Shown here piece after piece: positions 1-46,467 of a stretch of DNA of 46,467 bases. Source of the stretch: a virus. Under the pieces are notes generated by a model that did not search any database, was not told the origin of the DNA, and worked only from the letters and a program-made list of their open reading frames with translations. The DNA lies in the IMG/VR virus record IMGVR_UViG_3300031951_021455, positions 1 to 46,467 of that record; one strand, written 5' to 3'. How positions within the stretch are numbered: the first letter of the stretch is position 1; the number at the start of each line of letters is the position of its first letter. The position numbers and the translations under genes are program-made.

Positions 1-393
1 ATGATAATTGATTTAAGTAAAGGTGATGCTTTAAGTTGGGCAGAGACAAGTTTTGAATTGGCTCAATTAAAATCAAATAGATTGATCAAGGAGATAGTTA
101 TGCAAAGAAATAAAACTGGTCAAAATTTTATGATAGTTCCGATGTCTATTTATAATATATTGGAAGCGAACAGTTCTTTTAAATTTGCAAAATTAGATTC
201 ACTAATGAATGAAGACCCTCTTAGACATATGGGTTCGATAAATGGAATTGAAATTTATTTAGATCTTTTTTCACCATCAGATACAATCATCCTAAAATAT
301 GATAAAAGTGTGATGAGAGATAACAAAATAGATGCTATATTAAATGATGATAAACTAAAAGAAGAAATTGAAATTACAATTTTGAATTATTAA
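1..393 (+). CDS. Unknown phage protein, possibly 5'-truncated
   Basis: Open frame of 130 codons that begins exactly at the first base of the window, so the real start may lie upstream. The C-terminal half (about residues 44-100) has a pattern of the kind seen near the end of phage major-capsid-type proteins: a hydrophobic strand, a Gly-Ser-Ile-Asn-Gly turn, a strand ending in LDLFSPSD, then another strand. That resemblance is by eye and weak. The last 20 bases overlap the end of the convergent DHH gene. There is no signal peptide or membrane segment. Function is not assigned. Confidence 0.6.
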   Translation: MIIDLSKGDALSWAETSFELAQLKSNRLIKEIVMQRNKTGQNFMIVPMSIYNILEANSSFKFAKLDSLMNEDPLRHMGSINGIEIYLDLFSPSDTIILKYDKSVMRDNKIDAILNDDKLKEEIEITILNY

Positions 394-2596
394 AAGATTC
401 AAATTTAGCAATTACTCTTTTATTTTCTGTATCAATTGTCATTAAACTCTTTCTATCAGGTCTCATAGCTTTTTCAGCTCCTGCTTTAATAAATTCTTCT
501 CTTGTTACGGATTTTGGCACCCCTGTGTTTTTATCAACTAATTGGTAGTCAAAACTTTCGTTTGTGTCTTGTCCATAAAGTTCAACTCCTTTAGTGTCAT
601 ATGTAACTGATTCCCCAGAATTAACAATATCTATCTTTTGTTTAAGATTATCTATAATATCTTTTGCTATCATTTTTAAAATATCTGTGTAATTCTCAGT
701 ATTATAAGCAATTTTCATAACTTTCTTATTGTATGCTAAAAAGTTCAGACCTGATATATTTGTAATCGAAGGATGGCCTCCTGAATTTCTTATAATTAAT
801 TCCCAAACTGGTATTTTTAAACTACTAAGATAGTTTTTCTGTTCTAAAGTTAAGTCGTTGTAATTAGTATCCATTGCGACTTTTAATCTCTTATCAGGAA
901 GAGCTTCAAACACTGTTATTTTATCTCTTTTTGATACAATACCTCCGCCTATTAATTCGTTTGATTTAAGTAGGTTTGTGATGTTATTTTTTGCACCTTC
1001 GATTTGTTTTTTTGAAATGTCACTTATAAACGGTGTAGATTCTACAAATTGATTAGTTTTTACAAAAGGTGTTAGTTTATTTTCAGCATTTAATCCTAAT
1101 TTTCCACAAATTTTAACAAATTCTTTTATAGAATCAATTTCAGTTATTTTAAATTGAAATTTTTTACCATTAAAGTCAATAATTACATCGATATCTTCAT
1201 ATTTTTCAGAATTTGCTCTAAAATCAATCTCAAGAGATTTATTTAAAATATTAGCAACTTTGTCCTGTTTATTATAAATGCAATCAATATAAAATGCTTC
1301 TAAATCCGAAAATTTAAATCCTATACCAACATAGCTATCTCCAATTGCTTTTTGCATTTGATTCCAATCTTGGGAAGTTTCATAAACTTGTTTTATTGCT
1401 TCTAATGAAATAAAATATCTTTTAAAAATTGATTCATATTTTGATAAGACTTCTTTAGCTATCTCACCTAAATTAATTTTTTCTAACTTCTTTTCTCTAA
1501 AAGGATTACATGAAACTTGAATAAGACCCATAGGCCAAATAATACAAACAAACTCTGCATCTGGTGTATTTTTGAATACTACATATCTATCATATGATCC
1601 TGGTTTCATCATATCACCTCCACCATATTGTTGTATAATTTTATAATTATCATCAAATGTTTTATCTTTATATGTTTTCATTCTCTGAATATAATCAGAT
1701 AAATTTTTAGCAACTTCTTGTGGAGTAGCCAGTCTTCCTAAACGATCACTTGTTTTAGCATTTGCAATATAGTGTTTAATATTATTAAACATTGAATAAA
1801 GATTTGGATTTGAATCCAACAATAAACATTCTAAGAAGTTTCTATTAATGTGATCTCTACTTCCATCTTTTGATTTAACTGTTATTCTTTTATTTTTATA
1901 AGCTAAAAGAAGTCTATTAACAACGAATCCCATAGTAAATTTTAATTTATCTATCGGTTGTGATTTGTCTAATTGAATTATTGATTGTTGAACATCTTCT
2001 GGTTGAATTCCATATTTAAGAAAGTTAGCAGAGTCTATAGTTTGAATAAAATTGATGTCTCCTTGTGGGAATATTTCTTGTTTTGCAATTTCACCCGAGA
2101 TGGTTTCAACATTTGACCTTGAATGTTTGTAGTAAGTTGATTTAGTATCTTCGGCCCCGACTTGTTCTTGGTGATGGTCTGTTGCTATTGTGAACATTGG
2201 TTTAGAGTGTGCAAAATCAACAAGTACGGCTAAATTTCCGGGTTTTGGTGGTTGAACCGCAAACTCTAATCCACCATATTGAATTGTATGACAATCAACT
2301 GTATCAATGTTGTATTGACCTTTTAGAACTTGTTTCATTGCAAGAGCTGATGTAACTCCATCTAAGTCTTTGTGAAAATAAATTTCACACTTTCTTGTAG
2401 ATCCAACAACATCTGATAAATCTGATTTATTTGCAGCTGATGATGGATTTTTTTCCATTCTTGTAGTACCAACAAGTGCTTGGTCTATTTTATCTAAGCT
2501 TTTTGCAATCTTTTTAAGATTTCTAAGTCCAACTTCTTCGTTAATTGGTTCATCGGATTCTAATCCTAAAAACAATCTATAGTCTTTTATATTCAT
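374..2596 (-). CDS. DHH-family phosphoesterase / exonuclease-like protein
   Basis: A 740-residue protein with DHH-superfamily signatures (RecJ, NrnA and relatives). Residues about 72-82 read HKDLDGVTSAL, a DxDG-type metal-binding motif. Residues about 125-142 read VDFAHSKPMFTIATDHH, the defining Asp-His-His motif. Family members use two Mn/Mg ions to hydrolyse phosphodiesters in single-stranded DNA, short oligonucleotides or cyclic dinucleotides; the substrate here cannot be told. The remaining ~500 residues are not recognised, making it much longer than NrnA and longer than most RecJ proteins. The start ATG sits 4 nt after a TTAATATATA promoter-like decamer. It is transcribed leftward downstream of the amidoligase-like gene and ends by overlapping the gene at 1-393. 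Confidence 0.75.
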   Translation of the reverse strand: MNIKDYRLFLGLESDEPINEEVGLRNLKKIAKSLDKIDQALVGTTRMEKNPSSAANKSDLSDVVGSTRKCEIYFHKDLDGVTSALAMKQVLKGQYNIDTVDCHTIQYGGLEFAVQPPKPGNLAVLVDFAHSKPMFTIATDHHQEQVGAEDTKSTYYKHSRSNVETISGEIAKQEIFPQGDINFIQTIDSANFLKYGIQPEDVQQSIIQLDKSQPIDKLKFTMGFVVNRLLLAYKNKRITVKSKDGSRDHINRNFLECLLLDSNPNLYSMFNNIKHYIANAKTSDRLGRLATPQEVAKNLSDYIQRMKTYKDKTFDDNYKIIQQYGGGDMMKPGSYDRYVVFKNTPDAEFVCIIWPMGLIQVSCNPFREKKLEKINLGEIAKEVLSKYESIFKRYFISLEAIKQVYETSQDWNQMQKAIGDSYVGIGFKFSDLEAFYIDCIYNKQDKVANILNKSLEIDFRANSEKYEDIDVIIDFNGKKFQFKITEIDSIKEFVKICGKLGLNAENKLTPFVKTNQFVESTPFISDISKKQIEGAKNNITNLLKSNELIGGGIVSKRDKITVFEALPDKRLKVAMDTNYNDLTLEQKNYLSSLKIPVWELIIRNSGGHPSITNISGLNFLAYNKKVMKIAYNTENYTDILKMIAKDIIDNLKQKIDIVNSGESVTYDTKGVELYGQDTNESFDYQLVDKNTGVPKSVTREEFIKAGAEKAMRPDRKSLMTIDTENKRVIAKFESFNNSKL

Positions 2597-2600
2597 AATT

Positions 2601-2610
2601 TATATATTAA
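2601..2610 (-). promoter_or_regulatory. TTAATATATA promoter-like element, short-spacer class
   Basis: Exact decamer, 4 nt before the ATG of the DHH phosphoesterase gene. If it is a -10 element the transcript would begin at or next to the start codon. Confidence 0.5.
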
Positions 2611-2623
2611 TATTGATTATTCA

Positions 2624-4009
2624 TTATTTTTTATCAAACGACTTGCCATATCCATCAATCATTCCCTTTTTATCACCTTTTGATTCTTCGTCATATTTAG
2701 TATCAAAGAAGTTATTATCATCTGTAACAATTTTAACCTCAGAGTCCATAGTTGCATAAGGTCCAAGTTTTCCTGAACGATAAACACCTCCGAACATATT
2801 ACTATTTAAGTATCCATCCATAAAATAACAATTAGTTAAGTCCGATTGTTCAACTCTGCAATTAAGGATTTTTGAATCAAAGGCATCGGTTTGTTCAAAT
2901 TTTGATTTTGTGCATTGTGAGTTTTTTACTTCACATCCTAAGAAAAAACAATCCTCAAATATTCCTTCTGCTTCACAATTAACAAGATCAACTGACCTTA
3001 ATATAGACGATGTTTTGATTTTAGCATCAACAATTTCAAATGATTGAGATGTTGTGACATAATTAAACATACACTCTTTTACATCTTGAATTGCGTCCAT
3101 TACTGCAAATATTTTATTGTATATTTTAGAATAATAAGCTGATACAATATCGTAATTTGAGTTCTGATCAATTTGTATTTGAACATTTGGAAAATCTACT
3201 ATAAAGTTGTCATATTTTGATAGATTTTTGTAATGAGAAATGTTATTTTGTAAATAGTCTTCCAATATATCAACATCGTCTGGACTAAAATCTACATCAA
3301 TTGAATCAAAAACAGATATTATAAATCTTTCTAGAAAATAAACTAACTGACCAAGATTCTTTTCATAATCTTTACCTCCGATATATCTAAATTCTAATCT
3401 TTGGCTTTCCCTACTGTTATTAACGTGTAAAAAATTAACACCAAAATACTTATCAGAAGGTAGTCTCATATTATTTTTAACAACCGATATAGGTATATTA
3501 AAAAAGTCATATTCTTTATAAGGTATTATTTTTTTAATTGATTTTGCATAAACGTTGTCTTTTCTTGATGGATAAGCTCTGTATATCTCATCTTCATCTA
3601 AGTTTAGTATTAATTTTAAACTATTAAGGTCATTTAAATCTTTATCTGTAAATGAGACATTAAAGTGTATAGAAGACTTTTCGTTGGTGTATCCATAGTT
3701 TTGAATGAATTTAATTATTTTTATCAAATAATATTTAGCGTCATAGTAATTGAGAGGACCAGTAACCAATTCCACCATGTTAGATCCACCGGAAAGGTCA
3801 GGCTCTATTTTAAAGTTTTTCTCATCTGGTGTAAAGTCAGAGTGATATTGTCTAAATCCCCAGACCTTTACAGGACCCAGTTCTTCATTTAACAATTCTA
3901 GTGTTTTATAATATGAAAGATCTTTCATATAGAACTCAAACTCGAATCCAACTCTAGCGTCTTTTAGTTTATTTGACTGATTTAAAAACTTATCAGAATA
4001 TTTTCTCAT
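2624..4009 (-). CDS. Amidoligase-like (glutamine-synthetase-fold) protein with pentapeptide-like C-terminus
   Basis: A 461-residue protein. The N-terminal two thirds match the plan of the putative amidoligase family (COOH-NH2 ligases with the glutamine synthetase/GCS fold): GFEFEF at about residues 21-26, EPDLSGGSNMVELVTGP at about 68-84, SSIHFNVSF at about 112-120 and RLEFRYIGG at about 204-212. These supply the Glu and His residues expected to hold ATP-Mg and substrate. Such enzymes join a carboxylate to an amine; the target is unknown. Residues about 340-420 are a run of Cys/Asn/Phe-rich pentapeptide-like repeats (for example NCEAEGIFEDCFFLGCEV), which would fold as a right-handed beta-helix. 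The C-terminus is charged. The start lies 5 nt after a TTAATATATA decamer. The combination of the two domains is unusual. Confidence 0.65.
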   Translation of the reverse strand: MRKYSDKFLNQSNKLKDARVGFEFEFYMKDLSYYKTLELLNEELGPVKVWGFRQYHSDFTPDEKNFKIEPDLSGGSNMVELVTGPLNYYDAKYYLIKIIKFIQNYGYTNEKSSIHFNVSFTDKDLNDLNSLKLILNLDEDEIYRAYPSRKDNVYAKSIKKIIPYKEYDFFNIPISVVKNNMRLPSDKYFGVNFLHVNNSRESQRLEFRYIGGKDYEKNLGQLVYFLERFIISVFDSIDVDFSPDDVDILEDYLQNNISHYKNLSKYDNFIVDFPNVQIQIDQNSNYDIVSAYYSKIYNKIFAVMDAIQDVKECMFNYVTTSQSFEIVDAKIKTSSILRSVDLVNCEAEGIFEDCFFLGCEVKNSQCTKSKFEQTDAFDSKILNCRVEQSDLTNCYFMDGYLNSNMFGGVYRSGKLGPYATMDSEVKIVTDDNNFFDTKYDEESKGDKKGMIDGYGKSFDKK

Positions 4010-4014
4010 AGTTC

Positions 4015-4024
4015 TATATATTAA
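4015..4024 (-). promoter_or_regulatory. TTAATATATA promoter-like element, short-spacer class
   Basis: Exact decamer, 5 nt before the ATG of the amidoligase-like gene. Confidence 0.5.
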
Positions 4025-4153
4025 AAATGAAATTTTAATTTAAAGTTTAAGGGAAAACTTTTTAAATTATATATATTCTCAACATGACAGTGATTAAAAA
4101 TAATATAAATTGTCTTTTATGGGATAAATGGTCCCAAAAACAGAATCGATAAA

Positions 4154-4543
4154 ATGGAATTTTTTTGTGTTTATTGTAAAACTAGAAAGAAGTTTGATAA
4201 GTTTGTTAAAATTAATCGGATTAAAAACAAATATATCATTGATATAAGGAAAATAATTGAAGAAGAAGAGGTAGATTTTCAAAGTGATAAAACTTATTTA
4301 AAAATTTTAATCTTTAATAAGATCCAACAAGCAATAGATAAAAAGAAAGACATTTACTACATTCCTGACTTTGAAAATGAATTTTCAATTGAAAAACTAC
4401 TAAATCTTAAAAAAATACTCGGTGAAAATAACTTCAATGTTTTAATATTCTACAACGAGTTCAGAAAATTTCCCGAAATTATAGATGATGTTTTAGGAAA
4501 TTTATCAAAATTCTCCAATTCACAAATCATAAGAGACTATTAA
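4154..4543 (+). CDS. Hypothetical protein
   Basis: A 129-residue, Lys- and Glu-rich protein with no recognised motif. It begins MEFFCVYCKTRKKF; the CVYC pair might be half of a zinc site but no second pair is present. The rest is predicted mixed helix and strand. The start codon follows an A-rich stretch with no ribosome-binding site. It stands alone, facing right, between the divergent amidoligase-like gene and the baseplate operon, which has its own promoter-like element downstream. The reading frame is open on the rightward strand and the overlapping leftward frame is much shorter, so this is taken as the real gene. Confidence 0.6.
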   Translation: MEFFCVYCKTRKKFDKFVKINRIKNKYIIDIRKIIEEEEVDFQSDKTYLKILIFNKIQQAIDKKKDIYYIPDFENEFSIEKLLNLKKILGENNFNVLIFYNEFRKFPEIIDDVLGNLSKFSNSQIIRDY

Positions 4544-4544
4544 T

Positions 4545-4554
4545 TTAATATATA
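4545..4554 (+). promoter_or_regulatory. TTAATATATA promoter-like element, long-spacer class
   Basis: Exact decamer, 25 nt before the ATG at 4580 that opens the rightward baseplate operon; the leader between is A-rich with no Shine-Dalgarno sequence. Confidence 0.55.
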
Positions 4555-4579
4555 AAGTATAAAAAATTAATACAAAACT

Positions 4580-6436
4580 ATGCCAAATTTAGGTGGATCC
4601 CCTTTAGGATTAATTGGTGTTGAATCAAGACCAACGCGTGATGGTATGTCTACTTTTAATGGTGGTCGTTCTCGAAACATTAATGTAAATTTATATAACG
4701 CTGGTAAAGAAACCGATAAATCAAAATTACAAAAAGCTAAAGTTGGAAAAAATGGTGGTATGTACTCTCTTTTTACTGGAGGTACCTTAATAAAGGCATG
4801 GGCAAATCAATCTAAAAAAGGAACAGCAAATAAAGAAAAGGAAGAGATAGGTTTAGAAGATGATTACACAGGAACTTCAAGAGCGACTTTACATAATAAC
4901 GATGTGTATGATACATCGGTATTAAATATTGTAGAAAAAACATCAGGTACTCGAGCTAGATTAAGACCATCTGATTTTGCTTATTTAAAAAATCTAGGAG
5001 TTTATCCAAATAACCGGTTAATAATTGCAAGAAGATTCTCGGGTCCTGTTGGTGATAATATTTTCACAAATGGTGGAGGTCCAATTTCCACACTAATAAG
5101 TTGGAGAAAGCCTGAGGAAGATTTCTTGGATATAACATTCGGAGAGGAATGGACCGATGCTGATGCTGATTTTACCGAGATTTTGAATAATATTGGAAAA
5201 GACTTACTTAATATGGGTAATTTAGGAACAGTTGCTGGTGCTGCTTTTGGTGCGGTTCCAATGCCAGGTTTTACAGAGATATTGACTAGAAAAATAGGAG
5301 AAGAGCTTGGAGTCTTTGAGCAGTATGACAAAAATCAAACTTTACCGGCGGGTGAGCCAAATTTAGTGAAAGAGGCAAAAAGAAGAAAGACCGTACCGGC
5401 TGGTGAAGCTGGATCGGGTTTATCTTGTATTTTGAGTGTAAAGATGACTTGTGAGTATGAGCAAAAATTTATTTCTGGAATAGACCCTACAATAGTTTAT
5501 TTAGACATATTATCAAATGCTCTTAGATTTGGAACCTCACCCGCTGTCGATTATGGCTTATCCGGAAAATTTGCTAGTAAAATTAAACAATGGGCAACTA
5601 ATCCACAATCATTGATTACTGATTTTGTTAGTGCGGTAAAAAACGCAATAGACTTTGCAAAAACTCAATTAAAAGATTTGATATCTAAAACATACAAAGA
5701 AGCTAAAGATGCGTTAAAGAACGAGAAAAAAGAAGCTTTAGCTGAACAAGAAGCAGCGGACGAAACTGAAGGTGGTGAAGAAGATCCAGGAGCCGATATA
5801 GAAAAGGATTACAAAAAACAAGAAGCTGAACTTAAAAAGGCTGAAGCTAAAGAAAAGGGATTTATAGATAAATTTGTTAATACTGTAGCTAATTTAACAT
5901 CAGAGATATTTTCTTCTGTAATAAGTAAGTATAGAGAGCAAATTAAAGGTATTGCGAATGCTCTTTCCGGAGCAGCCTCTACACCTTGGCATGTTACAAT
6001 TGGAAATCCTCTAAGACCAATGTTTTGTGCTGGGGATATGTACACAACAGCTGTTCAAATTACATTAGGTCCGACACTTGCATTTAACGATTTACCAGCA
6101 AGTATAAAAATTGACTTCACATTAACCCCCGCAAAATCTTGGGGATTAACAGATATTATGGCTAAGTTTAATACAGGTCACTTAAGAATTGTTAATGTTG
6201 TGAAAGATTTTGCAGCATCAAGTCCATCTGATGTATTAAATGAGAATCTCTATACTTATGAAAAAAGAGAAGAAGGTAAGGATTCGCAAACTCAAAATCA
6301 AGGTGGTGGATCTGGCGTGTCAAACAATGAAGACAAAAACGCAGGTGATCCATCAAAAACCACTACAAAAGAAAATCAATCCCAAGATAAAATAAATAAG
6401 GATGCTAATTCAAATTCGGGTTCTGTTACAAAATAA
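4580..6436 (+). CDS. Baseplate / tail-tube-associated structural protein
   Basis: A 618-residue protein, first gene of the rightward baseplate operon (11 nt before the gp53-like gene). It has no enzyme motif. Features: a Gly/Asn-rich N-terminus, an Ala/Gly-rich hydrophobic stretch near residues 210-235, a charged coiled-coil-like segment at about 365-430 rich in Lys, Glu and Ala, then a compact domain at about 460-550 containing WHVTIGNPLRPMFCAGDMYT and a following IKIDFTLTPAKSWG, and a disordered Ser/Asn/Lys tail. The late compact domain looks like the tube-facing domain of T4 gp48/gp54-type tail-tube cap proteins, but that is only an impression. Structural identity is supported mostly by the neighbours. 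Confidence 0.6.
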   Translation: MPNLGGSPLGLIGVESRPTRDGMSTFNGGRSRNINVNLYNAGKETDKSKLQKAKVGKNGGMYSLFTGGTLIKAWANQSKKGTANKEKEEIGLEDDYTGTSRATLHNNDVYDTSVLNIVEKTSGTRARLRPSDFAYLKNLGVYPNNRLIIARRFSGPVGDNIFTNGGGPISTLISWRKPEEDFLDITFGEEWTDADADFTEILNNIGKDLLNMGNLGTVAGAAFGAVPMPGFTEILTRKIGEELGVFEQYDKNQTLPAGEPNLVKEAKRRKTVPAGEAGSGLSCILSVKMTCEYEQKFISGIDPTIVYLDILSNALRFGTSPAVDYGLSGKFASKIKQWATNPQSLITDFVSAVKNAIDFAKTQLKDLISKTYKEAKDALKNEKKEALAEQEAADETEGGEEDPGADIEKDYKKQEAELKKAEAKEKGFIDKFVNTVANLTSEIFSSVISKYREQIKGIANALSGAASTPWHVTIGNPLRPMFCAGDMYTTAVQITLGPTLAFNDLPASIKIDFTLTPAKSWGLTDIMAKFNTGHLRIVNVVKDFAASSPSDVLNENLYTYEKREEGKDSQTQNQGGGSGVSNNEDKNAGDPSKTTTKENQSQDKINKDANSNSGSVTK

Positions 6437-6447
6437 TAAAAATAAAT

Positions 6448-6981
6448 ATGGATATAACATCACTTTACAAACAACTAAAACCAGGTTTTATATCGGTTGG
6501 AGTAAAACTAGAACAAAAACCAGTTATATTTTATGATCTTTTTCAACCAACGATAAAAAGTGCGGACTTAAGAAATTATCCGACATATGAAGTTACCGGA
6601 GATGATGAAATGAGAATAGATTTAATTTTCCAGAATATCTATGAGTTAGAATCAGACCAAGTTCGATATTATTATAAAGAAGTTGATGCTCTATTATCTA
6701 TAAACAACATTTCAAATCCATTGAATATAAAAAAAGGAACAATACTAAAGTATGTACCAATTGGTGAGTATGAAGGTCTGAGAATTATTGAAACAGATTC
6801 TTTAGTAAATAAAAAATCGATTAGTCAAAAACTTGGTTATCCTGATAAAAAGACAAAACAAGACAAATCAAGAAAAGATTACGTAGAAAATAATTATTCA
6901 TTACCTCCTACTGTTAATCCAAGTCCTGTTCCGCCTATAAGACTTGGTGATGGAGGTGCTATTAGTGTAGGTGGATTATAA
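6448..6981 (+). CDS. 53: Baseplate wedge protein, T4 gp53-like (LysM-like)
   Basis: A 177-residue protein. The segment from about residue 48 to 110 (YEVTGDDEMRIDLIFQNIYE, then LLSINNISNPLNIKKGTILKYVP) has the LysM-like arrangement found in T4 gp53 and similar wedge proteins: an opening Tyr-x-Val, a region specifying how often and where the system runs, an Asn-Asn-Ile-x-Asn-Pro-Leu turn and a closing strand ending in Ile-x-x-x-Pro. In T4, gp53 helps complete the baseplate wedge. The C-terminus is proline-rich and probably extended. It is 11 nt after the 618-residue structural gene and 2 nt before the M15 peptidase gene, consistent with one operon and coupled translation. Confidence 0.6.
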   Translation: MDITSLYKQLKPGFISVGVKLEQKPVIFYDLFQPTIKSADLRNYPTYEVTGDDEMRIDLIFQNIYELESDQVRYYYKEVDALLSINNISNPLNIKKGTILKYVPIGEYEGLRIIETDSLVNKKSISQKLGYPDKKTKQDKSRKDYVENNYSLPPTVNPSPVPPIRLGDGGAISVGGL

Positions 6982-6983
6982 TT

Positions 6984-9107
6984 ATGGCAAAGTATATTAA
7001 GTCAGTTAGAATAAGGAGAAATTTTGCAAACGGGTTTGATACAAAAACCGAGTTAGATATTAGAGTTGCAATTTATGATAGAGCTTTTTCTAAAAGAAGT
7101 GTATTAGGCGTCGATCCTAATAAAAAAGAAGAACCAGATAAATTAAATAAGATTTGGCCCGAAGTTGAATACTCCGGTAGTCGATATAAAGATTTAACAG
7201 ATGATGAGGTTATAACTGATTATATAAGAACTCAATCAAAGTTAAACTCAATTGAGTATGCTATTATACAAGATCCTTGGTCACCTGAACCTCCAATTTT
7301 AAGAAATTTCGGTTTTGATCCATATTATTTAAATAATGGAACAGAACTTTATGTTAAGTGGTTTAAATTTGATGATCCAAGCTGGACAGAGGTTTCTGGT
7401 ACCTATGAATCTGGTAAAACTGGTAGTATTCCGAATGTTATTGATATAAAAAGATCTGAACCTATTTCAGGTGGAACTGTCTCTGCCAACAGTGGAGATA
7501 GATATCTTGTTGGAAAAAATCCAACTGGTCCAAATTGGTCTAAATATGGAAATACGATGCCAATAGTCGAGTGGAATTCTTTTGGTCAATTTTGGTCTGA
7601 AACATTCTTAGAGGATGGTATAACTGTTTATGTAGATCTTGAAGAAGTTCAGTATAAATATAGTTCCGGCTCTCCTGTAATAGTTACAGGTGGAACAGAG
7701 TGGTCAGATAAAAAAGGTAATGAGAGGGATATAACTAGTTCAGATTATCTTATCGAGTTAAAAGGAGGAACTCCAAGTAATCCAAAGTCTCAAATTATAA
7801 AAAAAGTCGAAACGATAAATCAAAAGTCTGGAGAAATGTTAATGTTATCTATTGATAACACAATTGTCAAATATGGTGGATCTGCATCTAGAGAAGTACC
7901 TTCTGGTATTCCCGACATTGATATTGTCAATCGATTCATAGATGATTGGAAAAGAATAGTTCCAAATTATGATTTAAAACTCTGTAATCCTTCCAATCAA
8001 AAATGTGAATTAATAGAGTATATATCACCAATTCAGCCGTTACCTGGTCCTTCAGTAGAACCAACTGGTGGAAGTCCATCTGGAGCAAGTCCTTCTGGAT
8101 TAACAGTTTCAAAACAAAAATTAACAATAGTTTTCCCGGAAGATTTTAAAGTTATGGCTAGAGAAGATGTTCCTAAGTTTAGTATTTGGATAGGAGAACC
8201 TCAGTCTGAAGAATCTGTTGATGGGTTTGATTTCGGACCAGATAGTCCATTTGTTATTGATGAAGAATATGTTGAAGAACCTTTTGTTGGTTCCGAGGAA
8301 GATTTTCAGGTTTCGGAGTGTCAATTTTATGAAAGTGAATCCGATCAAAAACAAACCGAGGAACAAGCAGCAAAATTTAATGATGCTAGTTCAAATTCGG
8401 TGGGTGCAAACGGTCAGTTAAATGATGAAAAAATGAAAGAATCATATACTAACTATGTGCCTGGAAAACATAAATTAGATTTGATACCTGGAGAATTGGT
8501 AGCAAACGGGAAATCAAAAATAAAATGTTGCGCAGTGCCACTTGAATGGTATTCCGGTAAGAGCAATGTAAAACCAATAAATGTTGTTATAGCACCCGCT
8601 CTTATTGATATGCTTACCGCTGCTAAAGAAGCTGGTCACAGTATAGTTATATCATCAGGTTTCAGACCGGCTTTTGGTCCAAATTTAAGTGCAAAAACCG
8701 AAAGTGGTCTATCAGTTAGTGCTGAATCACAAGAAGTTCTTTACGCTAAAAATTGTCCAGGTGGGGTTTGTGGAAAAACTGAAACCGCCAAGCCCGGAAG
8801 TTCGAGACATGGAAATGGAATTGCTGTCGATTTAAACACCGGTACAAGAGATCCAAATAACGTTGTTCAATTTGGTAAATTGAGAAATGATGTTTATAAA
8901 TGGTTAGTAAAAAATTCCTGGAAGTTTGGATTTGTAAGAGCTGTTAAAAGTGAAGAGTGGCATTGGGAATATTACGGCGAAGCTGCAATAAAAGGTGGTC
9001 CATATTACAAAATCGGAAAAGGTGGTGGGTCTGCATTTAAGAAAGGAGAATCTAATTTCTATAGTGATTTAGGTGTAAATAATCTACAGTCACCTAATTA
9101 TACTTAA
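6984..9107 (+). CDS. Baseplate protein with C-terminal M15 (VanY/DacB-type) peptidase
   Basis: A 707-residue protein. Residues about 160-240 carry a module (SGDRYLVGKNPTGPNW, then VEWNSFGQFW) also present in the fibre gene at 41104 and reminiscent of DUF2793-type tail modules. Residues about 350-375 are a Pro/Ser/Gly linker. From about 535 to 690 lies a D-Ala-D-Ala carboxypeptidase-like M15 domain: ISSGFRP, then SRHGNGIAVDLN (about 606-617, zinc-ligand His and Asp) and EEWHWEYYG (about 657-665, catalytic Glu and second His ligand). M15 enzymes cut peptide bonds of peptidoglycan. The position at the end of a baseplate operon suggests local cell-wall digestion during infection. It ends one base before the convergent 85-residue gene. 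Confidence 0.8.
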   Translation: MAKYIKSVRIRRNFANGFDTKTELDIRVAIYDRAFSKRSVLGVDPNKKEEPDKLNKIWPEVEYSGSRYKDLTDDEVITDYIRTQSKLNSIEYAIIQDPWSPEPPILRNFGFDPYYLNNGTELYVKWFKFDDPSWTEVSGTYESGKTGSIPNVIDIKRSEPISGGTVSANSGDRYLVGKNPTGPNWSKYGNTMPIVEWNSFGQFWSETFLEDGITVYVDLEEVQYKYSSGSPVIVTGGTEWSDKKGNERDITSSDYLIELKGGTPSNPKSQIIKKVETINQKSGEMLMLSIDNTIVKYGGSASREVPSGIPDIDIVNRFIDDWKRIVPNYDLKLCNPSNQKCELIEYISPIQPLPGPSVEPTGGSPSGASPSGLTVSKQKLTIVFPEDFKVMAREDVPKFSIWIGEPQSEESVDGFDFGPDSPFVIDEEYVEEPFVGSEEDFQVSECQFYESESDQKQTEEQAAKFNDASSNSVGANGQLNDEKMKESYTNYVPGKHKLDLIPGELVANGKSKIKCCAVPLEWYSGKSNVKPINVVIAPALIDMLTAAKEAGHSIVISSGFRPAFGPNLSAKTESGLSVSAESQEVLYAKNCPGGVCGKTETAKPGSSRHGNGIAVDLNTGTRDPNNVVQFGKLRNDVYKWLVKNSWKFGFVRAVKSEEWHWEYYGEAAIKGGPYYKIGKGGGSAFKKGESNFYSDLGVNNLQSPNYT

Positions 9108-9365
9108 TTAGTAATATCTTTTGTTAGCTAATGGATTTTGTCCATTATCAGGCGTTGAAGAAGTTGCAATTAATAATAAATTATCTAATGCTTCGGTATA
9201 ACTTGAACCGGTAGCTGTTATATTAACTTCTGGCATAGATGCTCTAAAATAATCAGCTGAGTAAGTAGGTAAAGAAACAGTAGCTCCTGATAAAAATTGA
9301 AGTTGAGTGCCATTAACTTGTGATGGTACATAAGAAATATTAACAAAATATTTAGGATCAGTCAT
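9108..9365 (-). CDS. Small hypothetical protein, last gene of the leftward baseplate operon
   Basis: An 85-residue protein with no confident family. The middle (YFRASMPEVNITATGSSYTEALDNLL) has the look of a small HicB-like alpha/beta fold, where a strand is followed by Gly-x-Ser/Thr-x-x-Glu-Ala-hydrophobic; similar short folds occur in phage virion proteins. It has its own TTAATATATA element 24 nt upstream and therefore may be expressed separately from the spike gene. It ends directly against the convergent M15 gene. Confidence 0.55.
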   Translation of the reverse strand: MTDPKYFVNISYVPSQVNGTQLQFLSGATVSLPTYSADYFRASMPEVNITATGSSYTEALDNLLLIATSSTPDNGQNPLANKRYY

Positions 9366-9368
9366 AAT

Positions 9369-9418
9369 AAAAAATTAGTTTTTATAATCTATATATTAAA
9401 TTAAAAAACTAATTTTTT
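9369..9418. repeat. 15-bp perfect inverted repeat around a promoter-like element
   Basis: Arms at 9369-9383 and 9404-9418 are exact reverse complements (AAAAAATTAGTTTTT). The 20-nt spacer contains the TTAATATATA element of the 85-residue gene. It begins at the stop codon of the spike gene, so it may be a weak AT-only terminator or an operator. Confidence 0.5.
9390..9399 (-). promoter_or_regulatory. TTAATATATA promoter-like element, long-spacer class
   Basis: Exact decamer, 24 nt before the ATG at 9365, inside the loop of an inverted repeat. Confidence 0.5.
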
Positions 9419-11702
9419 ATGGAGTTGTTCCGGTTTGGCTATTTGAACTTCCTCCAGATTGGTCTGTATTTTGACCAGAAGTATTTTGTTTTTCCTCTTC
9501 TTTATCTTTTTTCTCTTTATCTTTCTTTTTATCAGTTGGTTGTTTAGGTGGTGTGAATACTACAACTGTTCCCACGAATCCTAGTGGATCTACCTCTGTT
9601 GTACCTTTTGTTTCACTTTCTTTAGCAGCCTTTTCTTTAGATTTATTAAGAGTTTTCTTTTGTCTTATTAATAAAAATACTTGTGAAGAATCTGTTCCTT
9701 CTGGTAAAGATGATAGTATATTTGACTCATATTTATCTTTATATTCTTGTTTAAGTCCATAGTAAGTATCTCCTTCGAATTCTGGTTTTCCAATTCCACC
9801 CGCTGTCAATGTAGTTCTTTTAGCAATCATACCACTATCCACCTTTTGATCAAATAATTCTCTTTGATTTGGTTCATTTTCGTCTTTAAAATATCCTTCT
9901 ATTATAAGAGCTGCGATAACTTGTTTAGAACCTAATTTTTCTTCAATTATTTCTTTTGTTTCTGATATATTTTGTTGAATATTGTCGATTTTTTTATCAA
10001 CTTTATCTTTAATATCTTTATATTTATCTTTAGCTTGTTTAATTTTACCTTTAGCGTATTTTTCGTATTTGTTCAATTTAGTTTCTTCTTCTGTACTTTC
10101 GGTTGATTTCTCATAATCTACTTTATCCGTAAGTGTATAGGTAAATAACTCTTTTTTACCCTCACTTAATTGTTTTTTACATAATTCCATAAACTCATCA
10201 TAGTGATTTATGTTTTTAAAAACTTGAGATCCTTCTGAATAGTTAAAAACATACTGAGCGGTGGATGTATCCGATGATCTGTGAATATACATTGGAATAC
10301 TTCCTTGTTCTATTGGTGAAGTGAAATCATATTTATTTCTTTTGTTATTTCTATGAACAGCACAATAATCAAATTTCAAACAAGGATGTTTTGTATCTTC
10401 TTGAAAATTTGACATTTTTATAACATTTAAATATTGACCGAGTGCTAACATTGCCACATTTTCGGGTAGTTTTTCTTCACCTGGTACTAATCCAGGAACT
10501 GTTGTAATATCATATTCTTTTAATGTCCAGTTACCTTTATCATCTATATAGAATACATTTAGTTGATCATCAAATACATTGGTAATCTTTTTAGTTTTGT
10601 TCCTAATACCAACTATATTAAGTAGATATTGGTCTTTAAAAACTCTATAGTCTTTTGATTCCATAAACTTTATCAGACTGTCAATTTTAGTATTTGAAGT
10701 CGGTGACGATAGAGGCTCTTCTTTTTTAATTGGTTTCTCTTCTGGTTTAGTCGGATCATCTGGTTTTTTTGTTTCAATTCCGGTCGCTGGATTAACTTCA
10801 GATGGTTTAGGAGTTTCTGTTTTTACCTCTTCTTTAGGATCTGTTTTGGTTTCTGTTGGCTCGGCTTTAAAATTTTCATCATATTTTGGTTTAGGACCTT
10901 CAACTGGCTTGAAATCCTCTTCTGTTTTTGTTGTAACTTTATTCTCTTCTTTAGTTGATACCCATTTATCTCCTTGTTGTGATTCATCTTGTCTTTTTTC
11001 AGTTTCGCCTTTTACTGTTGAGGTTTTATCATTATCAACTATATTTACGTGATGTGATAAAAATTTAGTATCTCTTAAAGCTTTATATTTTAAAAGAACT
11101 GCTAAAAAAGGTGGAGATGGCATACAAGGTGTGGGTGATAGTAAAGCTCCGCCAAATTGACCCATAAGATGATCGACAAACTCATCAAACCAAGTCATCC
11201 AGTTGTTTCCCAATACTGCTTGTTGATTAGCTGTTTTATCTCCAATATTTATAATTCTTTTATTGTCTTTAAGGTTTAAATTAATGGAGTTTTCCGTTAT
11301 GTTAATGTTGTTATATTTGTGATCAATTTTAAGACCCTCGGATTCATTTACATATATTTGAGTTCTATGATCATAAAGTAAAGATTTCATAGAAAGATAG
11401 TCTTCATTTGAAAGTGATTTGATTTTATTTTCTAAATTAACATTATAGTGCTCTGAAAATATAAATTCCGGTTTATTTATATCACCTTGGTCAAATACAA
11501 CAATCACAACCTTGCCTTTATCTGGTACTGAAAATTGATTACCGTTAAGATCTTTCCAAGGAGAAGCCCAAGGAATATCTTCAACTTCCATTTTTTCAAA
11601 GAAGTCTAAAACTCTAACCTTTAACCTACCGTGTTTATCTGGGTCTACATTTTCCTCTACTACACCTATATAGGTTTTACCTATTTCAGCTCTTTTTTTC
11701 AT
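9417..11702 (-). CDS. Baseplate central spike, gp5-like, with an altered lysin-fold domain
   Basis: A 761-residue protein. Residues 1-95 match the OB-fold of gp5/gpV-type spikes (IGVVEENVDPDKHGRLKVRV, then IPWASPW and GKVVIVVFDQGD). A charged Lys/Glu/Thr/Pro linker (about 215-330) follows. Residues about 340-545 resemble the lysin encoded at 35267: a shared ITNVFDDQLNVFY-type opening, an IHRSS motif (about 472) in place of IHGSN, and NYSEGSQVF (about 486) in place of KWSAGCQVF, so the likely catalytic Cys is Ser. Residues about 550-605 form a Lys/Glu-rich helix. The C-terminus is a long, disordered Lys/Glu/Ser/Gly tail. Its ATG overlaps the stop of the preceding gene by 4 nt. In T4, gp5 also carries a lysozyme domain in the spike. 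Confidence 0.75.
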   Translation of the reverse strand: MKKRAEIGKTYIGVVEENVDPDKHGRLKVRVLDFFEKMEVEDIPWASPWKDLNGNQFSVPDKGKVVIVVFDQGDINKPEFIFSEHYNVNLENKIKSLSNEDYLSMKSLLYDHRTQIYVNESEGLKIDHKYNNINITENSINLNLKDNKRIINIGDKTANQQAVLGNNWMTWFDEFVDHLMGQFGGALLSPTPCMPSPPFLAVLLKYKALRDTKFLSHHVNIVDNDKTSTVKGETEKRQDESQQGDKWVSTKEENKVTTKTEEDFKPVEGPKPKYDENFKAEPTETKTDPKEEVKTETPKPSEVNPATGIETKKPDDPTKPEEKPIKKEEPLSSPTSNTKIDSLIKFMESKDYRVFKDQYLLNIVGIRNKTKKITNVFDDQLNVFYIDDKGNWTLKEYDITTVPGLVPGEEKLPENVAMLALGQYLNVIKMSNFQEDTKHPCLKFDYCAVHRNNKRNKYDFTSPIEQGSIPMYIHRSSDTSTAQYVFNYSEGSQVFKNINHYDEFMELCKKQLSEGKKELFTYTLTDKVDYEKSTESTEEETKLNKYEKYAKGKIKQAKDKYKDIKDKVDKKIDNIQQNISETKEIIEEKLGSKQVIAALIIEGYFKDENEPNQRELFDQKVDSGMIAKRTTLTAGGIGKPEFEGDTYYGLKQEYKDKYESNILSSLPEGTDSSQVFLLIRQKKTLNKSKEKAAKESETKGTTEVDPLGFVGTVVVFTPPKQPTDKKKDKEKKDKEEEKQNTSGQNTDQSGGSSNSQTGTTP

Positions 11703-13765
11703 TGACCTCCGAATAATTTATTTGCCATAGATCCTCCTGCAAAATTCGCAACATCATTTTTTAGCGTTCCCATAGTGTCAAAAAAGTTACCAGAAGGTGG
11801 TATATTAGAAAGTAAGTTCTTTTGAACAGATCCTCCTACTTTATTAGAAAATGCTTTATCTAGAGTTTGATTAAGTAAGGTTTGTCTGATTGACGCTCCT
11901 TTTAATCCGGTTTCTTGTGACATTGTGTTAAAAAAAGTACTTGCTTTTCCTTTTGCTTGTGTTACTTTTGTTCCGATTCCGGTAACATCTACAACGAAAT
12001 TGACTGCTTTTTTAAATGCTGGACTTGGTCCTTTAGAGAAAGCTTCCGACGTCAAACTATTTTGTTTTTCAGCTTTTTGTGCATTCTTTTCAGATTGAAG
12101 TTTAAAAACATCAAATGCCTCTGTAGCGACTCTAGATTGTGGTTCTCCGTATATTAATAGAACTTTAGGTTTTTCAACTCCTACTTGTTTATCGGTATTA
12201 GTATTTGATGTAAAAAATCTTGGTGTAGAAGAACCGCCCGATCCTGTTTTTCTAGCATCTCTAGCTCCTGCGTTTCCTATTTTCCAGATTGCTCCAGCAT
12301 CGTATCCTACATATGTTCCCCATTCATAGTTTGATTGTGGTACAAATCTCTCCATTTTTAATGTTGAGTATTTAAAGTCAAAGTTTATAGAATAATTTTC
12401 TTGAGCAGCTGGTCCTTCTCCACCAACTGATACCTCATTTGGATGTGGCATTTTGTCAAAGTAAAATTGACATTCTTTTAGTGAATAAACATATCTACTT
12501 AGGTTATCTTTAACTTCTCTAACAGTTGGTCCTGATTTATTTACTCTCATAAAGTTTCTAAATTCGGAAATAATAATTTTACAATTAAATCTTAGTAAGT
12601 TATCAGGAACAATCATTTTACCTTGAGGTTTTGACCAATAAAGCAATTTATATAAATGTGCTAACGCACCAACACTAAGTGATACATCTTCATAAAAATC
12701 TAAACTTATAAAGTCATTTCTATAATCAGCAAAATATTTTAAAGTGTTGCCTTTATTTTGTTCTATTAAAAGATCTAATCCAGTGACTTTTTTCAGATAA
12801 TATCCCATATATGCTAATCTACCCGGTTCATGAATATTCGAGTTAGAAGGTAACATTGCTGAATTTGGTTTTGCTTTTGTAAAAGCAATTTTCGTATCAT
12901 CTATTGAATTTTGAAAAGCTACTTCTTGGTCAACTCTAAAAAGTTTTTTAAACTGATTTTTAAATTCTTCATAGACCGCAATTCTTTCTGTAAATTCATT
13001 TACGTTTGAATATTGTCTTAAAAAATCTAAAACCGATCCGTTTAAAAGTGGAGAACTACCCGCCTCAAAGATTATATCAAATCCAAAAAAGACAGGATCA
13101 TTCAATTCCCAAGGTGTTCCTTTAAAGTTATCTAATCTAGCAGTGCTTCCTGAATCGGTAGGAAGTTCTAAGAATGCTTGTTCGTCTATTACTTGAAGTC
13201 CATTTCTAAAATAATCTCCTCGTAGATCTCCAAAAATTAGAGGAATATCTCTAAATGTGTAGGGTTTATCTTGAACATCTTTTTCACTTCTTTCAAAGTT
13301 TTTTGTCTTGTCCCATTTTGACATTGGAGTGGTTTTTGGAACACCAGTGTCTCCTTCTGTTCTTCTTAAATAATCAGCTTTAAGAATATGTCCTCTCCAG
13401 TCTTGAAATATATAACCACCGGCTGATGCTTTAGTGACTATATCATTTGGTAAAGTTTCACTTGTTGGATAAATTGATTCTGGTGGTAAAAATCCCCTTT
13501 TTCCGGCTTCTGCACTAAAAATACCATGTGGATAAGGACTCTCAACCGGATCCTTAATAAGTATTCCGTTTGGTCCATAGTTAGGAAATCCTCCGTTTTT
13601 TGCTAAATTTGTGTAGAAATCATAAGAAGCCCCATCAACTGCACTTTGTTTGTCTATCGGTGATGTGTAGGTAAGATAACTCCAGTCTAATTGTGGATTA
13701 CCTGTTGCTGCATCTATCAAATAAGTAAGTGCTCCTTGGTGATTAGGATTATCAAAAATACTCAT
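11699..13765 (-). CDS. Baseplate / tail structural protein
   Basis: A 688-residue protein without catalytic motifs, located between the GH108-like gene and the gp5-like spike in one leftward operon (4-nt ATGA overlap with the spike). The N-terminal half is rich in aromatic and Pro/Gly turns; about residues 370-470 contain a Phe/Lys-rich beta-type segment (NYSINFDFKYSTLKMERFVP) and a following Gly/Trp-rich stretch; the last ~100 residues are Ala/Lys/Gln-rich and likely helical, ending in a Gly/Asn/Phe-rich tail. Size and context fit a tube-cap or wedge component, but the T4 equivalent cannot be named. The start is 4 nt after a TTAATATATA decamer. Confidence 0.6.
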   Translation of the reverse strand: MSIFDNPNHQGALTYLIDAATGNPQLDWSYLTYTSPIDKQSAVDGASYDFYTNLAKNGGFPNYGPNGILIKDPVESPYPHGIFSAEAGKRGFLPPESIYPTSETLPNDIVTKASAGGYIFQDWRGHILKADYLRRTEGDTGVPKTTPMSKWDKTKNFERSEKDVQDKPYTFRDIPLIFGDLRGDYFRNGLQVIDEQAFLELPTDSGSTARLDNFKGTPWELNDPVFFGFDIIFEAGSSPLLNGSVLDFLRQYSNVNEFTERIAVYEEFKNQFKKLFRVDQEVAFQNSIDDTKIAFTKAKPNSAMLPSNSNIHEPGRLAYMGYYLKKVTGLDLLIEQNKGNTLKYFADYRNDFISLDFYEDVSLSVGALAHLYKLLYWSKPQGKMIVPDNLLRFNCKIIISEFRNFMRVNKSGPTVREVKDNLSRYVYSLKECQFYFDKMPHPNEVSVGGEGPAAQENYSINFDFKYSTLKMERFVPQSNYEWGTYVGYDAGAIWKIGNAGARDARKTGSGGSSTPRFFTSNTNTDKQVGVEKPKVLLIYGEPQSRVATEAFDVFKLQSEKNAQKAEKQNSLTSEAFSKGPSPAFKKAVNFVVDVTGIGTKVTQAKGKASTFFNTMSQETGLKGASIRQTLLNQTLDKAFSNKVGGSVQKNLLSNIPPSGNFFDTMGTLKNDVANFAGGSMANKLFGGQ

Positions 13766-13769
13766 AGAC

Positions 13770-13779
13770 TATATATTAA
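13770..13779 (-). promoter_or_regulatory. TTAATATATA promoter-like element, short-spacer class
   Basis: Exact decamer, 4 nt before the ATG at 13765; lies in the 27-nt gap after the GH108-like gene, so the baseplate operon has an internal promoter-like site. Confidence 0.5.
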
Positions 13780-13792
13780 GTTTATGTCTTTT

Positions 13793-15718
13793 CTATGATT
13801 CATGAAAATCTTGTATCCATGCATTTACTCCGTTTATCCAACCATTTCTATAAACTGAATTTTTATTACCGGGTTGTGAAATATTTAGAAGAAACTGTGC
13901 TCTACAATCATATAAAGCTGATATCAATTCCGATTCTTTACCTTGGTCGTAGAGTTGATTTACATAATTTATATGAGCGTCTTTTATTTTACCAGATGTG
14001 AATTCTTTACTACCTTTCAATAGATTAAGTGCAGTATTTAAGTTTTTAATAGCACCGCCTGAACCACTACCCCAAGCAAGGTACGTGTAAAAGTAACCGG
14101 CGACTTTGCTTTTCATCTCTAATCCCCTGTTTGGTTTAACAAAGGTATCGTTCATTACTTTCCACCAGTCTTCATCACTCATTTCTAAAAATCTCTTCTG
14201 AAGTGATTCCGATCCATGTTCAGATGAATTTTTAACCCCAAATGCCGTTTTAAATACTAACCAAAGTATTCCTTTGTTTGTATGTATATTGTAAATTCTT
14301 CCTTTTGTGCTACTAGTACAGAGTGAATCATACTTTTTAGCATTTGGATGGTCTTTTTTACTGATAGGGCATACTGTTTTATCTTTATAACTTCGGTACG
14401 CACTATCACTAGTTCCATTTGCAACTCCTCCTTCTGCCTTTTTAACTCTTTTAATAAATGAAGCTTCTGTAATTTTAGGATTACCATATTTAAATTTAGT
14501 CAGTTTATATGTTTCACTTACTTTCACATCCCACGAGTTTCCAGAACCTTGTGTTTTTTGAAAAGATTTTCCTTGTAAAAATCCTTTTTTGGTTGGTTTA
14601 AGGCTATCTGAAGGAACTTCCGCTGGTGGATCTTCATTAGATGATGGTGGTGTGAAATCTAGCTGTTCTGGATTAGGTTCTGTAAGATCCACAGCTGCTG
14701 CTGTATTGGAGTTAAATTCTTCAACCACAACACTCTCAAAACTTTCCTCTGGTCCTGTAAATTCTGATTCCTTATATTCTTCTGATACTTCAAATGTAAC
14801 TTCTTCTGGACCTGGATCAAATTCATCAACTATTTCAACTTCCTCTTTAGATATAATTTTGAGTTTTCCTAACTCAGCATTTACTAAATATCCTGTTGTT
14901 GTGACATCAAATTTATATTCGCCTTCTATTAATTTAGCAGATGTTCCACTCGATCCAGAAGTTCCTGATGTTGTAACATCTGTAGATGTTGATGATCCTG
15001 GAAAATTATCCATAAATAATATTACATCCTTTTCAATAAAAGGTTCTTTTCCAAAGCCTTCAACCCATTTACCAGTACCATCATAAAATAATTCAGCGGA
15101 TTTTACTGATATCTTCTTTGTAGTCTCATCCCAAGTAAATCCGACAGTTTTTTCTCTTTTGATTATTGACTCACCATCTTTAAATACTTCGAATCCTATT
15201 TCCAGAGGTCTATCGCCTGGTTTAGCATTGGTAGGTGTAATTGTTGATATCCATTTTGCTACAACTGTTGGTTTTCCTTTATTCTCAGCAGGAGCTGTTT
15301 GAGTTTTTTTAGCCTCACAGGCCAATTCAAAACTTGCAGTAATTCCATATACTGTTTCAAATTCTTTTTTAAGTAATCTTATCAAATTTTCTTGAGAATC
15401 AATCACTTCAAGCTCATATTCAAATCCATCGTCATTTTTTGATAACTCAAAAGTCCTATTAGACTCAACTGGACCAATAGTAGATTTATCAACTACCGTT
15501 TTTGATTGTGGGTTGGTCCATGGTGTTGGAAGACCAGTTAAAGTTGCTTTTCCTACTGAACTATATTCAATCAAAATAGATGACTGAGTACTGCCATTTA
15601 CAGTGAAAGTGTATTCCTTTTCTCCCTTTTTTTGTACATCTAAAGTTAGATCACCTGAAATTTTCTTTTCATTATCATCTTTTGGTTTTTTTACTTTTAG
15701 ATTATATTCCTGAGCCAT
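13793..15718 (-). CDS. Tail protein with C-terminal GH108-like lysozyme
   Basis: A 641-residue protein. The first ~340 residues are beta-rich repeats separated by a short GTSGSSGTS linker (about 248-256) and an acidic Pro/Glu-rich linker (about 300-370). From about 420 to the end the pattern is that of GH108-type lysozymes with their PG-binding partner: FIKRVKKAEGG (catalytic Glu at about 433), IHTNKGILWLVF in place of the usual Thr-x-x-Gly-Ile stretch, SDEDWWKVM, AWGSGSGG, and the terminal R-hydrophobic then NGWINGVNAW element. This family cleaves the glycan strand of peptidoglycan. An insertion with several Cys and Lys residues lies between the EGG and HTNKG motifs. It starts 5 nt after the hub gene. 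Confidence 0.65.
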   Translation of the reverse strand: MAQEYNLKVKKPKDDNEKKISGDLTLDVQKKGEKEYTFTVNGSTQSSILIEYSSVGKATLTGLPTPWTNPQSKTVVDKSTIGPVESNRTFELSKNDDGFEYELEVIDSQENLIRLLKKEFETVYGITASFELACEAKKTQTAPAENKGKPTVVAKWISTITPTNAKPGDRPLEIGFEVFKDGESIIKREKTVGFTWDETTKKISVKSAELFYDGTGKWVEGFGKEPFIEKDVILFMDNFPGSSTSTDVTTSGTSGSSGTSAKLIEGEYKFDVTTTGYLVNAELGKLKIISKEEVEIVDEFDPGPEEVTFEVSEEYKESEFTGPEESFESVVVEEFNSNTAAAVDLTEPNPEQLDFTPPSSNEDPPAEVPSDSLKPTKKGFLQGKSFQKTQGSGNSWDVKVSETYKLTKFKYGNPKITEASFIKRVKKAEGGVANGTSDSAYRSYKDKTVCPISKKDHPNAKKYDSLCTSSTKGRIYNIHTNKGILWLVFKTAFGVKNSSEHGSESLQKRFLEMSDEDWWKVMNDTFVKPNRGLEMKSKVAGYFYTYLAWGSGSGGAIKNLNTALNLLKGSKEFTSGKIKDAHINYVNQLYDQGKESELISALYDCRAQFLLNISQPGNKNSVYRNGWINGVNAWIQDFHES

Positions 15719-15723
15719 TTATA

Positions 15724-18700
15724 TTAATTCTTTTTTTCAATTATAGTTAATTTAGCATCAATATTATATTTATTAATAATTTCTTGTTTCAATATACCAA
15801 CCATTCCATCAGCTAATTCCTGATAAGTTTCATCTGATTTTCCAAGAACTGCTGGAACTTGAGGTCCTTTTATCGGACCAATTGTTCCACCATCAGGAAA
15901 TCCACTTAAAACACCAACAGCATTTCTTTTAGGACCTATGGCCTGAAATGTAATTTTTCCAGTAATCTTTTTATTACCTTCTGTTTCCGGAGTAGGAATT
16001 CCTAAGATATATTCTCTTTCTCCATTACTTACTTTATTCTCTGGTGAGTTAGTTACGGTTTGAGCCGGTTGTTTAGACTTATTTACCGCATCTTGTTCAG
16101 CTAATTTTGTAGCGTTTTCTTTTTGTTTTCCTTTTCCAGCTGGATCTGGTCCTGCAGTTCCTGTTCCATCAACTTCTTTACCACTTATTTCAAAAGTTGC
16201 TTTTGCTGTTACCGTACCATCTGCGTTATCAACATAAGTTGCTGATAATAATTTATTAGTGACCACTGAATCAGCTGACGTACCTGATGTTCCTGAAGTT
16301 CCACTTGTGGCAGAGGTTCCACTAGTTCCTGATGTACCAGAGGATCCGGGCGATGGTTGAGATTGTGGTCTTTGTTCTAACACAGAACCAGTCACTTCAT
16401 TTCCATTTTCTTCTAATCTAGTAATTACAATTTGAAACTTTTTACCATCTTCTCCTTCAACATAATAAACTTCGTTAATAGCATAAGCACTGTTTGGTGG
16501 ATCAAGTGGTTTTTCTTCGTTGCTATTTCCTTCTTTTGTTTCTGGCTTTGTTTCGTCTTTCTGTTCTTCTACCTCTTCTGGAAGCTTTGAAAGTTCTTTT
16601 CTAGCTACCACAATATTTTGTGTAAGCTTACCTCTTGACCAATTATAACTTATATCTACAACCATCCAGTCTCCGTTAAGTCTAACTTGTGATTTATCTG
16701 GTTCGGTAACGGTCGGAGCTGAATTAACAAAATAAATCTTAATTTTTTGAAATTTATATAAATTAAAATTACCGTTTGGTAACTCCATTTCGCATGATAT
16801 TCTTGTTAAATTGTCAAAATTTACTTTGTTTTGAGTTGGTGAGTAAAGGTAATTTTTGTGTGAGTTTGACATATCAATTCTTCCTCCAAACTTAGTTCTA
16901 AAATTTTCTACTAAATCTTTTCCATCTGCTGGTTTTCCTTTTAATATAAGTTTATCATTACCAGTAGATGTTAATGAATTTACATCAAATATTAAAAATG
17001 ATTTAGAAGCCGAATCGTAAAATTTTGTTATAGTAAATTGTCCTTTTGTTACAGATTTTTGAGTTGAGTTATTTTTAACTATCTCTTTGTGGAAAAAGAA
17101 ACTTGAACTTCTTTGAGAGTCATCTTTGATAAGTATCATAGGCACTATCTTATCCGACTCTTCGGATTTTCTATCTACTTGAGAAAGACCTTTTGAGTCT
17201 AATCCAACATCTGTATTGTTATTTCTTGACCATTCTTTTTCTATATCAACATAATTGAAACAATAATAAAAATCGATATATCCCATAACAAATGAGTTAT
17301 CCGAAATATAGGAATGTTCAACAATTTGACCTATAAATTCTCTCCATGTTTTTCCAGTATTAACCCATTTCATTTCATCTTGTGTGTCGTTGATATTAGA
17401 ATTATATCCGAGCTCAAGCTCTTTAGCTATGTCTCTCATTACTTTAAAGGAAGTTCCTTTATATGCTTTATAGTTTATTTTATAGAAATCTTTAAGATCA
17501 ATGCTTCCTGTTACTGTGTAATTTCCGCTTTTATTTTGTTGAAAATTAGTTAATTTGAACTTCATGTGTATAGACTTCAAATTTGGACTACCCGAATTTA
17601 GAAATATTTCAAATGTAGTATCATCTAATGGCATTCCGTCTCTTTTCATAAGACCGTTTGAGTCTGAAAAAACAACATTACAACAAGGAACTATACCATC
17701 GTGGAAAAGAGACATTTGAAGTATATCTCTTGATTCAATTTGATAGGTATTATACCAGAAAAGAGGGGTGTTTCCTAAACTTTGTAGATAATCCTGTGTC
17801 TGTAAATCTTTACTTCCAGCATCTAACTTTATTGGTCGAAGTTTATATGTAGTTTTGTCGATTTGTGCAATTATTGGTCTATTACCATCTGTCTTTTTTT
17901 CTTCTTCTCCTTTTGGCTCCTGTTGTTTAGGAGAAGGATCACCTTCAACTTTTATAGTAAATTCAGTTGGTTCGATATCTTCAGCTTCTGTTGTAACTGA
18001 GATGACGTATTCTCCTGGTTCGTCAAATTGAAGACCTTCGAATACCGCTTCTCCAAAAATTGTTTCTTTTTCTACCTCACCCATTAATTCACCTGGGCCG
18101 CTTTTCTTAACTAATTTTATTTTTGATATTTTTGTAGGACCCGGATCAGCGGCCGCTTTATTATTGTTATTTGCTGCATTTTCGGTTTTTTCGACATTTT
18201 GATCCGTAGTTGGTGGTTGATCACCGGATGTTCCTTGATCAGCTGATGAATCAACAGATGTAGTTTGAACTAAAACACCACTGTACTCTGGTAAATTTTT
18301 AGGAGAACCAGATGGGCCAATTTTCACACCAACAGTGCCTTCTTTTAGACCCGCTGATTTTGGTAAATTTGGATATTTTTGAGGCCATGTATGTTGAAAA
18401 AATATTTGTCTAAAACCACCTGGAAAATAAAGATCTATAACATCTGCTACTTTAGCACCTTTAATACCTACCGCAGCGTTGTATTCCTTTTTATAATTCG
18501 GATAAGCATGTGAAGCCGGTGGAGATTTTTTTGGATATCCTCCAGATGCACCACCCCAAGATGAAAACCCAACATAAGCATTTCCATCTGGAGATTCTTC
18601 AATCGTGAATTCCCAATCAACTTTATAATTTACAGGATCAACCGTGAATTTTACCGATGTTATACAAGGATTTAGGTTGTATTTTTTATAAAATGATTGT

Positions 18701-18852
18701 AAAGCTGTTGGAATTTTACCTTTACCAATACTTCCAAATTGGATCCATCCATGAAGATTAGCCCAAGTACCATCTCCCGAACCAAACTTATGCATTCCAT
18801 CCCAGTTGCCTTTACCTGTTTTATGTGTTCCTGAAACTACTTCTTTAGCCAT
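15724..18852 (-). CDS. Baseplate hub protein (gp27/gpD-type) with extra domains
   Basis: A 1042-residue protein, first gene of the leftward baseplate operon. Residues 1-190 form an uncharacterised Gly/Trp/Lys-rich domain; 190-330 are linkers and an Ig-like strand set; about 350-770 is a hub-type region, including FKVMRDIAKELELGYNSNIN, MKWVNTGKTWREFIGQIVEHS and a FYYCFNYVDIEKEW segment, typical of tail-hub proteins that recur in T4 gp27 and Mu gp44 relatives. About 836-861 is a Gly-Thr-Ser repeat linker. The C-terminal 170 residues are beta-rich and resemble the start of the downstream GH108-like protein (both contain a TGLP or SGFPDGG turn and IGPIKGP/IGPVESN). The hub would seat the gp5-like spike. 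The start is 5 nt after TTAATATATA. Confidence 0.65.
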   Translation of the reverse strand: MAKEVVSGTHKTGKGNWDGMHKFGSGDGTWANLHGWIQFGSIGKGKIPTALQSFYKKYNLNPCITSVKFTVDPVNYKVDWEFTIEESPDGNAYVGFSSWGGASGGYPKKSPPASHAYPNYKKEYNAAVGIKGAKVADVIDLYFPGGFRQIFFQHTWPQKYPNLPKSAGLKEGTVGVKIGPSGSPKNLPEYSGVLVQTTSVDSSADQGTSGDQPPTTDQNVEKTENAANNNNKAAADPGPTKISKIKLVKKSGPGELMGEVEKETIFGEAVFEGLQFDEPGEYVISVTTEAEDIEPTEFTIKVEGDPSPKQQEPKGEEEKKTDGNRPIIAQIDKTTYKLRPIKLDAGSKDLQTQDYLQSLGNTPLFWYNTYQIESRDILQMSLFHDGIVPCCNVVFSDSNGLMKRDGMPLDDTTFEIFLNSGSPNLKSIHMKFKLTNFQQNKSGNYTVTGSIDLKDFYKINYKAYKGTSFKVMRDIAKELELGYNSNINDTQDEMKWVNTGKTWREFIGQIVEHSYISDNSFVMGYIDFYYCFNYVDIEKEWSRNNNTDVGLDSKGLSQVDRKSEESDKIVPMILIKDDSQRSSSFFFHKEIVKNNSTQKSVTKGQFTITKFYDSASKSFLIFDVNSLTSTGNDKLILKGKPADGKDLVENFRTKFGGRIDMSNSHKNYLYSPTQNKVNFDNLTRISCEMELPNGNFNLYKFQKIKIYFVNSAPTVTEPDKSQVRLNGDWMVVDISYNWSRGKLTQNIVVARKELSKLPEEVEEQKDETKPETKEGNSNEEKPLDPPNSAYAINEVYYVEGEDGKKFQIVITRLEENGNEVTGSVLEQRPQSQPSPGSSGTSGTSGTSATSGTSGTSGTSADSVVTNKLLSATYVDNADGTVTAKATFEISGKEVDGTGTAGPDPAGKGKQKENATKLAEQDAVNKSKQPAQTVTNSPENKVSNGEREYILGIPTPETEGNKKITGKITFQAIGPKRNAVGVLSGFPDGGTIGPIKGPQVPAVLGKSDETYQELADGMVGILKQEIINKYNIDAKLTIIEKKN
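16274..16352 (-). repeat. Gly-Thr-Ser coding repeat in the hub gene
   Basis: Codes for about eight consecutive Gly-Thr-Ser-type triplets with one Ala-Thr-Ser interruption. The same triplet repeat appears in the GH108-like gene and, greatly expanded, at the end of the window. Confidence 0.7.
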
Positions 18853-18857
18853 TAATT

Positions 18858-18867
18858 TATATATTAA
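18858..18867 (-). promoter_or_regulatory. TTAATATATA promoter-like element, short-spacer class
   Basis: Exact decamer, 5 nt before the ATG of the hub gene; it should drive the leftward baseplate operon. Confidence 0.5.
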
Positions 18868-18882
18868 TGGACATGACTTTCA

Positions 18883-20499
18883 TCAAAGATTTACTTTGAT
18901 AACTTTATATGGATATTGTCTTTTTTGATAAAACTTTTCTCTTTCTTTAAAGTGTCTAAATAGTATATTTGACATATTATTAGAGTCAAATACATCAACT
19001 AAATCAAAAATATTTGCTTTCTTTTTTTCTGAGTGTAATCTAAGAGCTCTACCTATAGATTGAATAATAATTTGCTCAGATTTAAATGAGTCAGCAAATA
19101 TGACATTAAATATTGCGTTGATAGAAACCCCAGTTGATAGTGTCCCATAAGAAGCAACTAAAACTTTAATGTTACCGTCTGTGAATTCCATTTGTTTCTT
19201 TATCTCTTCTCTTTTCTTACCAGATATCTCACCATCAATATAATAGTAATCTCTGCCTGGAAGATCCTTTTCTAACTTTTTAAGAATTTGCTGACCGTAA
19301 TCAATTGTGTGAAATAATAAGAGTGTGTTTGAGTCACACTTTTCTACTATTTTTTTAATAAAATCTAGTCTTTTTTCAGAAACATGTATGTAGGCTTTTT
19401 CTAATTCAAATGCGTCTTTTCCGTTTCCACCTTTTTTGATAAGTTGAATTCTATCATCAAACTCTTTATCATTGTGATTCATTATCACTGCTCTAATTTC
19501 CATTGGTGTAATGATACCTTTTTCCTTTAACTCATTTGCAGACACCTCTGTTATTTTTGGACCCAATACTGCTTGAATTGTTAAAATTTCACAAGTGTCA
19601 TCTTCTGGAAAAGTTCCAGAAACTCCAAATCTTGAATATGCATATTTAAACGTTTTTTGTAATATAGTTGTGATTGTTTTTGCTTTTGCACCGTGTGCTT
19701 CATCTGTTATAACTGTGTGAAATTGTTGAAAAAATTCTTTGGGCCATTTTTCAAGTGATTGATAAGTTCCTATATAAATGTTTGCGTCTTGTGTTCCGGA
19801 ATGTTTTCTCGGTCTTTCTGACATAACTTCTTCAACTCTTAGATCACATGGTGAATATTTAGCGTCTGTATTTAAAATAGATTCTATTTTTTTTTCTCTC
19901 ATCTCCGCTAAATTGTTTATTCCCCAATTATATTCCATAATGTTATCATAAAACTGTGTCACAAGTGTTATTGAAGGAACTATGATTAGAAATTTGGCAG
20001 TTGGATCAATATGTTTTAAAGTATAAAACATTACAATAGATATTATTAATGATTTACCACCGGATGTGGCAACTTCGGCCATACAATATCTATTTTTAAG
20101 TATCTTGTAAGCTGACTCAATTTGATGATCGTAAGGAGTGAAGTTAATCCATTCTCCTGACTTTGTTCTAACTTTATGAAATTTAAAAAACTCTTTACAA
20201 AACTCTTGAACACTCTCTAATGTCACTTCTCTATTAAGAGGGAATTCATCTTTGTTTTCTAATATGAAAGGCATATCTATTTCTTTGCATCCCTTCATAG
20301 CTTCTTTCCAGAGTCCTAAACTTACTCTTCCGTTTCTAAAATATGTTTGTTGTCCATTCCAAACACCCATTTTGAATGCAGGCATATATCTATAACCTTT
20401 CACATGTCTGGTTAGCCAAAGATTTAATTGATGGTATTCAATTCTTGTAGCTGACGTGACAACAATTTCTTCTGTCGATGTGTCATATCTAAATTTCAT
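18883..20499 (-). CDS. uvsW: UvsW-like SF2 DNA helicase
   Basis: A 538-residue superfamily 2 helicase, close in size to T4 UvsW (503). The N-terminal ~100 residues contain the small UvsW-type domain (WLTRHVKGYRYMPAF, GVWNGQQTYF). Helicase motifs: MAEVATSGGKSLI (motif I, about 141-153), TDEAHGAKA (motif II, about 259-267), FGVSGTFP (motif III), VASYGTLSTGVSI (motif V), IIQSIGRALRLH (motif VI). UvsW unwinds branched DNA and R-loops and lets T4 switch from origin-dependent to recombination-dependent replication. The start is 8 nt after a TTTATATATA element. It faces away from the basic-protein gene across a 111-nt gap holding promoter-like elements for both. Confidence 0.9.
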   Translation of the reverse strand: MKFRYDTSTEEIVVTSATRIEYHQLNLWLTRHVKGYRYMPAFKMGVWNGQQTYFRNGRVSLGLWKEAMKGCKEIDMPFILENKDEFPLNREVTLESVQEFCKEFFKFHKVRTKSGEWINFTPYDHQIESAYKILKNRYCMAEVATSGGKSLIISIVMFYTLKHIDPTAKFLIIVPSITLVTQFYDNIMEYNWGINNLAEMREKKIESILNTDAKYSPCDLRVEEVMSERPRKHSGTQDANIYIGTYQSLEKWPKEFFQQFHTVITDEAHGAKAKTITTILQKTFKYAYSRFGVSGTFPEDDTCEILTIQAVLGPKITEVSANELKEKGIITPMEIRAVIMNHNDKEFDDRIQLIKKGGNGKDAFELEKAYIHVSEKRLDFIKKIVEKCDSNTLLLFHTIDYGQQILKKLEKDLPGRDYYYIDGEISGKKREEIKKQMEFTDGNIKVLVASYGTLSTGVSINAIFNVIFADSFKSEQIIIQSIGRALRLHSEKKKANIFDLVDVFDSNNMSNILFRHFKEREKFYQKRQYPYKVIKVNL

Positions 20500-20507
20500 C
20501 TCATATT

Positions 20508-20517
20508 TATATATAAA
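20508..20517 (-). promoter_or_regulatory. TTTATATATA promoter-like element, short-spacer class
   Basis: One mismatch to TTAATATATA, 8 nt before the ATG of uvsW. Confidence 0.4.
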
Positions 20518-20579
20518 ATCATAGACTGTGTTTAAATTCCATAAAATTTTGAGGTTTTTTATAAGGGAAAAAACAAAAT

Positions 20580-20589
20580 TTGATATATA
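20580..20589 (+). promoter_or_regulatory. TTGATATATA promoter-like element, long-spacer class
   Basis: One mismatch to the consensus, 21 nt before the ATG at 20611, with an A-rich leader. Confidence 0.45.
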
Positions 20590-20610
20590 ATAAAAAAATA
20601 AACTTAAGTT

Positions 20611-20907
20611 ATGTGGGAATCAATTAAGAAATTATTTGGTTTTGGTAAAAAAGAAGAGGTAGTTACTCCAGTATTTGTTGGTGAAACTGAACCAAAAGTA
20701 GCGAAAGTTGCTGAGGTAAAAGTTGAAACTCCTAAAGTTGAAACTCCTAAAAAACCTAAAGCTCCTAAAGCTAAACCAGCTAAATCTGATGCTAAACCGG
20801 TAGAAAAGGTTACAGCTAAAGAAATTAAAGCTAAGGTGAAAAAAGAAGCTCCTAAATCTGAAGAGAAGAAAGCTTCTAAGCCTCGTAAGCCAAAATCTAA
20901 ACAGTAA
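20611..20907 (+). CDS. Lys/Ala/Pro-rich basic protein, histone-H1-tail-like
   Basis: A 98-residue, strongly basic protein. It opens with an amphipathic WESIKKLFGFGKK helix, followed by about 70 residues built from Lys, Ala, Pro, Val and Glu with repeated PKVETPK, PKAPKA and KKAPKS-type units, like the tail of histone H1 or bacterial AlgP/Hc1-type proteins. Such tails bind DNA or RNA through charge. No folded domain is evident. Because the composition is so biased, the complementary strand is also open across it, but that frame encodes a nonsensical Phe/Arg-rich product. Expression is probably strong: it has a long-spacer promoter-like element and its own bidirectional terminator. A role in DNA compaction is inference. 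Confidence 0.75.
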   Translation: MWESIKKLFGFGKKEEVVTPVFVGETEPKVAKVAEVKVETPKVETPKKPKAPKAKPAKSDAKPVEKVTAKEIKAKVKKEAPKSEEKKASKPRKPKSKQ

Positions 20908-20924
20908 TTTTATTACCAAAAATT

Positions 20925-20952
20925 AACCCACTCAATCGAGTGGGTTTTTTTT
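20925..20952. terminator. Bidirectional hairpin terminator
   Basis: Stem AACCCACTC at 20925-20933 pairs exactly with GAGTGGGTT at 20938-20946 (4-nt loop), followed by a T-run and preceded by an A-rich run. It lies between the convergent ends of the basic-protein gene and clpP. Confidence 0.85.
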
Positions 20953-21613
20953 ATTTTCGCTTAGTTATGATTTCGTCAATCATTCCGTATTTTTTAGCAT
21001 CTGAAGCAGACATCCAATAATCACGGTCTCCGTCTTTATAAACCCTATCATAATTCTGTCCTGTTTTATCTGATATTATCTCATAAAGTTCTTTTTTAAG
21101 TGCATTCATTTCTTTTGCTTCGATTTCAACATCCGAAGCTTGTTGCATCCAACCACCGTAAGTCAAAGGTTGATGAATCATTGTTCTACTTCTTTTTAAA
21201 GCTTTTCTTTTACCTTTATCACCAGAGCAAAGAATCACCGCTGCCATTGATGCTGCTAATCCTGTATTAACCGTTGATATATCGCAGTTAATAAAATCCA
21301 TAACATCTAAAAGACCCATTCCTGAATAAACTGATCCACCTGGTGAGTCAATATAAATTGAGATATCTTCATCATTTTCACTATCTAAGTAAAGTAGTTG
21401 TGCTTTTATTATATTACAAACTTCTGAATCAATTTCATCAGACAGGAAAATTATTCTTTCATCCAATAATTTAGAAAAAATATCAACCGGAAGGCCATTT
21501 GATTCTAGTAAATGAGATGTAGTATTTTTCTTTTGAATTTTTCTGAAATAGTCTTGTTGAAAAGAACTTGATATTGATTGACTAAGTAGAAATTTGTTTA
21601 AATCTTTTTGCAT
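20951..21613 (-). CDS. clpP: ClpP-type serine protease
   Basis: A 220-residue S14 peptidase. Visible: IYIDSPGGSVYSGM (substrate-binding strand and turn), TVNTGLAASMAAVIL with the nucleophile Ser at about residue 120 (Gly normally follows Met; here Ala), MIHQP with the catalytic His at about 145, EMNALKKELYEIISDKTGQ and DRDYWMSASDAKKYGMID with the Asp region. The ATG at 21613 is preferred; upstream in-frame codons include only a TTG and give an atypical basic extension. In bacteria ClpP partners with ClpX/ClpA; in some phages S14 proteases process the prohead. Its neighbours, an acidic protein and a basic protein, would fit either host takeover or head assembly. It ends at a bidirectional terminator. 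Confidence 0.9.
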   Translation of the reverse strand: MQKDLNKFLLSQSISSSFQQDYFRKIQKKNTTSHLLESNGLPVDIFSKLLDERIIFLSDEIDSEVCNIIKAQLLYLDSENDEDISIYIDSPGGSVYSGMGLLDVMDFINCDISTVNTGLAASMAAVILCSGDKGKRKALKRSRTMIHQPLTYGGWMQQASDVEIEAKEMNALKKELYEIISDKTGQNYDRVYKDGDRDYWMSASDAKKYGMIDEIITKRK

Positions 21614-21681
21614 AAATAAACTTTTTGTTTTTTTACTAATTTTTAAGGTAAAAGTTTTAGATACAAAAGCGGTTTTAATTT

Positions 21682-21691
21682 TTAATATATA
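21682..21691 (+). promoter_or_regulatory. TTAATATATA promoter-like element, long-spacer class
   Basis: Exact decamer, 19 nt before the ATG at 21711; should serve the acidic-protein and HAD genes together. Confidence 0.55.
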
Positions 21692-21710
21692 CAAGAAAAA
21701 ATTATAAAAT

Positions 21711-22124
21711 ATGAAAACTAGTGTTGAAATAAGTGGATATACTATATCAATTGAAGAAGCTGATGGTGTAATATCTGTAAATGCTGTTAAAGAAGATGAG
21801 GTTGTTGAGGAATTTACAATCGAAGTTGAGGAGTCTGAAGGTCAAGGTGATTTTGATTCTGATTCGGAAATGGGTCAAGGTGAAGAAGAAGTGAAACCTT
21901 TTGGTGATTATGAAGAAGAAGGAGACTTTGATTCTGATGAATTTGATTCTGATGAAGAGGAATTCGGACAACAAGAAGATGAAGATTCAGATGATGAAGA
22001 TTCAGATGATGAAGAAGGTGAATTTGAAGGTGGTCAAGAAGAAGATGAGGATGACGATGAAGAAGAGAGTGAAAAGCCAGCATTAGAATCTTTTCAATCT
22101 TTTATCAACAAAAAAAGAAAATAA
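21711..22124 (+). CDS. Very acidic Asp/Glu/Ser protein
   Basis: A 137-residue protein. Residues 1-45 could fold as a small beta domain (VEISGYTISIEEADGVISV). Residues about 45-120 are almost entirely Glu, Asp, Ser, Gly, Phe with repeated DSDE and DEDSDD units. The last 14 residues, ALESFQSFINKKRK, are a distinct basic/aromatic tail whose Phe-x-x-Phe spacing mirrors the N-terminal motif of several neighbouring proteins. Acidic proteins of this type act as scaffolding or core proteins (T4 gp67 is a short acidic core protein) or as DNA mimics; the sequence does not decide. It lies 3 nt before the HAD gene in one operon. Confidence 0.75.
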   Translation: MKTSVEISGYTISIEEADGVISVNAVKEDEVVEEFTIEVEESEGQGDFDSDSEMGQGEEEVKPFGDYEEEGDFDSDEFDSDEEEFGQQEDEDSDDEDSDDEEGEFEGGQEEDEDDDEEESEKPALESFQSFINKKRK

Positions 22125-22127
22125 TCA

Positions 22128-23198
22128 ATGATTAAAAAGTTTAATCAGTTTATTAAAGAATCTTCACAAGACGGTGTTTTATTATACTATGCTTTTGACT
22201 GGGATGATAATATTCTAAGAATGCCAACTATGATTCGATTGGAACAAAAGGTTGGAGAACAATGGATTCCAACTGATGTATCAACTGCAGAATTTGCAGA
22301 AGTAAGAAATGATAAACAAAACTGGAGATTTTTAAATCAGAGCGGTGATGAGGCTTTTGCTAACTTTAGAGATACTGGTCCTAAGGGAGGTGAAGTTTTT
22401 TTAGAAGATGTCAAAATTGCTGTTTCTTCAGGAAGATTCGCTCCGGCTTGGGAAGATTTTTTAGAGTGTCTTTCCAATGGATCACTTTTTGCTATTATAA
22501 CGGCTCGTGGTCATGAATCCGAAACAATGAGAAGAGGTGTTGAGTGGATTATTGATAATGTATTGACCGAAGAACAACTATATAATATGTACAATAATCT
22601 ATTAAAGTTCTCCTATTTTTATGATATATCTACAGGGTCAGATAGAATACTAAGAGGAGTTCCTTCACAAAATGAATTATTTAAGTTATACTTAGATAAT
22701 TGTGATTTTGTGGGTGTTTCTGCCCCGTCGAGAGGCGGAACTCCAGATAATCCCGAAAAAGCTAAAGAAGAAACTTTGTTACAATTTAAGTCAAAGATAG
22801 ATAGATTTGCGGGTCAATTAGGTATGAAAGCGATGATTGGGTTTTCTGACGATGATTTAGGAAACGTATCTCACATCGAAGATTTAGCTGATAAGTTAAA
22901 TCATGAGGAGTTTCCTAACATAATTAAGTTTGTAGTTAAAGGTACAAAAGATCCAGAAAATATTACAAAGAAAGTAACAATGATGGGTGGTGTTACCGAA
23001 ACCTCAAATCAAACTCCTGGACTTGAAAATTCGGTTTTAACAGCTACTCAATTTGGAAATATGACAAGTAGATTAAATCCAAGTGGTCCTTTAAATAGAC
23101 AAGACGACTTTTTTAACCAATTTCAAAATCAAGTCAAATATTTGTCAAAAACATCAAAAGAAATATTAAAAAATAAAAAAAGAAAGTCCTCTAAATAA
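22128..23198 (+). CDS. HAD-superfamily phosphatase-like protein with capsid-targeting-like N-terminus
   Basis: A 356-residue protein. HAD motifs: YAFDWDDNIL (motif I, nucleophile Asp at about 25 and Asp at about 27), FAIITARGHE (motif II Thr about 125), and GFSDDDLGNV (motif IV acidic pair about 241). Large insertions separate motifs I and II, and the last ~80 residues are unassigned, ending in a Lys-rich tail. HAD enzymes transfer phosphoryl groups from small molecules, proteins or nucleic acid ends. The first 15 residues, MIKKFNQFIKESSQD, resemble the T4 internal-protein targeting peptide, including an Ile-x-Glu site. The stop codon lies inside a terminator stem. It is 3 nt after the acidic gene. 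Confidence 0.75.
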   Translation: MIKKFNQFIKESSQDGVLLYYAFDWDDNILRMPTMIRLEQKVGEQWIPTDVSTAEFAEVRNDKQNWRFLNQSGDEAFANFRDTGPKGGEVFLEDVKIAVSSGRFAPAWEDFLECLSNGSLFAIITARGHESETMRRGVEWIIDNVLTEEQLYNMYNNLLKFSYFYDISTGSDRILRGVPSQNELFKLYLDNCDFVGVSAPSRGGTPDNPEKAKEETLLQFKSKIDRFAGQLGMKAMIGFSDDDLGNVSHIEDLADKLNHEEFPNIIKFVVKGTKDPENITKKVTMMGGVTETSNQTPGLENSVLTATQFGNMTSRLNPSGPLNRQDDFFNQFQNQVKYLSKTSKEILKNKKRKSSK

Positions 23199-23210
23199 GA
23201 GGACTTTTTT
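23183..23210. terminator. Bidirectional hairpin terminator
   Basis: AAAGTCCTCT at 23183-23192 pairs exactly with AGAGGACTTT at 23198-23207 (5-nt loop), with A-run before and T-run after. It overlaps the stop codon of the HAD gene and serves the convergent gene ending at 23209. Confidence 0.85.
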
Positions 23211-23445
23211 ATTTATCAGTTATTTTATTTATCTTTAAATCTCTCTCAATTGCTTGTTCATTTTGGAAATACCAAGCTCTAAAATCACAAGCATAATAAA
23301 TGAATTCTTTTACCGACCCGTCTTCGTTTGTTTCTGCCTGACAAGTGCTTCCAAACATAAATTGGTTAAAACTTTCTCTCCACTCTATTGGTATTTGAGA
23401 CTCTCTCACATCAACATTGGCTTCGTATAATTCTTTTAGTGTCAT
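23209..23445 (-). CDS. Small hypothetical protein
   Basis: A 78-residue protein starting at ATG 23445 (an upstream TTG would add three residues). Not recognised. It is acidic and contains IPIEWRESFNQFMFGSTC and a YYACDFRAWYFQNEQAIE segment; the aromatic-rich C-terminus suggests a small folded domain. It is transcribed leftward from a region that also holds the promoter-like element of primase on the other strand, and it ends at the bidirectional terminator after the HAD gene. Just upstream is TATATTTG, matching the Bacteroidota -7 consensus TAnnTTTG rather than the phage decamer. Confidence 0.6.
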   Translation of the reverse strand: MTLKELYEANVDVRESQIPIEWRESFNQFMFGSTCQAETNEDGSVKEFIYYACDFRAWYFQNEQAIERDLKINKITDK

Positions 23446-23451
23446 AATAAA

Positions 23452-23459
23452 CAAATATA
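23452..23459 (-). promoter_or_regulatory. Host-type Bacteroidota -7 promoter motif
   Basis: TATATTTG fits the TAnnTTTG consensus of Bacteroidota sigma factors, 6 nt before the ATG at 23445. No clear -33 element was seen. Confidence 0.3.
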
Positions 23460-23491
23460 CTTATTTTATATTAAAACTCCTAATAGTTTTC

Positions 23492-23501
23492 ATAATATAT
23501 C
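23492..23501 (+). promoter_or_regulatory. ATAATATATC promoter-like element, short-spacer class
   Basis: Two mismatches to TTAATATATA, 5 nt before the ATG at 23507. It supports that codon as the primase start. Confidence 0.4.
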
Positions 23502-23506
23502 ATGTG

Positions 23507-24700
23507 ATGGATAAGATTTATATAAAAAATATAATTCAATCAGTGTTAAATAAAGAATTTTCTTCCAAAGGAAGAAGAAAGTTAATTGAATATACTGATA
23601 GATTAAACGTTTGCTGTCCATATTGTGGTGACGGTAAATCAGAATTTAAAAAAAGAGGAAATCTATATCTTAATCGTCTTATTTATATTTGTTTTAATTG
23701 TGATAAAAAAACAACTTTAGATAAGTTTTGTAAAGATTTTAACGAGCAAATTGATCCTGATAAAAAGTTGGAAATGATAGAACACTTAAACAGTGTTATG
23801 ACTTATTCTGATTATGAAGGTGACTTTGTTGATGCTAAATTCGATGACCTTATAGACTTATCTGAATTAGAAAGAGTTTTTTCTCAAGATTTAACACCTA
23901 TTTCTGATTTTAAGCCAATTCAAGTAAATGGCGGAGTTTATAAATATCTAATAGGTAGAGGAATACCAGCCGAGTTTCATAAAAATATCTATCAAGCAAA
24001 GTTTTGGAAAAATGAAGATGAACATGAATGGATAATTGTTATGTTAAATCGCAGAGATGATAAAGTATTGGGTCTTCAAATAAGAAACTTAAAAGAAGGA
24101 AAACGCAGAATGTTTAAAATTTATAACTATGAAAACCTTATTGAATGGATTAATTTAGGAAAAGATACAGATAGTGAATTGGATATAAATCAATTAGTTG
24201 TCTATAATAAACTATCCTATTATTTTAATATTTTAAATATTAATTTTGGTGATACAATAACGGTATTTGAGGGTTATTTGGACTCATTGTTTTTTCCTAA
24301 TTCTATTGGACTAGTTGGTGTAAATACCGACTATAGATTTTTAGAAAATAATGATTTAGATATTCAATATTTTTTTGATAATGATGAAGCTGGTTACAAA
24401 AAGTCTGAAGAAAAAATTAAAGAGGGATATCCTGTTTTTTTATGGAAAAAACTTTTTGAAGATATAGTAGAAAAGAAAAAAGTAGATGATCCTTATGCTT
24501 TACTTCATAGAATTTCTAAAGTTAAAGATATTAATAAATTATCTACATTAGTTGATAATCCACATAAAAAATTAGAATTGAATAATTTCTTTTCTAAAGA
24601 TGTTTTAGATTTAAAATGGATTCCGAAATTTAAAAGGAAAAAAAATAAAATAGAAGAGATTGATTATAATAAAAAATTTGACGGTCTAAAATATCTTTAA
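23507..24700 (+). CDS. 61: DNA primase, T4 gp61-like (zinc ribbon plus TOPRIM)
   Basis: A 397-residue primase. Residues about 35-65 form the zinc ribbon (CCPYCGDGK, then CFNCDKKTT). The TOPRIM core starts at about 250: ITVFEGYLDSLFFPNSIGL supplies the catalytic Glu, and YFFDNDEAGYKK at about 287-298 the Asp-x-Asp metal site. A Lys-rich tail follows. T4 gp61 makes RNA primers with the gp41 helicase for lagging-strand synthesis. ATG 23507 is chosen because a promoter-like element lies 5 nt upstream and the 30 extra residues of the longer frame are hydrophobic and unlike a primase. The end overlaps the convergent HNH gene by 4 nt. Confidence 0.85.
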   Translation: MDKIYIKNIIQSVLNKEFSSKGRRKLIEYTDRLNVCCPYCGDGKSEFKKRGNLYLNRLIYICFNCDKKTTLDKFCKDFNEQIDPDKKLEMIEHLNSVMTYSDYEGDFVDAKFDDLIDLSELERVFSQDLTPISDFKPIQVNGGVYKYLIGRGIPAEFHKNIYQAKFWKNEDEHEWIIVMLNRRDDKVLGLQIRNLKEGKRRMFKIYNYENLIEWINLGKDTDSELDINQLVVYNKLSYYFNILNINFGDTITVFEGYLDSLFFPNSIGLVGVNTDYRFLENNDLDIQYFFDNDEAGYKKSEEKIKEGYPVFLWKKLFEDIVEKKKVDDPYALLHRISKVKDINKLSTLVDNPHKKLELNNFFSKDVLDLKWIPKFKRKKNKIEEIDYNKKFDGLKYL

Positions 24701-25161
24701 ATGAAGTGTTTTAATTTATATTCGTTTTTTATTGATAAATAGTATTTAAAATCTAAATTTCCTCTTTCATTGTTACAGTCTTTACAACAGACAACTAAAT
24801 TAACTTGAGCATTGTTACCTCCTTCAGAAATAGGAATAATATGGTCAGCTGTCGCATTATCCATTGTTAGTTTAGTATCACAGTAAAGGCACTTAGCGTC
24901 TTCGTTTTGCTCAACAAATTCTTTTGCAAAACCTGAAGTTCTTCTTCTTACATTTTTCCCATTATACTTCAATCCAACAACTACAAAATCTTCTAAAACT
25001 TTGAATTTTCTTCTAAAAATCTCAACGGATTTGTAGTTTTTGTTTATTTTAACAGCTGCTATAATAAGGTATTTCCACCTTTTGTAAGTTTTCTTATCAA
25101 CTGATAAAAAATGTGAATCTTTTGATGTCGATAAAAACTTTAAAACTTTTATTAGTCTCAT
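24697..25161 (-). CDS. HNH endonuclease
   Basis: A 154-residue protein with a complete HNH domain: CLYCDTKL (first Cys pair), ATADHIIPISEGGNN (His-His and Asn region) and NLVVCCKDCNNERGN (second Cys pair with the terminal Asn). HNH domains nick or cut DNA using a single metal ion; free-standing phage examples include homing nucleases and packaging-associated nucleases. The N-terminal ~85 residues are Lys-rich and may contact DNA. Its own promoter-like element (TCAATATATA) lies 6 nt upstream. Being free-standing beside primase it could be a homing endonuclease, but no intron or insertion footprint is visible in primase. Confidence 0.8.
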   Translation of the reverse strand: MRLIKVLKFLSTSKDSHFLSVDKKTYKRWKYLIIAAVKINKNYKSVEIFRRKFKVLEDFVVVGLKYNGKNVRRRTSGFAKEFVEQNEDAKCLYCDTKLTMDNATADHIIPISEGGNNAQVNLVVCCKDCNNERGNLDFKYYLSIKNEYKLKHFI

Positions 25162-25167
25162 CAGAGT

Positions 25168-25177
25168 TATATATTGA
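25168..25177 (-). promoter_or_regulatory. TCAATATATA promoter-like element, short-spacer class
   Basis: One mismatch to consensus, 6 nt before the ATG of the HNH gene. Confidence 0.45.
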
Positions 25178-25196
25178 CAAAATTGACTTTCCCTAA

Positions 25197-25206
25197 GGAA
25201 TATATA
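25197..25206 (+). promoter_or_regulatory. GGAATATATA promoter-like element, long-spacer class
   Basis: Two mismatches to consensus, 18 nt before the ATG at 25225. It falls inside a longer open frame starting at 25174, favouring 25225 as the true start. Confidence 0.4.
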
Positions 25207-25224
25207 AAAGAAAAAATAATCACT

Positions 25225-25533
25225 ATGGCAAACAAAAAAGAAGTAGAACCATCTACAGAAACTGGAAAAAAATTGTTTTTTGGATGGGGAAATATCAAAT
25301 GGGGAATTAAAGAATTAATAAAGATCTATTCAGCGAAAGACTCTTATTTTTCAAAGAAAAGAATTGAGTCTGGAGCGGCTTTTCTTATCGCTCAATGGGG
25401 TATGATATTTTTTCTTTTAGAAAAACATTCAACATTAACTATGGGTGAATTCTTACTTTGGGCGGCGGCTGAATTTGCAGTCTCTGGTTATATCATTAAC
25501 AAGATTCAGAAAGAAAAACAGGTTGAACAATAA
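25225..25533 (+). CDS. Two-helix membrane protein, holin candidate
   Basis: A 102-residue protein. Residues 1-45 are polar and Lys-rich; about 50-66 (GAAFLIAQWGMIFFLLE) and about 72-93 (TMGEFLLWAAAEFAVSGYII) are membrane helices separated by a short loop; a charged KIQKEKQVEQ tail follows. Size, two closely spaced helices and charged ends fit a class II holin, which would let lysin cross the inner membrane. Evidence is topology only. The nearest lysin gene is 10 kb away, but a tiny lipoprotein gene converges on it and shares its terminator. ATG 25225 is preferred over the ATG 17 codons upstream because of the promoter-like element between them. Confidence 0.55.
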   Translation: MANKKEVEPSTETGKKLFFGWGNIKWGIKELIKIYSAKDSYFSKKRIESGAAFLIAQWGMIFFLLEKHSTLTMGEFLLWAAAEFAVSGYIINKIQKEKQVEQ

Positions 25534-25545
25534 AAAATTATTCAC

Positions 25546-25580
25546 AAAAAAAAGACCATCAAATTTGATGGTCTTTTTTT
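25546..25580. terminator. Bidirectional hairpin terminator
   Basis: A 26-bp perfect palindrome, 25551-25576 (arms AAAGACCATCAAA / TTTGATGGTCTTT), flanked by A-run and T-run. It separates the holin candidate from the small lipoprotein gene, whose stop codon lies inside it. Confidence 0.9.
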
Positions 25581-25678
25581 ATTTCTAATTTTGTATATGC
25601 GTCGCATTTAGTATGTTTAGAAGTTTTACAAGATATTGTAATTGTGCTTAAGATTGCGATTAATATTATTTTTTTCAT
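25559..25678 (-). CDS. Tiny lipoprotein, possible outer-membrane spanin (Rz1-like)
   Basis: A 39-residue frame with a classical lipoprotein signal: MKKIILIAILSTITISC, with Lys-Lys, a hydrophobic core and lipidated Cys at residue 17. The mature part is only 23 residues, starting CKTSKHTKCDAY. Small lipoproteins with a KHxxCDAY-type sequence are, from memory, common in Bacteroidota genomes. Its ATG overlaps the stop of the preceding gene as ATGA, and the stop codon lies in the terminator stem, both signs of a real gene. Position opposite a holin candidate suggests a lysis-related role such as an o-spanin, but it could be a host-acquired envelope protein. Confidence 0.7.
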   Translation of the reverse strand: MKKIILIAILSTITISCKTSKHTKCDAYTKLEIKKDHQI

Positions 25679-26169
25679 CTTTTGTTTTTTCTTCTAGTAC
25701 TTTTGTAACTTTTTGATTCAAATTGCTCGCCAGAGTCGATAATTTCTTCATCTTTTAAAGATGTCATTTCATCTTTGACTTCTTGTTTTTGTCCAGAAGC
25801 TGTTGATTGACTTCCTAAGTTAGCTAAAACATCTTCCGGTGTGGTAAAATATTTTTTTACACCTTTGATATGATATTTTTCTGTTTCTGCTGGAAATGTT
25901 ACCTCTTTTCCATCAATTACAACTGATTTTTGACCAGGTGTGAAATCAACTCCAGCAGCATCTGCTAAAGTTTGAAGTGCTATTTCATATTTATCAGTAG
26001 CTACTTCTTCTTCTTCACCTTCAAACTCTGCTTCCATTTCGGATGGTCGATTGATAGGTGGTCTTCCACCTAAAGACGGTAGATCTCTTACAGGAGCTTC
26101 TAATTCAGGTTCCATTCCTAAATCTTCGTTTAATTTACCTTTTACAAATTGATTATATCTTTTAATCAT
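25675..26169 (-). CDS. Hypothetical protein with capsid-targeting-like N-terminus
   Basis: A 164-residue, mostly disordered protein. The first 16 residues, MIKRYNQFVKGKLNED, match the shared Met-basic-aromatic-x-x-Phe segment, with a Leu-x-Glu site. Residues about 17-60 are Pro/Glu-rich; about 60-115 could fold (YEIALQTLADAAGVDF, a predicted strand pair in SVVIDGKEVTFP, then YHIKGVKKYFTTPEDVLANL). The last 15 residues are basic (YKSTRRKNKR end). Its promoter-like element is 19 nt upstream and the downstream lipoprotein gene is translationally coupled. Function unknown. Confidence 0.65.
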   Translation of the reverse strand: MIKRYNQFVKGKLNEDLGMEPELEAPVRDLPSLGGRPPINRPSEMEAEFEGEEEEVATDKYEIALQTLADAAGVDFTPGQKSVVIDGKEVTFPAETEKYHIKGVKKYFTTPEDVLANLGSQSTASGQKQEVKDEMTSLKDEEIIDSGEQFESKSYKSTRRKNKR

Positions 26170-26188
26170 TTTAATTTTTATTTTTTTG

Positions 26189-26198
26189 TATATATAAA
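26189..26198 (-). promoter_or_regulatory. TTTATATATA promoter-like element, long-spacer class
   Basis: One mismatch to consensus, 19 nt before the ATG at 26169. Confidence 0.4.
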
Positions 26199-26207
26199 AT
26201 TTTGAAA

Positions 26208-26723
26208 TTAATCTTTTTGTTCTAATTCAGAAACAACATAATCTAAAAAAGAGTCTAATTCATACTCCAGTCCATTACAAAACTCAAATACGTCATAATT
26301 ATCTTGAGATTTTGAATCTTTTTGTATTGAATAGAAATCTGGAGATATCTGTCCATTCTCAAAGACAACTATTCTTCCTTCCAATCTTCCTTCAATTCTT
26401 TTACCATTTGGCCAAACTAAATCTGGAACATAAAGTGTTCCTATATAGTGTAATTCATCACCATAGTCTTCGCAATAATCAAACTCAAATTTAAAAAAAC
26501 CATTATCGTCTTCAAATGTATTTTCAGTTTCTGATTTTGCCAATTTATCATGTAATTCTTCTTCTTTGCCTATTTTATGTGAGTCTAAAAATTCTTTTTC
26601 TAATGGAGTAAGCGATTTTATTCCATACTTAGAAATTTTATCTAAGATGTCATCCGTTCTTTCTTTGGATGTATATCCTTCATATCTCATTAAGTGCTTC
26701 ATAGTATGTTTATCACTTCTCAT
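26208..26723 (-). CDS. Hypothetical protein, shared N-terminal motif
   Basis: A 171-residue acidic protein. Residues 8-21 (MKHLMRYEGYTSKE) resemble the shared aromatic N-terminal motif, so the second Met (base 26702) may be the actual start; that would place the promoter-like element 26 nt upstream instead of 5. Residues about 25-52 (DILDKISKYGIKSLTPLEKEFLDSH) resemble the short helical element found at the C-terminus of Bacteroidota rhomboid proteins (DUF6576 type). The C-terminal ~110 residues look like a beta-rich globular domain (FKFEFDYCED, LHYIGTLYVPDLVWP, GRLEGRIVVFENG). Function unknown. Confidence 0.6.
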   Translation of the reverse strand: MRSDKHTMKHLMRYEGYTSKERTDDILDKISKYGIKSLTPLEKEFLDSHKIGKEEELHDKLAKSETENTFEDDNGFFKFEFDYCEDYGDELHYIGTLYVPDLVWPNGKRIEGRLEGRIVVFENGQISPDFYSIQKDSKSQDNYDVFEFCNGLEYELDSFLDYVVSELEQKD

Positions 26724-26728
26724 TAAGG

Positions 26729-26738
26729 TATATATTTA
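26729..26738 (-). promoter_or_regulatory. TAAATATATA promoter-like element
   Basis: One mismatch to consensus; 5 nt before ATG 26723 or 26 nt before the alternative ATG 26702. Confidence 0.4.
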
Positions 26739-27128
26739 GTTTGAAACCCTTGTTTTTCCTATCTTCCAGGCTCCTTTATCAACTCCTGATATCGGAATAT
26801 ATGGATGCTCAGGAAAGTTTTTGTTTATAACTTTTTCTTTTATAATTTGAAATAAAACTCCTGGTTCCGTGCCATCTAATTGATATATTGCGATGTAACT
26901 ATTTTCAATATCTTGATTTTTAAATTTTTTTACTACTTCATCATTTAGAACCGAGTTAATCTTTGATTGTCTTTCCCAGGATTTAACTTCTTTTACCCAA
27001 CTATCTATAAAACAAAAGATGAATCCGCTGGATCCATCTTTAGGATGATTCATAATAACATCTAAATCGATTCCATTAAAAAACGAAACCATTTTATCAT
27101 CAACTTTTATAGTCTCAATTAAAGTCAT
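26736..27128 (-). CDS. Hypothetical protein
   Basis: A 130-residue protein of mixed alpha/beta character with no recognised motif. Segments MVSFFNGIDLDVIMNHPKDGSSGFIFCFID and YIAIYQLDGTEPGVLFQIIKEKVI look like alternating strands of a small globular fold. ATG 27128 is chosen over an in-frame ATG at 27140; both start codons lie inside the end of the upstream gene (overlap 14 or 26 nt), so translation is probably coupled. It is the second gene of a two-gene leftward unit. Function unknown. Confidence 0.6.
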   Translation of the reverse strand: MTLIETIKVDDKMVSFFNGIDLDVIMNHPKDGSSGFIFCFIDSWVKEVKSWERQSKINSVLNDEVVKKFKNQDIENSYIAIYQLDGTEPGVLFQIIKEKVINKNFPEHPYIPISGVDKGAWKIGKTRVSN

Positions 27129-27345
27129 CGAAAATATCATCTATTTTTTTATCTCTTATTTCTGTTTTCATAAGTTCTATTATCATATCATTGAAAGTTT
27201 CATCATTTTCTATTCTAACTTTAAAATCATCAAAAGATGTTTTACTTATTTTTAAAAGAGACCATTTACCCCTACTTATTTGTGATTCATTTAATCTCCA
27301 ATCTAAATAAGTTACATATTCTTTATATAATTCTTCATTTTTCAT
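27115..27345 (-). CDS. Small hypothetical protein
   Basis: A 76-residue charged, mainly helical protein (YVTYLDWRLNESQISRGKW, then FDDFKVRIENDETFNDMIIELM). No family recognised. It is the first gene of a two-gene leftward unit and overlaps the next start. Its promoter-like element (TTGATATATA) sits 4 nt upstream and is back to back with that of the rightward gene at 27378, within a 32-nt gap. Confidence 0.6.
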   Translation of the reverse strand: MKNEELYKEYVTYLDWRLNESQISRGKWSLLKISKTSFDDFKVRIENDETFNDMIIELMKTEIRDKKIDDIFDDFN

Positions 27346-27349
27346 AAAT

Positions 27350-27359
27350 TATATATCAA
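27350..27359 (-). promoter_or_regulatory. TTGATATATA promoter-like element, short-spacer class
   Basis: One mismatch to consensus, 4 nt before the ATG at 27345. Divergent partner of the element at 27363. Confidence 0.5.
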
Positions 27360-27362
27360 TAC

Positions 27363-27372
27363 TTAATATATA
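27363..27372 (+). promoter_or_regulatory. TTAATATATA promoter-like element, short-spacer class
   Basis: Exact decamer, 5 nt before the ATG at 27378; only 3 nt from the divergent element. Confidence 0.55.
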
Positions 27373-27377
27373 CCCCT

Positions 27378-28076
27378 ATGAATCGAATAAAGAAATGGTC
27401 TAGTTTTTATGAGTCTTTACAAACTCCTTTAACAGAGATTGAAAAAGATGAAATTGGAACAGCATTAATATTCGCTTGTAGAAGCGTGTGGGGTTATATA
27501 AATACTTATTTTGTAAGTAATCATGGATTAAAAATTAGGGGTGAAATTTTGAGATTATCAAAAAATAATAGACTTCTAATTGATTATGTTAATAGTATCT
27601 CGCCTTCAAATACAATTTTTGATTTAGTTGAGTGGATTTCAAAAAATCAAAACGAACTATATCATCCAAATGGTCAATATTTCGATAAAGTAATTAAAAT
27701 ATTGACCAATTCTTATAATCGTGGTAGAAGTTTAGAAGAAAAAGCTAAAGATGTTTTAATTGAATATTTTGACTCCACTGGTGTTGTAATTAATCCCTTT
27801 AAACCAAAAAGAGAAAGAGACGAACAAGGTTATGATTTATTTTGGAAAATAAACCAAGGTATTGAATCCGCTCAAATTAAAACTTTAGATAATTTCTCAA
27901 CGGGTAAGACTAGAGACTTTATTCGATGTAAAGGTCATTTGAAAAAACTTGTTACTAACTATTTAGTTGCTATCAATGATTTTGAGTGTTATATTTATAA
28001 AACCTATAACCATCAATTTACATCTGAATACTTTAGTTTTCCTAAATCTAATTTACTTTATCATAAAGTTTTTTAA
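27378..28076 (+). CDS. PD-(D/E)XK nuclease-like protein, shared N-terminal motif
   Basis: A 232-residue protein. The first 15 residues, MNRIKKWSSFYESLQ, match the shared basic/aromatic N-terminal motif. The C-terminal half has the order expected for restriction-endonuclease-fold nucleases: a helix with Glu (LEEKAKDVLIEYF, about 119-131), GYDLFWKI (Asp at about 153) and ESAQIKTLDNF (Gln-x-Lys at about 165-167). The Gln in place of Glu in the last motif is a known variant. A following basic segment (GKTRDFIRCKGHLKKL) could bind DNA. Assignment is by motif order only. Its end overlaps the convergent polymerase gene by 4 nt. Confidence 0.6.
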   Translation: MNRIKKWSSFYESLQTPLTEIEKDEIGTALIFACRSVWGYINTYFVSNHGLKIRGEILRLSKNNRLLIDYVNSISPSNTIFDLVEWISKNQNELYHPNGQYFDKVIKILTNSYNRGRSLEEKAKDVLIEYFDSTGVVINPFKPKRERDEQGYDLFWKINQGIESAQIKTLDNFSTGKTRDFIRCKGHLKKLVTNYLVAINDFECYIYKTYNHQFTSEYFSFPKSNLLYHKVF

Positions 28077-29506
28077 AAACCTTTTCCAAATCCGCTAAAA
28101 ATATCCATAACAACTGATAATCTTTTGGTTATTTCTGGCATTCCTAATGGTTCTATAATTGAATTTACCGGAGAAAGAATAGACTTCTCAAATTGTTCAT
28201 CAAAGTCTATTTGTGGAGCAAATTCCATAGGAAAAGAACCCCTAATATAAGCAAACATATCAGTTATTGATTTATCTTTACAAACATAGTACTTAATTTT
28301 AGTTCCGGATTTAATAAACTCATACTTTTGTTGCATTTCTTTGTCTTTAGATAGTAAGTAATTGTAATGAGCGGCAGATTTAACAGCGAAGTGAGCTCCT
28401 GAAACAAATTGCAATGGTAGTGTCTTATCATTTAAAACCTTAACATCATAATTTGAACAAGACGACTGCATTGCAATATCATCAATATCTGCTAGTTCAA
28501 ATTCTTTTCTCAGATTTTTTACTAATTTTAATAACTCTTTAATGTTAAAAGTGTCTGGGTGTGAAAAAAGATACTTAACGATTCCTACAATCTTGTCTCT
28601 AGCAAAAGCTGGAGTAGAAGAACGAACTAGTTCAACGCCTTTTGGATAAAGATAAGTTAGTCTATCATATGGTATGCCATCTTCAAAAAGAATATGTTGG
28701 ATGTATTTCTTTTTAGCAATGTTAATAATTGATTCAGAAATTCTTTCAAGTTCAAAGTCTTCTTTATTTTCGACACCAAATGAAGAGGCGTAGTCTTCGA
28801 GACACTTTTTAAAATAACCAGCATATCTAAACTGGTCTATTCCTTGAATATAATCGGTTTCATTTGACCAGTTCCATCTGATTTCTGATGTCAAAACTCC
28901 ATTGTCTATTAGTGAGTTTAGTTTTCTATCCTTTACTAGATTACCATCTATTAATAAAATATCATAGGGTAAATTTAGATTTTTTTCTAAATCTGCAACT
29001 TTATTGAAAATTCCTAAACAATTTATAGAATTTGTTTTAAAATCTTCGTTAGTGGTGAGTAGTAAAAATTTTTTTTCAAAATTAGTAAGATAATCTTCAT
29101 TAAAAATTAAATTTTGCCACTCTGAGTGGTCAATTGCTGGTTTAAATGTAACAAATAGTGAATCGGTGTCAGCATATATAGAAACTGGTTTATCTTTATC
29201 TATTGGTGTTACATTTTTTATTCCTAACTTGTAGTGTAGTTCGTGGTCTGAATGCCATTGTTTGTACCAATAGTCTTCATTTACTTTATCCATCGTTCTA
29301 GTTAAATCTCGACCTTGTGCTGTGATTGTACCAGCGACATGGTTGTTATAAAGAATAAAATAAGAAGTTGCAAAAGCACCGTATGATCCATTTAATACAA
29401 GTTTAAGAGCTAGTTGTAATGCGTTATAATAATCAACTTCTTTTTTTAAGTCCGAAGCCTTTTTTTTGAGTAATTCAATTTTTTTGATTTTCTCTTCTTT
29501 AGTCAT
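28073..29506 (-). CDS. 43: Family B DNA polymerase, C-terminal part only (gp43-like)
   Basis: A 477-residue protein holding the second half of a family B polymerase. Motif B, ALKLVLNGSYGA, is at about residues 33-44 and motif C, IYADTDSLF, at about 110-118, with both catalytic Asp residues. The 3'-5' exonuclease domain and motif A (the Asp-x-x-Ser-Leu-Tyr-Pro-Ser block) are absent: upstream bases carry no polymerase-like frame and no other gene here contains them. The protein would need a partner encoded elsewhere. The N-terminal 30 residues form a Lys/Glu-rich helix as in the fingers of T4 gp43. The C-terminus, MDIFSGFGKGF, could be a clamp-binding tail. ATG 29506 follows a TAATATAAAA stretch; a longer frame to 29566 adds unrelated residues. 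Confidence 0.85.
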   Translation of the reverse strand: MTKEEKIKKIELLKKKASDLKKEVDYYNALQLALKLVLNGSYGAFATSYFILYNNHVAGTITAQGRDLTRTMDKVNEDYWYKQWHSDHELHYKLGIKNVTPIDKDKPVSIYADTDSLFVTFKPAIDHSEWQNLIFNEDYLTNFEKKFLLLTTNEDFKTNSINCLGIFNKVADLEKNLNLPYDILLIDGNLVKDRKLNSLIDNGVLTSEIRWNWSNETDYIQGIDQFRYAGYFKKCLEDYASSFGVENKEDFELERISESIINIAKKKYIQHILFEDGIPYDRLTYLYPKGVELVRSSTPAFARDKIVGIVKYLFSHPDTFNIKELLKLVKNLRKEFELADIDDIAMQSSCSNYDVKVLNDKTLPLQFVSGAHFAVKSAAHYNYLLSKDKEMQQKYEFIKSGTKIKYYVCKDKSITDMFAYIRGSFPMEFAPQIDFDEQFEKSILSPVNSIIEPLGMPEITKRLSVVMDIFSGFGKGF

Positions 29507-29562
29507 AAATTTTATATTACAATAACCAAAAAAGTTTTTTTGAAAAAAAATCGATTTTAAAG

Positions 29563-29572
29563 TCAATATATA
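29563..29572 (+). promoter_or_regulatory. TCAATATATA promoter-like element, long-spacer class
   Basis: One mismatch to consensus, 20 nt before the ATG at 29593; supports the 51-residue gene. Confidence 0.45.
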
Positions 29573-29592
29573 TGAAAAAATAACGGTGTTTA

Positions 29593-29748
29593 ATGGGTAC
29601 AGTAAAAATTTCAGAAAACAAAATCACAATCAAAAAAAATGGAGTAGTAGAAGTCTATGTAAGAACTTTTAATTTAAGTTCAAATACTTGGATAGTTTAT
29701 AATGGGTATATTTATGAACTTGAAAGTAGTGACGAAGAGGTATTTTAA
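29593..29748 (+). CDS. Small 51-residue hypothetical protein
   Basis: A short rightward frame, MGTVKISENKITIKKNGVVE and onward, ending in an acidic ELESSDEEVF tail. The pattern of alternating polar and hydrophobic residues with Asn-Gly and Lys-Asn-Gly turns suggests a small beta sheet. It is preceded by a promoter-like element with an A-rich leader and ends two bases before the convergent infC-like gene, exactly filling the gap between polymerase and IF3. Function unknown. The tight fit makes it likely to be real despite its length. Confidence 0.6.
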   Translation: MGTVKISENKITIKKNGVVEVYVRTFNLSSNTWIVYNGYIYELESSDEEVF

Positions 29749-29749
29749 A

Positions 29750-30289
29750 TTACTTCTTTTTTGTTTTCATCATCATCAACCATTTACCTCCTTCTAATTT
29801 AGGCATACTTTCAGGAATTCCAAACTCTTCAACTAGTTGTGTGAATTTAAGCATTACTAATTCACCTCTTTCAGGATTTGCTTTTTGACGACCTTTAAGT
29901 GAAATAACAACTTTTACTTTATCACCGTCTTTTAAAAACTCTCTGCCTTTTTTTGCCTTTGTTTCAAGATCGTGATCTGAAATATTTACAGATAGTTGAA
30001 TTTCTTTGAGTTGAGATTTATTGGCAATCTTCTTTTTTTCTTTTTCTGTCTTTTCTAATACATATAAGAATTTATTATAGTCTTCTATTCTAACAATTGG
30101 TGGATTTTGAGATTCGTTAATTAGGATTAAATCTTTTTCCTCTGAGTTTGCAATTTTTTGTGCTTCAGATGTAGAGATAACAAAAGGCTCTCCCCGACCA
30201 ACCAATCTTACTTCAGGAAAATTAAGTTCTGAATTTATTTTGTGTTTTCTTTTTATTTCGGGTCTTTTTCTAAAATTGTTGTTTCTCAT
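29750..30289 (-). CDS. infC: Translation initiation factor IF-3
   Basis: A 179-residue protein that follows bacterial IF3 along its whole length. N-domain (about 24-85): FPEVRLVGRGEPFVISTSEA, then LILINESQNPPIVRIEDYNKFLY, equivalent to the usual Pro-Pro-Val-x-Arg-Ile-x-Asp-Tyr-x-Lys-Phe block. A Lys/Glu linker helix follows. C-domain (about 95-175): LKEIQLSVNISDHDLETKAK, EFLKDGDKVKVVISLKGRQ, and MPKLEGGKWLMMMKTKKK. The Arg normally found in the KEIKFRP segment is replaced (QLSVN), and the basic N-terminal extension is longer. IF3 binds the 30S subunit, prevents premature subunit joining and checks start codons. It starts with ATG, not the rare ATT of many infC genes. It is 14 nt downstream of a membrane-protein gene. 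Confidence 0.88.
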   Translation of the reverse strand: MRNNNFRKRPEIKRKHKINSELNFPEVRLVGRGEPFVISTSEAQKIANSEEKDLILINESQNPPIVRIEDYNKFLYVLEKTEKEKKKIANKSQLKEIQLSVNISDHDLETKAKKGREFLKDGDKVKVVISLKGRQKANPERGELVMLKFTQLVEEFGIPESMPKLEGGKWLMMMKTKKK

Positions 30290-30303
30290 TTATTACTTTT
30301 ATT

Positions 30304-30645
30304 TCAATTAGAGGTTGTGTCAATTATTATTTGTGGAACACTATCTATTTTTTGCGGAATCACTGTATCCTTTTTTTCCAGAATTATTTTTTTATTATTT
30401 ATTAAATTTTTTGGCTTCTGAATTGTTTGAATTTTTACTTTATTAATAGAGTCTAATTTTTCTTTTAAATCTCTGATTATAGTTTCTTTTTCAAGAACAT
30501 CCATATTCAAAGATTCAACTTCATATCGGTGAGATTCTATTTCTGAATAATTGAGTCTTATCCAATATACTAAAGCAAGCGATGTTATTATGAGTATTGA
30601 TATTTTTCTTTTTAATTTCCAGATTTGTCGGTCTTTTGGTAGCAT
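30304..30645 (-). CDS. Single-pass membrane protein with periplasmic coiled coil, possible inner-membrane spanin
   Basis: A 113-residue protein: a basic N-terminus (RQIWKLKRK), one membrane helix (about 14-29, ISILIITSLALVYWIR), a predicted coiled coil (about 33-70) and a Pro/Thr/Ile-rich C-terminus (QKIDSVPQIIIDTTSN). Basic-then-hydrophobic order predicts N-in topology with the coiled coil outside. This layout matches inner-membrane spanins and also many small phage membrane proteins. It lies in a leftward unit with clamp upstream and IF3 downstream, not beside the lipoprotein, so the spanin reading is tentative. Confidence 0.6.
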   Translation of the reverse strand: MLPKDRQIWKLKRKISILIITSLALVYWIRLNYSEIESHRYEVESLNMDVLEKETIIRDLKEKLDSINKVKIQTIQKPKNLINNKKIILEKKDTVIPQKIDSVPQIIIDTTSN

Positions 30646-30677
30646 AGTTATATTTTTAGCTAATATAATAAAAAATA

Positions 30678-31451
30678 TTAATCGTCGGAAAAATCTTGTT
30701 CAAAGGATAGCATCAAATTAGAATTTTCTTCTTGGATTAACATAAAATTATCAAAAATGCTAAATTCTATATCTTTTGAATCAGTTATACATGATAAAAA
30801 TCTTTTATTTAGCATTAAATTAGAATTTCTATCATCATCAATTGAGTCTATTTCTAATTCCCATGCCGCCTTTTCGGAAAAAATTACTCGACCGTTATCA
30901 ATATTTATATTGATAATTCTATCAGAATTTATATTTGATAGTTTTTTTACATCAGAGAAATCACATTGTGAAATTTTAAAAGACCATATTCTTTTTTTGA
31001 TATCAAGATTGTTTCTTAGTGTAGTTTTATTAATATCCCTTAATTCATAATGTTCTCCTGCTAACCAATTTACTTTTAATTTTCCACCCACAACTTGCAT
31101 TGAACGAGCATTCATTATATTATCATCATCGTTTGATTCTTTGTAAGTATATTCGATTGTAACTTTGTCAGATGAAGTCAAAAAATTTAAGTTTTTAACA
31201 AATTTTTTAGCATTTACTATAATAATATCTAAAGTAAAATCGAATTCATCAAAATTGAAGAAGTCATCAGTTTTTAACAAAAAATTTTTAAAAGCCAACA
31301 TAACATTTCCTCCAAGAATAGAGTACATAAGAATATTATCTGAATCTATTTTGAGTTTTATAGTATCTTCGATTTTAGTAAGATCTTCTAATCTCTCAAT
31401 GAATTCAGAAATTTTATCTGATTTAAATACGAATTTAATCTTATTAGCCAT
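30678..31451 (-). CDS. 45: DNA polymerase sliding clamp candidate, T4 gp45-like
   Basis: A 257-residue protein slightly longer than T4 gp45 (228). The layout fits a two-domain clamp: an N-terminal strand-helix pair (KIKFVFKSDKISEFIERLEDL), strands with SDNILMYSILGGNVMLAFKN, a central strand-rich linker, and a second domain starting near residue 130 that contains IINIDNGRVIFSEKAAWELEI and ends DFMLIQEENSNLMLS. It is acidic, as expected for the outer surface of a clamp. Confidence is moderate because clamp sequences diverge strongly; the neighbouring polymerase fragment supports it. The clamp ring encircles DNA and also serves late transcription in T4. Confidence 0.6.
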   Translation of the reverse strand: MANKIKFVFKSDKISEFIERLEDLTKIEDTIKLKIDSDNILMYSILGGNVMLAFKNFLLKTDDFFNFDEFDFTLDIIIVNAKKFVKNLNFLTSSDKVTIEYTYKESNDDDNIMNARSMQVVGGKLKVNWLAGEHYELRDINKTTLRNNLDIKKRIWSFKISQCDFSDVKKLSNINSDRIININIDNGRVIFSEKAAWELEIDSIDDDRNSNLMLNKRFLSCITDSKDIEFSIFDNFMLIQEENSNLMLSFEQDFSDD

Positions 31452-31487
31452 ATAAACATGATATTATAAAGAAATGAATTTGTTTAT

Positions 31488-31497
31488 TTAATATATA
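31488..31497 (+). promoter_or_regulatory. TTAATATATA promoter-like element, short-spacer class
   Basis: Exact decamer, 5 nt before the ATG at 31503. Confidence 0.55.
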
Positions 31498-31502
31498 TCG
31501 AT

Positions 31503-32048
31503 ATGAAAAAAATAAAATTATTCAGAGAGTTCATTGAAAATAGCGACAATGTTATTGATGCTAAGATGCAAGAATTAAAAGACCTTATCGATGGTCTTTC
31601 TGATAATAGTATCATTTATGAGTGGGAAAATAAGTCTGATCACGAGGTGGTTGTAAATTTTACAAAAGATGATTTATCTATAAGGTATGAATTTGATATA
31701 GATCAAATGTATGTAGCAAAGTTTGTTGGTGATACTACTGATTTTCAAACTTATGTGGATTCTATTGATGAAGGGCTAGATATTATTGAAAAAGACATTC
31801 AAGGAATTTTGGGAATATCCGAAAGAGTTAAAGCACAAAAGTATAAAGGCCGTAAAATTCCAGGAAAATATTTAACTAAAAATCCTGGTAAAATGAAGAA
31901 AGAAATTGACACATTTAGAGGAAAAAAAGAGTATAAAAAAGACTGGGATGCTGATTACTCGTCTGGTAAAGGAGGTGAGGGTAAAAGAGTTAAAACTAAA
32001 AAATCAGCAGCAACTAAAGCATACCAAAAAATGTTTGGAAATAAATAA
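31503..32048 (+). CDS. Basic-tailed hypothetical protein, shared N-terminal motif
   Basis: A 181-residue protein. It opens MKKIKLFREFIENSD, the shared basic/aromatic motif. Residues about 15-100 form an acidic alpha/beta region (IIYEWENKSDHEVVVNFTKD). Residues about 110-181 are rich in Lys and Gly: GRKIPGKYLTKNPGKMKKEI, then WDADYSSGKGGEGKR and KKSAATKAYQKMFGNK. This late segment looks conserved-family-like and probably contacts nucleic acid. It is 13 nt before the gene at 32062, which carries the same type of N-terminus, in one rightward unit. No enzymatic function recognised. Confidence 0.65.
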   Translation: MKKIKLFREFIENSDNVIDAKMQELKDLIDGLSDNSIIYEWENKSDHEVVVNFTKDDLSIRYEFDIDQMYVAKFVGDTTDFQTYVDSIDEGLDIIEKDIQGILGISERVKAQKYKGRKIPGKYLTKNPGKMKKEIDTFRGKKEYKKDWDADYSSGKGGEGKRVKTKKSAATKAYQKMFGNK

Positions 32049-32061
32049 AAAAATTAAATAT

Positions 32062-32760
32062 ATGAGATACTTAAAAACATTTGAGAGTTTTAGAGAACCA
32101 TTAAATAGAGAAGAAATGATTGAGACTCTTTCTTCAACATCTACATTCGAAAGAGAAGAACTTGAGGCAATGACTGATGATGAATTAGAGGAGTTATTCC
32201 ATTCCTTAGAAACCGAAGATTGGATATCTGAATTAGACAGAGAATCTACTAGTGATGAAAATTGGATAGGAGGACCTTACAACCCAAGAGAGGAAGAAGA
32301 AGGTGATTATTACGAGTCTTATACATTTGAGGATTTTACACATGCTGATATGGAAGATGTTAGAGAACTTTTAGAAATGGGTCTTACTGAAGATCAAATT
32401 GCAATTGAGTTGGATTTGGAAGTTTATGTTGTTAAACAAATTATCGATACTATAAATAAACATGGTAGTGTTTCTGATGAATTAGAAGGATTGGATGAAT
32501 CTAAAAAGTCTGGAGTAACCGCTTCTCTTAAAAAGAAATCAAAAGCTTCTGGAATTCCTGTTGGTATTTTAAGAAAAGTTTTTTCTAAAGGAATGCAAGC
32601 TTGGAATGCTGGTCATAGACCAGGGGTTGCTCAACATCAATGGGGAATGGGTAGAGTTAATTCATTCATTACTGGCGCTGGTGGAGCAAGAAAAGCAGAC
32701 GCTGATTTATGGACAAAAGCAAAAGCTGCTAAAGCAAGAAAGAAGAAAAGAAAGAAGTAA
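32062..32760 (+). CDS. Putative DNA-binding protein with shared N-terminal module
   Basis: A 232-residue protein. ATG 32062 is chosen; the longer frame upstream lies inside the preceding gene in another frame. Residues 1-55 (MRYLKTFESFREPLNREEM, then an acidic ELEAMTDDELEELF helix) match the first 50 residues of the protein at 36767. Residues about 85-135 contain a helix-turn-helix-like segment (LLEMGLTEDQIAIELDLE, VVKQIIDTINKHG). The C-terminal ~80 residues (ASGIPVGILRKVFSKGMQAW, GHRPGVAQHQWGMGRVNSF) resemble a conserved phage domain I recall as DUF5824-like, and the end is extremely Lys-rich. Nucleic-acid binding is inferred; the role is unknown. Confidence 0.7.
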   Translation: MRYLKTFESFREPLNREEMIETLSSTSTFEREELEAMTDDELEELFHSLETEDWISELDRESTSDENWIGGPYNPREEEEGDYYESYTFEDFTHADMEDVRELLEMGLTEDQIAIELDLEVYVVKQIIDTINKHGSVSDELEGLDESKKSGVTASLKKKSKASGIPVGILRKVFSKGMQAWNAGHRPGVAQHQWGMGRVNSFITGAGGARKADADLWTKAKAAKARKKKRKK

Positions 32761-32761
32761 T

Positions 32762-33124
32762 CTATAAAATAGGTTTTACATATTCTTCTATAATCTTCTG
32801 AACTTCTTTTAGTTTTTTACGAGTTGTTTTTACATCTAGTTGAATTCTCCAATTTCTAACTAAGATGTCATCATCTTCTGGAATCTCCTCAATATGTATT
32901 TCAATATCATTTCTAATTTCTATCGGAGTAAATAGGTCTTTATTTAATCTCATTTGATCCTCGTCAAACGACATTCTACCGCCAATCCATTCAATTACAT
33001 ACTCACCATCTTCATTTGATTCAAAAATGTGACCCGATGAAAATATAAGAACCTTGTTTTTGACTCCAGCAAACTCTGATTCAATGTTCCAATCTTTGTT
33101 TAATTTAAATTTAGGATATTCCAT
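32762..33124 (-). CDS. Hypothetical protein
   Basis: A 120-residue acidic protein; ATG 33124 is preferred because the upstream in-frame extension would overlap the divergent start and promoter-like element at 33134. Strand-rich pattern (KVLIFSSGHIFESNEDGEYVIEWIGG, IEIRNDIEIHIEEIP, NWRIQLDVKTTRKKL) suggests a beta-type globular domain with a C-terminal helix. No family recognised. It ends one base after the convergent gene at 32760. Only 26 nt separate its start from the divergent gene at 33151. Confidence 0.6.
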   Translation of the reverse strand: MEYPKFKLNKDWNIESEFAGVKNKVLIFSSGHIFESNEDGEYVIEWIGGRMSFDEDQMRLNKDLFTPIEIRNDIEIHIEEIPEDDDILVRNWRIQLDVKTTRKKLKEVQKIIEEYVKPIL

Positions 33125-33133
33125 GTATAGAAA

Positions 33134-33143
33134 ATAATATATA
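33134..33143 (+). promoter_or_regulatory. ATAATATATA promoter-like element, short-spacer class
   Basis: One mismatch to consensus, 7 nt before the ATG at 33151, within the 26-nt divergent gap. Confidence 0.45.
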
Positions 33144-33150
33144 CGATTAT

Positions 33151-34269
33151 ATGATAACAAAATACGATGGTTTTATATTAGAAAAACTAAAGTTTGAAAT
33201 CTTTTCTCTTTTAGAAGGTCGAGTTTATAGCACGACTGATTTTTTATTTAAATTAAAATCATTAGTAAAACAACCAGGTAAAGTAGGTGAAATTGCCGAT
33301 CAAATATTAGATATAATAGAGAGTGAGCAGTATTTCCCAGATGATAAAATTAAACAAAACTATTTTGATTTAGTTGATTCTGAAGATATGGTTGGGTTTA
33401 TAAATCAATCAAAGGTAAATTCTAAAAAAGATGAAATTTATGATAATCCTAATTTTCCTTATACAATGCCCGGCAGAGGTGAGGTAAAAATTGGTAAAAT
33501 TGTAAATTATATTTGTTCTTTAAGAGGAATTAACGTGAGTGATTCTGATAGAGAGTCTTTTGTAAATTCTTGGAAAGCTTCTACGGAAGTATCAACGATT
33601 CAATTCAAATTAGTATCTGGTGAAGATATTGCAAAATATTATGATGAAAATAAATATTACAGTCGAAAAGGAACTTTAGGAAGTTCTTGTATGAGAGATG
33701 AAGGTAAAAGAACTTTTAAGATTTATACTGAAAATCCAGATAAAGTAAAACTTCTTATTTATGTTGATTCTGATGATAAAATTCATGGAAGAGCTCTTGT
33801 CTGGAAGGTTAAAAAATCACCTTGTGATTCTAAATACTTTATGGATAGAGTTTATGCTAACCGAGATTCGGATGTTAATAGATTTAAACAATTTGCGGAT
33901 ACAGAAGGTTGGTTTTATAAGAAAGTTATTTCATCACATGATAGTGATAGCGTTCGTTTCATTTATAAAGGCGAAGAAGTATCCGGTGAAGTTAAATTAA
34001 AGTTAAAAGGCGACTTTAATATGTATCCTTATGTTGATACTATGTGTTTTTTAAGTAAAGATAAAGATAGTTTGTCTAATTTATCTGACAAAAATTGTTA
34101 TTACTTACATAGTGTTTATGGTGAAAGAGAAAGATGTGAAGATTGTGAAGGTGATGTTATCACAACAAACTGGGACGGTGATAAAGTGTTATGTTCTGAA
34201 TGTTCATCAGGTCACCAAGCTCTAAAAGATCTGCGTATCGAAACTAAATGGAATAAAAAAGTCGATTAA
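33151..34269 (+). CDS. Conserved-type phage protein with GTLGSSCM motif and C-terminal zinc ribbon
   Basis: A 372-residue protein. The N-terminus (MITKYDGFILEKLKFE) fits the shared motif loosely, with an Ile-Leu-Glu site. The centre carries motifs I recognise from uncharacterised phage proteins: KLVSGEDIAKYYDEN, SRKGTLGSSCMRDE (about 171-184), FKIYTENPDKVKLLIYVD, GRALVWKV, FMDRVYAN and FKQFADTEGWFYK. Residues about 330-352 (CEDCEGD, then CSECS) form a zinc ribbon. The invariant-looking Cys in GTLGSSCM and the surrounding basic residues suggest a catalytic or nucleic-acid-binding site, but no reaction is known to me. Its end overlaps the convergent UvsY-like gene by 4 nt. Confidence 0.7.
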   Translation: MITKYDGFILEKLKFEIFSLLEGRVYSTTDFLFKLKSLVKQPGKVGEIADQILDIIESEQYFPDDKIKQNYFDLVDSEDMVGFINQSKVNSKKDEIYDNPNFPYTMPGRGEVKIGKIVNYICSLRGINVSDSDRESFVNSWKASTEVSTIQFKLVSGEDIAKYYDENKYYSRKGTLGSSCMRDEGKRTFKIYTENPDKVKLLIYVDSDDKIHGRALVWKVKKSPCDSKYFMDRVYANRDSDVNRFKQFADTEGWFYKKVISSHDSDSVRFIYKGEEVSGEVKLKLKGDFNMYPYVDTMCFLSKDKDSLSNLSDKNCYYLHSVYGERERCEDCEGDVITTNWDGDKVLCSECSSGHQALKDLRIETKWNKKVD

Positions 34270-34760
34270 CGACCTAAATAATTCATCAATTCAATCATAT
34301 TCTTAATTGAATAACTTAAACTTTCTAGATTCTTTGTGGTGTCTCTTAAGAATTCGATATAAGATTCAATAAGTTCAAGACTTCTATCATTTTCAGCTAA
34401 ATGGCCATCAATTAAGATTCCTTTTTCTCCTAGGTTTGTTTTAACACCAAATCCTGTTGCATAAAATATAAATTTATCTTGTCTAAGTCTCTTAATCTTA
34501 GTTGTTTCTTTACTGCGTTTATTTAAGAAGAAATTAATTTGTTCGCTGATTGCTTGTCTATAAGACAGAGCCGATGATTGAGCTTCCATTATGTCCTTCG
34601 CGGAGGAAGGATTGGTTAAATCAACTCTTATTATTTTAAAGAGTGGTTCTACATTTTTGTTCCACTCGGATCTTTTGTCATTAAAGAACTCTTCTAATTT
34701 ATCGTTAGTTTCTTTAACTTTACCAATCCTATCGAATTCATCTTGGTTATACGGATTCAT
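34266..34760 (-). CDS. uvsY: UvsY-like recombination mediator candidate
   Basis: A 164-residue, largely helical protein close to T4 UvsY in size (137) and pattern. A long helix with Lys/Arg residues (NFFLNKRSKETTKIKRLRQD) is followed by FIFYATGFG, then a linker and an acidic amphipathic helix pair ending SIKNMIELMNYLGR, similar to UvsY's terminal Gly-Phe-x-Ile-Lys-x-hydrophobic block. UvsY loads UvsX recombinase onto gp32-coated single-stranded DNA. The resemblance is by eye and not strong. The start overlaps the end of the upstream gene by 14 nt. UvsW is also encoded in this window, so the recombination system is plausible. Confidence 0.5.
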   Translation of the reverse strand: MNPYNQDEFDRIGKVKETNDKLEEFFNDKRSEWNKNVEPLFKIIRVDLTNPSSAKDIMEAQSSALSYRQAISEQINFFLNKRSKETTKIKRLRQDKFIFYATGFGVKTNLGEKGILIDGHLAENDRSLELIESYIEFLRDTTKNLESLSYSIKNMIELMNYLGR

Positions 34761-35163
34761 CTTCTTTAAATATTTTTTTCATTTGTAATTCTCTATATAA
34801 ATTTTTATTATAACACTCATTAAGTGTTTTTTCAAAAACATCAACCACTCTTTCTTCTAAATTTTCATTTACAACGCTTTCTAATATTTTAGACCATTTT
34901 TCTAAAAGTATTTTGTCTTCAACAATAAGAGGGTGGTTTTCGTATCCTCCAAATATTTCTATACATCCGTTTCTATTATCAAATATAACTTCCATATTTT
35001 CTCTATATTGATATAACTGAGTTGATTTTTTTATTGGATCTTCATCGACTACAAAAGTTATGTAGTAGAATCTAAATCCATATTTCATTTTTTTTGATAC
35101 TGAGATTCTTTTGTCATCAATGTTGTCTAAAAAAAAATGTAAAAATTTATCTAACTTATCCAT
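34747..35163 (-). CDS. Hypothetical protein
   Basis: A 138-residue charged protein, first of a two-gene leftward unit with the UvsY-like gene (14-nt overlap). Pattern: an N-terminal helix (DKLDKFLHFFLDNIDD), strands (GFRFYYITFVVDEDP, MEVIFDNRNGCIEIFGG), then long helices (ILLEKWSKILESVVNENLEERV). No motif or family recognised. A weak TATA-like stretch lies upstream but no good match to the phage decamer, so its promoter is uncertain. Confidence 0.6.
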   Translation of the reverse strand: MDKLDKFLHFFLDNIDDKRISVSKKMKYGFRFYYITFVVDEDPIKKSTQLYQYRENMEVIFDNRNGCIEIFGGYENHPLIVEDKILLEKWSKILESVVNENLEERVVDVFEKTLNECYNKNLYRELQMKKIFKEDESV

Positions 35164-35237
35164 ACTGTCTAAAGTATTATATTTATTGAGACTGAAAAAA
35201 TCTCATAATGATTTTAGTAAAAATTTAGAAAATTGTT

Positions 35238-35247
35238 TTGATATATA
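35238..35247 (+). promoter_or_regulatory. TTGATATATA promoter-like element, long-spacer class
   Basis: One mismatch to consensus, 19 nt before the ATG of the lysin gene. Confidence 0.5.
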
Positions 35248-35266
35248 CTAAAAAAGAATAACTATT

Positions 35267-36001
35267 ATGAACATAACAATTGATTTATTAAAATCAGTCC
35301 TATCAAAAAAGGGCTACAAATGGTATACCGACAGACCAAATTTAATCGGAGTAAGAGCAACATTAGATGTTCCGGATTCATTTAACGACTTTTTTTGTCT
35401 TGCTTATCAAATACCCAAAATGGCTGATAATTTAGACCTAAAAGGTAAACAACAATTTCTTAACTCTTATGGATTCAAAGGTGCTAATGGGAAAACGTTA
35501 GCTGAGGATGGAGTAGCTGGTAAAAATACCGATTTCGCTTTAGCTGAGTATAGTAAAGTCGCTGGTCAAGAAGTTATTAAAATATTTCCCAACACAACTA
35601 ATCCGGGTGTTTATTGGCTAAATAACCCTATGAGTAAATTAGGAACAGCTATTCTTAAGCCAAATCAATGGGTTGATTGTTGGTCTTTAGGATTTCACCA
35701 ACAAAAAACAGACCACAGAGCTTTGGTTCAAACCGGAAAAGTTACGGTTTATAGAGATTCAAATAAGGATAACAATTATCAGTTGAATGAATCAAAAGTT
35801 GAGACTGGATTATTTGGTATTAATATTCACGGATCTAATAAAGCTGGTTCATCTGCAAAAATCGGTAAGTGGTCTGCTGGTTGTCAGGTATTTTCACATT
35901 GGCTTCATAAAGAAGAAGTTATGAATGTTTGTGAGAAGTTTAAAACTGTAACAAAAAACAAATTTACTTATACTCTTTTAGATGAAAAAGATTTATTCTA
36001 A
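35267..36001 (+). CDS. Endolysin-type protein with YkuD-like His/Cys motif
   Basis: A 244-residue soluble protein of a lysin family I associate with Bacteroidota phages. N-terminal LKSVLSKKGYKWY and LIGVRATLDVPDSFNDFFCLAY open the fold; about 58-95 (QQFLNSYGFKGANGKTLAED, then GKNTDFALAEY) resembles a peptidoglycan-binding insertion. The rest contains GVYWLNNPMSKLGTAILKPN, TVYRDSNKDN, FGINIHGSN (His at about 188) and KWSAGCQVF (Cys at about 206). The His and Cys follow the His-Gly-then-Ser-x-Gly-Cys layout of L,D-transpeptidase/YkuD catalytic centres. It most likely cuts peptidoglycan at lysis. No signal peptide, so it needs a holin. It is a single-gene unit with its own promoter-like element and terminator, and its catalytic region is paralogous to part of the spike at 9417. 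Confidence 0.7.
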   Translation: MNITIDLLKSVLSKKGYKWYTDRPNLIGVRATLDVPDSFNDFFCLAYQIPKMADNLDLKGKQQFLNSYGFKGANGKTLAEDGVAGKNTDFALAEYSKVAGQEVIKIFPNTTNPGVYWLNNPMSKLGTAILKPNQWVDCWSLGFHQQKTDHRALVQTGKVTVYRDSNKDNNYQLNESKVETGLFGINIHGSNKAGSSAKIGKWSAGCQVFSHWLHKEEVMNVCEKFKTVTKNKFTYTLLDEKDLF

Positions 36002-36004
36002 AAT

Positions 36005-36037
36005 AAAAAACCCAGTCATTTTGACTGGGTTTTTTTT
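36005..36037. terminator. Bidirectional hairpin terminator
   Basis: AACCCAGTCA at 36009-36018 pairs exactly with TGACTGGGTT at 36022-36031 (3-nt loop), A-run before, T-run after. It separates the lysin gene from the convergent gene ending at 36036. Confidence 0.88.
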
Positions 36038-36767
36038 ATTTAAAGTTTCCAAAACTTTTTATATTTTTCATTTCATCTTCTAAATCTTTATTAGCCAAAT
36101 GACTCTCGGTCTCTTCGTGTGATGGTTCATCATAATGATGATGTCCTTGGTCTTCAGATGGTACATCGTGACCAGCTAAGAAATTGAATACTTCCTCGAT
36201 ATCATCTTTAGATGTTGCAATATGATCTAATGCCCAGTTGTGACCATTTGATAATTTAGCATCAACTTCAGATTCATCCATTTCTAACATCTCATCAACT
36301 AATCTTTTAATTGTTTTTAAATTTCCAAAAAACATATAATTTTGTGTATTCTGGTGTTCTTTTAGTCCTTTAAGTGTTTTTGCTAAATTTAATTTTCTGT
36401 ATTTTGCTAAATCATTTTTAGAAAGACCTTGTACTCCTTTTTTCTTAGGATCTTTGTCTTTTCCTTTTAGAGCCTCTAGTTCGGAGTCAATTTCTTTCTT
36501 TGAAATTTTTTCTCCTTCTTTTTTGTCCATAGATTTTCTTAAAGATCCTGGATTTTTGATAGCGTCTTTAATCCATTTTTCTCCTTTCTTCTCCTGAGTC
36601 ATAGTGTTATTATTTATATAGTTTTCTTCCTCTGTTGCTCTACACATTTCTTCAAGTTCTTGATTTGAACATTCTTCGAGTTCGCTCATAGTATATCCAC
36701 ATCTGCAAAGAGCACTACACATTTCTTCTCTAGACATATAACTTTCAAATTTTTGAATAACTTTCAT
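36036..36767 (-). CDS. Hypothetical protein with shared N-terminal module and basic centre
   Basis: A 243-residue protein. Residues 1-50 (MKVIQKFESYMSREEMCSAL, then a Glu-rich SNQELEEMCRATEEE helix) match the module at the start of the protein at 32062. Residues about 62-130 are Lys-rich with WIKDAIKNPGSLRKSMDKKE, then RKLNLAKTLKGLKE, a pattern common in phage proteins and likely to bind nucleic acid. Residues about 140-200 are helical; a His-rich patch (GHHHYDEPSHEE) at about 208-219 may bind metal. The C-terminus KNIKSFGNFK again shows Phe-x-x-Phe. Promoter-like element 19 nt upstream. Function unknown. Confidence 0.65.
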   Translation of the reverse strand: MKVIQKFESYMSREEMCSALCRCGYTMSELEECSNQELEEMCRATEEENYINNNTMTQEKKGEKWIKDAIKNPGSLRKSMDKKEGEKISKKEIDSELEALKGKDKDPKKKGVQGLSKNDLAKYRKLNLAKTLKGLKEHQNTQNYMFFGNLKTIKRLVDEMLEMDESEVDAKLSNGHNWALDHIATSKDDIEEVFNFLAGHDVPSEDQGHHHYDEPSHEETESHLANKDLEDEMKNIKSFGNFK

Positions 36768-36786
36768 AATTTTGTTTTGTTTTTTG

Positions 36787-36796
36787 TATATATTAT
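36787..36796 (-). promoter_or_regulatory. ATAATATATA promoter-like element, long-spacer class
   Basis: One mismatch to consensus, 19 nt before the ATG at 36767, followed by a Thr/Lys-rich-looking A/C leader (ACAAAACAAAATT). Confidence 0.4.
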
Positions 36797-36800
36797 ATTA

Positions 36801-37955
36801 TTAAATCAGAATATTAACTACTTCAGGGTAGTATTTACTCATTTCTGGATTTTTATCAGAATAGTCTACTTTAGATATAACATATCTCATAGCGTTTAAC
36901 CTACCAATCTTTTTATCATTTGAGTTAATAATAACCCAAGGAGACAATCTAGATGAAGTTTGTTGAAACATCTGTCTTTTAAAGTTTCCAATAACTTCCC
37001 ATTTGTCTAATACTTTTGCGTCGTTTGGAGAGAACTTCCAATATTTAAGTGGTGATTTTTGTCTTAATTCAAATCTTTTAATTTGTTTATCTTGCGTAAT
37101 TGAGAACCAGAATTTTATAAGTATCAAACCATTTCTGATTTGTTTTTCTTCCCAATCTATAACTTTATCCATAAAGTCTTGATATTGTTCTTCTGTGCAA
37201 TATCCCATAGCTGGTTCAACAACTGCTCTATTGTACCAACTTCTATCAAAGAAAACTATTTCTCCTGAATTAGGCAAGTGTGTCTCATATCTTTGGAACC
37301 AATTGTTTTTTTCCTCATCAGTTGGAACACCTAGTGCTACAACTTTAAATCCTTTTGGATCCAAATATTCAACAAATCTTTTAATAGTTGATCCTTTACC
37401 TGCGGCATCTCTACCTTCAAATACAATTGCTACTTTTTTTCCGTTTGCCTTAACCCATTCTTGAAGTTTTAATAGTTCAACCTGTAATTGATATTTTTCA
37501 GATTCATATTGTCTTCTTCCTAAAATTGAACCTTCTCCTTCAAATTGGTCAAAATGATCTTCAGTTTTTCCTGTCTGATGTAATTGGTCAATTCTTACTT
37601 CTATTGACTTGTAGTAGTCATCAAAGGATTCTCTAACTTTTCTTTTAGTATTTCTTTTTTTAAGTTCTAATATTTGATTTAATTTTCTTAAAAATGCTTC
37701 TAAGTTTAATTCTTGAACAACTTCTTCTGTAAATTCATTAGTTAGTTCTCTTATCATTACTTTAATATCGATTGTTTCGAATTCTTTATACTCTACTTTA
37801 TTCGTTGTTAAATTATAATTGATGTTTGATAGAATAAATGTTCGATACTCATTTAATCTAAAAAGTAAATTTCTTTTTAGAGTATCTACTGAAGGTTTAT
37901 CCATGTCTTCAATCCATAATTCTTCTCTTATAAAGTTTGAAAATCTTTTTAACAT
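36801..37955 (-). CDS. ppk2: Polyphosphate kinase 2 (PPK2) with capsid-targeting-like N-terminus
   Basis: A 384-residue protein. The C-terminal ~230 residues are a PPK2 kinase domain: FEGRDAAGKGSTIKRF (Walker A, about 180-194), GVPTDEEKNNWFQRYETHLP, FFDRSWYNRAVVEP (Walker B, about 235-248), MGYCTEEQYQ, LIKFWFSI and LKYWKFSPNDAKVLDKW. Single-domain PPK2 enzymes of this size usually transfer phosphate between polyphosphate and ADP or GDP to make ATP or GTP. The N-terminal ~130 residues are an extension of helices beginning MLKRFSNFIREELWIED, the shared basic/aromatic motif with an Ile-x-Glu site. All catalytic motifs look intact. The start is 4 nt after TTAATATATA. PPK2 in a phage could draw on host polyphosphate to fuel replication. 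Confidence 0.9.
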   Translation of the reverse strand: MLKRFSNFIREELWIEDMDKPSVDTLKRNLLFRLNEYRTFILSNINYNLTTNKVEYKEFETIDIKVMIRELTNEFTEEVVQELNLEAFLRKLNQILELKKRNTKRKVRESFDDYYKSIEVRIDQLHQTGKTEDHFDQFEGEGSILGRRQYESEKYQLQVELLKLQEWVKANGKKVAIVFEGRDAAGKGSTIKRFVEYLDPKGFKVVALGVPTDEEKNNWFQRYETHLPNSGEIVFFDRSWYNRAVVEPAMGYCTEEQYQDFMDKVIDWEEKQIRNGLILIKFWFSITQDKQIKRFELRQKSPLKYWKFSPNDAKVLDKWEVIGNFKRQMFQQTSSRLSPWVIINSNDKKIGRLNAMRYVISKVDYSDKNPEMSKYYPEVVNILI

Positions 37956-37959
37956 GATT

Positions 37960-37969
37960 TATATATTAA
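37960..37969 (-). promoter_or_regulatory. TTAATATATA promoter-like element, short-spacer class
   Basis: Exact decamer, 4 nt before the ATG of the PPK2 gene. Confidence 0.55.
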
Positions 37970-37983
37970 AATTATAAATGAAT

Positions 37984-38886
37984 TTATACTTTCTTATCAA
38001 AAAGGTAAAGATCATATACTGAATTACCCTTCACATTTTTAATACTTTTCAGTACTTTTCCTGTTATTGAGTCTAATACTTTGAATACTCCTAGATTTTG
38101 ATTCTTATCTGTAGTAACTTTTACGGTGTTTCCTGGTTGGCCGAGAGCTCCTAAAATCGCTACATATTTAGTTCCATATACACTTTTAAGAAAAGATAAT
38201 CTCAGTCCTTCTGTATCTTTTAAGTTATTAATATAGGAGTTTTCTAAGGCATTTTTCAAATCTAATTGAGTTCCGGTTTCTTTAACAACAATTGAAGCAA
38301 ATTTTCTTTCCTCTGCTCCCATTTCCACTTCTTCTCTATTTTGAATTTTATTTTGATTCACTAAGTTTTGTTGGTTTCTTCTAATCTCATTAAAGTCAGC
38401 TCGTGTTATGATTCCACCACGCATTCCCTTATCATTCATATTATATCCAGAAGGAGGTAATCTATAAAAAGAACCTGTAAAGGTCATAGAAAGTATTCTA
38501 TCTGTTCTAAAAAGTCTCCAAATTTTATTTATATGTCTTCTTTGAGATACTGACCATCCATTTAAATGCCATCCTCTTAGTAACGTTTTGCCTTTTGATG
38601 AGCGTCCTAAAACCATTGGATAAATTACTCTTTCGTGACCTGCAAAATGTTTGTCTTCTTCTCCCTTATAGTTAATTAAAAAGATCATTCCATACTTTAT
38701 CGCCTTTGACATTAAATCATCTGAATATTTAATAGGTTTATTAATTGGAATATTATTGATATCCTTTACATTCTTTAAGGAAAATCTTGGAATAAACTCT
38801 TGATTCTCTATCAAATCATAATGTTCTTTAATTACAAATTCTACAGGTTTTTTATTATAAAAGTCTTTTAATTGCTTTAAGTTCAT
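37984..38886 (-). CDS. Hypothetical protein with WYL-like region
   Basis: A 300-residue protein. ATG 38886 is preferred because a TTAATATATA decamer is 5 nt upstream of it, within a longer open frame. Residues about 55-145 (IKYGMIFLINYKGE, RVIYPMVLGRSSKGKTLLRGWHL, KIWRLFRTDRILSM, FYRLPPSGYNMNDKGM) resemble WYL-type ligand-sensing domains in which a strand pair precedes an Arg-rich helix, but no WYL triad is present. The C-terminus (about 200-300) is Lys/Thr-rich with predicted strands. Such domains act in regulation or DNA-damage response. Assignment is tentative. It ends 28 nt upstream of the PPK2 start. Confidence 0.6.
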   Translation of the reverse strand: MNLKQLKDFYNKKPVEFVIKEHYDLIENQEFIPRFSLKNVKDINNIPINKPIKYSDDLMSKAIKYGMIFLINYKGEEDKHFAGHERVIYPMVLGRSSKGKTLLRGWHLNGWSVSQRRHINKIWRLFRTDRILSMTFTGSFYRLPPSGYNMNDKGMRGGIITRADFNEIRRNQQNLVNQNKIQNREEVEMGAEERKFASIVVKETGTQLDLKNALENSYINNLKDTEGLRLSFLKSVYGTKYVAILGALGQPGNTVKVTTDKNQNLGVFKVLDSITGKVLKSIKNVKGNSVYDLYLFDKKV

Positions 38887-38891
38887 GTAAT

Positions 38892-38901
38892 TATATATTA
38901 A
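38892..38901 (-). promoter_or_regulatory. TTAATATATA promoter-like element, short-spacer class
   Basis: Exact decamer, 5 nt before the ATG at 38886. Confidence 0.55.
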
Positions 38902-38946
38902 TATATCATTCTCTAAATTCAATATGAAAAAATAATAAAAATAAAA

Positions 38947-38956
38947 TTTATATATA
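38947..38956 (+). promoter_or_regulatory. TTTATATATA promoter-like element, short-spacer class
   Basis: One mismatch to consensus, 6 nt before the ATG at 38963. Confidence 0.45.
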
Positions 38957-38962
38957 GATAGT

Positions 38963-39271
38963 ATGAAGTATATCAGGAAATTTGAAACTTTTGATTTTAG
39001 TCAAACGCTACCAGTCGCATCAAAGGCTGACTTAACACTTTATTATCATTGTGATGAGTGTAATGCTCTTTGGAAACAACTTAATCAAGAATCCAATGAT
39101 TGTAAATTTTGCCAATCTAACGAAATTGAGGAGTTAAGTAAAGACGAGTGGTATGAAACTGTTGGTGATAGACTAGAAGAAGATGATTTTCAGGATTTAG
39201 AATCCGAGAGAGCTAAAGATGAAGATGACTTTATAGATTTATATAAATTAAATAAAGGAAATGTCAATTAA
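38963..39271 (+). CDS. Small zinc-ribbon protein, shared N-terminal motif
   Basis: A 102-residue protein. It opens MKYIRKFETFDFSQT, the shared basic/aromatic motif. A compact zinc ribbon follows: YYHCDECNALW (about 28-38) and DCKFCQSNEIEEL (about 46-58) give two Cys-x-x-Cys pairs. The C-terminal 40 residues are very acidic (DRLEEDDFQDLESERAKDED). Zinc ribbons of this size bind nucleic acid or polymerases. It is the first of a two-gene rightward unit; the next gene starts inside its last codons (11-nt overlap). Confidence 0.65.
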   Translation: MKYIRKFETFDFSQTLPVASKADLTLYYHCDECNALWKQLNQESNDCKFCQSNEIEELSKDEWYETVGDRLEEDDFQDLESERAKDEDDFIDLYKLNKGNVN

Positions 39272-39971
39272 TAATAGAGAAGACGCAAATAAATACTATC
39301 AATTAATTAATGGTTTGGTGGATGATTATATTGATAATCATAAAATTAGACCTTCTAGATTAAGTGCTTATCTTAAGCCAGGTGGTCAAAGATTTAATAA
39401 ATTTTTAGAAAGAAATAAATTAAAAGATATTTCTGGTTCTGATAGAATTCTTAAAGATATTATAGAAGATAGAAAACATATGGAATCAGATGGTGTAATT
39501 ACATTTGAATCATTTAATTTATTAGAATCTACCGAATGGAAAATATCAGATTTAAAGCAGTGTCTCTATAAGGGTATAGATAAAGCTGGAATAGAAATGG
39601 AGAAAATTTTAGCTGATTATTTTGATACTAATTTAAGCGCAATTGATGTTATAGATTCGGATAAACACAAATTTAAGATTGAAGATTGGAAGAATGACGA
39701 TTGGAATATAATTATTTACTCAGAAGAAGAATTTGAAGTTATTAAACATAATATAATAGAACATATTGTTGATGAAATGTCTGAAAGAGAGATAGACATA
39801 ATTGATGACCTCAAAATAAAATTTAATGATTTGGTAAAAAAGGATTTATTAGAGGAAAAATTGTCAGAAATTTTAAATAAAGATAAGTTATGTGATTTAA
39901 TAAGTGTTTGTTTAGGGGATGAGTGGCAACATGATGGATTCAATAGAGGTCACTACATCTGGTTATCTTAA
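39261..39971 (+). CDS. Hypothetical phage protein
   Basis: A 236-residue protein overlapping the zinc-ribbon gene by 11 nt, so translation is likely coupled. N-terminal ~85 residues: YYQLINGLVDDYIDNHKIRP, LSAYLKPGGQRFNKFLERNK and DRILKDIIEDRKHMESDGV, a helical domain that looks family-like to me but has no name I can give. It is followed by VITFESFNLLE, which repeats the aromatic Phe-x-x-Phe pattern internally. The C-terminal half is acidic and mainly helical. Function unknown. Confidence 0.6.
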   Translation: MSINNREDANKYYQLINGLVDDYIDNHKIRPSRLSAYLKPGGQRFNKFLERNKLKDISGSDRILKDIIEDRKHMESDGVITFESFNLLESTEWKISDLKQCLYKGIDKAGIEMEKILADYFDTNLSAIDVIDSDKHKFKIEDWKNDDWNIIIYSEEEFEVIKHNIIEHIVDEMSEREIDIIDDLKIKFNDLVKKDLLEEKLSEILNKDKLCDLISVCLGDEWQHDGFNRGHYIWLS

Positions 39972-40043
39972 ATCATGAAACATCATGATACTCTTACTAT
40001 AAATTTTATTTTTAATGCTTTTGAATAATTAGATTTTTCTTTT

Positions 40044-40053
40044 TTAATATATA
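40044..40053 (+). promoter_or_regulatory. TTAATATATA promoter-like element, long-spacer class
   Basis: Exact decamer, 20 nt before the ATG at 40074; should drive the fibre genes at 40074 and 41104. Confidence 0.6.
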
Positions 40054-40073
40054 AAGAAAACTATATTTTGTAA

Positions 40074-41084
40074 ATGGCTTTTGTTGGTACTTATTCTGTT
40101 CCGGGTCCTAGTGCTTCGATAACTCTTAGTTATCAATATTCTACTGTTGATGAATTGCTACTTCAAATTCCGAATAATACTGGTGGTGAAATTGGAGCGG
40201 GTGATGTCCGTGATGCGATTTATTCATTGTGGGCTAGATTAGATGGGTTTTCTTCGTCTGTCAGTGGTCTTACTGTTTCTTCTGCTTATATTGGATTAAC
40301 GCCCTCCACTATAACTTCTCCAATTGGGGGTATTTTACCGGGAGCTACTTTCTCTGGTTCAGTTCAGGATGTTATTGATACTATGTTGTATCCTTATGTT
40401 TCACCTTCTACGGGTATAGGTCTTTTAAATGATAGGGAGTTTGGGTCTTCGATGAATGTTTCTTTGAATTGGAATGTGGTGCGTGGATCTAACAACATTA
40501 CTTCTATACTAATTAATGGTTCTCCGGTTGTTCCAACTGGTTTAAGTCAATCTGGAGTCGCTACAGGTATTTTTACTACTCATAGTATGTCACCTGTAGG
40601 TCCTTCTGAGGTAAAGTATTTTTCTATGACCGCCTCGGATGCAATATCAAGTGCTAGTTCTACTCAGTCATTGACATTTATGAATCGAATTTATTGGGGA
40701 GATATTGTAGTTCCTTCGCAGCCCAATTTAACCACAAATCCAGGTTCCTCTTCATTAGTAACCGCAGTTTGTATTGATTCTACTATTAGAAATTTAACCG
40801 GTGCTGGTGCAAATGGACAAGCCTTTGGAAATATATTAAGTACAAATAAAAGTAGAACATATAATAATATTAATGGTGGTGGTAATTACTTAGTATTTGC
40901 TTGGCCTAGTACTGTATCACAATCAACTACCCCGGTTTTTACAGTAAATGGTATGATTAATACAGCATTTACTAATGTAAGGACCGCATCTCCGTTAGCT
41001 AACACTTTTGGGTTTATAACTAACTATGAGGTTTGGGTTAGTAATACTAGATATAATTCACCAGTAAATATAGTAATAACATAA
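40074..41084 (+). CDS. Tail-fibre-type structural protein
   Basis: A 336-residue, Ser/Thr/Asn/Gly-rich protein with almost no charged residues, typical of beta-structured phage fibre or decoration proteins. Segments: an N-terminal ~60 residues (SASITLSYQYSTVDELLLQI, DVRDAIYSLWARLDG), also of the type that attaches fibres to baseplate; a beta region with FGSSMNVSLNWNVVRGSNN and an Ig-like strand pattern at about 120-210; and a Gly/Asn-rich C-terminus. No enzyme motif. It precedes three further fibre-like genes in the same direction, 19 nt before the next. Confidence 0.65.
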   Translation: MAFVGTYSVPGPSASITLSYQYSTVDELLLQIPNNTGGEIGAGDVRDAIYSLWARLDGFSSSVSGLTVSSAYIGLTPSTITSPIGGILPGATFSGSVQDVIDTMLYPYVSPSTGIGLLNDREFGSSMNVSLNWNVVRGSNNITSILINGSPVVPTGLSQSGVATGIFTTHSMSPVGPSEVKYFSMTASDAISSASSTQSLTFMNRIYWGDIVVPSQPNLTTNPGSSSLVTAVCIDSTIRNLTGAGANGQAFGNILSTNKSRTYNNINGGGNYLVFAWPSTVSQSTTPVFTVNGMINTAFTNVRTASPLANTFGFITNYEVWVSNTRYNSPVNIVIT

Positions 41085-41103
41085 AAATATAAATAAAAAT
41101 TAG

Positions 41104-42705
41104 ATGGCATTAAATACAGGAACATTAATTTCAGCAGCAATAAGACCAGTAGATAGTCTGGATACTATTGCTACTGCTTATGCTTCAGAGATTAAAGGGG
41201 GTCTTCATTCTTATGCTACAATCGCAGAGAGAAATTCTATTATATTTGAAAGAAGAGAATGGGGTATGATGGTTACTGTTTATAGTGATCCAACTCCGTC
41301 TAATAATAAAACTTATCAATTAACATATAATTATGTTTCTACTAACATTTTAGATGATTCAAATTGGAAAGAATTTTCTGGAGGTGTTTCTGGAGGTGGT
41401 GGAAATGAATGGATTGACTCTGTACTTTCTATTTCAAATATAGAACCTACTCCTTCTTCAGGGGATAGATACTTATTAGGAAATGCTCCTTCTGGAATTA
41501 ATTGGTCTTCTTTTCAACCTGATAAAGTTGTTGAATGGAATTCAGTCACTAATCAATGGATTCAGACAACTCCTACGGATGGGATGTCGGTAAGAGTCGA
41601 TGATGAAGATAATTCAATTTATAGATATGAAGGTGTTTTCCCAACAGGTGCTTGGGTTAAAGAAAAATTAAATCAAATTAGATCAATAGTAGCTACAACT
41701 GCGAATGGTTTATCCTATTCTGTTACTATGACACCTTCTATAGATCAGTATTATCCTGATGTGTTATTTTTGACACAGTTTGCTACCTCGAATATTGGAT
41801 TGACTGTTTCGCTAAATATAAACGGATTGGGTGAGGTACTGGTAAAAAGGCCATCTGCTAGCGGACTATCCAATTTTAATCCTAATGAAATTGATACAAC
41901 ATTAATTTATAATGTTTGTTTTGATGGTACTTATTTTCAATTATCAAGACCTTACACAAATGATGATATTTTTAGTGTAAAGTATTTAGTGGAACCAAAC
42001 GATTATATCGTAGTACCGCCATACTATCAATATTGGGTTTATTCTGACTTAACTATACAAGGAACACTTGTTAATTATGGTCAAGTTGTTATAGCAAATG
42101 GATCAATGATTTTGAGTGGTGGTACATTTTCAAATTATGGACAATTATCTTTAATTAATTTTTCAGGTAGTGGAATGACCACATCATTTAATGACACTAA
42201 TACTATTTCCTTTTCACAATCTAATACAATCTTTGGTCCTTCGGTTTCAGCTGAAGTTAAGAACTCATCAATTAACACGTTTAAATTGGATTCAGGTAGT
42301 AATGGGGGAGCGACCGCTGGTTATTTTTTATCAGTGGATTCAATGGGTTATTTTCAATGGGTACCAAGCTCAGCATTAGCACAACCTGAGTATTCTCAAA
42401 TTAATTTATCTCCATTAGGTACATTGATTGGTCAGAATTTTCAACCTACTGGTTTGACAATAAACTATAGTCCAAATGATTATTCAAGATTATCCATTTA
42501 TGTTAATGGTCAATTACAAAATTTAGGTGATGGTCAAAATTCCACAGCTTCTAATGTTGATTGTTATTTTTCGAATGATGGGGGATTAACCGCAAAAACA
42601 ATATTCTCTGTTGATTTAGGTGATGAGCTCTATTGGAATGGATTCAACTCTGGATTCGATCTAATATCATTAGACTCAATCGATATGATTTATGAAAGAA
42701 TTTAA
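41104..42705 (+). CDS. Tail fibre protein with DUF2793-like module and shared tip domain
   Basis: A 533-residue protein. About 110-185 (SSGDRYLLGNAPSGINWSSF, VVEWNSVTNQWIQTTP) matches the module in the baseplate M15 protein. The middle is beta-rich with a repeating short-strand pattern (about 300-420). The last ~95 residues (SPNDYSRLSIYVNGQLQNLG, DCYF, LGDELYWNG, GFDLISLDSIDMIYE) match the C-terminal domain of the next gene and probably form the receptor-facing tip. It contains no visible chaperone. No promoter-like element precedes it, so it is probably co-transcribed with the gene at 40074. Confidence 0.7.
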   Translation: MALNTGTLISAAIRPVDSLDTIATAYASEIKGGLHSYATIAERNSIIFERREWGMMVTVYSDPTPSNNKTYQLTYNYVSTNILDDSNWKEFSGGVSGGGGNEWIDSVLSISNIEPTPSSGDRYLLGNAPSGINWSSFQPDKVVEWNSVTNQWIQTTPTDGMSVRVDDEDNSIYRYEGVFPTGAWVKEKLNQIRSIVATTANGLSYSVTMTPSIDQYYPDVLFLTQFATSNIGLTVSLNINGLGEVLVKRPSASGLSNFNPNEIDTTLIYNVCFDGTYFQLSRPYTNDDIFSVKYLVEPNDYIVVPPYYQYWVYSDLTIQGTLVNYGQVVIANGSMILSGGTFSNYGQLSLINFSGSGMTTSFNDTNTISFSQSNTIFGPSVSAEVKNSSINTFKLDSGSNGGATAGYFLSVDSMGYFQWVPSSALAQPEYSQINLSPLGTLIGQNFQPTGLTINYSPNDYSRLSIYVNGQLQNLGDGQNSTASNVDCYFSNDGGLTAKTIFSVDLGDELYWNGFNSGFDLISLDSIDMIYERI

Positions 42706-42713
42706 ATTTAAAA

Positions 42714-42723
42714 TTAATATATA
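42714..42723 (+). promoter_or_regulatory. TTAATATATA promoter-like element, long-spacer class
   Basis: Exact decamer, 26 nt before the ATG at 42750. Confidence 0.55.
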
Positions 42724-42749
42724 ATAAAATAAAAAAAAGAAACTAAAAT

Positions 42750-44975
42750 ATGGCTCAATTAGATGGAAAACAATTAAAAATTCAATCAGTCTCATTAGAT
42801 AAGCTTAAGGGATATAGTGGTTTAGTGACATTTACAGCTTCCGCGACTATGAGTTTTGCAACTGGATCGTCGATCACTCAAGCATCTGTAAATATCAACA
42901 CGGATGAGGATGTTGCTAATAAAAAATATGTAGATGATGCTGTTTCATTATTAGGTTCCGGTTCGATAGCTGGAGTTACCGCTGGAAATGGTCTATCGGG
43001 AGGTGGAACTTCTGCTTACATCACTTTAGATGTTAATTTAGGTGTTAATAGTGGATTAACTTTTTCAGGAGATGATATTATTTTAGATTCTTCTATAGCT
43101 GGAAATGGACTTACTGCTAATGGTTCAACTTTGGATGTGAATGTGAATGCTGACTCTTTAGAGATAGTAGGTGATGTTCTGAGATTAAAAGATACGATTG
43201 TGGGTAACAGAACTTTCCAAGATACAGTTACTGTAAATGGTGACTTTTATGTAAATGGAACAGTATCATATATACAAACTCAAACTGTACTAGTTGAAGA
43301 TAATATTATTACACTAAACGCAACTTGGTCCGGTTCTCCGATACTAAATTCTGGTATTGATGTTATAAGAGGAAGTGAGCCATCTGCTTCTTTAATCTGG
43401 AACGAATCGACCGATTTGTGGTCAGCTGGTATTTCTGGTTCTGAGGTGTCAATTCTGTTGAATACAGGAACAGGACTTGTTAAAGACGGCGCAACGGTTT
43501 CTTTAGATTATGTTACAATTACAGGAACAGGACTTACACAAAATGGAACACAGATAAGTATTGATACTGGATTTGCAACATCACTAGCTGGTGATGGTTT
43601 ATCAGAAAATGGTGGAACGCTTTCTGTTAATATTGGTAATGGATTAGAAATTATTTCTGACACAGTTCAATTGGGAGGAACACTCTCACAGAATACTACA
43701 ATAGAAGCAAATGGAAATGATTTTAGTTTATCAGATGCAAATAATATTAACTTAGGAGTTACTGGAGTTGGTACTTTACATTTAGATAATTTTAATGGAG
43801 ATTACACCACAACTTTAGATCTTAATGCACAATCAGGTTACGGTGTTGAATTATCATCTACGTATGCTGGTGGTACGTATTCATTCGTTGCTGTGAATCA
43901 AGGACAAATTAAACTTCTTTCTACTGATCCAAATGTTGGTTCTCAGTTTCAGATTGAAATAAATACATCAACTATTAGTGTTAGTGACGGATCTACCGAT
44001 AATAGAATAGTAATTACAGACACACTAGGAAAAGGAGCGGTTTATGCAGGTGATTATACTGGTAGTTTTACGGATAATTCACTTGTTACAAAACAATATG
44101 TTGATAGTGTGACATCCAATGTTGGCACGGATAACGGAATACAAGAATTAAGTCCAGGTGTAATTGGATTGGGTGGAACTTTTTCACAAAACACTACAAT
44201 TAGTGGATCTAATTATGATTTAACTATTCAAGACTTTGACATATTAACTCTTACTGGTTCGGTTATTGATATTCAATTGGATAATGGATTATTCTTAGTA
44301 GATGCTGGTAACGGAGGAACTATTGATCTTTATGGTGGTGATGTGACATTATTTGCTACCGGAAGTGTGGATATCATTTCAACGAATGAATTTACAGTAT
44401 CTACTGCAACCGGTTCTATTACAACATCAAGTCTTCAAGGTTTGGTTTATACATCTGATTACTCATCTACATTTGTAAATAACTCTTTAATTACAAAAAA
44501 GTATGTAGATGATGCGGTTGCTGTGATAAACGCTGATTTTATCACTGGTGTGACTGCAGGTAATGGATTATCAGGAGGAGGTACCTCAGGATTTATTACT
44601 TTAGATGTTTCTCCAACAATTGCTGGTACGGGTCTGACTTTCTCTGCTGGAGTATTGTCGGTAGTCTCTGGTTCATCACAGCCTGTATATAACGAGTTTG
44701 TTGCTGTATTAACTACTGGTGATGATGCAATTGTAACAGGAGTTACTTTAAGTTCAACACCAAATGATTATTCTAGAATTGAAGTCTATGTTAATGGTCA
44801 GAAACAAAGATTAGGAGATAATGTTGCAACAAAAGACTGTTATTTTGGAACTGCTCCATCAACACCGATTGCTCTTAATAATTTGATATCTGGAGATCAA
44901 CTTTATTGGAATGGAACAGTGGCTGGATTTGATTTATCATCCACCGATATTATTGAAATAGTTTATGAGGTTTAA
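42750..44975 (+). CDS. Long tail fibre protein with internal repeats and shared tip domain
   Basis: A 741-residue fibre protein dominated by short beta repeats. Repeated units: a KKYVDDAV segment near residue 58 and again near residue 586, with a variant (TKQYVDSV) near 450; a GVTAGNGLSGGGTS segment near 74 and 604; and several LSVNIGNGLEI-type units. This arrangement is typical of trimeric beta-helical shafts. A FYVNGTVSYIQTQTVLVEDN segment near 165 resembles a common fibre motif. The C-terminal ~95 residues (TPNDYSRIEVYVNGQKQRLG, DCYF, GDQLYWNG, AGFDLSSTDIIEIVYE) match the end of the previous gene. A terminator follows. Confidence 0.75.
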   Translation: MAQLDGKQLKIQSVSLDKLKGYSGLVTFTASATMSFATGSSITQASVNINTDEDVANKKYVDDAVSLLGSGSIAGVTAGNGLSGGGTSAYITLDVNLGVNSGLTFSGDDIILDSSIAGNGLTANGSTLDVNVNADSLEIVGDVLRLKDTIVGNRTFQDTVTVNGDFYVNGTVSYIQTQTVLVEDNIITLNATWSGSPILNSGIDVIRGSEPSASLIWNESTDLWSAGISGSEVSILLNTGTGLVKDGATVSLDYVTITGTGLTQNGTQISIDTGFATSLAGDGLSENGGTLSVNIGNGLEIISDTVQLGGTLSQNTTIEANGNDFSLSDANNINLGVTGVGTLHLDNFNGDYTTTLDLNAQSGYGVELSSTYAGGTYSFVAVNQGQIKLLSTDPNVGSQFQIEINTSTISVSDGSTDNRIVITDTLGKGAVYAGDYTGSFTDNSLVTKQYVDSVTSNVGTDNGIQELSPGVIGLGGTFSQNTTISGSNYDLTIQDFDILTLTGSVIDIQLDNGLFLVDAGNGGTIDLYGGDVTLFATGSVDIISTNEFTVSTATGSITTSSLQGLVYTSDYSSTFVNNSLITKKYVDDAVAVINADFITGVTAGNGLSGGGTSGFITLDVSPTIAGTGLTFSAGVLSVVSGSSQPVYNEFVAVLTTGDDAIVTGVTLSSTPNDYSRIEVYVNGQKQRLGDNVATKDCYFGTAPSTPIALNNLISGDQLYWNGTVAGFDLSSTDIIEIVYEV

Positions 44976-44990
44976 TTATAAAATTCAAAC

Positions 44991-45022
44991 AAAAAAAAGA
45001 CCTTACTTTAAGGTCTTTTTTT
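44991..45022 (+). terminator. Hairpin terminator
   Basis: AAAGACCTTA at 44996-45005 pairs exactly with TAAGGTCTTT at 45009-45018 (3-nt loop), followed by T-run; ends the fibre gene at 44975. Confidence 0.88.
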
Positions 45023-45062
45023 GTTTGGTTTAAGTCGGTTTTTCAAAATAGGCAATTTCAAT

Positions 45063-45072
45063 TTAATATATA
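45063..45072 (+). promoter_or_regulatory. TTAATATATA promoter-like element, long-spacer class
   Basis: Exact decamer, 27 nt before the ATG at 45100, placed after a terminator; the following fibre gene therefore forms a new unit. Confidence 0.55.
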
Positions 45073-45099
45073 AGAAAGATAAAAAAAATTTAGTCATTA

Positions 45100-46467
45100 A
45101 TGGCTCAAATAAAAACTAAACAAATAAGAGGAGCTTCTCAAGGTTCTATACTTTTTCTGGGCACTAACAGTGTTGTTAGTGAAAACTTTGACAATTTACG
45201 TTGGGAACATAGTTCTAATAAACTAATAGTAGATGGTTCTCTTCAATTTATTGACGGTAATCAATTACCTGGTTATGTTTTAACATCAGATTCTTTTGGA
45301 AATGCAACTTGGCAACAAACTCAAATTCCCTTTACGAAACAGTTATTATCAGGAGGTGCGATATGGAGTGGAGTTGGTTTAACTTTTTCAGTTAGTACTT
45401 TACAGTATACTTTTACAGGGCCAATTTTAACAGCTGGTCCTACTTCAGTGTCTCTTAGTGACGGAGACCCGACTTATTCAAGATTTGACGCGATTGTTGT
45501 TGATGAGGAAGGATTGATTAGTGTTTTACAAGGAGATGCTACGCCTGATCCAGTTACTCCTTCAATACCTGATGAACAACTATTAGTACAATATGTTAGT
45601 ATCTCTGAAAATTCAACAGTTCCTGTTTCTGGTGTTACATCTTCAGAGTATATTTATCAAGACGATGATTATTGGACTGGTGGAACATTCAGTACTTCTT
45701 TAGGTACAAGTTCTGTCGATTTTCAATATACGGGAATTGTACCTTTTCAAGGTACCTATTCAACAAGAGTGATATTGAATAAAACAACATCTGTTAAGTG
45801 GACCAACAACTCATCTATTTTATTAAAAGATTATTCCTATTTAGTCTTTAGAGTTTATTTTCCTTCCGCGGTTCTTAATACAAAGACTATGAGAGTGATA
45901 TGGAGAAATGGAAATACAAATGTTGGATCCTATGCTTATCCGTTCACTAATGGTGGTGTTTCTAGAACAACTACAGGAACTTGGCAACTATGTGTTTTGC
46001 CTTTAAGTTATTTTGGTTCCGCGGTAAATGCTTTAACGTCAAATGGTGGTTCAAATAATGTCAATAATATATTGATAGGATTTTCAGGAAATCCTTCAGC
46101 TAACTATGTTGAAGCATTGTTGGACGAAGTGTATTTGGTTGGTGGTATTGGTACTCCGGTTGCTAATACGAGTATTTCTGTTCAATCAAATGGTGTTTTA
46201 GTTGGTAGTAGAAGCGTAATAAATTTTATATCAGGAAGTGGATCAACTGTAACGGTAACTGATTCTAGTTTAAATTCAAGAATTGACGTTTTAATTAGCG
46301 CATCTGGTAGTGGTGTTTCAGGTACTTCTGGAACCTCTGGTACTGATGGAACCTCTGGTACTTCCGGTACTGGAACCTCTGGTACTTCCGGTACTGATGG
46401 AACCTCTGGTACTTCCGGTACTGATGGAACCTCTGGTACTTCCGGTACTGATGGAACCTCTGGTACT
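45100..46467 (+). CDS. Tail fibre protein with collagen-like Gly-Thr-Ser repeats, partial at 3' end
   Basis: An open frame of 456 codons from ATG 45100 that continues past the window end without a stop. N-terminus MAQIKTKQIRGASQGSILFL resembles the start of the preceding fibre (MAQLDGKQLKIQ), suggesting a common attachment segment. Residues about 190-350 look like a carbohydrate-binding-type beta sandwich (DYSYLVFRVYFPSAVLNTKTM, YVEALLDEVYLVGG). From about residue 405 it becomes Gly-Thr-Ser/Gly-Thr-Asp repeats, a Gly-x-y pattern like phage collagen-like shafts. The receptor-binding end is outside the window. Confidence 0.75.
   Translation, partial: MAQIKTKQIRGASQGSILFLGTNSVVSENFDNLRWEHSSNKLIVDGSLQFIDGNQLPGYVLTSDSFGNATWQQTQIPFTKQLLSGGAIWSGVGLTFSVSTLQYTFTGPILTAGPTSVSLSDGDPTYSRFDAIVVDEEGLISVLQGDATPDPVTPSIPDEQLLVQYVSISENSTVPVSGVTSSEYIYQDDDYWTGGTFSTSLGTSSVDFQYTGIVPFQGTYSTRVILNKTTSVKWTNNSSILLKDYSYLVFRVYFPSAVLNTKTMRVIWRNGNTNVGSYAYPFTNGGVSRTTTGTWQLCVLPLSYFGSAVNALTSNGGSNNVNNILIGFSGNPSANYVEALLDEVYLVGGIGTPVANTSISVQSNGVLVGSRSVINFISGSGSTVTVTDSSLNSRIDVLISASGSGVSGTSGTSGTDGTSGTSGTGTSGTSGTDGTSGTSGTDGTSGTSGTDGTSGT
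46321..46467 (+). repeat. 27-bp tandem repeat coding Gly-Thr-Ser triplets
   Basis: Units of 27 bp encoding GTSGTSGTD, nearly identical at the DNA level (GGAACCTCTGGTACTTCC core); one unit at 46348-46371 lacks the last codon (24 bp). The array continues beyond the window. Near-identity suggests recent expansion or active recombination. Confidence 0.85.

Follow-up and report, generated by a model that had tools for sequence, protein, structure and literature searches.

A −10-like box at two discrete distances from the start codon predicts leaderless and leadered mRNAs in huge phages

Results

The window, that is, the whole 46-kb virus record analysed here (46,467 nucleotides), carries the A/T-rich box TTWATATATA upstream of gene starts on both strands, at one of two discrete distances from the ATG. 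We consider this box, with a probability of about 0.83, to be a −10-like phage promoter element whose two gaps would give rise to either leaderless or leadered mRNAs, leaders of intermediate length being avoided for reasons of translation. In the largest known phages, promoter distance appears to divide hundreds of genes into these two groups, with a nearly empty zone between them.

A 1042-aa gene product of the window is identical to a protein on two longer IMG/VR contigs. Close DNA relatives among phages amounted to one weak match; the huge-phage relatives, which include genomes of 634–735 kb, came from protein searches. The set of relatives consisted of eight Mahaphage-type huge-phage genomes or contigs (2.8 Mb in total; LR756502 is complete, the rest whole or part), and the G+C content of the genomes is 27–33%. 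Genomes larger than 634 kb have been assigned to the Mahaphage clade, with predicted Bacteroidetes hosts, and Shine-Dalgarno sequences have been described as rare in huge phages with possible S1 proteins (Al-Shayeb et al. 2020, PMC7162821). In agreement with that work, the relatives do not use Shine-Dalgarno sequences: SD-like words are found upstream of 31 of the 912 starts in LR756502, versus 88 inside genes, and upstream of 102 of 196 in T4.

A start-associated motif with two spacings

The window contains 14 exact copies of the word TTAATATATA, seven on each strand, which confirms the count of an earlier note on this DNA; dinucleotide shuffles yielded 0.72 on average and never more than 4. 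The near copies listed in that note are likewise present. The association with gene starts tolerates changes in the first three bases of TTAATATATA but is lost with most changes in the last seven. The proposed word therefore stands as an element but not in its exact wording, since the strict core is ATATATA preceded by W-T-W, with TTWATATATA as the working consensus. A few orphan copies, without a downstream start codon, also occur. The sites are given below as motif coordinates, strand, word, class, gap in nt and ATG position.

2601..2610, minus strand, TTAATATATA: short, gap 4, ATG 2596; DHH-like gene 374-2596, the DHH match being weak and below the Pfam cut-off
4015..4024, minus strand, TTAATATATA: short, gap 5, ATG 4009
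4545..4554, plus strand, TTAATATATA: long, gap 25, ATG 4580; same-strand run with the tape-measure-like gene 6984-9107
9390..9399, minus strand, TTAATATATA: long, gap 24, ATG 9365
13770..13779, minus strand, TTAATATATA: short, gap 4, ATG 13765; the downstream gene 9417-11702 matches baseplate hub/tail lysozyme
18858..18867, minus strand, TTAATATATA: short, gap 5, ATG 18852
20508..20517, minus strand, TTTATATATA: short, gap 8, ATG 20499 (UvsW-like helicase); a conserved 2-codon ORF, ATG AGA TGA, overlaps the start
20580..20589, plus strand, TTGATATATA: long, gap 21, ATG 20611
21682..21691, plus strand, TTAATATATA: long, gap 19, ATG 21711
25168..25177, minus strand, TCAATATATA: short, gap 6, ATG 25161 (HNH endonuclease)
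26189..26198, minus strand, TTTATATATA: long, gap 19, ATG 26169
26729..26738, minus strand, TAAATATATA: short, gap 5, ATG 26723
27350..27359, minus strand, TTGATATATA: short, gap 4, ATG 27345; divergent pair with 27363..27372
27363..27372, plus strand, TTAATATATA: short, gap 5, ATG 27378; divergent pair with 27350..27359
29563..29572, plus strand, TCAATATATA: long, gap 20, ATG 29593 (51-codon ORF)
31488..31497, plus strand, TTAATATATA: short, gap 5, ATG 31503
33134..33143, plus strand, ATAATATATA: short, gap 7, ATG 33151
35238..35247, plus strand, TTGATATATA: long, gap 19, ATG 35267
36787..36796, minus strand, ATAATATATA: long, gap 19, ATG 36767
37960..37969, minus strand, TTAATATATA: short, gap 4, ATG 37955 (PPK2)
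38892..38901, minus strand, TTAATATATA: short, gap 5, ATG 38886
38947..38956, plus strand, TTTATATATA: short, gap 6, ATG 38963; its orthologue in LR756502 has a long gap (21) and shares the N terminus
40044..40053, plus strand, TTAATATATA: long, gap 20, ATG 40074
42714..42723, plus strand, TTAATATATA: long, gap 26, ATG 42750
45063..45072, plus strand, TTAATATATA: long, gap 27, ATG 45100 (collagen-like, weak match)

For the exact copies in the window, the gap was measured from the motif end to the nearest downstream ATG with an open frame of 60 codons or more, and fell into eight short values (4 nt three times, 5 nt five times) and six long ones (19, 20, 24, 25, 26 and 27 nt). When near copies were included, the window held 14 short gaps (4–8 nt) and 11 long gaps (19–27 nt), with none at 9–17 nt, in line with the two discrete gaps, with few or none between, that had been proposed. 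The earlier note had also called for a genome-wide count of spacings against controls, and the distribution was not flat: among 534 exact copies pooled from the eight relatives, 222 gaps measured 3–9 nt, 4 measured 10–15 nt and 206 measured 16–30 nt, with no copy at 10, 11 or 12 nt (binomial p ~1e-39 against a uniform gap). Both modes (4–5 and ~18–23 nt) were present in each of the eight genomes. With a relaxed core, bimodality was also observed in LR745206, a 508-kb contig and LR756504; the 735-kb LR756501 was less clean, with 3 of 47 copies in the middle zone.

The reversed word lacked the two-gap pattern, other all-A/T 10-mers gave a smooth gap distribution without bimodality, and the pattern was absent from the A+T-richer Lak phage. 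A control set of 10-mers of the same composition was set aside because it includes a word that overlaps with the motif. In T4, the gaps from TATAAATA to the ATG ranged from 13 to 34 nt, with one at 52, and the short class was absent; in Prevotella Lak phage, the TATCTTTG and AATAAATA words lie almost exclusively at long gaps. On this evidence, the short class seems to be a trait of this phage lineage and not of every Bacteroidetes phage.

Promoter context and the predicted transcription start

In either class the box is preceded by an AT-only triplet (−17 to −15 from the motif) with 7–17% G+C, versus 21–30% at orphan copies; this weak element sits ~31–29 bp before the putative start site. Furthermore, terminator-like hairpins within 60 nt upstream accompany 10.4% of short-class and 5.9% of long-class sites, against 2.4% of orphan copies and 1.2% of starts without the motif. 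Because the triplet and the upstream terminators are common to both classes, the short-class box is likely to be a promoter as well, and the suggestion that the motif is a −10-like box is supported by this context.

In 84% of long-class sites (85% in LR756501), an A occupies the position 5 nt beyond the motif, compared with 41% of orphan copies. We infer that this conserved A, which stands at the expected position, is the transcription start. The A-run near the ATG of long-class genes partly overlaps it, so that the start position is possibly off by 1–2 nt. Most short-class ATGs begin at the same 5-nt offset; hence, short-class mRNAs should be leaderless. The mark of a leaderless gene is a −10 element that places the transcription start at the start codon, and the predicted offset would do exactly this. 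A leaderless short class, as the earlier note had supposed, would therefore best explain the data.

The proposed mechanism is as follows. Transcription would begin 5 nt past the box, so that at a gap of 4–5 nt the A of the ATG would be the first base of the mRNA, yielding a leaderless transcript, and a gap of 6–9 nt would leave a leader of 2–5 nt. Gaps of ~18–27 nt would produce leaders of ~14–23 nt, without a Shine-Dalgarno sequence and with an A-run 13–18 nt before the ATG. Leaders of ~6–11 nt would be avoided because such an mRNA would offer the ribosome no free AUG at its 5' end and too little A-rich leader for docking.

Start codons and conservation of the classes

In LR756502, 99 of the 107 ATGs at gaps of 4–6 nt open at least 60 codons, versus 15.8% of all ATGs. 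Moreover, substitutions in codons 2–12 of short-class orthologue pairs fall mostly at the third position (57/66/176), and orthologues that have switched class can share their N terminus, as in the pair formed by window ATG 38963 (gap 6) and LR756502 ATG 145034 (gap 21). The long frames and the third-position excess from codon 2 onwards indicate that short-class ATGs are genuine start codons. Class was maintained between orthologues at up to 70% identity in five genome pairs (Fisher p 0.002–0.01); it was not conserved between LR756501 and LR756502, nor significantly so in some other pairs.

Host-type promoters and the leader-length rule

The sequence TTTG-N19/20-TAnnTTTG, which we take to be the Bacteroidetes primary-sigma promoter consensus, is also present in the same phages as a second promoter class. 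Its consensus is unrelated to TTAATATATA, from which it is separate, but it shares the two gaps to the ATG: 48 short, 4 middle and 64 long. Controls with the wrong spacer showed no gap peaks. These identical spacings had been overlooked in the earlier note. Since two unrelated promoters follow one spacing rule, the constraint would lie on the mRNA and not on the motif, and the data point to a rule of either no leader or a leader of at least ~12 nt. In leadered phage-motif genes, the A-run lies 13–18 nt before the ATG irrespective of gap length, and a leader would therefore need at least ~12 nt to hold it. Of the host-type promoters, 48 of 142 belonged to the short class in the phages but 0 of 29 in Bacteroidales loci (p = 5e-5), a small sample that does not come from known hosts. 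A dependence of the short class on IF3 was rejected, as LR756502 and LR745206 have strong short classes without IF3.

Discussion

Alternative explanations

The short gap coincides with the position of a Shine-Dalgarno sequence, which these phages do without, and the short-gap motif could accordingly be a ribosome-docking translation signal beside the ATG, with only the long-gap motif serving as a promoter. This is very unlikely, given that the consensus, the AT-only triplet and the terminator excess are common to short and long sites, and that the quite different TAnnTTTG promoter displays the identical short gap. Even less probable is that the short-gap ATG is just part of the initiator and that translation starts at a downstream in-frame codon: a tendency of transcription to start at A could make initiators resemble ATG, but 99 of 107 such ATGs open long frames, third-position substitutions are in excess from codon 2, and long-gap orthologues use the same methionine.

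The existence of two promoter subtypes with different start sites, translation being irrelevant, would account for the two spacing classes themselves and for nothing beyond them. It is a poor candidate, on a par with the docking signal, since the putative start-site A of the long class lies at the same offset as the short-class ATG, host-type promoters share the forbidden zone, and the short class is absent for T4 TATAAATA, for the Lak AATAAATA word (almost only long gaps) and in the small Bacteroidales sample. Genomes of 27–33% G+C could also invite an artefact of A+T-rich sequence combined with ORF calling, but the chance of this is negligible, the pattern being lacking in the shuffles, the reversed word, other all-A/T 10-mers and the A+T-richer Lak genome. 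A promoter box whose distance from the ATG sets a leaderless or a leadered mRNA thus remains the preferred reading.

Candidate sigma factor and timing

Genes for one or more Sigma70_r2 proteins are present in all five records above 500 kb, and the sigmas of LR756502 and LR745206 also carry region 4 (Sigma70_r4_2). The candidate readers are proteins of 200 and 209 aa with r2 and r4_2 above cut-off, an ECF-type arrangement (regions 2 and 4 only, ~200 aa). The RNA polymerase beta subunit (PF00562) was absent from all seven records searched. As sigma genes are present and a beta subunit is absent, the box is probably read by the host RNA polymerase together with a phage ECF-like sigma. The link between sigma and motif is uncertain, because Lak phages possess a homologous sigma (29% identity) yet lack the motif. 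Neither the LR756502 sigma gene nor the window IF3 gene showed a TTWATATATA box immediately upstream, which is suggestive with respect to expression timing; for the box itself we infer late timing.

Comparison with known promoters

The best published parallel is the tAATGTAtA element of phiEco32 middle and late promoters, which is recognised by the phage sigma gp36 with host RNA polymerase and directs initiation 6–8 bp downstream; no mention of leaderless genes was found in that work (PMC8948821). This single −10-like element agrees with TAATATATA at 8 of 9 positions, the G at position 5 being replaced by A here. Both systems would start transcription a few bp downstream and combine host RNA polymerase with a phage-encoded sigma, the latter a candidate in the present phages. 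In contrast, gp36 lacks region 4, which the sigma here has, and gp36-type promoters have no −35 element, whereas the weak AT-only triplet lies at −17 to −15 from the motif here.

The gp55 factor of T4 lacks region 4. T4 late promoters (TATAAATA; gp55/gp33/gp45) have an AT-rich box roughly one helical turn upstream of the start, recognised through a phage specificity factor on host RNA polymerase (PMC2988020). The position of the box and a phage-encoded factor on host polymerase would be common to both systems. However, the TATAAATA consensus differs, T4 shows no short class and uses Shine-Dalgarno sequences, and the candidate phage sigmas contain Sigma70_r2 plus Sigma70_r4_2 where a gp55-like factor lacks that DNA-binding region, so the earlier likening of the motif to the T4 late box was not upheld.

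In bacterial leaderless genes, a −10-like signal lies ~12 bp before the start codon (PMC3160421). The logic is the same and the spacing nearly so, and this −10 rule would apply to the short class because the putative start falls where most short-class ATGs begin; that study concerns cellular genomes, whereas the motif here is phage-specific, with predicted Bacteroidetes hosts. The Bacteroidetes member F. johnsoniae is mostly leadered, with 87% of its leaders longer than 10 nt (PMC6847099). The early promoters of phiKZ/AR9, AAATATATATTAT-6N-G, likewise place an extended A/T-rich element a few nt upstream of the start (PMC5312081), but they are served by phage multisubunit RNA polymerases, and no beta-subunit domain was found in the relatives searched here.

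Implications and functions of the two classes

Leaderless mRNAs in phages are usually single cases, such as lambda cI, and the open-licence literature, to which the search was confined, yielded no description of leaderless genes as a class in huge or Bacteroides phages. Tentatively, and with the odds against it, the largest known phages might practise a genome-wide two-mode translation, each gene being hard-wired as leaderless or A-leadered by promoter distance in hosts not normally reliant on leaderless mRNA, with the balance shifted during infection, possibly via their own IF3 and S1-domain proteins. The spacing offers a natural measurement of the leader lengths tolerated by a Shine-Dalgarno-free ribosome. 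It also makes a clear prediction of 5' ends in huge-phage infections and helps to predict transcription starts, start codons and promoters in mostly unannotated genomes.

PHROGs and Pfam yielded sparse gene-by-gene annotation of the window. Among the matches listed for LR756502, the leadered set comprises T4-type portal, terminase, tail sheath, lysozyme/endolysin, peptidase and head-tail adaptor proteins, together with UvsX and homing endonucleases. The leaderless set, among the matches listed, consists mostly of enzymes (PPK2, methyltransferases, GIY-YIG and HNH nucleases, ClpS, SET and helicase) and also includes some tail-fibre and virion proteins. The claimed enrichment of structural and lysis proteins in the long class thus holds weakly: portal, terminase, sheath and endolysin are leadered in LR756502, but fibre and virion proteins occur in the short set and the baseplate-hub gene of the window lies downstream of a short-class promoter. 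The functional split between the classes is a tendency only.

Putatively leaderless starts and translation initiation

The second codons of short-class genes, whose ATG lies about 3–9 nt from the TTWATATATA promoter box and whose mRNAs are inferred to be leaderless, are A-rich. In LR756502 and LR745206 (huge-phage relatives of the window), G003 and G005, A occupied position +4 in 80% of these genes, compared with 53% of long-class genes (gap about 16–30 nt) and 64% of genes lacking the motif. Such A-rich second codons might help leaderless initiation.

According to one report (PMC9031893), IF3 discriminates against mRNAs that lack a leader. The window encodes this factor:
29750–30289, (-) strand, full-length translation initiation factor IF3 with both Pfam domains

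Among the relatives checked for it, IF3 was also present in G001, G003, G004, G007, LR756501 and LR756504, and absent from LR756502 and LR745206.

The start of the UvsW-like helicase gene carries a further element:
20499–20517, (-) strand, promoter box and helicase start with the conserved two-codon ORF ATG AGA TGA

This ORF resembles a translationally coupled, leaderless mini-cistron. The promoter box precedes it by 2–3 nt, and its stop codon overlaps the helicase ATG. The same mini-ORF is found at helicase starts L005–L007, L009–L012, L014 and L019, and L018 has ATG AAA TGA; L015–L017 retain ATG AAA TAA or ATG AAA GAA at this position, despite a gene start further downstream.

Promoter arrangement and host-type promoters

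Two short-class promoters stand back to back, 3 bp apart, serving genes on both strands:
27350–27372, both strands, divergent short-class promoter pair

The phage motif coexists with host-type (Bacteroidetes-style) TTTG-N19/20-TAnnTTTG promoters in LR756502, LR745206, LR756504 and G007 (a 508-kb contig). Those of LR756502 are clustered in the record's second half, and the genes they precede are perhaps early genes. In Prevotella phage Lak-A1 (L168–L171), a comparison phage without TTWATATATA, both the host-type TATCTTTG and the T4-like word AATAAATA occur upstream of genes, almost exclusively at gaps of at least 16 nt.

Follow-up and report, generated by a model that had tools for sequence, protein, structure and literature searches.

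A probable, greatly expanded T4-type capsid targeting tag in megaphages, proposed to mimic a scaffold repeat

The question raised by this locus is why ten otherwise unrelated proteins should begin with much the same short segment. The window, by which we mean the whole stretch of 46,467 nucleotides analysed (IMG/VR record IMGVR_UViG_3300031951_021455), represents part of the genome of a T4-type, Mahaphage-like megaphage. A preliminary description had likened the segment to the capsid targeting sequence (CTS) of the T4 internal proteins and had inferred that its bearers are virion cargo.

The tag in the window

All ten N-termini are present where they had been placed. When scored with a two-class model trained on a single megaphage record, LR745206 (W01), nine of the ten exceed the threshold of 6.9 with scores of 13.0–28.6, and in 300 trials with shuffled N-termini the 45 genes of the window gave a mean of 0.6 matches and a maximum of 3. 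Two variants of the tag are observed. Form A reads aromatic-xx-aromatic-[ILV]-x-E and form B reads MKYLKxF/Y-xx-F, in many cases with F-E; a T4-type cleavage site is the rule only in form A. Four proteins had been credited with Ile/Leu-x-Glu at the position found in T4; this holds for IKE, IRE and ILE, but the LNE of the protein starting at 26169 lies four residues further on.

Form A is carried by a HAD-like protein (gene 22128–23198; MIKKFNQFIKES, 22128–22163, plus strand; score 28.6), with orthologues starting MIKKFNQFLEN, MIKKFSRFIKES, MDILRFDQFIRES and, in W04, MKKLSNIKNFELFLNEN, and a relative in LR756504 (W03) that has no tag. It is also found on the product of gene 25675–26169 (MIKRYNQFVKGK, 26134–26169, minus strand; score 17.8; orthologues MIKRYNQFVKEN, MIKKYNQFVND and MAIIKKYNQYIKK), on that of gene 33151–34269 (MITKYDGFILE, 33151–33183, plus strand; score 15.3; orthologues MITRYDGFLLE and MLTKYESFLLE) and on a polyphosphate kinase (gene 36801–37955; MLKRFSNFIRE, 37923–37955, minus strand; score 15.6). 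The kinase had been named as PPK2, and a PPK2 match with an E value of 9e-79 bears this out; its orthologues begin MINNFIKFINEE (W02), MISNYDNFMNES (W04) and VYNFHKFINEE (W01), and in G001 the tag is eroded to MNYKKILEE.

Form B is seen in the DUF6576 protein of gene 26208–26702 (MKHLMRYEGYTS, 26667–26702, minus strand; score 19.5), in which, as had been stated, the frame opening at 26723 must be read from its second Met at 26702, where the W02 orthologue MKHLMRYEGYGSQE also starts. The start of the DUF5824 protein (gene 32062–32760; MRYLKTFESFRE, 32062–32097, plus strand; score 24.3) likewise lies inside a longer open reading frame, and its G001 orthologue MKYLRTYESFRE begins at the same Met; one W02 relative has the form A tag NFGTFVNES instead. 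Further form B tags are those of a zinc-ribbon-like protein (gene 38963–39271; MKYIRKFETFDF, 38963–38998, plus strand; score 22.8; W04 orthologue MRNLMDFKTFEAE) and of gene 36036–36767 (MKVIQKFESYMS, 36732–36767, minus strand), which scores only 4.0 with the W01 model and 14.2 with the W03 model and has orthologues MRLIKKFESYSQ (G001) and MENIKSFDSFNE (W02). The remaining two tags are MKKIKLFREFIE (gene 31503–32048; 31503–31538, plus strand; score 17.6; orthologues MIKKWNQFIREF and MIKKWGDFIREF) and MNRIKKWSSFYES (gene 27378–28076; 27378–27416, plus strand; score 13.0). The latter protein is nuclease-like by inspection only; its relatives in IMG/VR are identical copies only, and a W01 relative starts MKKFTEYIKES, yet the alignment covers only the C-terminal part.

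A DHH-family protein (374–2596, minus strand) is likely to be an eleventh, degenerate case. Its N-terminus MNIKDYRLFLGLESDEPINEE scores 10.0 with the W04 model and 3.3 with the W01 model, and orthologues have MISKYNQFINEE and MLRKYGQFINEE, also MISKYNQFINEEVG and MLRKYGQFINEEVG. The gene immediately ahead of that for the tagged HAD protein encodes a small acidic protein (21711–22124, plus strand) ending in LESFQSFINKK, which resembles the tag but lacks its Glu; this tail is conserved in the window, W01, W02 and G001.

Spread of the tag and comparison with T4

The tag is observed throughout the four megaphage records of 462–735 kb in which it was counted. The two-class models identify 161 of 921 proteins in LR745206, 87 of 912 in LR756504, 152 of 1001 in LR756501 and 57 of 667 in LR756500, against 9.3, 8.3, 8.0 and 6.8 expected from shuffled N-termini, so that the motif is well above chance genome-wide (57–161 tagged proteins per genome against 7–9). 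The counts include perhaps 7–9 false positives per genome, for instance a ribosomal L7/L12 in W04. The fixed pattern [FYWH]xx[FYWH][ILVM]xE occurs at 27, 24, 53 and 23 N-termini in the four records, where internal density predicts 2.3–3.9; a chance origin is excluded by the shuffles and internal-position controls together. The first aromatic lies at residues 3–9, mostly 5–7. The tag has no general counterpart at the other end of proteins, the core motif being about as dense near C-termini as in the background. We found no expansion of the tag in the outgroups Tenacibaculum PTm1, RaK2 (first 140 kb) and S-PM2 (40 kb).

In T4, the CTS is found on internal proteins I, II and III (Mullaney and Black 1996, as reviewed in PMC9026906), and mutagenesis has assigned residues 4 and 7 to targeting and residues 8 and 10 to processing and cleavage (PMC9026906). 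Form A conserves the positions equivalent to all four. Aromatic residues predominate at offsets 0 and +3, both in form A and in the principal form B sets; 148 form A proteins have Glu at +6, mostly with Ile, Leu or Val at +4, and most form B tags lack both. Ser, Ala and Asn are the commonest residues after the form A Glu. Form B makes up about half of the tags overall and the majority in W01 and W04, and [ILV]-x-E is found at its boundary in 24 of 110 cases in W01, 18 of 50 in W03 and 20 of 86 in W04. Among 265 T4 proteins, gp61.1, ipII and ipIII take the first three ranks with the form A model of W01, of W04 and of W05 and lie within the first five with that of W03; ipI is picked as well when the full W01 model is used. 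Among 11 orthologue pairs, preselected such that both members match the tag pattern, the anchors are observed to be identical in 10–11, whereas the neighbours at +1, +2, +5 and +7 are identical in 2–5.

The T4 CTS and the megaphage tag have in common an N-terminal segment of 10–12 residues, two aromatics at a distance of three, attachment to unrelated proteins and a genome that encodes a T4-family prohead protease; [ILV]-x-Glu is shared as a rule by form A only. The likeness to the T4 CTS that had been put forward is supported at the sequence level by the anchors, the cross-recognition of T4 proteins, the protease-scaffold fusion and the promoter-like element, the last two being described below. 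The megaphages differ in scale, with 57–161 tagged proteins per genome where T4 has three, and in having enzymes among the presumed cargo and a second tag form without the canonical site.

The protease-scaffold fusion and its repeats

All five phage records contain a match to PF03420, the T4-family prohead protease (Peptidase S77); that in LR756500 exceeds the cut-off (2.3e-12) and the other four (4e-6 to 1e-4) fall below it. The megaphage protease aligns with T4 gp21, including the neighbourhoods of His85 and Ser140, and its H72 and S127/S128, which we take to be the catalytic His and Ser, are invariant in alignments A3 and A4. Unlike in T4, the protease is fused to a scaffold-like region repeating the tag motif: the domain is observed in single open reading frames of approximately 630–810 residues with 10–17 tandem fourteen-residue repeats (NIAYSEYIAENLDK) that bear the tag anchors. 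The phage from which the window derives encodes an orthologue of this fusion, with repeats, and 56 distinct relatives in IMG/VR have 10–17 copies, with 591 of 643 spacings exactly 14 residues. One such protein is encoded at 54730–56823 (reverse strand) of IMG/VR contig 3300008117_008509. The fusion has the highest internal count of the strict motif of any protein in W01, W02, W03, W04, G001 and G002 (11–14); in LR756500 the repeats are degenerate, with two strict copies, tied with other proteins. Of all internal matches to the N-terminal tag profiles, the scaffold repeats come out on top only in W04, and for this reason the link between repeat and tag rests on the four anchor residues.

AlphaFold predicts the fusion poorly overall (pLDDT 55.9, from an alignment of IMG/VR loci only), with the repeats as one long helix, and we use this low-confidence model for that helix alone; a search of PDB sequences with the fusion returned nothing useful. 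Maturation protease and scaffold are also joined in one chain in herpesvirus assemblin and phage P2 gpO, but in the megaphages a T4-family protease is joined to a scaffold-like array of repeats that resemble the tag.

Other readings and the proposed mechanism

The alternative that survives best, although we consider it unlikely, is that the segment is no more than a prohead protease site on structural head proteins, and that the tagged proteins are parts of the shell or core rather than cargo directed to the host. T4 gp23 bears the same motif, FGSFLTE, at residues 59–65, the known site of gp23 cleavage, and KVP40 gp22 has related motifs. However, some 150 different families per genome are tagged, many of them enzymes and most of them accessory. 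Acb1, RNA ligase, CCA enzyme, PPK2, Glu-tRNA synthetase and NUDIX proteins are all represented, of which the anti-CBASS Acb1 and the next three make sense at entry. Tagged proteins have fewer inter-phage homologues than untagged ones in W01 and W05, and a PHROG scan of the tagged W04 proteins gave mostly families without function.

It is less likely again that the segment serves as an address for some other machine of the phage, for example its ClpP (20951–21694), a route of degradation or a compartment for assembly. The gene for ClpP does lie two genes away from that of the tagged HAD protein, but such an address would leave unexplained both the repeats of the fusion and the recognition of the T4 internal proteins.

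A promoter-like element, TAATATATA, is observed in common before tagged genes and head and tail genes, including those for portal, protease and major capsid protein (partly with one mismatch). The element is oriented, and in W01 it lies upstream of 53 of 74 leading genes that are tagged against 59 of 369 that are not (Fisher P 9e-21); it is weak in LR756500, and no enrichment of the T4-type late promoter TATAAATA was found before tagged genes. In the window it precedes tagged genes at 27364–27372 (plus strand, 5 nt ahead), 33135–33143 (plus, 7 nt), 36787–36795 (minus, 19 nt) and, before the PPK2 gene, 37960–37968 (minus, 4 nt). As the element lies 4–9 nt ahead of the ATG in 42 tagged W01 genes, the tag might be a by-product of transcription or translation, a favoured start region of nearly leaderless genes. 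We give this a slightly lower standing still, since 32 untagged W01 genes have the same arrangement and 95 tagged ones have no exact element within 45 nt, the anchors rather than their neighbours are conserved between orthologues, and T4 has the same tag without the element. The weakest proposal, that the tagged proteins are paralogues with an inherited N-terminal domain, can point to a few small tagged families (the largest, in W04, has 11 members) and is scarcely tenable. Without their tags, the 161 tagged proteins of W01 cluster into 154 families, in agreement with the claim that what follows the tag is unrelated and against a common domain, and orthologues of RNA ligase and others show clean presence or absence of the tag. 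Forms A and B also substitute for one another on orthologues.

We therefore favour, with good though not full confidence, the explanation that the tag is a T4-type capsid targeting sequence, greatly expanded and mimicking the scaffold repeat. Cargo would be made late in infection and would attach to the prohead core by an amphipathic helix at its N-terminus, which would present the two aromatics three apart and then Ile, Leu or Val. The core itself would probably be built by the scaffold-like part of the fusion, and because the 14-residue repeats would share the surface of the tag, each tag would be a single copy of a scaffold repeat. Tags of form B might be cleaved at a different site or not at all. 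Binding, packaging, cleavage and injection of the tagged proteins are all inferred; we found no analysed virion of this clade, and packaging and trimming are without support from virion proteomics.

A close parallel outside T4 is in phiKZ-like giants such as SPN3US and 201phi2-1, which have many head proteins, several of them trimmed after Glu by a prohead protease and delivered with the DNA (PMC5694885, PMC9026906). These inner-body and ejection proteins resemble what we infer for the megaphages in trimming and co-delivery, but differ in that their propeptides are mostly much longer (124–127 residues for some), fewer proteins are processed (8 of approximately 50 in SPN3US) and no gp22-type scaffold is confirmed (PMC5694885). 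The suggestion that the window holds an undescribed system thus stands only in part: the kind is not wholly undescribed, because the three internal proteins of T4 are a precedent, although the scale and the link to a scaffold repeat appear to be new.

That the tag matches the head-loading tag of T4 and recurs along the phage's own probable scaffold suggests a large toolkit carried into the cell with the DNA. With somewhat less assurance than for the tag itself, we propose that Mahaphage-type megaphages pack dozens to more than 100 enzymes and effectors per virion, each with one copy of the scaffold repeat, and that much of the accessory genome is an injected toolkit. These ideas can be tested with T4 reporters (for example carrying the tags MIKKFNQFIKES and MKYLKKYKIFES) and by virion proteomics. 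They offer a sequence rule that picks out likely proteins of the first moments of infection among the hundreds that are unknown in the largest known phages, its picks including RNA repair enzymes and probable counter-defence proteins (Acb1 homologues). They also suggest that the docking of a T4-type tag may rest on its being a copy of a scaffold repeat, name a candidate scaffold in giant phages and suggest a use for much of the accessory content of a 600–700 kb genome.

The N-terminal tag in the window and across megaphage genomes

All ten window proteins described at the outset as sharing a short N-terminal tag, resembling the T4 capsid targeting sequence (CTS), do carry it; when the N-termini of the window genes are shuffled, the mean is only 0.6 matches (maximum 3 in 300 trials). 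A two-class position weight model trained on LR745206 (W01) alone accepts nine of the ten, and the tenth is accepted by the model for LR756504 (W03). The window lies whole, reversed, within the 121,804 bp IMG/VR contig 3300008117_008509 (G002), and its UvsW-like helicase (18883–20499) has 81% identity to LR745206.1 (634,780 bp) and LR756502.1 (W02; 642,428 bp); the figure is 52% for LR756504.1 and 44% for LR756501.1 (W04; 735,411 bp). The Mahaphage clade holds the largest genomes of Al-Shayeb et al. 2020, with Bacteroidetes as predicted hosts (PMC7162821).

Genes in the whole records W01, W03, W04 and W05 (LR756500) were called by a simple longest-ORF method, and the tag counts carry the caveat that gene starts are simple-rule calls. 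The two-class models find 161 tagged proteins of 921 in W01, 87 of 912 in W03, 152 of 1001 in W04 and 57 of 667 in W05, where shuffled N-termini predict 9.3, 8.3, 8.0 and 6.8; the motif is thus well above chance in these full genomes, as it is in the window. An untrained fixed pattern matches 27, 24, 53 and 23 N-termini respectively (expected 2.3–3.9), and 29 in W02 (expected 3.9). The tag "dialect" differs from phage to phage; W05, for instance, has MKYIKEYEEFLNEA and W04 has MIKKYNTYINEG. Once the tag is removed, the 161 W01 proteins fall into 154 families, and tagged genes adjoin one another more often than under shuffling.

Among orthologues the letters of the tag vary while the anchors are kept, as in the HAD-like protein (MIKKFNQFIKES, MIKKFNQFLEN, MIKKFSRFIKES, MDILRFDQFIRES) and PPK2 (MLKRFSNFIREE, MINNFIKFINEE, MISNYDNFMNES). 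Always directly 5' of the tagged HAD gene is a very acidic small protein (window 21711–22124, +) ending in LESFQSF[IV]NK, a C-terminal tail that W01, W02 and the related sequence G001 share; this protein may be a T4 gp67-like core protein with an uncleavable motif. Beside this gene pair lies a phage-encoded ClpP protease (20951–21694, −), a neighbourhood likewise found in W01, W02 and G001.

Likeness to the T4 targeting sequence

In form A of the tag, positions 0 and +3 are conserved as aromatics, +4 as Ile/Leu/Val and +6 as Glu; beyond +7 conservation is weak. These anchors are the same residues as in the T4 tag, where mutagenesis of IPIII assigned targeting to residues 4 and 7 and processing to 8 and 10 (reviewed in PMC9026906). 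When models trained only on megaphage N-termini are applied to 265 T4 proteins, those of W01, W04 and W05 rank gp61.1, ipII and ipIII as the first three, and that of W03 places them within the first five; ipI passes as well with the full W01 model. This recognition is the strongest single argument for the CTS reading, albeit one from sequence alone. With these models T4 gp61.1 (MKTFKEFIKE; T4 18966–19130) equals the established internal proteins in score and is possibly an unrecognised member of that group.

Form B (MKYLKxF/Y-xx-F type) mostly lacks the T4 cleavage site. The two forms replace one another on orthologues (W01 MKYILSKKIFEN versus W02 MIIKRYNEFVFEN), which argues that both do the same job. 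The tag can also be absent: RNA ligase is tagged in W01 (MKLFKYIEFINENSKNEYSIPSYEE) and W02 (MKKLHRYNSFIKES...RIPTYEE) and starts without a tag in W03 (MIEKFHIPSYEE) and W04 (MNKYYIPTYRE), and other orthologues give comparably clean cuts. Orthologue pairs with a tag on both members number 17, against 3.3 expected. Packaging, trimming and injection of the tagged proteins are inferred and not shown by this analysis. Open papers yielded work on the T4 CTS and on phiKZ-type inner bodies, and no report of a tag system in megaphages.

A protease fused to a scaffold-like region with internal repeats

The T4-type protease domain (PF03420) occurs in all five phage records, directly upstream of the major capsid protein (MCP) gene where looked at, in ORFs of ~630–810 aa whose middle is a scaffold-like tandem array (e.g. 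NIAYSEYIAENLDK); that of the window's own phage is at G002 54730–56823 (697 aa). This fusion has more internal motif copies than any other protein in W01–W04, G001 and G002 (11–14 by the strict pattern), while the W05 array is degenerate, with two. Fifty-six distinct IMG/VR relatives have 10–17 copies, spaced by 14 residues, or two heptads, in 591 of 643 cases, and AlphaFold predicts a single helix for residues 236–451 with modest confidence. Tenacibaculum phage PTm1 has a protease ORF of similar size but different repeats. W04 is the only phage in which a profile trained on N-termini scores the fusion repeats above all other internal matches, so the likeness of tag and repeat lies in the anchor residues and not in the whole segment. 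W01 also encodes a separate, free-standing array (460435–460686, −) of 83 aa, almost only scaffold-like repeats (MNYEDYIAESLEKNISYSEYISEN). A 1691-aa membrane-rich protein of W04 (21458–26533, −), possibly a tape measure, has seven FVKY[IL]xE repeats ~60 residues apart.

A promoter-like element and the proposed cargo

The element TAATATATA lies 5' of genes genome-wide in W01–W04, mostly in one orientation (window 27364–27372 and 37960–37968, for example), and its distance to the start codon has two sharp peaks, at 4–6 nt (nearly leaderless) and 18–26 nt. If the count is limited to genes whose upstream space could fit a promoter, the element stands before 53 of 74 tagged versus 59 of 369 untagged genes in W01 (Fisher P 9e-21), 28/62 versus 46/466 in W03 (P 1e-10) and 32/64 versus 72/362 in W04 (P 1e-6). 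It is also found, sometimes with one mismatch, before portal-like, protease and MCP genes, and before several window tail and fibre-like genes. We infer that TAATATATA, which differs from the T4 late promoter TATAAATA, probably serves these phages as their late promoter.

The majority of tagged proteins have no family match. Those that do include RNA ligase, CCA-adding enzyme, PPK2 and NUDIX proteins, among them a SMODS-associated type whose domain starts at residue 16, directly after the tag; a Glu-tRNA synthetase (W03 263081–264682, +) is extended at its N-terminus, ahead of the catalytic domain, and this extension contains the tag-like YSDFLKES. The tag also stands on Acb1-like anti-CBASS proteins of W01 (a match under the family cut-off), W02 and W03, whereas T4 Acb1 has no tag. 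The T4 internal proteins Ip1–Ip3 inhibit type IV restriction enzymes (PMC12373910), so that early counter-defence would, by analogy, be a natural role for the tagged proteins.

Follow-up and report, generated by a model that had tools for sequence, protein, structure and literature searches.

A class I polyphosphate kinase 2 of a giant bacteriophage carries a T4-like leader that may target it to the capsid

A class I PPK2 with an intact active site

The window analyzed here is a 46,467-base IMG/VR fragment, part of a giant bacteriophage genome. At positions 36801..37955 of the minus strand lies an open reading frame (ORF) that starts with ATG and encodes a protein of 384 residues, which an earlier note had read as a polyphosphate kinase 2 (PPK2). 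Family models, the class residue, and the predicted structure all bear out this identity. Residues 147 to 369 match the Pfam PPK2 family (PF03976, E = 9e-79), and the ORF scores 312.4 bits with the NCBIfam model TIGR03707, whose cut-off is 301.8; all other PPK2-type family models fall below their own cut-offs. The catalytic motifs that the note had described as intact are both present, GRDAAGKGS at residues 181 to 189 and FFDRSWYNR at residues 235 to 243.

Using published active-site and class criteria (PMC4748334 and PMC8776046), we mapped the protein onto the active site of Francisella PPK2, its nearest solved relative. The catalytic domain spans residues 145 to 384 (36804..37523, minus strand). 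It retains D183 and K187 of Walker A, D237 and R238 of Walker B, the lid residues R294, R298, and K304, and the polyphosphate-site residues K348, K349, and R352. The sole checked active-site residue that differs is His76 of the Francisella polyphosphate site, which is Tyr197 in the phage. The residue following Walker B, which is Asn in class I, Gly in class II, and Glu in class III (PMC8776046), is Asn242, a class I mark. An AlphaFold2 model of the whole protein (pLDDT 87) superimposes on Francisella PPK2 (5LLB) with a Z score of 34.7 and an rmsd of 1.2 over 238 residues at 51% identity. Thymidylate kinase was suggested by the only PHROG match and by the name given to the nearest BFVD entry. 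We rejected this assignment, since PPK2 models score far higher and thymidylate kinase structures reach a Z score of 12.6 against the phage model, versus 24 to 35 for PPK2 structures. Checked against non-PPK2 kinases, the protein groups with class I PPK2s by sequence, class residue, and structure.

The ORF is therefore firmly supported as a class I PPK2 with an intact active site and, judging from its retained residues, very probably encodes an active enzyme. The dN/dS ratio in the PPK2 domain (0.03 to 0.10) indicates purifying selection, an imprecise estimate given that dS exceeds 1 in the compared pairs. The phage enzyme shares its fold, Walker A and B motifs, Asn class residue, lid R-x3-R, and polyphosphate-site lysines with the class I enzymes FtPPK2 of Francisella tularensis (5LL0/5LLB) and SMc02148 of S. 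meliloti (3CZQ). Unlike them, it has Tyr197 in place of His76, belongs to a phage-specific clade, and carries an 11-residue leader and a helical domain of about 115 residues in front of the catalytic domain.

Relatives of the phage and phylogeny of its PPK2

Contigs carrying a 100% identical PPK2 also contain matches to a gp23-type capsid protein and a gp21-type protease. The closest records in the annotated collection are genomes of 634, 642, and 735 kb, which by their sizes are putative Mahaphages, a group predicted to infect Bacteroidetes (PMC7162821). The last 16 kb of the window had no near match among annotated phages, and a genome-contig search with the PPK2 protein as the single query returned no match. 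A search for PPK1 in eight related records found none. At 28073..29566 (minus strand), the window also encodes a 497-residue ORF that covers a family-B DNA polymerase only in part (PF00136, E = 2e-19); the polymerase ORFs of the relatives are likewise short, which suggests a split polymerase.

In our tree, 62 phage PPK2 sequences group together with SH-aLRT support of 99. Three bacterial-labelled sequences (L179, L199, and L243) fall inside this clade on long branches, and contamination, phage remnants, or long-branch error are candidate causes. Recent acquisition of PPK2 from a host is unsupported, since the phage sequences form one group and these three are the only bacterial-labelled rows within it.

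A leader resembling the T4 capsid-targeting sequence

The earlier note had described an N-terminal extension of about 130 residues that begins with a capsid-targeting-like motif. The motif is indeed found at its start, but the extension is not one unit: residues 1 to 10 are disordered in the AlphaFold2 model (pLDDT about 40 over 11 residues), whereas residues from about 14 to 130 form a confidently predicted helical domain, a separate fold unit. The extension is thus a short leader followed by a domain. This domain and its linker (37536..37922, minus strand) lie outside the solved PPK2 domain, and comparison with the PDB gave no convincing structural match (best Foldseek E value, 0.6; best Z score, 6.5).

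The leader, MLKRFSNFIRE (residues 1 to 11; 37923..37955, minus strand), is a predicted capsid-targeting propeptide with a predicted gp21-type cleavage site after Glu11. The T4 capsid-targeting sequence consists of ten residues, MKTYQEFIAE, and T4 gp21 cuts after L/I-x-E; in IPIII, residues 4 and 7 are needed for targeting and residues 8 and 10 for processing (PMC9026906). F5, F8, I9, and E11 of the phage leader match these mapped positions with T4 spacing, aromatic-x-x-Phe for targeting and Ile-x-Glu for gp21 cleavage. As in IPII and IPIII of T4, the aromatic-x-x-Phe-Ile-x-Glu leader lies at the extreme N terminus and includes a gp21-type cleavage motif. As a control, the strict pattern matched 3 of 239 T4 ORFs: IpII, IpIII, and a 76-residue ORF immediately downstream of the uvsW position. 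Since the first 11 residues of the phage PPK2 match a T4 head-loading tag, it may enter the cell together with the viral DNA. Unlike IPII and IPIII, the cargo whose packaging is predicted here is a metabolic enzyme.

The 28 distinct leaders of the PPK2 group vary. All four positions are kept in 17 and the cleavage site only in 6 more; the full motif is missing from 11, including that of a close 436-kb relative (MNYKKILEE), which counts against packaging. Across 21 aligned phage PPK2s, Glu11 alone among the first 40 residues reaches a conservation of at least 90%.

The leader recurs on mostly unrelated proteins

The leader is common genome-wide. The pattern [FYW]xxF[ILMV]xE occurs within the first nine positions in 21 of 882 and 25 of 912 ORFs of two complete relatives, and its interior frequency predicts about one; the leader match is thus not due to chance. 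A leader profile built from PPK2 N termini recovered, at a threshold of at least 9 bits, 31 of the 882 ORFs of the 634-kb genome (background at internal Met positions, 0/2,707) and 36 of the 912 ORFs of the 642-kb genome (background, 2/2,860). After removal of their first 25 residues, the leader-bearing ORFs sort into 29 homology groups in the first genome and 31 in the second. Orthologues tend to keep the leader: of 390 reciprocal-best pairs, 16 have it in both members, 13 in one, and 361 in neither (p = 1.6e-18). This arrangement resembles the T-even internal proteins, in which a common leader precedes bodies without homology, but roughly ten times as many proteins bear the leader as in T4.

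Only one T4-homologous ORF bears the leader in each genome (1 of 27 and 1 of 26), RNA ligase 1 in both. In these two genomes, we did not find the leader on homologues of the polymerase, helicase, terminase, topoisomerase, recombination, or tail proteins. The RNA ligase of T4 itself does not appear in a published list of head-core proteins (PMC9958956), so a leader-bearing RNA ligase 1 counts against packaging, as does the lack of a known function for most of the other bearers. A GH108 domain is also among the recognizable bearers. In the 634-kb relative, the leader further precedes a SMODS-associated NUDIX domain (L047:824-1435, E = 4e-30), of a kind linked to CBASS-type systems, and a protein combining a 2H phosphoesterase/Acb1-like domain with an RNase_T exonuclease (L052:8257-9573), possibly a packaged anti-CBASS factor.

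Within the window, the downstream neighbor of PPK2 (36036..36767, minus strand) has a leader-like start, MKVIQKFESYMSREE, and a late-type box (see below); its product shares a similar WIKDAI..PGSLR segment with the gene that follows PPK2 in the 642-kb relative. Other leader-bearing genes are MIKKFNQFIKES at 22128..23198 (plus strand), whose body has no family match; MIKRYNQFVKGKLNE at 25675..26169 (minus strand), with a weak PHROG head-protein match; and MITKYDGFILEK at 33151..34269 (plus strand), with a late-type box at −15.

Late-type promoters and a gp21-type protease

A late-promoter-like box, AATATATA, lies 12 to 5 bases before the PPK2 ATG (37960..37967, minus strand). Defined as AATATATA or TTATATATA within 80 bases upstream of a gene, the late-type box precedes 13 of the 14 structural genes and 41 of the 67 leader genes. 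The corresponding figures are 7 of 27 for replication genes, about 24% for other genes, and less than 1% for gene interiors. The box is present in 26 of the 28 distinct upstream regions of the PPK2 group, at −12 in the window. Both the box and the leader models derive from the very genomes on which they were scored, and the box was picked after viewing them, so the structural genes are what ties it to lateness. Given its box, PPK2 is probably present late in infection. Many window genes have the late-type box 12 to 15 bases before the ATG, which would yield near-leaderless transcripts. The motif TAnnTTTG, which we take to be the Bacteroidota house-keeping promoter, is found upstream of 12 to 15% of other genes versus 5 to 7% in gene interiors, an excess that offers an independent, weak hint of a Bacteroidota host.

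The gp21-type protease gene lies outside the window and was seen in the contigs with an identical PPK2 and in the complete relatives. In the former, the protease matches have E values of about 1e-5 and about 20 to 25 bits, below the Pfam cut-off of 27. In the relatives, the protease ORFs encode about 700 residues and adjoin the capsid gene, and their His and Ser motifs are intact, HPD and VSSR aligning with HPP and VSSR of T4 gp21. The relatives' capsid protein has a single L/I-x-E within its first 75 residues, EFHSINE|NAY, the counterpart of FGSFLTE|AEI in T4 gp23. The match to T4 positions, the genome-wide leader, the late-type promoters, and the gp21-type protease together give strong indirect support to a capsid-targeting function of the leader.

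A possible role at the start of infection

We propose that PPK2 would be made late in infection, drawn into the prohead core by its N-terminal capsid-targeting sequence MLKRFSNFIRE, and cut after Glu11 by the gp21-type prohead protease of the phage. The freed enzyme would enter the next host together with the phage DNA and move phosphate from host polyphosphate to ADP and GDP, the resulting ATP and GTP supplying NTPs ahead of phage gene expression. Packaging, cleavage, injection, the direction of the reaction in vivo, and the benefit are what we infer from the genomes. That PPK2 is packaged in the virion is likely, and the account as a whole is fairly likely; whether early NTP supply is the main benefit is an even call. 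The class I enzyme of P. aeruginosa prefers NDP phosphorylation over polyphosphate synthesis 75-fold (PMC8776046). The earlier note had placed nucleotide recharging in the first minutes of infection, a timing that we also infer; its suggestion that this would be useful in energy-poor hosts found no support in this analysis. If PPK2 is packaged, the phage delivers an energy-metabolism enzyme with its genome and taps host polyphosphate before transcription.

PPK2 could instead be an ordinary auxiliary metabolic gene, acting late in the producing cell to provide NTPs for replication and packaging, with a leader that is vestigial or serves something other than packaging. One study reports virus-encoded ppk2 and its transcription in reservoirs (PMC13188868), the late-type box would probably place PPK2 late in the cell anyway, and leaders are degraded in several relatives. 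Yet such a gene would leave unexplained why 31 to 36 mostly unrelated proteins per genome share the leader, why T4-core homologues lack it, and why E11 is conserved; we consider this explanation improbable. We find it very unlikely that the leader sends proteins elsewhere, such as to a replication compartment or the host membrane, and merely resembles the T4 sequence. Destination is not readable from sequence, and short N-terminal helices have several uses, but this leader matches the T4 targeting and processing positions and occurs alongside late-type promoters and a gp21-type protease.

A further unlikely alternative accepts packaging and assigns the enzyme to counter-defense: it would strip the host of its polyphosphate or replenish nucleotides that a defense system has depleted. 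The company that PPK2 keeps fits this, as the leader is also carried by RNA ligase 1, the SMODS-associated NUDIX protein, and the 2H/Acb1-like exonuclease protein, and T4 internal proteins are anti-restriction factors (PMC12373910). However, this analysis shows no known defense that PPK2 would counter, and the chemistry is that of energy supply, making the two inseparable by sequence.

That phages carry PPK2 as an auxiliary gene has been reported before, and the new part here is its predicted packaging. A 2025 paper in Water Research, which the reservoir study cites, reportedly treats ppk genes of viruses as auxiliary metabolic genes. The reservoir study likewise reports ppk2 as an auxiliary metabolic gene in phage contigs, and its accessible part mentions neither a leader nor packaging (PMC13188868). 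A literature search that left most subscription journals outside its reach found no report joining PPK2 to megaphages or packaging.

A second group of phages with PPK2

Another 30 or so viral PPK2s form a second group, with leaders like MKxLLNExxRIKxxMG or with PPK2 placed within longer ORFs. In one 268-kb contig, a profile found this leader type on ten ORFs versus one internal match; a narrow pattern gave single matches. The MLKRFSNFIRE-type leader is at chance level in that contig. A tentative reading, at slightly less than even odds, is that Mahaphages and, separately, this second group with a different leader load dozens of enzymes into the virion as an infection starter kit that includes PPK2, RNA ligase, NUDIX, and 2H-type counter-defense proteins. 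If so, a bacteriophage would bring along a phosphotransfer enzyme of its own when it infects a cell. Much of the proteome of the largest known phages lacks annotation, and the leader singles out about 30 to 50 proteins per genome, few with a known function, as candidates for injection that can be tested.

In seven representatives of the second group, PPK2 is embedded in ORFs of 541 to 1,619 residues. L/I/M-x-E triplets flank the PPK2 module in most of the seven, for example, IINE|GFFD before it and KLNE|EQLS after it, as judged by eye in a Glu-rich background. In L133, L136, L148, L151, and L154, PPK2 lies within ORFs of 762 to 1,619 residues with other modules, two of them with a DUF4314-like N terminus. 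A TATTTAT box precedes 21 to 29% of ORFs in this group (L264 to L302), versus less than 2% in gene interiors.
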